Virus record (IMG/VR): IMGVR_UViG_3300022591_000057
Location: 1 to 26,954 of that record
Origin: a virus
Direction: 5' to 3' (one strand)
Length of the DNA: 26,954 nt
This document shows positions 1-26,954 of the stretch, one piece after another. Positions within the stretch are counted from its first letter, which is position 1. Every line of letters begins with the position of its first letter. The translations under genes and the position numbers were made by a program. The notes beneath the pieces were generated by a model that saw nothing but the letters and a program-made list of their open reading frames with translations, ran no database searches and had not been told where the DNA came from.

Positions 1-115
1 GCAGTTCACCAAATACAAAAATGGGAATGAGGATTGCATCCGCACGTTCGAAGTGATGAAAGAAGTCAGATATACCGGGCGGAATTTCAAGTGATGTATC
101 TAGAATTGTGACCAT
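1..115 (-). CDS. PIN-domain protein (VapC-like), N-terminal fragment
   Basis: This is a partial gene: the window edge cuts it after 38 codons. I chose the ATG at 115 because GGAG lies just upstream on the minus strand. The translation starts MVTILDTS and later reads ILIPIFVFGEL. PIN-domain ribonucleases of the VapC type usually have an early Asp in a hydrophobic strand (here LDTS) and a Glu in a later G-E-L motif (here FGEL), so the fragment fits the first 40 residues of that fold. The family cleaves RNA with a metal-bound acidic site. No antitoxin gene is visible upstream; the preceding gene is a probable tail protein. It could be a lone phage RNase or half of a toxin-antitoxin pair whose partner lies outside the window. 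The call rests on a short stretch. Confidence 0.5.
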   Translation of the reverse strand, partial: MVTILDTSLEIPPGISDFFHHFERADAILIPIFVFGEL

Positions 116-171
116 TTGCGCTCCGTGTTTGTGACCATTGGTATATAATGTAACCAATTACCAGTTAAGAA

Positions 172-795
172 TCAAGTGCTGACTGAAAGTTTTCCATTGA
201 CACTCTTCTGCAGCGGAAGGAATTGAGTAGAACCATCACCCTTCCAAAATTCTACTAGGTTCTGCAATCGAATGTCTATATTAGAAATAATAATTTTCGC
301 ATTTTTAATAGACCGTTCATTTGTGTCCGCAACACCAGGATCAATCACCTTCAATGTGAGATTGTCCATTAAGTCGTGAAGCGGGCCTACAATCTTCCAA
401 CGCAATGATGCAGTAATATACTTAGGAAAATTGATTGCACTAGACATACCGCTAATCTGATCGAACTGTTTTTGATCTATCTCAAACACATAGGACGTAG
501 GGTCATTGGATTGTTGCACAAAATATCTTATGAACCATCCTGTATGGTAGTCATTCGTTGTCGGTTTTGGTTTGATTTGTACGATAGGCATACCGAGTTG
601 AAACGAACTTGTTTTATTGTATTCTTGCGTCACCATTGGAATAGGAACGAGTGGTTGCTTTGTAGGTGTCTCTTGTTCAGATCGGCCTACATACAATGCA
701 CCACTATCATCTATCCAATATGCACCGACATATTCTTGAGTAGTGCCCATAAGATAGAACTCACCACCACTAGTATTGAGATTGAGTATTTTCAT
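172..795 (-). CDS. Unknown protein downstream of baseplate hub gene
   Basis: A 207-residue soluble protein with no signal peptide or membrane segment. I do not recognise its family. Its start codon overlaps the stop of the preceding hub-like gene as TAATG, so the two are probably translationally coupled and made in similar amounts. The N-terminal third reads like short beta strands (GGEFYLMGTTQEYVGAYWID), and the C-terminal third has alternating hydrophobic residues (KIIISNIDIRLQNLVEFW). Its place at the end of the run tape measure - adaptor - LysM - hub suggests a baseplate or hub-associated part, but this is inference from position only. Confidence 0.6.
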   Translation of the reverse strand: MKILNLNTSGGEFYLMGTTQEYVGAYWIDDSGALYVGRSEQETPTKQPLVPIPMVTQEYNKTSSFQLGMPIVQIKPKPTTNDYHTGWFIRYFVQQSNDPTSYVFEIDQKQFDQISGMSSAINFPKYITASLRWKIVGPLHDLMDNLTLKVIDPGVADTNERSIKNAKIIISNIDIRLQNLVEFWKGDGSTQFLPLQKSVNGKLSVST

Positions 796-3089
796 TAATA
801 GTATCCGGTTGATGATAATTTGGTTGCAACATTTCCACTACCAGCGTTTTCATCTGTCTGTTGTGTTTGTGGAATACCACTTACATCAATTTCTGTTTGT
901 TTGACGACTGATGCATTATACCTTGCTCGCATAAGACCCGTAATGGTGGTTGACCATCCCTCTGAGGAAATCTCATTCGCAATATCCTTTATCTGAAATA
1001 CAACGTTCTTTACATATCGTGCTGGAAGGTTTGTCATTTGAAATGCATTGCCCCATTTCAATCCAGCGATACCATTGATAGTTACACTCACGTCACCCGG
1101 AATAACACCTGAATTTGCGAATCCTTGTCCACCGGTATTACCTTCAAGGAAATTGTATATCGCATTTATTAGTGCGGTCTTTTCATCACCATTCAATTCT
1201 TCGAAGTATTTCTTCTTTGCTGCGGTGTGTAACGCCTCTTGTTGTTTCTGAACATCCGCTTGTTTTTGTCTTGCCTCATTCTGTGCAACTGTCTGAGCTG
1301 TCTGAACGGTATCAAATGAATTTAGATTCTGTGTTTGTGGTGTGTTTACTGGTTTCAGACCTGGATTTTGTCGTGCAGCCGACTTTATTGCAAACCTATC
1401 CGCAACTCCACGTGTAATACCACGGAAGATGCCGAGTTTGTCACGGTCTGCAGCACCAGCACCATCCAACGCAACACCTGTAGGTGCATTGACTGAAATC
1501 ATTGCGGTGACTTTCAATGCATTTGGTATACGGAAGTTTACTGCTACACCTTTGACAATGCTACTTTTCACATTTGCAGCGAACTTATATGCTTGACTTT
1601 GTACTTGATTTGATTCATCTGCACCATACACACTCTTGAAGTCCACTACTCTGAAACTAGAGTAATCATCATTGTATAATAGAGTCAAATCCCATATACC
1701 TGCCGCAGCTTCATTCAACGCACTGAGTATTTTATGGATTGCCTCTTGCACCGTTTCCGAGTTTAACAGGTTCTCCCTCACTATCGTTTTGTAGTTAAGG
1801 AAAACTGCACGAAGGTCACCCGTCAATTTGTCATTGGTAGATTGGAATGGTCTGGGGTCTTTTTTACCATTAACACCAGTGATGAACGGGCCTGTAATTG
1901 CAGCTTCAGTTGCTCTTCCTGTAGTATCATCTTCTGCAGCAAGAACTGTCCACGTAGGCGGATGGGTCGGAATGAGAACATTCGTCGGAGAGAAAGAACG
2001 CCATCCGGCTTGAACACCTTTTTCAGTTGTATCAAATCCTTGAATTAAATTGGACACGGGAAGTATCTTGTCTCCATCTGGTTTGGAGGGGTCTACTGGT
2101 GTAGAACTGTCCAACAACTTTCCATTTGTGAACGTATTGATTTGTTTACCAAAAAATTGATTGAGACTATCCTCTACAAATGCCCAAGTCACGAATAGGT
2201 TGGGCGTGTTCACCGTCGTTCTCTGCGTAGGTGTCAACGTTGAATTTTTCTCTTGTGTCGTAACTGCCGGTGGTTGTGCGGGTGTAGTTGTCGTTGTATC
2301 CATTCTGAATGACGCAACGTCTATATACTTGTCTACGGGACTTTCATCTTTTGTACCTACATTCGCAATCTTGGTTTCAATGAAGTCTATCAATCTTTCC
2401 CCAAGTGCATTTCCCGGCACATTCAAGTTAATATCCACGGTCATTGCGCCGGGTCCAATCAATGTCGTTTCACAATCCCACGTACCATCATCTGCCATTG
2501 TGAACGAGAAATCCGAAACGAGTCCGAACAACGCATCATATAAACCCTTCCCACTATCAATCTTTTTCTGTATGGTCTGTTTCAACCACCTATCTTCAGG
2601 GCCATTTTCTGTGGTTGTGAAGAGATTGATTGAACTTTGAATTGACGAAGGCACACTCCATCCCCACTCAAGAAGGACACCAATACCGGGGGTCATATAC
2701 AATGATTGCATAATTTCAAGTTGCGCAAGGGTATATGCTTTATACTTCACTTTTGCTTCACGCATCATTCCTAAGTGTCCTTTGATTGCAACATCTACAC
2801 CCACTATTCCAGGTTTCGGACGGAAACTATCTGCAACATTTTGTTCATAGGAATCATTGAAAGAACCTTTGCCCCAACCCGATTGAAGAACCCACACACT
2901 CTGTTGTTTGTTAAGAGTATCTGTATCACCTTCCGTAAAGTATGCATTTGATTGCATTTTTGCCCACGGAGTTTTTCCATACAACCATAGTTGGTCTGCA
3001 TCGGAAGGAGTATTGGCTGATACTGACCCCGTACGTCTGTTGAGTTCTTGTACAACGTAGTCTGATATTTTTGTAAGTAAGATTGACAT
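795..3089 (-). CDS. Baseplate hub-like virion structural protein (764 aa)
   Basis: A large soluble protein two bases after the stop of the LysM gene, with AAAGG as ribosome binding site. In P2, Mu, R-type pyocins and related injection systems, the gene after the LysM protein encodes the central baseplate hub (gpD/gp27/VgrG-like), which is the main reason for this call. The N-terminal part contains GVLLEWGWS and long beta-rich segments. A Thr/Pro/Gln-rich linker lies about residues 265-300, and a Gln/Ala-rich segment, probably a coiled coil, lies near residues 590-635. I cannot point to a catalytic motif or to a lysozyme domain such as the one in T4 gp5. It could instead be another large baseplate component. 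Confidence 0.55.
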   Translation of the reverse strand: MSILLTKISDYVVQELNRRTGSVSANTPSDADQLWLYGKTPWAKMQSNAYFTEGDTDTLNKQQSVWVLQSGWGKGSFNDSYEQNVADSFRPKPGIVGVDVAIKGHLGMMREAKVKYKAYTLAQLEIMQSLYMTPGIGVLLEWGWSVPSSIQSSINLFTTTENGPEDRWLKQTIQKKIDSGKGLYDALFGLVSDFSFTMADDGTWDCETTLIGPGAMTVDINLNVPGNALGERLIDFIETKIANVGTKDESPVDKYIDVASFRMDTTTTTPAQPPAVTTQEKNSTLTPTQRTTVNTPNLFVTWAFVEDSLNQFFGKQINTFTNGKLLDSSTPVDPSKPDGDKILPVSNLIQGFDTTEKGVQAGWRSFSPTNVLIPTHPPTWTVLAAEDDTTGRATEAAITGPFITGVNGKKDPRPFQSTNDKLTGDLRAVFLNYKTIVRENLLNSETVQEAIHKILSALNEAAAGIWDLTLLYNDDYSSFRVVDFKSVYGADESNQVQSQAYKFAANVKSSIVKGVAVNFRIPNALKVTAMISVNAPTGVALDGAGAADRDKLGIFRGITRGVADRFAIKSAARQNPGLKPVNTPQTQNLNSFDTVQTAQTVAQNEARQKQADVQKQQEALHTAAKKKYFEELNGDEKTALINAIYNFLEGNTGGQGFANSGVIPGDVSVTINGIAGLKWGNAFQMTNLPARYVKNVVFQIKDIANEISSEGWSTTITGLMRARYNASVVKQTEIDVSGIPQTQQTDENAGSGNVATKLSSTGYY

Positions 3090-3091
3090 TG

Positions 3092-3400
3092 TTACCTTTG
3101 GTCACTAGTGGTTTGCATTAAACTTAGCACGTTACTTGCGTTTGCAGGTATTCGTATTCTCGTTCCCGCTGGAATATAGAACGAATCTTTCAATCCATTT
3201 GCTTCGGCAATAATCCACCACAACGTTGAATCACCATACACTCTATACGCAATTGCGTCCAACCTATCACCATCCCTTGAGATGATAAATATGTCGGAAT
3301 CCGTCGGTGGTATTGTAGGGACAATAACATCGGAAAGGTATCTCTGTCCTGTATTTGCATCTTGTAGTGTGATTGCAGTATTGTATCTATCTATTGCCAT
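3092..3400 (-). CDS. LysM-domain baseplate protein (gpX/gp53-like)
   Basis: A 102-residue protein. The central region reads SRDGDRLDAIAYRVYGDSTL and then WWIIAEANGL, followed by IPAGTRIRIPA. This is the phage tail form of LysM: a 'GD-x-L-x-x-I-A' helix, then 'LWWIIAEAN', then a 'P-G-x-x-I-x-I-P' ending. Related proteins (P2 gpX, T4 gp53, the LysM part of Afp7) sit in the baseplate, where they bind the hub or inner tube rather than cell-wall glycan. GAGAG precedes the ATG, and the gene lies between the tube-like adaptor and the hub-like gene, as expected for this role. Confidence 0.8.
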   Translation of the reverse strand: MAIDRYNTAITLQDANTGQRYLSDVIVPTIPPTDSDIFIISRDGDRLDAIAYRVYGDSTLWWIIAEANGLKDSFYIPAGTRIRIPANASNVLSLMQTTSDQR

Positions 3401-3413
3401 ATCATTCTCTCGA

Positions 3414-5447
3414 TTAGACTTGTGGTACGTTCACTGTGGAAAGTGTCGTTGGTATAGTTGGTGTACCAAACGAAGGCAAACCAATTGGTGTCAACGCAGT
3501 TGGTTGATTAACTCTCCATTGTGGTAATCCTCTTGACGTATCAATCTTATTCTGTACAACAAATGGTGTACGGTTTGCATCGAGTTGGTAGTCACCAATT
3601 ACTTTGTATGTTACTGCACATTCAACAACGTGCGGAACTCTTGCAAGGAAATCTTCTGCGGTCAAGTTTAATTCCCACGGTGTATTGTCGTCAATAGTAA
3701 TAGTCAACGCACTGATGAATCCCGGCGACCTACTTAATATATCACCAAGAGTGAGACGAAGGAACGGACCAACCATACGATTTTCCGTGTTGTAACTTGG
3801 ATATGTCATTCCAATGAACCTATTCAACTTCATCCAATTCCAATGTAATTCTTGCTTCGTGTCCGCATAGATTCTGAATGAGAATCCAAAGTCTCTTGTC
3901 GTTCTCTTGTACATATAGTACGTCTGCGGATTACCAATGTAGTTATACTCGTTCCATTCAGGGTTAAGTGTATCAGTTATCCCCGTGAGTACTGCACGAA
4001 ACACCAATGACAACTGATTCTTAATGTCATAAAAAATCAATGGTATCATATCGAGTTGGTTGTCTTTGACTTCCACACCCACGGATGGAGGCATTATATT
4101 CGTTCTGTCAGGATTCGAATTTGCTCCGGGATCTGACATTCCACGGTTGACAAACATCATATTCCTTGTTGAAGGATTTCTTCCTGTAACTACACCCGGT
4201 AGAACCTTAGTGGAGTCTTTGTAGTTTTCAGTAGGCCCTTGCAATGCTAGTCTCATTGTACTGATATAGTTTGATGCGTCTTGTCCGAGTTGACCGTACA
4301 TAAGAGAACGATACGTCTTAAGTTGATCTAGGTTAGGTGTTGGTATTGAACTGCCGCCGCCACCACCGAGAACATTTCCAACTGCATTTGAGAGCAATGC
4401 AGAAGCAGCTCCGAGTGGGTTCTTTACCACATCAACGGCCTTCTGTATATTTGCGGCTGCGGTTGCCATTGCACTACCAACACCCTTATCGGAACTTGCA
4501 ATGGAATGTCCCTCTGTATCAAACTGCGTGTTTACTGCGCGGTGAATACCATCATTGAATATACCGAATCCACCATACGGGGCACCCAAAACCTTAAGGT
4601 AACTTAATGTCTGAATATTTGTTCCCCCGGCGGCCTTATCCTTTGGTGGGGCATATCCAGCAATACTACTCTGTGGAATGACTGGCGCAAGAAGAGACGA
4701 GACTAGACCCGTCAACGATTTTCTTCTATCGCCAAGAAACAATTCACTCGAAAGGTCTACGAGTTTTGCTTGTGTACGTGGTACTGCAACAAATGGTGCA
4801 ACCGTATAGTCATTTCCAGGACCAGCTGCATCTTGCGGGCCAAGATAGTCTCTTGCGGTCGAATACGTATTGAGCGCAAGTTCTAATGGTTGACCCGTAC
4901 CTTCAACAAACGGATTGAATGAATGTCGCGGATAATGGAATCCCAAATGACCTGTTGCCGCTTGTGCAATCATTGATAGAGGATTGAACGTGCGAATTTC
5001 AGGGCGTGCATTGGTCATTGCAAGTCCCTGTTGTTTGATAATCCACAAAACACCCTTTGTAGACGTGAGGAAATTTCCAATACGCGCTACGTCTTGTTCT
5101 GCACGTGCAGTTGATTGAACAATACCACCACGGATAAGTCCATCATCGAAATTTGCACCCGGATATTCCGTTCCAATCATATGAATTACATTGTCGGGTG
5201 GGTATTTATCTGATGTACCTCTTGTATCTCCAGCAAGGACATCATTCTTCCTTTGAATGTATGGATATTTATTGAGTCTCGAAACAAAATCATTCGTACC
5301 TTTCGTTATGACAGTTTGGACGGTCTGCATAGCAAGTGAAGGATCAGGAATATCCAATGAACTCACTCTTGGAGTCTGCGGATTCTGTTTGTTAGTGCCG
5401 TTGGTCGGCCCTAACGTTGTCGGCGTATTGAATAGTGTTTTAGCCAT
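3414..5447 (-). CDS. Tail tube/hub adaptor-like structural protein (677 aa)
   Basis: Long soluble structural protein between the tape measure block and the LysM gene. Residues 1-30 are Pro/Thr/Asn-rich and probably disordered. Residues 320-365 form an Ala/Gly-rich stretch ending in five glycines. The C-terminal part (about 465-620) has the most family-like look: IPLIFYDI, a segment YIGNPQTYYMYKRTTRDFGF, an aromatic helix ELHWNWMKLNRFIGMTYP, and a paired strand region ITIDDNTPWELNL. That pattern resembles tube-like adaptor proteins that join tube and baseplate in contractile systems. This is recalled similarity plus gene order, not a search. The start overlaps the endonuclease stop as TAATG, so expression probably depends on read-through of the upstream genes. 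Confidence 0.55.
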   Translation of the reverse strand: MAKTLFNTPTTLGPTNGTNKQNPQTPRVSSLDIPDPSLAMQTVQTVITKGTNDFVSRLNKYPYIQRKNDVLAGDTRGTSDKYPPDNVIHMIGTEYPGANFDDGLIRGGIVQSTARAEQDVARIGNFLTSTKGVLWIIKQQGLAMTNARPEIRTFNPLSMIAQAATGHLGFHYPRHSFNPFVEGTGQPLELALNTYSTARDYLGPQDAAGPGNDYTVAPFVAVPRTQAKLVDLSSELFLGDRRKSLTGLVSSLLAPVIPQSSIAGYAPPKDKAAGGTNIQTLSYLKVLGAPYGGFGIFNDGIHRAVNTQFDTEGHSIASSDKGVGSAMATAAANIQKAVDVVKNPLGAASALLSNAVGNVLGGGGGSSIPTPNLDQLKTYRSLMYGQLGQDASNYISTMRLALQGPTENYKDSTKVLPGVVTGRNPSTRNMMFVNRGMSDPGANSNPDRTNIMPPSVGVEVKDNQLDMIPLIFYDIKNQLSLVFRAVLTGITDTLNPEWNEYNYIGNPQTYYMYKRTTRDFGFSFRIYADTKQELHWNWMKLNRFIGMTYPSYNTENRMVGPFLRLTLGDILSRSPGFISALTITIDDNTPWELNLTAEDFLARVPHVVECAVTYKVIGDYQLDANRTPFVVQNKIDTSRGLPQWRVNQPTALTPIGLPSFGTPTIPTTLSTVNVPQV

Positions 5448-5980
5448 TATTCTTCTCTTAACTCTATGAACTTACAACCAAGATGTTCAATGATTCGTCT
5501 TTTGCGTCGTGCATCTTGTTTCTTCATTCGCAAATGTTTCTTCTCGTAATACTCAATCACCACATTCTTGCCTTTGTCATACCCATCTACGGAGTATCCA
5601 ATGATATGAACTTCACCACCATTGAGTGCGTGTTGGAAATGGTATCCGTATTTATGACCATACTCGTCTATCCGTTGACACGCAATTGGATTGAAGTTTG
5701 GTGTTACTCTATTCAATGCAGCTTCTCTCATTTTTCTTCGTGTTTCCTCTGAATGATGTTTTCCATACATCGGATGATTCTCACCGCCTTGTACTTGATG
5801 CTGAATGTCACAAAATTTCTTGGACATTTTCTTCCCTTTGTTCCAAGCTGTGCAACCAATTTTAGAGAAACTAATCTTTCGTTTCTGTGCTAAGGACATT
5901 CGTTTCCCTTTATTCCACGGAACGTTTCCTTTCATTGAACGACTTATTTTCAATATAGTTTGTCTAGAATGATGCATCAT
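5447..5980 (-). CDS. EDxHD-type homing endonuclease with NUMOD3 repeats
   Basis: A 177-residue freestanding homing endonuclease. The N-terminal half carries NUMOD3-type DNA-binding repeats: GNVPWNKGKRMS (18-29), TAWNKGKKMS (44-53) and GENHPMYGKHHSEETRRKM (66-84). The C-terminal half resembles the Vsr-like EDxHD nuclease fold: NGGE ending at Glu123, Asp132, VIEYYEKKH (141-149), then DARRKRRIIEHLGC. The gene overlaps the tape measure stop as TAATG, and its own stop overlaps the next start as TAATG, so it adds no spacer at either side. It is related to the second endonuclease at 25748-26398 over the nuclease half. At position 145 it has Tyr where the other has Asp, which may impair catalysis. 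The family spreads by cutting phage lineages that lack the gene. Confidence 0.85.
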   Translation of the reverse strand: MMHHSRQTILKISRSMKGNVPWNKGKRMSLAQKRKISFSKIGCTAWNKGKKMSKKFCDIQHQVQGGENHPMYGKHHSEETRRKMREAALNRVTPNFNPIACQRIDEYGHKYGYHFQHALNGGEVHIIGYSVDGYDKGKNVVIEYYEKKHLRMKKQDARRKRRIIEHLGCKFIELREE

Positions 5981-8373
5981 TAGACTCCATAATTACCAGC
6001 CACCGCTAACTGTTTGTTCATCTTCCTGCCGTCCATATTAACGGAGAAGTCTTTACCCTTCAACGTCTCATTCAACGTATCCAATTTGTCAATCACTATA
6101 TCCATCTTGTCTTTCTTTGTCGCACCACCACCGGCACCACCAACGTTACCGAATATCGTATTGACTACTCCAGCTGCAAGCCCACCAATTGCCATTGCAC
6201 TCAATCCAGTACCAACGGCAGCTAATGCACCACCGATTGCAACGAGTCTCACAGGGTCAACCATCATAAGGGTCTTGAACAAATCGTCAATGCCCGTCGA
6301 AGAACTAGCAATCTTCTGCATTGCATCTCCAAGTACCCACATCGCTCCAGCGATAACCAAGATTGCGGCGGCACCAGCAAGGATTGCGATTGTACCAATA
6401 CCACTAGTCATTATCGCACCAAGTAATGCAACTGCACCAACAAGAGCTCCCATTGCAATGATACCTTTTCCTACACCATCCCACGTGACTCCTGTACTGA
6501 ACTCTTGCATAGCTTTCGCGAGAATCCATACTGCGCCAGCAATCATAATCATTGCAGCACCACCAGCGAGCATTTGTGTTGGAGATATTCCTTTGATGAA
6601 CTCACCCATTCCCCTAAACATTCCACCACCAGTAGGAACGGATTTTTCTGCACCCTTTCCAAATAAGTCCAACTGTCCGCCTCCACCAACTGCACCTTTA
6701 CCCATTCCAAACATACCTTTGACTTTACCAAAAAGACCACCTACTTTACCAATAACGTCGGTCTTTGCAATCGCAACGGTCAACAAAAGAGCCGCACCTA
6801 AATATCGTACCGTCTCTTTCAACCAGCCTGGCCACGTTGTGACAACATCGTGAATACTCCTAAACATAGATGCGACAAATCCGATAATCGGTTTCACTGC
6901 TTCCAATACCGGCAAGAATATAGACGCAAGGTCTGACACGATTGCTTCAAATGACTGCTTGGTTTGAGTCAATACTCCAGCAATCCTATTCTGTTCTGTC
7001 CTCTGCGCCTCTAATAGTTTCTTTTGATCTGCGGACATAGTTAATTCATCGTGACGTTTCGCAAGTGCCTTACCAAGTTCTTCCGTGGTCATATTGACGG
7101 CCTTCGCAAGGGACTGTTGTGCGAGTGGTGCAAGTTTCTGAAACTCCGCGACTGAACCAAGTTGTCCAAGCATTGAATCCAATGACTTGCCTGTGTCTCC
7201 AATCAATGCATAGTATCGAGCCGCATCTAGGTTGATGTTCTTTCCGGTAAGGATGTTTGCCTCCATTTCATCACCAAGAGACGTTTCAATATCAAGGAGT
7301 CCCTTCGTAATGTCACTTACCTTTTTCATATCAAATCCCAATGAACGTGCCTTTGCGGCGGTGACAACAAACTCTGCTGGGTATTTCTGCAAGTATTCAT
7401 ATGCGTCGCCTGTTGCACTCGCAACGTCACTCATTAAGTCTTTCACGGACACACCGTAACCATATGCAAGGGCTTCCATATTCTTACCAATACTCTTTAT
7501 GTCGTCTGCACTCTTACCGATGAGAGACAATGTTCCTACAAACTTCGCGGAATCGTCTACGGACACGCCCAATCGTGCGGCCATCTCACTTACAAGATCA
7601 ACGTTTTCTTGTGTAACCAATGACATATTACCCAATACCTTATAGAGTGCCTCTGCGGACTTCAATGCATCTTCATATGTCACACCGATTTGGCGTTGTG
7701 ATTCAAACGTTTTTCTTGCTGTCAACTCAATTCCTTCACTCTGCATCAGTGTCAGGCCTGTATTCTTACGGAAGTCCTCTGCTACACCTTGCATCTTAAT
7801 GAATTTCGCAACTGCAAGTCCAAGTAGACCGACAATCAATATCCACGGACTCAATAGGAACTTTTGAACAGTTGAACCTATCTTAGTCAATGTTCCGGCC
7901 TGCAATCCGAGTGCCTCTGTTATACCTTCGGTAGCACTTTTGATCGCTTCGAATTGTATTGCTTGTTCTTGGAGTTGCCTGGTTTGAGGAATCAATATAG
8001 CAAGGTCGTGCGCTCTTGCACTCTGCGCGTTGGTCAAATGTTGTAGACCAAGGCCTTCCAATGTCGAAAGTTCGTGTTGCATAGACACTAACTTCTCTTG
8101 AAACGGTATGTTCTTCCTTGATGCACCCAAATACTCAGACATAGTAGTTGCAAGAGAACGCATATCATCCTTGACACCCTCAATGAGTTGTGCCTCGGTT
8201 TCTCGTATATCGGCCGTTTTCCTTGTAAGATTGTACTCTTCAAGGTCAACCATTTTCTTTCTATTAAGGGTATCGAGTATACGGTTTTCAACATTACTCA
8301 GTTGAGAAGCATATGACAATTCTTCTCTGCGGAGGCTGTTGATTTCTTGTTGTGCTCTTGGAACTGTCGCCAT
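5980..8373 (-). CDS. Tail tape measure protein
   Basis: A 797-residue, largely helical protein. Residues 1-150 are polar and coiled-coil-like. A hydrophobic segment, SPWILIVGLLGLAVAKFI, lies at 175-192. Residues 215-445 form a helical region with the segments KGLLDIETSLGDEMEANIL and GKNINLDAARYYALIGDTGK. Residues 600-740 are strongly hydrophobic with Gly/Ala repeats and several potential membrane segments. The C-terminus is polar. This pattern is typical of tape measure proteins, which set tail length inside the tube and may enter the host membrane during injection. At roughly 1.5 angstrom per residue the tail would be near 120 nm, which is an estimate only. It lies after the chaperone-like genes, as in most tailed phages. 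The start follows AAGAGAA. Confidence 0.9.
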   Translation of the reverse strand: MATVPRAQQEINSLRREELSYASQLSNVENRILDTLNRKKMVDLEEYNLTRKTADIRETEAQLIEGVKDDMRSLATTMSEYLGASRKNIPFQEKLVSMQHELSTLEGLGLQHLTNAQSARAHDLAILIPQTRQLQEQAIQFEAIKSATEGITEALGLQAGTLTKIGSTVQKFLLSPWILIVGLLGLAVAKFIKMQGVAEDFRKNTGLTLMQSEGIELTARKTFESQRQIGVTYEDALKSAEALYKVLGNMSLVTQENVDLVSEMAARLGVSVDDSAKFVGTLSLIGKSADDIKSIGKNMEALAYGYGVSVKDLMSDVASATGDAYEYLQKYPAEFVVTAAKARSLGFDMKKVSDITKGLLDIETSLGDEMEANILTGKNINLDAARYYALIGDTGKSLDSMLGQLGSVAEFQKLAPLAQQSLAKAVNMTTEELGKALAKRHDELTMSADQKKLLEAQRTEQNRIAGVLTQTKQSFEAIVSDLASIFLPVLEAVKPIIGFVASMFRSIHDVVTTWPGWLKETVRYLGAALLLTVAIAKTDVIGKVGGLFGKVKGMFGMGKGAVGGGGQLDLFGKGAEKSVPTGGGMFRGMGEFIKGISPTQMLAGGAAMIMIAGAVWILAKAMQEFSTGVTWDGVGKGIIAMGALVGAVALLGAIMTSGIGTIAILAGAAAILVIAGAMWVLGDAMQKIASSSTGIDDLFKTLMMVDPVRLVAIGGALAAVGTGLSAMAIGGLAAGVVNTIFGNVGGAGGGATKKDKMDIVIDKLDTLNETLKGKDFSVNMDGRKMNKQLAVAGNYGV

Positions 8374-8383
8374 TTATGTTCTC

Positions 8384-8659
8384 TTACTTTGAGAGGGGTG
8401 TTATATTCTTTGCGTACCAATCCTCAAAATCTGCGTGACCCTTTCGTTTGTAGACTGTCTTTTGAAGTTTAGTTTCCATTTCGTCTCTTGCTTTCTCTAG
8501 ACGTTCAATACTCGCTTTGAAATCAGCATCTTTCATCAAAACCTTTTCCAATGCCTTCATCCTTCGATTCGAGACGGCTGAGAATATTGCATTGACTGCT
8601 TTCCTTACGACATTTGTTTCCTCTTCCGTGAGGATATTTTCATCAATTTTCTTTGACAT
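8384..8659 (-). CDS. Small helical protein upstream of tape measure
   Basis: A 91-residue charged protein predicted by eye to be all helix, with a coiled-coil-like segment SIERLEKARDEMETKLQKT. I do not recognise the family. It opens a transcription unit with its own candidate promoter (8701-8710) and GGAG 7 bases before the ATG, and it ends 10 bases before the tape measure start. Genes just before the tape measure often encode tail assembly chaperones. That role is possible here, but the neighbouring gp26-like gene is the better candidate for it. Confidence 0.65.
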   Translation of the reverse strand: MSKKIDENILTEEETNVVRKAVNAIFSAVSNRRMKALEKVLMKDADFKASIERLEKARDEMETKLQKTVYKRKGHADFEDWYAKNITPLSK

Positions 8660-8700
8660 TGGGACTCTCCAAAATGGAAATAGGACTAGAACTTATCATC

Positions 8701-8710
8701 TATAAATATC
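8701..8710 (-). promoter_or_regulatory. Candidate late promoter a (GATATTTATA)
   Basis: Minus-strand GATATTTATA sits 42 bases before the ATG of the 91-residue gene that leads into the tape measure unit. The flank reads TTTC before it and GATG after it. It matches five other sites placed at the heads of gene groups (see findings). No TTGACA-like box is visible at the usual distance. Function is inferred from recurrence and position. Confidence 0.55.
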
Positions 8711-8730
8711 GAAAGATGCAAGTTTTAATC

Positions 8731-8940
8731 CTATTTCTTCTGTATTGCGGGTCGTAATATTGGTGGTAATTTACCACCGGGCGCAGGTGGAGAAAATTTG
8801 TTACCCCCTTGTCCCTGTTCTGCTTGTTGAGTTTCCTTCTCTTTCCATTCTTTCAGTTTTCGGAGATAGAATTTACGAAGGTAGGTGGGCATCTCATAGA
8901 GTTCCGTCCAACGGAATCCACCATTTGATGCCATCACCAT
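8731..8940 (-). CDS. gp51-like tail/baseplate assembly partner (69 aa, or C-part of a frameshift fusion)
   Basis: Two readings fit. As a separate gene it starts at the ATG at 8940, with GAAGAG nine bases upstream, and gives 69 residues with FRWTELYEMPTYLRKFYLRK and then a Lys/Glu and Pro/Gly-rich tail. However, the same frame is open upstream through 8986 and overlaps the end of the gp26-like gene, and the residues before the ATG (LHEELFT) look like part of the same domain. A run of seven T at 8995-8989 in the gp26-like gene would move ribosomes into this frame by a +1 or -2 shift, giving a fusion of about 339 residues. Small proteins with a W-x-x-x-Y-x-M-P-x-x-L-R motif follow gp26-like proteins in T4-type phages and are linked to hub or tail assembly; this is from memory. 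Confidence 0.6.
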   Translation of the reverse strand: MVMASNGGFRWTELYEMPTYLRKFYLRKLKEWKEKETQQAEQGQGGNKFSPPAPGGKLPPILRPAIQKK

Positions 8941-8971
8941 CGTAAACAACTCTTCGTGCAGAAGAACCTTA

Positions 8972-9751
8972 TCACTTGCCGCTAGGCCAAAAAAACTCAA
9001 CGGAAAGCGGAACTGTGAGTCTATCTTCAAACGCACACTCCTTATTTGAACACTTGAAGTCAAACTCCATATCAATACCTGGTTGCATTTTATTCACATA
9101 TCTACGCAACGCAAGGGAGTCTCCAGCAACTAACTCTGTCGGATTCGTTGAATCAACAAACTTCGCAATGCGTCCGAGTGTCCTATCTCCATCCACGGAT
9201 GTAATCATTTTCTTCATACGTGTGGACAAATCAGGCGTATACTCTGTCTGTATCTTCTTTATCGCGGTAAGTTCCGAAGTGACTTCTGTTTCATCCTTAC
9301 TGCAAAGAAATCTGAATGTGATTTTGTGATGAGAGATAGGAAGTTCAAATGAAAACTCATTTACGCCTTGCGGCCACTGTTCTACGTTCACTTCCTTGTG
9401 TTCCAACTTCGCAAGGTCAATCGTCACTTTCTGTTTGTTCTCACAAATAGGACAAGTGACTTCAACATCATAGTTCTTTCCGTATCCGAGAACGCGAGTT
9501 GCAATCATCAGTGCGTTCTTATCACCAATGAGTAAGTCGTCATAGTTGACCGGAGAAACGAGAACGTTCTTCAGCACCATATCTATTGCGACACCCTTCT
9601 TGACAAGACCGGTAGAAGTCAAAATATCTTCTTCCCTTGCACCCATATAGCGAATTTCAATTGACCCCTTTGATAGAGGGCTTGTTTGTGGATAGAACCA
9701 TCCCTTCGAAGGAAGGTCTAGTACTTCCGTGTTGTGTTGTGTGTCTGACAT
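8972..9751 (-). CDS. T4 gp26-like baseplate/tail assembly protein
   Basis: A 259-residue protein with the hallmarks of the T4 baseplate gp26 family (Pfam T4_baseplate): LDLPSKGWFYP (11-21), GSIEIRYMGAREEDIL (29-44), a VAIDMVLKNVL helix, and LLIGDKNALMIATRVLGYG (73-91). Four cysteines, C100/C103 in TCPIC and C234/C239 in CSNKEC, probably bind one zinc. In T4, gp26 assists assembly of the baseplate hub; in many myophages the equivalent gene acts like a tail assembly chaperone before the tape measure, as placed here. The C-terminus reads VEFFWPSGK, and the two Phe codons plus the first base of Trp form a run of seven T that may be a frameshift site. A hairpin terminator precedes the gene. Confidence 0.8.
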   Translation of the reverse strand: MSDTQHNTEVLDLPSKGWFYPQTSPLSKGSIEIRYMGAREEDILTSTGLVKKGVAIDMVLKNVLVSPVNYDDLLIGDKNALMIATRVLGYGKNYDVEVTCPICENKQKVTIDLAKLEHKEVNVEQWPQGVNEFSFELPISHHKITFRFLCSKDETEVTSELTAIKKIQTEYTPDLSTRMKKMITSVDGDRTLGRIAKFVDSTNPTELVAGDSLALRRYVNKMQPGIDMEFDFKCSNKECAFEDRLTVPLSVEFFWPSGK

Positions 9752-9808
9752 ATGTTTTTCCTTTTGTGGTTGATAACTAATTACGAAACCATTCTACTGC
9801 GGAGAAGA

Positions 9809-9842
9809 AAAGAGAGGGCCGTCTGAACGCGACCCTCTCTTT
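9809..9842 (-). terminator. Terminator after tail tube gene
   Basis: On the minus strand a 10-base-pair perfect stem (AAAGAGAGGG with CCCTCTCTTT) closes a 14-base loop, about 25 bases after the tube stop. The 3' arm runs into TTTTCTTC, a modest U-tract. It fits a rho-independent terminator, which would let the very abundant tube be made from its own short transcript. Confidence 0.7.
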
Positions 9843-9867
9843 CTGGCTGTCACCTCTGACCGAAATT

Positions 9868-10356
9868 TTAGAACTGCAATATTGCGTAGTCGTAGCGGAG
9901 CGTCAATGTAATGTCAACGAACGCACTTTCTGCCCACGACAAATCACCGAACTGCGCCTGCTTGATATACGCACCTTTCAACGTCCACTCTTGAACTTTA
10001 TCTCCGAGAGGCCCGAGTACGTTGATGGTTATATCCTTTTTATACATATCAGAGTATCCCTCACGACCCGTAACTGACTCCAGATGGAGTCTAATCCATT
10101 CCATAACAGCACCCGATGCAGAAGGAACGATTGGGTCATAGAGAGTGATTGTCAAATCTTGCCACTCACCCTTACCCTTAATCTTCCTTTTGATGTTGAT
10201 GTGGTCAAGCGTTATATCTTCAAACGCAAGTGTCGGACGTGCAGCTGCGTGAATCATAAACGCCGGAATGCCTTCTATGTACATAATAAAACGGTTCTTA
10301 ACCATCGGTTCGAAGGCGACACCAAAAATCTCGTTCTGGTCAATCAAATTTGCCAT
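9868..10356 (-). CDS. Tail tube protein (T4 gp19-like)
   Basis: The 162-residue product is almost the same length as T4 gp19 (163). I chose the ATG at 10356 because GGAGAAG lies directly upstream; an in-frame start seven codons earlier would cover that site. Family-like segments are FEPMVKNRFIMYIEGIPAFM near the N-terminus, KRKIKGKGEWQDLTITLYDP in the middle and SAFVDITLTLRYDYAILQF at the C-terminus. Hexamers of this protein stack to form the inner tube through which DNA and the tape measure pass. A terminator and candidate promoter b lie before it and a terminator after it, so it appears to be a single-gene unit, fitting a high-copy structural protein. Confidence 0.9.
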   Translation of the reverse strand: MANLIDQNEIFGVAFEPMVKNRFIMYIEGIPAFMIHAAARPTLAFEDITLDHINIKRKIKGKGEWQDLTITLYDPIVPSASGAVMEWIRLHLESVTGREGYSDMYKKDITINVLGPLGDKVQEWTLKGAYIKQAQFGDLSWAESAFVDITLTLRYDYAILQF

Positions 10357-10407
10357 TACTCTTCTCCAAAAGTCCACACTCTGTTGAAACTACAATCGTT
10401 GTACTCC

Positions 10408-10417
10408 AATAAATATC
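10408..10417 (-). promoter_or_regulatory. Candidate late promoter b (GATATTTATT)
   Basis: Minus-strand GATATTTATT lies 51 bases before the tail tube ATG and only about 10 bases after the U-tract of the preceding terminator. It shares ATATTTAT with four other sites at gene-group heads. The tight terminator-promoter arrangement supports a start of transcription here. No experimental support can be read from sequence. Confidence 0.55.
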
Positions 10418-10427
10418 AACCAAAGGG

Positions 10428-10452
10428 AAAAACCGCACCATTTCTGATGCGG
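10428..10452 (-). terminator. Strong rho-independent terminator after zinc-ribbon gene
   Basis: On the minus strand CCGCATCA pairs with TGGTGCGG (8 base pairs, one G-T) around a GAAA tetraloop, followed at once by TTTTT. This is a textbook intrinsic terminator, 17 bases after the stop of the zinc-ribbon gene. Confidence 0.88.
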
Positions 10453-10468
10453 CCTTCCCTTGATTTAC

Positions 10469-11284
10469 TTAGTTAATACGCACTGGATTCCCACACCTTG
10501 CACAAAAACGGTCATTAAACTTGACTGCCTTTCCGCACTGTGTACAATGGAGTTTGTCCTCAGCGTAAACTACCGCCTCATCCGCATCTATACCCCTCAA
10601 CCACAACTTGATAACGGTTGATGGATATTCCTTCTCTCCGAAACTACCAACACCGAAGGACTGATTGGAATGACCACCTTCCACGGTTGCCCCAGCGTGT
10701 CCTGCCGGGCCAGGTGATGCAACTTGTTGCATACTCATACAACTGACCGCACCTGAAAACTGTGAAGCATCTGCACTTAAGTTCATATGTCCAACTTCAT
10801 CTGCATCTGAAGTACGGTACATCGCTCCTTTATACATAGGTGTGTGCCATTTTGGTCTGTATGGCCAACTACCTGAATCGTCGTTTTGCCAGTATGGCCA
10901 ATTGTTGGACACTGACCACGTGATTACTGGTGCTGGTTTCTCAAACCATACTTCCACTTCGATCAATCCGTTCTCCATACTTGAGGGGTCTTGAACACGT
11001 GAATCTCCAAGTGGGACGAATTTCAGTTTCTTGCCTTTCGACAAGTCACCGTCCGTGATGAAACGTTCAACGTCCACGGAACTACGAGCCGGAATAATAA
11101 TCTCTTGACCGCCGAGAATATCGGTTCCGTCAATCGTAATCTTAGCGATTGCACGTTGCCATTTGTCGTTCTTGATTTTGAGTGAGTATTCAGAATAGTC
11201 TGGTAAGTAGACTTGATTTCCGTGAACTTCACGGAGCGGTTTCCCGTCTTTTTCGATGAGCACAATGATACTATTTTTGTACAT
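10469..11284 (-). CDS. Zinc-ribbon protein of unknown function between sheath and tube genes
   Basis: The start at 11284 is fixed by AAAGGAGAAC just upstream; a longer in-frame start at 11419 would run through two hairpins and is unlikely. The 271-residue protein has three parts. Residues 1-118 form a beta-rich domain (DGKPLREV, IDGTDILGGQEIIIPARSS, DVERF) resembling a conserved phage/bacterial domain whose function I do not know. Residues 119-146 are very rich in Trp, Tyr and Pro (WPYWQN, WPYRPKW). After a Gly/Ser-rich linker comes GIDADEAVVYAEDK and a C-terminal zinc ribbon C247-x2-C250...C261-x2-C264. T4 has no gene at this place between gp18 and gp19. It has its own leader hairpins and a strong terminator, so it is probably made at its own level. 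It may be a virion or host-interaction protein. Confidence 0.75.
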   Translation of the reverse strand: MYKNSIIVLIEKDGKPLREVHGNQVYLPDYSEYSLKIKNDKWQRAIAKITIDGTDILGGQEIIIPARSSVDVERFITDGDLSKGKKLKFVPLGDSRVQDPSSMENGLIEVEVWFEKPAPVITWSVSNNWPYWQNDDSGSWPYRPKWHTPMYKGAMYRTSDADEVGHMNLSADASQFSGAVSCMSMQQVASPGPAGHAGATVEGGHSNQSFGVGSFGEKEYPSTVIKLWLRGIDADEAVVYAEDKLHCTQCGKAVKFNDRFCARCGNPVRIN

Positions 11285-11309
11285 TGGTGTTCTCCTTTGT
11301 TTGTTTTTA

Positions 11310-11351
11310 GAGTCGCCCGAACAACGACTCAGAATGTTATTTGAGTTCGGG
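11310..11351 (-). promoter_or_regulatory. Leader with two mutually exclusive hairpins
   Basis: In the minus-strand leader of the zinc-ribbon gene, CCCGAAC (11351-11345) can pair with GTTCGGG (11322-11316). GAGTCG (11330-11325) can pair with CGACTC (11315-11310). The 3' arm of the first stem lies in the loop of the second, so both cannot form fully at once. Such arrangements can act as switches or attenuators, but there is no known riboswitch consensus here and the pairings may be chance. Confidence 0.35.
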
Positions 11352-11381
11352 AAAGGTTCACACTTATTTTGATATAACAGT

Positions 11382-11413
11382 GGGAGTGCCCTTCCATACA
11401 GAAGGACACTCCC
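11382..11413 (-). terminator. Hairpin after tail sheath gene (possible terminator)
   Basis: Minus-strand GGGAGTG-T-CCTTC pairs with GAAGG-G-CACTCCC (12 pairs, one internal mismatch) around a 6-base loop, about 20 bases after the sheath stop. There is no U-tract after it (ACTGTTATATC follows), so it may be a weak or factor-assisted terminator, or a stem that protects the sheath mRNA 3' end. Confidence 0.5.
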
Positions 11414-11430
11414 TTGCACATTACCTAATG

Positions 11431-13761
11431 TTAGGCATTAGGGAACGTTGCACCTGTTGGTAGAACGTTGAAGTCAATTACTATGAACTCCGAAGTTTTC
11501 GTCGGTTTAATCCAAATCTGACCGTACAAAATCAACTGGTCAATCAAATCCGCCGTATTGTTCGAGTCGTCCATCTTAATAAAGAACGCATACAAACCAC
11601 TCTTCTGTTGCACGCTTGCGAAGTATGGATTTGTGATGTTTAAGAATCTGTTACGTGTTGCGGTGACGTTCTGTTCAAAGTTCAAGAACAATGAAGTCGT
11701 TGCGACGAACTTCTTAAGGTTAATCACCAACCTACGAACGTTGATACGGTCGAGTGCGGATGCCTTAAGTTGCAAGTTCTTCTGACCCCACGCAGTAACT
11801 CCTTGTCCTGGGAATGTTGCGAGAGGATTGATTCTTGCTTCATACAAATTGTCGCGCTGGTTGTGATCGAGTTTCAACTTTGCTTCGATTACTCCAGGAA
11901 GTCCACCACGATTCAAACCAGCTGGTGCATACCATTCGTATGCGATACTGTCGTTAAATGCAAACACGCCAGGCATCACTACGGATGGTGGAACCCAAAT
12001 CTGACTATTCGTTGAGGACTCTACGACTTTCACCCACGGGAAGTAAACCGCGACATAGTTAGAATCCATAGGATTGCCTTCTATGACGTTGATTGCTTCT
12101 TGTACCGTGTCTTGTGAACTGAAACCATCTGCGATATAGAATACATCACCACGATTTTCACACACGTTCTTCGCATACAACACAATTTGCGTATGATCTT
12201 CGTAGTTGACACCCGGAAGTACGAGCAAATTCGTATCAATATCTTCTTGACTTGCGATTGCGTCAATTGCCTTCTTCCAATTCAATGCGTCTGCGGTTGC
12301 TCCTGTAGACAAATCAAAGCCAAAGACGTTCAAATTGGTAATATCATCACCTACGTTGACTGGTGTTGCAGGAGACATACCGTCAAATCCACCCTGGAAC
12401 GGAACAATGAACTTGCGGTAATCTTGAATACCACCAATGTTAGCAAGAGAACCTGTGGTTACTACACCACTGAGCGTTGCGGACACTGAAATGTCGTCAA
12501 GACTGAATGTGACGTTGTTTCCAACTCCACCAGCTTTACTATTGACTGGCGAAAGATAATTGAGGTTATCGGCATTTTCAAAATCAAATCCAAAGAACCT
12601 ACGTGCATCATATACACTATCTATGGATTGCGTAGTCACGGTAGTTGCGGCGGATGCACTTAAATATGGACTAAGCAATGCAGCATATCCATATGGAAGT
12701 GCGGTTGGAGTTACATTTCCCACACCCGATGCCAATTCGACACGAACATATTGACTTACCGCTGGGTTAGAACCGCTCGACACCACTTTATTCACACCAT
12801 CGTACACCATATTGACGGCATACTTATCACCAATTCTCTTTGGTAGATAGTTTGAACTCTTCGGGTCAAGAGTGAGGTTTGCGAATGTTTCAATAACATC
12901 TGGTCTACGGTCAAGGTCTACCGAATCCATTGTACCATTGACTGTACGCACAATTACAGTAAACGTACCATAATTGTTTGTCTGTACATTTCCAACCTTA
13001 ATGTCTTGAATACCAATCTTGATGTCTTTGTTTGAAATGTTTCCATCACCGAGATTGTGGAACTTGAACAAGTTGACGGCAGTTCCACTGAAATGCTGAG
13101 ACTGAATCCAAGGCGTTACACCGTGGTCAAATCCAATAGATGAAGAGTATACAGAAGATGTAAATGCTCCCATCGTTGAATCGTTTGGACTTGTATATTG
13201 ACCCGCAAGAACATCGTTCATAAACTGCACATATATTGGTTGCGTTCCAAACGGAGACGTTCCAAATACCTTCGTGATGTAGTTAGGACTTGCTGGGTCA
13301 AACGATGCACTGATGCTTTGACTTACAAATGGAGTACTACCACTTACATTAAGAACAAATGATTCTGCCGTTCCAGCAACATATGTAACTCCGCTAAGCT
13401 TTCCAGCATTGTTACTAGGTGCAAGAACTGCTACAACCTTAGTTCCGAGTGAACTTGTGGTCGGCGAAAGTAACCACTCTAGTGTATTGTATCCGTTTCC
13501 ACCGAGCACTCTTACAACGTTTACAACACTCGCGTTACCGAGATATGATTCTACGGTGCGAGGCACATACGTTTTTGTGCTTGAAAATCCACACTTCGTA
13601 TAGAAGTCGTTCAAACCATTGTTGCATACAATCGGTACTAATGCTGGCCCTTTCTGGGTCGGTCCGATGACCGTTGCACCAATGGTACTGACTCCTTGCG
13701 CAATGAAGGATAAATCCTTCTCGCGGATGAATACACCCGCACTGACGATCTTTTCAGCCAT
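11431..13761 (-). CDS. Tail sheath protein (T4 gp18-like)
   Basis: A 776-residue contractile sheath subunit. The N-terminus has the family signature: SAGVFIREKDLSF, then GATVIGPTQKGPALVPIVC. The C-terminal domain shows the conserved sheath core: RRLVINLKKFVATTSLFLNFE, NRFLNITNPYF and DQLILYGQIWIKPTKTSEFI. The conserved ends form the inner ring that contacts the tube and provide the strand exchange between subunits. The middle (about 120-450) is long and Ser/Thr/Gly-rich, probably surface-exposed insertion domains; the protein is over 100 residues longer than T4 gp18 (659). GGAGAAAAGG precedes the ATG, and the coiled-coil gene ends 12 bases before it. This is one of the most secure calls in the window. 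Confidence 0.96.
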   Translation of the reverse strand: MAEKIVSAGVFIREKDLSFIAQGVSTIGATVIGPTQKGPALVPIVCNNGLNDFYTKCGFSSTKTYVPRTVESYLGNASVVNVVRVLGGNGYNTLEWLLSPTTSSLGTKVVAVLAPSNNAGKLSGVTYVAGTAESFVLNVSGSTPFVSQSISASFDPASPNYITKVFGTSPFGTQPIYVQFMNDVLAGQYTSPNDSTMGAFTSSVYSSSIGFDHGVTPWIQSQHFSGTAVNLFKFHNLGDGNISNKDIKIGIQDIKVGNVQTNNYGTFTVIVRTVNGTMDSVDLDRRPDVIETFANLTLDPKSSNYLPKRIGDKYAVNMVYDGVNKVVSSGSNPAVSQYVRVELASGVGNVTPTALPYGYAALLSPYLSASAATTVTTQSIDSVYDARRFFGFDFENADNLNYLSPVNSKAGGVGNNVTFSLDDISVSATLSGVVTTGSLANIGGIQDYRKFIVPFQGGFDGMSPATPVNVGDDITNLNVFGFDLSTGATADALNWKKAIDAIASQEDIDTNLLVLPGVNYEDHTQIVLYAKNVCENRGDVFYIADGFSSQDTVQEAINVIEGNPMDSNYVAVYFPWVKVVESSTNSQIWVPPSVVMPGVFAFNDSIAYEWYAPAGLNRGGLPGVIEAKLKLDHNQRDNLYEARINPLATFPGQGVTAWGQKNLQLKASALDRINVRRLVINLKKFVATTSLFLNFEQNVTATRNRFLNITNPYFASVQQKSGLYAFFIKMDDSNNTADLIDQLILYGQIWIKPTKTSEFIVIDFNVLPTGATFPNA

Positions 13762-13773
13762 ACCTTTTCTCCG

Positions 13774-14064
13774 TTATTTCGGTTGTTGTGCAGTTATTGG
13801 AGTAAATTCGCCAGTATTCAAATCCAACTGGCCTTGACCATACTTCGATTGAAGAGCTTCGAGCAATTTCTTCTCTTCCTCTCTTGCACCACCAACCATC
13901 GCTCTTAAATTTTCGACTTCAACTTCCAATACGTTCAGACGGTCGGTGAGATCGAATTTTTCCAATTGAACTTGGCCCAATCGGAATGTTGCTTGTGTAT
14001 ATTTCTGTTGAAGGTCTGCTACCGACTTCAACTCTTCGGGTGTGAACTTGATTTTATCTGACAT
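13774..14064 (-). CDS. Small coiled-coil protein upstream of sheath
   Basis: A 96-residue acidic protein, almost entirely helical by eye, with heptad-like spacing in VADLQQKYTQATFRLGQVQL and LTDRLNVLEVEVENLRAMV. The end reads KYGQGQLDLNTGEFTP, a short motif I associate with small phage coiled-coil proteins of unknown role. It shares a unit with the sheath gene and has its own candidate promoter (14104-14113) and GGAGAG ribosome site. It could be a virion component or a sheath chaperone. T4 has the terminase genes in this interval, but nothing here shows terminase function. Confidence 0.7.
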   Translation of the reverse strand: MSDKIKFTPEELKSVADLQQKYTQATFRLGQVQLEKFDLTDRLNVLEVEVENLRAMVGGAREEEKKLLEALQSKYGQGQLDLNTGEFTPITAQQPK

Positions 14065-14103
14065 AGGTGTAACTCTCCTTCCAAAAGATGATAGTTTTAC
14101 GAC

Positions 14104-14113
14104 TATAAATATG
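14104..14113 (-). promoter_or_regulatory. Candidate late promoter c (CATATTTATA)
   Basis: Minus-strand CATATTTATA, preceded by ATT and followed by GTCG, lies 39 bases before the ATG of the coiled-coil gene that leads into the tail sheath. It shares the ATATTTAT core with the other sites. It would give the sheath unit its own late transcript, separate from the glycosyltransferase genes. Confidence 0.55.
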
Positions 14114-14124
14114 AATTAGGAATC

Positions 14125-14601
14125 TCAAAATGCGAATTTTCGCACAGCCGCGATGACAATTTTTGGTTCAACAAATACCTTCTCGTCGTATTCGTCCAAT
14201 TCCCACCATTCGAATTGACGGGGACGCAAAAACTCTCGCCCTTTCAACAAATTTACGTTTTCGTGATATCCGAACAATTTGGGGTCTGACCGTCCCCAGA
14301 TTACGATTCCGCGCTTCCCAATGAAGTGCGCGTAGTGTTGAACCCAATTGTCAACGGAAATCCAAAAGTTGTACTGTTTGATTGCGGCCTCTGCATCTAC
14401 GAGAGACGTATATTGAACGAACTTGTGAATACTCGGCAATCGTAGTTCATTACCGTATACGAGTTGTACCACTTCAACATTATCGTACACCGGTAAATTC
14501 GCTGGTAATACTTCAACCACTTCATTCCACCACGGATAGTTCTTTGGATTTCGTTTACCGTCTTTCAAGAGACGTGAATATGGAGAGATTAAAATTTTCA
14601 T
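14125..14601 (-). CDS. GT9-like glycosyltransferase, C-terminal half
   Basis: A 158-residue protein that looks like only the second Rossmann half of a GT9-type (heptosyltransferase-like) enzyme. It has an entry strand KILISPYSR, then FWISVDNWVQHYAHFIGKRG, matching the family's 'D-x-x-x-x-H-x-A' nucleotide-sugar site, and IVIWGRSDPKLFGY. The first half of such an enzyme is at the C-terminus of the preceding gene. I chose the ATG at 14601, which overlaps the upstream TGA as ATGA and has GGAGA eight bases before it. Coupled re-initiation would yield both halves in equal amounts, and they may assemble. Alternatively an ancestral single gene was broken by a frameshift. Confidence 0.65.
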   Translation of the reverse strand: MKILISPYSRLLKDGKRNPKNYPWWNEVVEVLPANLPVYDNVEVVQLVYGNELRLPSIHKFVQYTSLVDAEAAIKQYNFWISVDNWVQHYAHFIGKRGIVIWGRSDPKLFGYHENVNLLKGREFLRPRQFEWWELDEYDEKVFVEPKIVIAAVRKFAF

Positions 14602-16934
14602 AACCACATTCTCCTATATGCTTCAACAAGGTTTTGTTTGAAATCGTGAGTACGCATCCATTCATAGACATTATGTTCCGGTAGATTCATTCCCATATCC
14701 TTCGCATCTTGAATGGAAATTTGCGTTATTGTATCTTCCTCACGGAACACTTCTGGATAACACGTTGAAAGTATGATGCGTCCATATCTCTGTTTCAAGT
14801 CGTGTAGAATGTGTTTGAACGCATAGTGATCGCCGACGCCTGTATCGAGTATGATTGTCTTTGTCTCACGGAACTGAACCTTGAACTTCTGCATATATTT
14901 CTTGAAGATTTCTTCGTCGTGTTTCATATTCTGTTCAACTTCATAGGCGCGGATTCCGCCGCTTTCCGCTCGAAGGTGCCACGTTACCACGTCACCAATG
15001 ACTATGAGTTTGTATCCTTGTTGTTTGATACCCCACGTGAACATTGTCTCTTCGCGGTGTCCAACAGGACTCAAACTCAAATCATATCCGTGTCCAGCAA
15101 GTTTTCTGCGGAACAAATACGTGTTGTGTAGGTGGTCAACTTCTCGTTCGCCTTCAAACTTATCCCACTGAGTATTCGGACTGAAATATATGTCGCGAAT
15201 GTCACCAGAGGAAATCTTGTGCCATACTTTGTTGGTATTCGCCGGTACAATCGCACAAGACGCAACTGCACCAACTTCATCATCCTCTTTCAATTTGCGA
15301 ACCAATGCCTCAAGTACATTTGTTTCTGGTAAGTTATCATCATCAAGTCTCCATATCAAAGGTGTCTTACAGACTTCCAACATAAGTTGGTCAATGTCTG
15401 CCATACCTTTCTTACGACCCCACTGAATCCAACAAGAGATTCCTTTCAGTTCCATAAGTCGGAACAACCCTTGCCACACTGGGTCGTCCTTTATCTTCTT
15501 TTCATTTTGTTCACCATCGTCAATGACCAAAATCTTACTAGGTGGTGTCGTCTGATTGACTATCGCAGAGATGCATTGTGGAAGGGTAGTGAAAAATCTT
15601 CCCTTCGTAGGAATACACGCAGTTACTTCATACCCTTCCAACTCACCGTCAAGCTTGATTTCCGGTGGTTTCTCCGCTGGCGCGACTTCACCGCCTGGCT
15701 TGAAAGCTTCCACACGGAAACACGGACCTGGATGCGGATATTCGGTCTTGTCGGTAAATGATATGTTGACATAACCCGCTCGATCAAGTTGTTCCTTCAA
15801 ATTTTCTTCATACCATCCATAAAGATGAGGAGAGGTGATTTTCGATGCGTCGTCTTTATCTGTGGTGTTTATGACACCATACATCATAGCAATATTTCCT
15901 GGCATATCTTGTTTCTTTTCAGGCAATCGGTATGCGTCCAACACCCATTCACACAATTTGATAAAGTGAGGCATCTCCATTACAAGTTTGCCACCCGGTC
16001 TTAATATGCGTTTCCACTCTATCAATGTCTGCACAATGGTGAATGGGTTAAGATGCTCAAAAACGTGTGATGCAATGATTAGACCACCGCAATCATCTGG
16101 CATATCAGGCATCGGTTTCTGAATATCCATCAGGAGTCCGGCACGTTCATCATACAAATCAACATTGATCGCGTCGTGCATTATGTCGCCGGCACAACCA
16201 AAGTTGAATTTTGCATTGTGATTGTATTTTTTCAGATTGATAATACCATTTCGTCTACATATAACCTTTCGGTATTCAGGTATGTCTCTGTAGCTGCGAT
16301 TGTCTTTGTGCCAAATCGGAAAATCTGATGCGTTCGTAACACCATTGTATTGTGTTGTTGCGGTCTGTACCACTTCCCATCCATCTACTTGTATCTTAGC
16401 GCAGTAATCAATATCTTCACCACCCGCGGGCGTGTAAATTTCATCAAAGGAACCATACTTCTCAAAAAGTTCTCTTGGTGTCAATAAACAGAATCCGACT
16501 ACAAAACGATACCCGGCATATCCATCATAAAGAACAAGTGGGCCTGCTGCACCTACTTTTGGATTTGTAAACGCATCCAATTGTTTTTGAATCCATTCAT
16601 TCGGTTTGCCCCACGGAAGGAATACAACATCATTATTGAGGAACAAAAGATATTTGCCTTTTGCAACCTTCGCACCTTCATTGCTTGCTTTGGTGAATCC
16701 TAATTGTTCATCGAACCATACCAATTTGTACACATCATCCTTGTCATTAGCGATCAACTCCTCAACATATGGCCGAGTATTATCTGTACAACCATTTGCT
16801 ACGATGACGATTTCGAATTGTTTGAACATATCGTCCGTGGTGGAACTGCGAACACTATCAATGCACTCTTTGAGCAAATCTTCCCAATGGTTCCACGTAG
16901 GAATGACGATACTGACTAATTTTTCGATTGGCAT
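14598..16934 (-). CDS. Multidomain glycosyltransferase-methyltransferase-glycosyltransferase
   Basis: A 778-residue fusion with four parts. (1) Residues 6-200: GT2 glycosyltransferase with VSIVIPTWN, the metal-site region LFLNNDVVF (97-105) and GGEDIDYC (171-178). (2) Residues 240-410: class I methyltransferase-like domain with a degenerate SAM loop FGCAGD (245-250), SHVFEHL (289-295) and LRPGGKLVMEMP (311-322). (3) Residues 435-690: second GT2 domain with ACIPTKGR, IDDG and the DDD motif at 531-533, then HREET. (4) Residues 691-778: first half of a GT9-like fold (TKTIILDTGVGDHYAFKHIL). The second half is the next gene. The protein could glycosylate the virion, phage DNA or a host surface polymer; the sequence does not say which. 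It has candidate promoter d but no visible terminator before it. Confidence 0.85.
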   Translation of the reverse strand: MPIEKLVSIVIPTWNHWEDLLKECIDSVRSSTTDDMFKQFEIVIVANGCTDNTRPYVEELIANDKDDVYKLVWFDEQLGFTKASNEGAKVAKGKYLLFLNNDVVFLPWGKPNEWIQKQLDAFTNPKVGAAGPLVLYDGYAGYRFVVGFCLLTPRELFEKYGSFDEIYTPAGGEDIDYCAKIQVDGWEVVQTATTQYNGVTNASDFPIWHKDNRSYRDIPEYRKVICRRNGIINLKKYNHNAKFNFGCAGDIMHDAINVDLYDERAGLLMDIQKPMPDMPDDCGGLIIASHVFEHLNPFTIVQTLIEWKRILRPGGKLVMEMPHFIKLCEWVLDAYRLPEKKQDMPGNIAMMYGVINTTDKDDASKITSPHLYGWYEENLKEQLDRAGYVNISFTDKTEYPHPGPCFRVEAFKPGGEVAPAEKPPEIKLDGELEGYEVTACIPTKGRFFTTLPQCISAIVNQTTPPSKILVIDDGEQNEKKIKDDPVWQGLFRLMELKGISCWIQWGRKKGMADIDQLMLEVCKTPLIWRLDDDNLPETNVLEALVRKLKEDDEVGAVASCAIVPANTNKVWHKISSGDIRDIYFSPNTQWDKFEGEREVDHLHNTYLFRRKLAGHGYDLSLSPVGHREETMFTWGIKQQGYKLIVIGDVVTWHLRAESGGIRAYEVEQNMKHDEEIFKKYMQKFKVQFRETKTIILDTGVGDHYAFKHILHDLKQRYGRIILSTCYPEVFREEDTITQISIQDAKDMGMNLPEHNVYEWMRTHDFKQNLVEAYRRMWL

Positions 16935-16963
16935 TTATGACCCTTTCTTTTGTAACACCTATC

Positions 16964-16973
16964 AATAAATATA
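16964..16973 (-). promoter_or_regulatory. Candidate late promoter d (TATATTTATT)
   Basis: Minus-strand TATATTTATT, with GGT before it and GATA after it, lies 29 bases before the ATG of the multidomain glycosyltransferase, the shortest distance among the six sites. It carries the same ATATTTAT core. If active, it separates the glycosylation pair from the neck genes. Confidence 0.5.
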
Positions 16974-16994
16974 ACCTACTTTTTCAAAACGCAA

Positions 16995-17825
16995 TTATTG
17001 CGTTGGGCGTGCTGGGGGAACACCACTTGTCTCAATAAATACAACGGTTTTCTTGGTACTTAAGACCTTCCTCACAACATTTCCTGCCTGAGCGAGGATT
17101 TTGTTGATTGTATTCGGTACAAGGTATCCATTGACTGTCAAGGTAAAGGTACTCTTCAATGTTCTATCTGTTTCGGTGGTGATTTCCGTAGGTGTTGCAA
17201 TGTCCCCGACGTATGCGCGAAATCTGAACTTGGTGGGGTCGCCCCAATATGCGCGACTTGCGAATACCATTGATTCGACAATGGAGTTCATTGCTATATT
17301 TTTTACTGTCCATATTGTCACTTCATACGTTGCAATGATATAATCCGGCACTACCACATTGTAGAACTCACGTACAGGAACTTGATTTGTCAATACGCTG
17401 AAATTACTGTATCGGTTCTTCTCCGAGTATTTTTTCTGTATCGTGTAGTATAACTGGGGATTGTTTGCGTCCAACTTATCAATAGGAAGAGATGTGTCTC
17501 TTGCAACATTTACCCTCTTATAGATAATCGCAGGCGTCAACAACTTTCCTTTGTTGTCACGTAGATATCCATACTTCTCTACGGACGCCCATCGTTCTTG
17601 TGAACCATAAAGTGCAGGCACAGCAACAACCGCACCGTTATCTATAATTTGTGGTTTGATAACGTTGTTGAAATAGAAGTCTATCGCACTATCAATCGTT
17701 TCGAGAGTGACCGTAAGGAACTGCTCGGTCGTATCAATAACATTACCAATTTGCGAGTCAATGTCATTCGCACGATTGATTGGTATACCGTTACTTGGAG
17801 CAATATTTGGTTTAAGTTCATCCAT
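16995..17825 (-). CDS. Tail terminator / neck protein (T4 gp15-like)
   Basis: At 276 residues it is close in length to T4 gp15 (272). Shared features, compared from memory, are a central ALYGSQERWASVEKYGYLRD region, the strand-helix segment IIATYEVTIWTVKNIAMNSI with VESMV, the late segment FTLTVNGYLVPN (gp15 has a similar 'F-x-V-N-G-x-x-x-P'), and a Pro-rich C-terminus. In T4, gp15 caps the finished tail as a hexamer and binds the head neck. Its start overlaps the stop of the preceding gp14-like gene as TAATG, with GGAGAG as ribosome site. The gene order gp13-, gp14-, gp15-like supports the call. Confidence 0.65.
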   Translation of the reverse strand: MDELKPNIAPSNGIPINRANDIDSQIGNVIDTTEQFLTVTLETIDSAIDFYFNNVIKPQIIDNGAVVAVPALYGSQERWASVEKYGYLRDNKGKLLTPAIIYKRVNVARDTSLPIDKLDANNPQLYYTIQKKYSEKNRYSNFSVLTNQVPVREFYNVVVPDYIIATYEVTIWTVKNIAMNSIVESMVFASRAYWGDPTKFRFRAYVGDIATPTEITTETDRTLKSTFTLTVNGYLVPNTINKILAQAGNVVRKVLSTKKTVVFIETSGVPPARPTQ

Positions 17826-18304
17826 TACCTATTCTCTCCGTCTCTATCGTTGTCGATTGCTGCTTCTGGTTGCCTCGTCATATGCGCATAGCAAATAATG
17901 GAGAAATTGTAATCAGTGTGTCCACCTGGGAATTTCGATTCGTCTACTGCACCAATCTCAAAATATGAATAGTTCCATTCGAGAATATCGCCTATTTGTG
18001 GATTGATACCATTGAGTATACGAAGTTGCTCGCGGTTGAACGCGACGATGAGATTCTGATTCTTGTCCGTACCAAATTCTGTCGTCTCTGTCTCTTCCGG
18101 GTTGTTGTTAATTAGACCGAACAATTCTACTGGCTTGAAATATACTCTATTCTCCGATTCTCCGTAGACATTAGCTTTAGTATCATACGGCGCGACTCTC
18201 CATAGATTCACAGGGTTCATAATGACTTGAGCTACCAATTCATAACTGATATGGTTCATAAAATCAATTGCTCGGTCACGTATAAACATCCCACCTTTTG
18301 CCAT
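17825..18304 (-). CDS. Neck protein (T4 gp14-like)
   Basis: A 159-residue protein, shorter than T4 gp14 (256). The useful segment is NPQIGDILEWNYSYFEIGAV, which resembles the gp14 'G-D-x-I...F-E-I-x-x-V' strand pair. Another conserved-looking part is NRVYFKPVELFG. In T4, gp13 and gp14 together close the filled head and make the site for tail attachment. Both gene ends overlap neighbours as TAATG, which puts it in a tightly coupled neck operon. The assignment relies on this segment and on gene order, so another small neck protein is possible. Confidence 0.55.
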   Translation of the reverse strand: MAKGGMFIRDRAIDFMNHISYELVAQVIMNPVNLWRVAPYDTKANVYGESENRVYFKPVELFGLINNNPEETETTEFGTDKNQNLIVAFNREQLRILNGINPQIGDILEWNYSYFEIGAVDESKFPGGHTDYNFSIICYAHMTRQPEAAIDNDRDGENR

Positions 18305-19152
18305 TAGTAATCTCCTTCAACGTACTGTTCCCAATATTCAGGAAGTCGTTTTGGACTGCCCATATCCACGTCATTTGACATTGGTGGTCCTGACGCTGAT
18401 GGTTCTATCTGCACCATTCCACCTTTCGGCATCATAATGGGACCAGTCTGTTTGAACGTAACCATTGAATCATATTTCTTTGAATACCCACTTACGCCCA
18501 TATCAGAATTGTATGCTCGAAGTAAGTCCTTCTTTTGTCGAACGTTCATCCCCTTGTACTTCTCAATGTGTAGGTCGAATGTCTTTGGGCCGTCCTTGAA
18601 CACGGGCGTCTCATATACCAAATCCTTCAACTTCACTCTACCCTCTTTCTTTGGGAGTCTGAACTTGACCGCTGGTTTGTCGTTTATGGTCGGCATATCA
18701 TCGTCACCCTTCCCAATCTTCTTCACTTCGATAGGATGGTTTTTGAACTTACCCACAAGAACAGTATCGCCTTTCTTTAGGGGTACGTTTATGTCTTCCA
18801 GTATGTCTTTGAGTTTCATTGTTGATTCTACTATCTCACTTACCTTTATGGTTTTACTGCCGGTCACTTTTCCTTTTTGATTGATAAAAGTAATCCCTAA
18901 TTCCTTTGGTTCAAATTTGTCCGGTATATTGTGCCTGAAAAATCGAAGTGTGTCTTGAAGTCGTTCGGGAAGCAATTCTACATCAAACTCATCTCCAACT
19001 TCATTCATCCATACATATCCTTGTCCGGTGGCCTCATCTGGATCAATCTTTCCGTGTGTGTGTCTAGTCAAAGTCCTTCCGTGAACAAACAAACCATATT
19101 TGTTGTTTGATATGAACTTGTTATTTGGTGTCAACCATCCACTGAAATTCAT
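18304..19152 (-). CDS. Unknown protein within the neck operon
   Basis: A 282-residue basic protein I cannot assign. A recognisable module is KKGDTVLVGKFKNHPIEVKK followed by IGKGDDDMPTINDKPAVKFR, a beta-rich segment that I have seen as a recurring motif in phage hypothetical proteins. The N-terminus mentions no signal peptide; the C-terminus is Met/Gly/Pro-rich and probably flexible. It is placed between the gp13-like and gp14-like genes, where T4 has none, starts four bases after the gp13-like stop and overlaps the gp14-like start as TAATG. A virion or head-tail joining role is likely from context only. Confidence 0.65.
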   Translation of the reverse strand: MNFSGWLTPNNKFISNNKYGLFVHGRTLTRHTHGKIDPDEATGQGYVWMNEVGDEFDVELLPERLQDTLRFFRHNIPDKFEPKELGITFINQKGKVTGSKTIKVSEIVESTMKLKDILEDINVPLKKGDTVLVGKFKNHPIEVKKIGKGDDDMPTINDKPAVKFRLPKKEGRVKLKDLVYETPVFKDGPKTFDLHIEKYKGMNVRQKKDLLRAYNSDMGVSGYSKKYDSMVTFKQTGPIMMPKGGMVQIEPSASGPPMSNDVDMGSPKRLPEYWEQYVEGDY

Positions 19153-19156
19153 ATGG

Positions 19157-20716
19157 TTATCCTATATAGATTGGTATAGGAATTGCAGACAAGGTTTTCT
19201 TCAACGCCTCTGATTCCGCCGCTTCCATCTCAAGTTGTGCCTGTTTGGTGAACTTCTCCAGCATTGCGCGGAGATTTTCAATCAGTGCAGTTTTGTCGTT
19301 ATCGGCGGTAGTAATCAAGTCGTTTCCATCCAACGTCGTTTCGTTGTTTGGTATCGGTAGTGTATTGAATTTCACACGTACACGTCCGAGCATATTCTTT
19401 GATACGGCAAGTCCGTAATCACGAATCCATTGTAGACCAATCGAATTGATATTTCCGTACACCATATTCTGATATGGTGCGTTTGACATATCCGATACAC
19501 CATTGTACTCTGCGGAGTCTGTACCACCAGCATTTGCAACTGGGTCGTCCCTATCCGATTTCAAAATATAGTCAAACCATATTGCATAAGAATCCTGAGG
19601 AACAGGAAGAATTCGAATTTGTTTGTTGATTACTTCAAATGCATACGCACTCTTACGGACAGTATCGTTGAAATCAATTGCTTGAATACGTAGAAGGTCT
19701 GCATAAATCGGTAACATCATAAACGAAGTTGCGACGGAGAAGTTAGTCCAACCAAACTCTTGCAACATCGAGTATGTACCCATACCTGTTCCGGCGAATG
19801 GGTCGAAGTATCGAACGATTGCCGGTGGACTGTAATGCCATATTCTCTTGATTTCAATTTCAGATGCGTTGCCAATCGGTGGTTGGAATCTCTTTGTGTT
19901 GTAGTTCACCGACGCAGTTACCGCAGATGATTGTGATGGAGTAAATGCCGTATGTGATGCAGAGAAAATGAGATTGATATTTCCGTTCCCATCAGTGAAG
20001 TTGTAAAGTGGGAAACTACCAGAAATAGGAACGATGCTTCCTGTTCCGCTACCACTTCCAATTGCTTCAAGATTGAACGTGAGTAAATTGTCTGGTGTAT
20101 TGAATGGTGAAACACCTGTCGGTGTACTGTAAATCCAAAGTTCTCCATTTGCAACTGATGTGGAAAGTGTTGGATCAAGATTGACTTGTGACCACAACGA
20201 ACTTGTCACCGTTCCACCATAGATAATTGATGGTGCGGCTGGTACTGATGCGCTATCGAATTGGGCGCGAAAGACGTTTATTGCTTTGAACATATCATAA
20301 ACAGAAACGCTTGAAGTTGTAATGAACGCTGCGTGTCGAAGTGGAACATTTCCACCAACGAGAACTTCTTGACCGTACTGTTCTGCGATTCGAATGATGC
20401 CACCCATACTGAAATTCGCGTTCTTCTGAGTCAAATTGTTATTTGTCGGTGAACCTTGTAGACGCAACATATTCTGTTGTGCGTTCCACATATTAACTTC
20501 CATTCCGTACTCATTGATCGCCTCTTCGTAGGCTGCATAGAAATTCACGTCTTGCAACTCCACGTCCATAACCGGGTATCCGAGTCGGAACGCCGCCCAC
20601 TTCGCAAATCGCGGTGCATCATTTACGAACTTTGTATCGTTGTCGTAGAATCCATATGGTGTAGAACCTGAAGGATTGGAACCGCTTCCTGGCCAAATAG
20701 GTATCGTTATTGCCAT
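19157..20716 (-). CDS. Neck / head-tail connector protein (T4 gp13-like)
   Basis: A 519-residue protein. The N-terminal part (about 20-80) has FYDNDTKFVNDAPRFAKWAA, then RLGYPVMDVELQDVNFYAAY, a helical region common to connector proteins of large myophages. The C-terminal part has WIRDYGLAVSKNMLGRVRVK, TLDGNDLITTADNDK and a final helix ending in PIPIYIG, which follows the gp13 ending pattern as I remember it. The middle is a Ser/Thr/Gly-rich beta region that makes it longer than T4 gp13 (309). It opens the neck operon after candidate promoter e. GGAGAC lies a few bases before the ATG. Confidence 0.65.
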   Translation of the reverse strand: MAITIPIWPGSGSNPSGSTPYGFYDNDTKFVNDAPRFAKWAAFRLGYPVMDVELQDVNFYAAYEEAINEYGMEVNMWNAQQNMLRLQGSPTNNNLTQKNANFSMGGIIRIAEQYGQEVLVGGNVPLRHAAFITTSSVSVYDMFKAINVFRAQFDSASVPAAPSIIYGGTVTSSLWSQVNLDPTLSTSVANGELWIYSTPTGVSPFNTPDNLLTFNLEAIGSGSGTGSIVPISGSFPLYNFTDGNGNINLIFSASHTAFTPSQSSAVTASVNYNTKRFQPPIGNASEIEIKRIWHYSPPAIVRYFDPFAGTGMGTYSMLQEFGWTNFSVATSFMMLPIYADLLRIQAIDFNDTVRKSAYAFEVINKQIRILPVPQDSYAIWFDYILKSDRDDPVANAGGTDSAEYNGVSDMSNAPYQNMVYGNINSIGLQWIRDYGLAVSKNMLGRVRVKFNTLPIPNNETTLDGNDLITTADNDKTALIENLRAMLEKFTKQAQLEMEAAESEALKKTLSAIPIPIYIG

Positions 20717-20762
20717 TGTACTGTCTCCACATTATAGATATTTCTCCCGTGTATCCTGTGTA

Positions 20763-20772
20763 TATAAATATC
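20763..20772 (-). promoter_or_regulatory. Candidate late promoter e (GATATTTATA)
   Basis: Minus-strand GATATTTATA, identical to site a, lies 46 bases before the ATG of the gp13-like gene. It follows the terminator repeat at 20788-20854 by about 15 bases, forming the same terminator-promoter punctuation as at the tube gene. Confidence 0.55.
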
Positions 20773-20787
20773 AATGGTCAAGGGAAT

Positions 20788-20854
20788 ATACAACAAAAAC
20801 GGACTATTGAAGTATGTCTCAATAGTCCACTATTGTGATTGCCTATACGTCGGG
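20788..20854 (-). repeat. Terminator repeat copy 1 (after surface-protein gene)
   Basis: A 67-base element that recurs at 23607-23673 with about 85% identity by eye. The minus strand runs CCCGAC, then TAGGCAA, then a perfect 10-base-pair hairpin GGACTATTGA/TCAATAGTCC (20801-20828, loop of 8), then G and TTTTTGTTGTAT. The hairpin plus U-tract is a convincing rho-independent terminator for the 894-residue gene that ends at 20861. The conserved flanks outside the stem show that the two copies share descent rather than arising separately. Confidence 0.85.
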
Positions 20855-20860
20855 ATTACG

Positions 20861-23545
20861 TTAATGTGTACCAACTACTAGATACTGTCCGGCAGACCAT
20901 CCGGTTATTCCATCAGAATATGCAACCTTCCAGAACGTGTATGTTGAAGAACCATTAACATCTGGTGAAGGCCCATCTACAACTACTCCATTTGTTCCTG
21001 CAGGTTCACATTTGAGAGCAACAGAGTTTGTAATAGAAGGTACGGTTCTTGCATTTATACAGTCCGTAGTCAATGTAACATAGACATTACTACCGATCTG
21101 GATTTGAGTAGACGGAGTGGCAGTAAACGTCAAGTCAGCCCCATTGACCGTTCCTGATGTGTTGGTAGCATTTAATCTAAAGTGATACAGTGTTCCAGCA
21201 GTCAAACCGGTAATCGCTGCGTTCACAGTCTGAGGTGTTGTGGAAGTCAACAGCTTTTGGACAGGTGTTTTTGTTCCATATGATGTTGTCGTACCATACT
21301 CAAAGTAGTAAGTCGAAGGCATTCCATTACCATTGACCGTACCGTTGACTTGAGCAGTCGTTGTAGTTATATTGGATGCCCCTAGCGTCACAGGCGTCGG
21401 CAATACGACTGGTGCAGCACTTGTTATAAATGTCGCATCAGAACTAGAAACCGTACCGCCACTGTTTGTTGCAACAAGACAATAATGATACAATGTTGCA
21501 GGACTCAAACCAGTTATCGTTCCAAGAACCAGTACTGGAGTAGTACCTGCACCCGCGTTTGTTGTAGGTGTAGTCGATCCATAGGATGCTGTTGTCCCTA
21601 CCTTGAAATAGTAGGTTGTCGCATCACCATTCGGATTCACTACACCACTCATCTGCGCACTAGTGGACGTAACATTCGAGAGCGCTACAGTCGGTAATGC
21701 CTGAACAGGCGGTGGTACTGGATTAACTGTCACCGCAGCAGTATATGATTTCGTGCCACTTACATTACTTAACGTCAATGTGAATGTTGTGCTTGCAGAA
21801 ACAGTTGCCGTTTTACTTCCCCCAGTAGTTGCAACCGTTCCTACTCCATTATCAATTGATGCCGTTGTTGCATTATTTGCTGTCCACGTAAGAGTTACTG
21901 AACCTGTTCCTACAATACTCGTTGGACTAACTATAAGAGTGCCTGTAGGAACTGATGGAGGAACAGGATTAACTGTTACCGCAGCTGTATATGTTTTTGT
22001 ACCACTCGCATTATTTAATGTCAATGTGAACGTCGTAGTTGTGGAAACAGTTAGTGTTTTACTTCCTCCAGTGATTGCGACTGCTCCTACTCCATTATCA
22101 ATTGTTGCTGTCGTCGCATTATTCGCCGTCCACGTAAGAGTTACTGAACCAGATCCTATAATACTTGTCGGAGTAACTGCAAAACTACCTGTAGGAAGTT
22201 GAACTGGTGGTACTATACCATCTGGACTAGTGACAATGAAAACTCCAAACGTAGGTTGAGTATTATAGACTATGCCTGTGTTGTCGTCTCCCGGTGCTGT
22301 GACCGGAACTGAAAAGGCCTTAGATGTCATTGGAATCGAAACTTTACCTCCCGTGTAGGTGCCAGAGGCAACTACGGTGCCAAAATAGTTTTCCGCATCC
22401 TTAACTACGTAGTTCGAACCTACTGCTATGAAGGTTGACAAGTCTACTTGAACCGAAGGTGATCCCGCCCAATTATAGACGATAACATTTGCGCGTGTTG
22501 GTTCATAGTCGTTCTTCCTGATAATAACACTCACTCCCGACGTAGGTCTTGGTGCATAGGTTCCGATTGCTGTTTGATCTCCCGCCGTATTGTAGAAAAG
22601 ATTCCCCGCGGAAGTCAGTGGGGAAACATTGAACAACATCATCCCTTCCGTCACCGTATTGTTACTGAATGTTCCGTTGGTAAACGGATTCGGGCCGTAT
22701 CCAAACTCCAAGTTGTAATGTCCGATGCTTGCCGACGGATAGTAGAGATGATTGTTGATGACAGAAATATTGTTTCTACTCGTTCCAGGCGCTGCTCCGA
22801 TGAGGAGATTCGTCTGGAATGTCCCACCATTAGGATTGTTCCATATCTGTCCGGTGCTGACAACCACGTTACCGTCGATGGTAATGTTGCTCACTCCGGA
22901 CTGTTCGGCATAGATGTGAAGACCAAGATTCCAGTTGTCCCAAAAGATATTATCCTTGATGAGTTTCGTCCCATTACCGTCGTTGTTCTGCGTATAGATG
23001 CCATAATTGTGAGCACCGTTGCTAACGTCCATCATACGACCGTTGTTGTAGATCAAGCATCCATTCACCTCTCCGCGAGTCGCAAGAACTTCCCAGTTAA
23101 TTCCCATCGCAACGCAATCGTGGATAATACAGTTGATGATCTTTATTCCATCACCACCACCGTAAATACCAAGATTAAAACCGCATCCAGGAGCTTGAAG
23201 TTTCTGTCCCGGCTCGGAAGTAAGTTCGAGTCCCCAGAACCATACATAAGAACAAGTGTGGTTTGGATCGCCCGAAGTATGAATACAGTCTTGCCAATCT
23301 GCCAGACCGGAGATTATTACCTGTTCACCGGTGTAGTTACGAACTATAATCGGACTTGTAGATGTACCATTGAGAAAACAAAAATACGGATTGTTGTTAG
23401 GATTGATGTACTTACCTGCCCTCAGGTAGAGTGTATCGCCCGGTTTAATCACAAGTGATTGCAATGCGGACGCGAGTTGCCACGGATTCCCTATTGTTCC
23501 ATCTCCATTCGCTGCAGCTGACGGACTTGCATAAAATGTGCTCAT
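20861..23545 (-). CDS. Beta-helix / Ig-like / FN3 / SH3 surface protein (probable tail fibre or spike)
   Basis: An 894-residue modular protein without a signal peptide. Residues 1-330 form a right-handed beta-helix: GDTLYLRAGKY, then repeated Asn/Gly-rich turns such as GIKIINCIIHDC and NITIDGNVVVS. Residues 335-440 form a small beta domain. Residues 451-530 and 533-612 are two nearly identical Ig-like domains (SVTLTWTANNATTA). Residues 616-710 and 715-812 are two FN3-like domains (TYYFKVGTTASYG, TYYFEYGTTTSYG). Residues 816-892 form a bacterial SH3-like domain (NARTVPSI...FWKVAYSDG...GW). This set suits carbohydrate binding on the virion surface. I see no sure catalytic residues. It sits alone between two copies of a terminator repeat, which suggests a swappable cassette. 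GGAGAA precedes the ATG. Confidence 0.8.
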   Translation of the reverse strand: MSTFYASPSAAANGDGTIGNPWQLASALQSLVIKPGDTLYLRAGKYINPNNNPYFCFLNGTSTSPIIVRNYTGEQVIISGLADWQDCIHTSGDPNHTCSYVWFWGLELTSEPGQKLQAPGCGFNLGIYGGGDGIKIINCIIHDCVAMGINWEVLATRGEVNGCLIYNNGRMMDVSNGAHNYGIYTQNNDGNGTKLIKDNIFWDNWNLGLHIYAEQSGVSNITIDGNVVVSTGQIWNNPNGGTFQTNLLIGAAPGTSRNNISVINNHLYYPSASIGHYNLEFGYGPNPFTNGTFSNNTVTEGMMLFNVSPLTSAGNLFYNTAGDQTAIGTYAPRPTSGVSVIIRKNDYEPTRANVIVYNWAGSPSVQVDLSTFIAVGSNYVVKDAENYFGTVVASGTYTGGKVSIPMTSKAFSVPVTAPGDDNTGIVYNTQPTFGVFIVTSPDGIVPPVQLPTGSFAVTPTSIIGSGSVTLTWTANNATTATIDNGVGAVAITGGSKTLTVSTTTTFTLTLNNASGTKTYTAAVTVNPVPPSVPTGTLIVSPTSIVGTGSVTLTWTANNATTASIDNGVGTVATTGGSKTATVSASTTFTLTLSNVSGTKSYTAAVTVNPVPPPVQALPTVALSNVTSTSAQMSGVVNPNGDATTYYFKVGTTASYGSTTPTTNAGAGTTPVLVLGTITGLSPATLYHYCLVATNSGGTVSSSDATFITSAAPVVLPTPVTLGASNITTTTAQVNGTVNGNGMPSTYYFEYGTTTSYGTKTPVQKLLTSTTPQTVNAAITGLTAGTLYHFRLNATNTSGTVNGADLTFTATPSTQIQIGSNVYVTLTTDCINARTVPSITNSVALKCEPAGTNGVVVDGPSPDVNGSSTYTFWKVAYSDGITGWSAGQYLVVGTH
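21710..21949 (-). repeat. Tandem Ig-like domain repeat, unit 2
   Basis: Encodes residues 533-612 of the surface protein. It is a tandem copy of 21956-22195, with most residues identical (for example TLTWTANNATTA, DNGVG, YTAAVTVNPVPP). The close match at DNA level points to a recent duplication within the gene. Confidence 0.85.
21956..22195 (-). repeat. Tandem Ig-like domain repeat, unit 1
   Basis: Encodes residues 451-530 of the surface protein, and is directly followed by its copy at 21710-21949. Unequal recombination between the units could change the number of Ig domains. Confidence 0.85.
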
Positions 23546-23593
23546 CGTGATTCTCCTCTAAACAAATTTGACTGGACATTTATATCTTACTCG

Positions 23594-23603
23594 TATATAT
23601 ATC
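23594..23603 (-). promoter_or_regulatory. Candidate late promoter f (GATATATATA)
   Basis: Minus-strand GATATATATA, with TTC before it and CGAG after it, lies 48 bases before the ATG of the surface-protein gene and directly after terminator repeat copy 2. It differs from sites a and e at one position (T to A in the core), so it is the least exact of the six. Confidence 0.45.
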
Positions 23604-23606
23604 GAA

Positions 23607-23673
23607 ATACAACAAAAAACGGACTATTGAGTGTGTCTCAATAGTCCGCTAGAATGGTTGCCTATGTGTCGGG
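23607..23673 (-). repeat. Terminator repeat copy 2 (after NADAR gene)
   Basis: Second copy of the 67-base element. On the minus strand: CCCGAC, TAGGCAA, an 11-base-pair hairpin CGGACTATTGA/TCAATAGTCCG (23620-23648, loop of 7), then TTTTTTGTTGTAT. It lies 20 bases after the NADAR stop and is a strong intrinsic terminator for the accessory operon. With copy 1 it frames the surface-protein gene in direct orientation. Confidence 0.88.
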
Positions 23674-23692
23674 TTTGACCTAGGGCGTGTCT

Positions 23693-24145
23693 CTAAAGAC
23701 GTGCTCGAAGTCTCATCAGTCGAGAACAAAACTCCTTCTGGGTAAGGATTGTCTCATTCTCCTTTGTCTTACCAATTACGTGTGTAAGTACACCATCTCC
23801 TGATGCGCGAAGTGCGCGCTTGAATGAATCGTTTTGGAAAAGTGCATCATACGCAACGTCAAGCAACTCTTGGTAGTCGGTAGAGTAGCGGTAGATTGCT
23901 TCTCCATTCCACCAAAGAGTCTGGTCGCGTTTCCAATTCTTCTCACGACCCTTGTTTTTTGCCATCTTACCTACAAGTGTCGCAACGTGAATCTGCATCT
24001 CAGGCGCTTTGAACTTCAACGCCTGTAAGAACCCTTCCATCGAAGCGCAAGAAAGAGTGAATCCTCTCCACGTCACGGTGAATGGGTGCGGTGCAAAATT
24101 GGATAACGCAGACGAAGGGTATCCGTGTCGTGAACCTATGTCCAT
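23693..24145 (-). CDS. NADAR-family N-glycosidase (YbiA-like)
   Basis: The start at 24145 is fixed by GGAGAAG upstream and a TAATG overlap with the preceding stop; it gives 150 residues, usual for the family. Signature parts are SSALSNFAP (10-18), the SMEGFLQALKF helix with the conserved Glu, KNKGREKNWKRDQTLWW, and SGDGVLTHVIGK. Members remove base-like groups from ribosides: YbiA acts on riboflavin intermediates, and other NADAR proteins reverse ADP-ribosylation of guanine in DNA and can counter DarT-type toxins. In a phage, the second role is attractive as anti-defence, or the protein may act in NAD metabolism. It is the last gene of the accessory operon and is followed by a strong terminator. 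Confidence 0.85.
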   Translation of the reverse strand: MDIGSRHGYPSSALSNFAPHPFTVTWRGFTLSCASMEGFLQALKFKAPEMQIHVATLVGKMAKNKGREKNWKRDQTLWWNGEAIYRYSTDYQELLDVAYDALFQNDSFKRALRASGDGVLTHVIGKTKENETILTQKEFCSRLMRLRARL

Positions 24146-24348
24146 TATTTCTTCTCCGTGTCTATGAACCAAATTCGAGCAAAGTTGTATAATGAATTAC
24201 GAACCCTTGCATCTTCAACATAGAAGAAATCGCCCGTATGACCTGTCGCATTGACAAGTAACTGACCAAGACGAAGTGATGGGTTTTCTTTCCACGCCTC
24301 ACCGAGAATCTTGAGCATCTCATCTATCTCTTCTTTCCTACTTTGCAT
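24145..24348 (-). CDS. Small conserved protein of unknown function
   Basis: A 67-residue protein. I chose the ATG at 24348 because AAAGGA lies upstream; a longer frame to 24543 would overlap most of the preceding gene. It reads MQSRKEEIDEMLKILGEAWK, then LRLGQLLVNATG and DFFYVEDARV. The pattern 'R-x-G-Q-L-x-x-N...F-Y-x-E-D' is found in small bacterial and phage proteins without a known role. It overlaps the preceding gene by 11 bases and the NADAR start as TAATG. Confidence 0.7.
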   Translation of the reverse strand: MQSRKEEIDEMLKILGEAWKENPSLRLGQLLVNATGHTGDFFYVEDARVRNSLYNFARIWFIDTEKK

Positions 24349-24934
24349 TTTGTTTTTCCTTTCGCAGTATGTTGACTGCCTTCCTTTGCATCGCTTCGAG
24401 AGTACCCATATCAACGGAGTTTCCGTAGTCAACGAGTTGCCACCCGAGAAACTCACTCTCACCTTCCCCACTAAATATCGGGAGGAGTCTGAATCTACCC
24501 TCATTCGAAATGTATCCGTGAGAACCTTTTGAGATTCCTTCATATGTTACGTCCCATCCAAATTTCTTTGGACGTGGTGCATTAGGCGCAGATTCTACAA
24601 TCTCAAATTCCATTCTGTTCACGTCAATCAGTTTCGCCCAAAATCTCTTCCCCTTGTATGCACCGTTTTTGGAAATGAACGTGACGGAACTGAACTTTGC
24701 GGCACCCTTACGAATGTATACACGGTCAACTCCGAGAATTGTATTTTCCACGATAGTCACTGGGTCACATCTGTCTGGAGAACTACTAAACTCGTACTTG
24801 TATTTCCACGTAGTCGGGTCAAGCAGTCCGTATGCAACTTGGAACTTGTGGTTTCTCCATTCGCGATAGAGATTGAATGTCCACGGTGCGGTCACGCGAA
24901 TTTGGTCGCCTATTTCTGGTATGTAAAGTTGCAT
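24338..24934 (-). CDS. Hypothetical protein (198 aa)
   Basis: Not recognised. The start at 24934 is supported by AAAGGA six bases upstream. The protein is soluble and beta-rich with many aromatics (PWTFNLYREWRNHKFQVAYG, GKRFWAKLIDVNRMEFEIVE, EFLGWQLVDYG) and a basic C-terminus (RKAVNILRKEKQNAK). It begins two bases after the preceding stop and belongs to the accessory operon with NADAR and deformylase. It may act on the host, but nothing in the sequence shows how. Confidence 0.65.
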   Translation of the reverse strand: MQLYIPEIGDQIRVTAPWTFNLYREWRNHKFQVAYGLLDPTTWKYKYEFSSSPDRCDPVTIVENTILGVDRVYIRKGAAKFSSVTFISKNGAYKGKRFWAKLIDVNRMEFEIVESAPNAPRPKKFGWDVTYEGISKGSHGYISNEGRFRLLPIFSGEGESEFLGWQLVDYGNSVDMGTLEAMQRKAVNILRKEKQNAK

Positions 24935-24936
24935 TG

Positions 24937-25143
24937 TCAATCCTTTATATGTTGAAGTTCATCTTCCCATCCGGGTGCAAGTTGATTTGCGAGTGCCATC
25001 GCCGCATCTACTTTCTGATTGAGACGGATGAACGGTTCGATTGCGTTCCAAATATTCTCAACGGATACGGAACTGTTGTTCTCACCTTCAAGTTGAATGT
25101 CGGCGGCAAGAATAATCTTATCAACATAGGTCAATTTTTTCAT
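24937..25143 (-). CDS. Small hypothetical protein (68 aa)
   Basis: Starts at the ATG at 25143, two bases after the preceding TGA, with GGTGAG as ribosome site. It is an acidic, helical protein (MKKLTYVDKIILAADIQLEG, NIWNAIEPFIRLNQKVDAAM). No family is recognised. Its place in a tight operon of small early-like genes supports it as real. Confidence 0.6.
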   Translation of the reverse strand: MKKLTYVDKIILAADIQLEGENNSSVSVENIWNAIEPFIRLNQKVDAAMALANQLAPGWEDELQHIKD

Positions 25144-25145
25144 AC

Positions 25146-25748
25146 TCACCGCCCCCAACCAGATATGTTTTGTTCATCAAATGTCAAATCAATCCGAATG
25201 GACATACCATTTGCGTATCGTGCAAAGGTTTGTTTTTCAAGTGATAATTCTAAAACACCAATACCTGAACCTATACAGATACCACCACCAATTAGACCGG
25301 CAACAAACACGGTAGAATTATTAGAGTTGTTTGCCGCAACTGCAAAATCTAATGCACCCCCCACACATAAAACCACACCAAGAAACGTCAAAGAACTATG
25401 CGGAGAAATGGTTTGAATTGAAATGGGTTTCATTCCATTGATAAGAAGTGAATCTGCATTAGGAAGAAACGGATTGACGAACGGATTGTGGAACGTTTGT
25501 GTGTTGAGTGTAGACGATTCGTTCGTAGTCAATCCACGAACATCATCTGCTGGATACCACTTCGTTTCATCTAATGCGTCACGCAAGACATATCCTCTGA
25601 TGAACCCGGAGAATGCCACACGTTCGACAACCCACACTTTGACTGAATCATCTTTCGTTTTGACAATATCATTCTTATGAAACTCTTGACCAACTGCGGT
25701 CAATGAAAGAATGATTGTAAGAAGTATTGCTCCAAATAACGTTTTCAT
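25146..25748 (-). CDS. Exported membrane protein of unknown function
   Basis: A 200-residue protein from the ATG at 25748, which overlaps the endonuclease stop as TAATG. Residues 1-20 are a signal peptide (MKTLFGAILLTIILSLTAVG) with a probable cut after Gly20 (A-V-G). The mature N-terminal part is beta-rich (NDIVKTKDDSVKVWVVERVA) with a WYPADD segment. A hydrophobic region follows near the middle: LTFLGVVLCVGGALDFAVAA and then VFVAGLIGGGICIGSGIGVL, which could be one or two membrane spans. Such a protein would act in the host envelope, for example in superinfection control or lysis, but no family signature confirms either. Confidence 0.65.
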   Translation of the reverse strand: MKTLFGAILLTIILSLTAVGQEFHKNDIVKTKDDSVKVWVVERVAFSGFIRGYVLRDALDETKWYPADDVRGLTTNESSTLNTQTFHNPFVNPFLPNADSLLINGMKPISIQTISPHSSLTFLGVVLCVGGALDFAVAANNSNNSTVFVAGLIGGGICIGSGIGVLELSLEKQTFARYANGMSIRIDLTFDEQNISGWGR

Positions 25749-26398
25749 TATGTAACCCTTTCTATGATGTTTGTTCGCTGATTGTATCGGTAGAACTCGC
25801 ATTTGAGTTCTTTGATAATCTCTTGCTGCCGGCGAATATCCTTCTCTCGAAGCACTCCGCGCACATAATGACCTGGTTCATCCCACTCAATGACAAGATT
25901 CAGAGACGGTTCATAATAGTCAAGGAAGTATCCGCGCACTTCTTTCTCTCCACCATTGGTGGCATACTGACCGTTCCATCCCATAAACTTATTCAACCAA
26001 TCAAAGTACTCACACGCAGTTGGATTGAAGTTTGCGTATTCGTTTGCACCAAGATTGATTTGATGAATCATCGCAACCCTATTCTGCATCCGTCTATCTG
26101 GATTTTCGAATGATTTCCGAACAGATGCAGAAATTCGTTTACGTACTTCAGGTCTTGATGATGGATTTCCATTTCGTTTGATTCTATCACTCGCCTTTGT
26201 TCCCATCTTCTGTCGTGTTTTGTCCGAACGAATCCACGTCTTATTCCAATGCGACAACTTCTTACTTCGCGAACGTGGAAATGCAAGTGCGTCAGGAAAC
26301 ATCACCCTATACTCTTTGAAAGTAAGATTATGTTGCTGAAGATGGCGCATATGTATCTGTTTCAGTTTCTTACCACATATTTGACACGTTACTTTCAT
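25748..26398 (-). CDS. EDxHD-type homing endonuclease with zinc finger
   Basis: A 216-residue freestanding homing endonuclease starting at the ATG at 26398, which overlaps the deformylase stop as ATGA. The N-terminus is a C2H2-type finger: C5-x2-C8, then H19 and H23 (CQICGKKLKQIHMRHLQQHN), followed by a helix with FKEYRVMFP. The middle is basic with NUMOD-like repeats (RKRISASVRKSF). The C-terminal nuclease domain reads NGGE (Glu151), LDYYEP (Asp160), LVIEWDEPGH (Glu171, Asp173, His177), then KDIRRQQEIIKELKCEFYR. These residues match the Vsr-like EDxHD family, and the site looks intact. Its stop overlaps the next start as TAATG. It is related to the endonuclease at 5447-5980 across the nuclease half. 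Confidence 0.87.
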   Translation of the reverse strand: MKVTCQICGKKLKQIHMRHLQQHNLTFKEYRVMFPDALAFPRSRSKKLSHWNKTWIRSDKTRQKMGTKASDRIKRNGNPSSRPEVRKRISASVRKSFENPDRRMQNRVAMIHQINLGANEYANFNPTACEYFDWLNKFMGWNGQYATNGGEKEVRGYFLDYYEPSLNLVIEWDEPGHYVRGVLREKDIRRQQEIIKELKCEFYRYNQRTNIIERVT

Positions 26399-26949
26399 TT
26401 TCCGCAACACCTTTTGTATTTCTTTCCGCTCCCGCAGGGGCACGTCTCGTTACGACCAATTTTGTCTTTTCCTATGTTTGCTTCCTGCGGAACGGATTTT
26501 GCAATCCTATCAAACATAAGTATACCATCGCAATGGTCCAGTTCGTGTTGGAACACAATCGCATCTTCATCCGTAAGAACTGACGTGTGTATCTCTTCAT
26601 CTTCACCACGGAACTTGACGGTGATTTCCTTCGGACGATTCGTGCGAACGTCAATTCCGGGGAAGGACAGACACCCTTCCTTATAGAACATACGTTCCTC
26701 ACTCATTTCAGTGATGGACGGATTGACGTATATGTTCCATCCCTTCACACCCGCTTCGCCGGTGGAACCATACGCAACAAACACCCTCTGTCGTATGTCA
26801 ATCTGCGGCGCGGACAGTCCGAGTGCTTTCTTGTTTCCACCAACCGCCTCCACTTCCGCGAGAAGTTGGTCTGCAATCACCTTACCACTTGCGTAGTCAA
26901 TACAACCTACCGACATCATCTTGAGTTTCTTTTCGTCTCTGATTATCAT
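26395..26949 (-). CDS. def: Peptide deformylase with C-terminal SEC-C motif
   Basis: A 184-residue protein with all three deformylase motifs: GLSAPQ (44-49), EGCLS (91-95) and HELDH (135-139). Cys93, His135 and His139 bind the metal and Glu136 is catalytic. The enzyme removes the formyl group from new proteins. Phage versions are known, for example in cyanophages. Residues 164-183 add a SEC-C zinc motif, IGRNETCPCGSGKKYKRCC, as found at the end of SecA; it binds zinc and may direct the enzyme to ribosomes or partners. The ATG at 26949 is only five bases from the window edge, so the ribosome site is not visible and an earlier start cannot be excluded, though the N-terminus looks complete. Confidence 0.93.
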   Translation of the reverse strand: MIIRDEKKLKMMSVGCIDYASGKVIADQLLAEVEAVGGNKKALGLSAPQIDIRQRVFVAYGSTGEAGVKGWNIYVNPSITEMSEERMFYKEGCLSFPGIDVRTNRPKEITVKFRGEDEEIHTSVLTDEDAIVFQHELDHCDGILMFDRIAKSVPQEANIGKDKIGRNETCPCGSGKKYKRCCGK

Positions 26950-26954
26950 TATAC

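Follow-up and report, generated by a model that had tools for sequence, protein, structure and literature searches.

Housekeeping promoters of Bacteroidota carry a TTG at -33 and the element TAnnTTTG at -7. In phage T4, the late promoter TATAAATA is recognised by gp55 together with gp33 and the gp45 clamp, and the sliding clamp meets the need left by the absent upstream element (PMC2988020). For the Far-T4 phages, no core genes of transcription regulation were detected, and the word "promoter" is not used in the corresponding study (Roux et al. 2015, PMC4360716). In the open-access literature searched, no earlier description of ATATTTAT as a phage late promoter was found.

The window analysed here is a whole IMG/VR record, a linear fragment of 26,954 bases with 43% GC, which carries nearly all of its genes on the minus strand. 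A T4-like block of tail and neck genes was recognised by means of profile searches (Table 1); g23, g20 and g17, the markers for a formal Far-T4 placement, were not recognised in these 27 kb. We assign a probability of roughly 0.8 to the reading that the ATATTTAT boxes of this DNA are the -10-only late promoter of a clade of T4-related myoviruses and are read by a gp55-like candidate sigma factor of the phage. The tail sheath gene was used as an anchor for finding relatives. A megablast search of the window against phages yielded no match, and a scan of viral contigs with the sheath as a single sequence yielded no confirmed relatives; with a three-row sheath alignment, 80 IMG/VR loci with a sheath identity of about 41–46% were obtained. 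The sheath of Microcystis phage Mel-JY01 (190 kb) is 43% identical to that of the window over the full length. Like the Far-T4 phages and RM378, these phages are T4-related myoviruses and mostly uncultivated.

Table 1. Putative promoter boxes, hairpins and genes of the window, and genes for the candidate sigma factor in two relatives.
Feature	Position	Strand	Remarks
Putative late promoter box ATATTTAT	8702-8709	-	predicted start G; model score 16.4; heads 8384-8659, 5980-8373 (tape measure-like) and genes beyond
Putative late promoter box ATATTTAT	10409-10416	-	predicted start G; model score 12.6; heads tail tube gene 9868-10377
Putative late promoter box ATATTTAT	14105-14112	-	predicted start G; model score 13.0; heads 96-aa gene 13774-14064, tail sheath 11431-13761 and gene 10469-11419
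Putative late promoter box ATATTTAT	16965-16972	-	predicted start A; model score 16.0; heads genes 14598-16934 and 14125-14607
Putative late promoter box ATATTTAT	20764-20771	-	predicted start A; model score 14.6; heads 19157-20716, 18304-19152, 17825-18304 and 16995-17825
Probable late promoter box, variant ATATATAT	23595-23602	-	predicted start G, 5 bases past box; model score 8.1; heads 894-aa structural gene 20861-23545
Coding copy of ATATTTAT	3285-3292	-	
Coding copy of ATATTTAT	5265-5272	+	
Terminator-like hairpin	10426-10459	-	directly upstream of 10409 box
Terminator-like hairpin	20798-20831	-	directly upstream of 20764 box; near copy of 23618-23650 hairpin
Terminator-like hairpin	23618-23650	-	directly upstream of 23595 variant
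Baseplate wedge	3092-3400		profile search
Tape measure-like gene	5980-8373		profile search
Baseplate hub	8972-9751		profile search
Tail tube gene	9868-10377	-	PHROG 4542 at 4.9e-28
Tail sheath gene, 776 aa	11431-13761	-	PHROG 23 at 7.6e-57
Neck protein, head-tail adaptor gp13-like	19157-20716	-	PHROG 211 at 6.5e-11
Virion structural protein, 894 aa	20861-23545	-	PHROG 2155 at 9.3e-15
Candidate sigma factor	immuto gene 153, MW353175 78174-78872		
Homologue of candidate sigma factor	Mel-JY01 158764-159534		

A preliminary description of the window had listed five exact copies of ATATTTAT on the minus strand and a one-base variant, all of them intergenic and shortly before start codons, three of them following terminators, and had noted one further copy on each strand in coding sequence. 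All of this holds at the positions given in Table 1. The boxes end 30–49 bases upstream of the start codons, which lie at 8659, 10377, 14064, 16934, 20716 and 23545; for the five exact copies the range is 30–47 bases. The total of seven exact copies compares with a mean of 1.25 and a maximum of 4 in 100 shuffles of the window. When the window was scored with a matrix trained on the relatives, the exact boxes occupied ranks 1–4 and 6; the sixth-ranked one, at 10409, is narrowly behind the coding position 10042. The variant at 23595 has a moderate score, which is level with that of some coding positions, and it is therefore graded as a probable rather than a certain late promoter box; the hairpin upstream, its place and its purine support the assignment. 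A look-alike at 141-150, also proposed in the preliminary description, scores -9.3 with the trained matrix and does not count as a site under it. The gene 8972-9751 starts past a hairpin, and no box is recognisable there. A scan of the window with a fixed sigma-70 promoter was uninformative (38 found, 38 expected by chance).

In order to compare the box with all other motifs of the same length, all 8-mers were counted in the intergenic DNA upstream of genes and related to their frequency in the entire sequence. The genes were called with a simple longest-ORF script, and their starts are therefore approximate. ATATTTAT is the most enriched 8-mer upstream of genes in the window (five of seven copies, 0.06 expected) and ranks first in Mel-JY01 as well. 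Flavobacterium phage immuto, of which the 45-kb structural part was counted, has TATTTATA at rank 1 and ATATTTAT at rank 2. Motif discovery on relatives, which had been recommended, gave the same answer: ATATTTAT leads by a very wide margin in the 80 pooled loci (254 of its 445 copies are upstream, versus 4.84 expected). These loci include near-duplicates, such that the pooled p-value overstates their independence and the spread per locus is the better guide; at least one upstream copy is found in 78 of the 80. The contigs G001 (20/41 upstream) and G002 (13/34) again have ATATTTAT as top 8-mer. According to an EM-trained model, the site is present in 80% of the upstream regions. An equal frequency of the motif within and between genes, which had been named as speaking against a promoter, is not what is seen: the window and the 80 loci together contain 311 gene-upstream copies in 52 kb of non-coding DNA versus 120 copies in the 875 kb that are coding. 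In 50 kb of T4 late genes, which served as a positive control, TATAAATA is the top 8-mer (8 copies versus 0.12 expected), and the two late boxes thus share rank 1 in the same test. Two phages gave a different result. The first 50 kb of RM378, unlike the genomes above, have no ATATTTAT box upstream of genes, and 49 kb of LR756508 display no clear enrichment of ATATTTAT; in neither was a clear late box seen at k = 6, 7 or 8.

A recurrence due to AT-rich composition or chance has to be considered for a motif that consists of A and T only and lies in AT-rich intergenic DNA. Such an effect does not account for the finding that the stronger competing 8-mers in the relatives are all overlapping shifts of the ATATTTAT box, whereas TATAAATA is not enriched on their sense strand. 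Furthermore, the count in the window is above that of all shuffles, and the box has kept its place in relatives with a sheath of about 45% identity. We regard an origin of this kind as practically negligible.

This place is most evident between the sheath and the next gene, the tube gene. In 61 loci the gene after the sheath is readable, and an exact box stands in the gap of 48 of them, compared with 0.03 expected per gap; the other 13 mostly contain the one-base variants CTATTTAT or ATACTTAT in the same gap. A box precedes the tube gene in the window, in Mel-JY01 and in immuto, and each of the three has another one at the sheath gene or shortly before it. In Mel-JY01 the latter precedes a small gene and the sheath, which is the same place as that of the 14105 box of the window.

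A profile of 274 non-redundant sites was used to deduce the anatomy of the box. An A is strongly avoided at the base before it. ATATTTAT is followed by A or T, three free bases, a purine and an A-rich stretch. The purine is at box position 12, five bases past the box, where the frequencies are 0.55 for A, 0.35 for G, 0.08 for T and 0.01 for C. It is present in 91% of the upstream copies versus 47% of the coding copies (p = 2.5e-17) and in all six sites of the window, and the transcript likely starts with it. In T4-like loci, the analogous purine is one base further on, at position 13 (73% of 22 sites). The region from -32 to -19 of the box contains little or no information (a single position reaches 0.2 bits at most), and no -35 or -33 element was found at the late boxes. 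The box is better seen as a -10-type element; it looks like TAnnTTTG, the -7 element of Bacteroidota, minus the TTG at -33.

The position of the purine also bears on the orientation. In the preliminary description, the core of the box was taken as the reverse complement of the T4 late promoter, with a polarity opposite to that of T4. Read as a string, TATTTATA is indeed TATAAATA in reverse complement; the box itself is better regarded as a separate kind of -10-type element. Because the start-like purine and the genes follow the box in the 3' direction on its own strand, its polarity is the same as in T4, and a reversed T4 promoter is rejected on account of the purine on the gene side.

The distance from box to start codon has a median of 31 bases, and this fair constancy would be in accordance with something other than a promoter core: a site for a DNA- or RNA-binding regulator of the phage, or a processing or translation signal of the 5' leader. 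However, the same distance varies from 15 to 79 bases (5–95%), whereas the purine is fixed at five bases. This combination is expected of a promoter and not of a translation signal. Moreover, the box often follows terminators, where a new promoter is needed, and the true T4 late promoter yields the same statistical picture. A regulator site or leader signal is thus considered very improbable.

More weight has to be given to the possibility, still an unlikely one, that the boxes are promoters read by the housekeeping sigma factor of the host, as a -7 element without -33, perhaps with the help of a phage activator and without any phage sigma factor. In immuto and Mel-JY01, early genes are headed by the host-like -7 element TATnTTTA/G, with which ATATTTA overlaps. 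Host-type promoters (TTG-N20-TAnnTTTG or a variant) serve other genes in these genomes, largely outside the structural clusters. Mel-JY01 contains 19 intergenic TTG-N19-21-TAnnTTTG sites, nearly all with N20, and a repeated GTTGC...TATnTTTAGGTATCAAT promoter of host type is found at 60–77 kb of immuto; the host-type pattern is nowhere intergenic in the window. The two classes separate by region. In Mel-JY01, 11 of 17 late-type sites but only 1 of 19 host-type sites lie in structural clusters (p = 2e-4); beyond 77 kb of immuto, the corresponding numbers are 18 of 26 and 0 of 18 (p = 1.6e-6). Both p-values serve as a guide, since annotation and site lists were used to set the boundaries of the regions. 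A few boxes of Mel-JY01 and immuto head genes outside the structural clusters.

The two classes differ in sequence as well. At the early sites of immuto, the bases of the TTG are conserved at 98–99% each, whereas a TTG occurs in the five-offset window of host spacing at only 36 of the 274 late boxes, slightly above the usual background (8–22 in most other windows). The base after TTTA is T in the late box, not G. The presence of a sigma-like phage protein alongside the box in Mel-JY01, immuto and the contig G003 also argues against reading by the host sigma factor. The box marks late genes because other genes in the same genomes use the host-type promoter; the early and late timing of the two classes is what we infer from gene class and promoter type. 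The assignment of ATATTTAT to a late promoter class, predicted from sequence, is well supported: the new late promoter suggested in the preliminary description is backed by distant relatives, orthologous position, a start-like purine and separation from host-type promoters.

An unannotated protein of about 235 residues, with a sigma region 2 and a resemblance to gp55, is encoded by relatives whose genomes are complete or long. A gp55-like factor had been suggested as a check; a good candidate exists in the relatives and none in this fragment of 27 kb, and the sigma gene of this phage must be located in the missing part of the genome. When the profiles of T4 gp55 and phrog_12791 were applied to the relatives, a single weak match resulted, immuto gene 153 (E 0.008). 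The candidate is too divergent for a confident identification by the gp55 profile. Its matches to Pfam Sigma70_r2 (1.2e-4 and 6e-4) are below the Pfam cut-off, that to the T4 late sigma PHROG 234 is at 0.011, and a weak, though collinear, alignment with gp55 was obtained (hhalign probability 12%, E 0.0025). A sequence search of the PDB with the sigma family found nothing. The AlphaFold model of the candidate has a mean pLDDT of 77 and a pTM of 0.44. Of its 50 best fold matches in the PDB, about 36 represent sigma factors or complexes that contain one, and the E-values are all at or above 0.14; in a viral fold library, many of the best matches are annotated as sigma factors, among them the sigma-like factor of Klebsiella phage KPV15 (TM 0.64 on the target). 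On this basis the candidate is quite probably a sigma factor, and it would likely act at ATATTTAT.

Among 50,697 phage records, homologues of the candidate were found only in immuto isolates, LR756508 (40% identical) and Mel-JY01. A profile added a clear homologue in G003 and a distant one in Rhodothermus phage RM378, and the candidate is encoded in at least 500 IMG/VR stretches. In LR756508 and RM378 it occurs without an evident box in the parts compared above.

Taken together, the proposed late promoter would consist of a -10-type box only (not-A, ATATTTAT, A/T, three free bases, purine), would need no upstream element, and would head the transcription units of structural genes in a large clade of T4-related myoviruses, with transcription predicted to start at the purine five bases past the box. 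Early genes would be transcribed by the host polymerase with the host's own sigma factor from host-type promoters. A phage sigma factor produced from early or middle units could then switch the host core RNA polymerase to ATATTTAT; immuto gene 153, its Mel-JY01 counterpart and their homologues would correspond to T4 gp55. Such a system resembles the late system of T4 in many respects: an AT-only box of eight bases about one turn (about 10 bases) before the predicted start, the missing -35 element, the position in front of structural genes of a T4-related phage, and a candidate sigma-like phage protein. It differs in its consensus, which is ATATTTAT and not TATAAATA, and in the spacing of the start-like purine. 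We judge it to be a new variant of the T4-type late promoter. It has ATnTTTA in common with the Bacteroidota housekeeping promoter, and its distance from the start is similar, but it lacks the -33 TTG, has T instead of G after TTTA, and is separate from the host-type class, which mostly precedes other genes.

A more general idea is put forward tentatively, at slightly less than even odds. Far-T4-like phages of Bacteroidota and related hosts may possess a late-transcription system of their own, in which a divergent family of gp55-like sigma factors, with hundreds of members in viromes, reads a -10-only box that looks like the host -7 element without -33, just as TATAAATA resembles the E. coli TATAAT without -35. 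If this is true, late promoters of T4-related phages would as a general rule consist of a host-like -10 element without an upstream element, and the box would follow the -10 or -7 element preferred by the host polymerase. The transcription programme left open in the Far-T4 study (PMC4360716) would gain a late promoter with a precisely predicted start base and a matching sigma candidate. Promoter and candidate are directly testable in the cultured pair of immuto and Flavobacterium sp. LMO8, and the box could serve as a simple sequence tag for predicting late operons in genomes of uncultivated phages.

In G001, G002 and G005, which are probably incomplete, the box is present and the sigma candidate was not detected. 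A gp45-like clamp, not found in Mel-JY01 or immuto by the profile used, was recognised in two of these contigs, G001 (1e-10) and G005 (1.4e-8).

Across the relatives that share the late box, a predicted 8-base A/T-only -10-type promoter box with the core ATATTTAT, the use of Shine-Dalgarno sequences ranges from near 0 to 0.9 (80 IMG/VR loci, L014-L093). The box therefore does not track the hosts' translation signals. The 484-kb phage LR756508 carries the sigma candidate, the putative reader of the box, but clear enrichment of ATATTTAT is absent from 49 kb of its sheath region (185000-234000, L013). LR756508 may use a different late box.

Two further phages contain a separate class of host-type promoters. 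In Mel-JY01 (PP395634, 53718-182009, loci L008-L011), 19 intergenic promoters of the form TTG-N20-TAnnTTTG were found, which is a Bacteroidota promoter type. Given these promoters, and relatives whose hosts are Flavobacterium and Rhodothermus, the recorded host Microcystis may be a mislabel; the true host could, for example, be a bacterium in a non-axenic culture. In immuto (MW353175, 60956-76216, loci L126-L178), a highly uniform second promoter, GTTGC followed after about 20 bases by TATnTTTAGGTATCAATAA, heads many small genes of unknown function. It is a host-type, presumably early promoter, in which the final G of TAnnTTTG is replaced by A.

The two window hairpins are nearly identical, and each forms with its late box a putative terminator-promoter cassette, which may have been duplicated or shuffled. 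Another late box is flanked by the inverted repeat AATAGGA ... TCCTATT. The glycosyltransferase gene lies between tail gene units and has its own late box; the homing-endonuclease-like gene is inserted among the tail genes.

Features of the window and of LR756508
Feature	Source	Position	Remark
Terminator hairpin (GGACTATTGAGACA..TCAATAGTCC)	window	20798-20831	late box directly after
Terminator hairpin (GGACTATTGAGACA..TCAATAGTCC)	window	23618-23650	late box directly after
Late box in inverted repeat	window	8702-8709	
Glycosyltransferase gene	window	14598-16934	778 aa; weak methyltransferase match
Homing-endonuclease-like gene	window	5447-5980	
Sigma candidate gene	LR756508 (L125)	100327-100995
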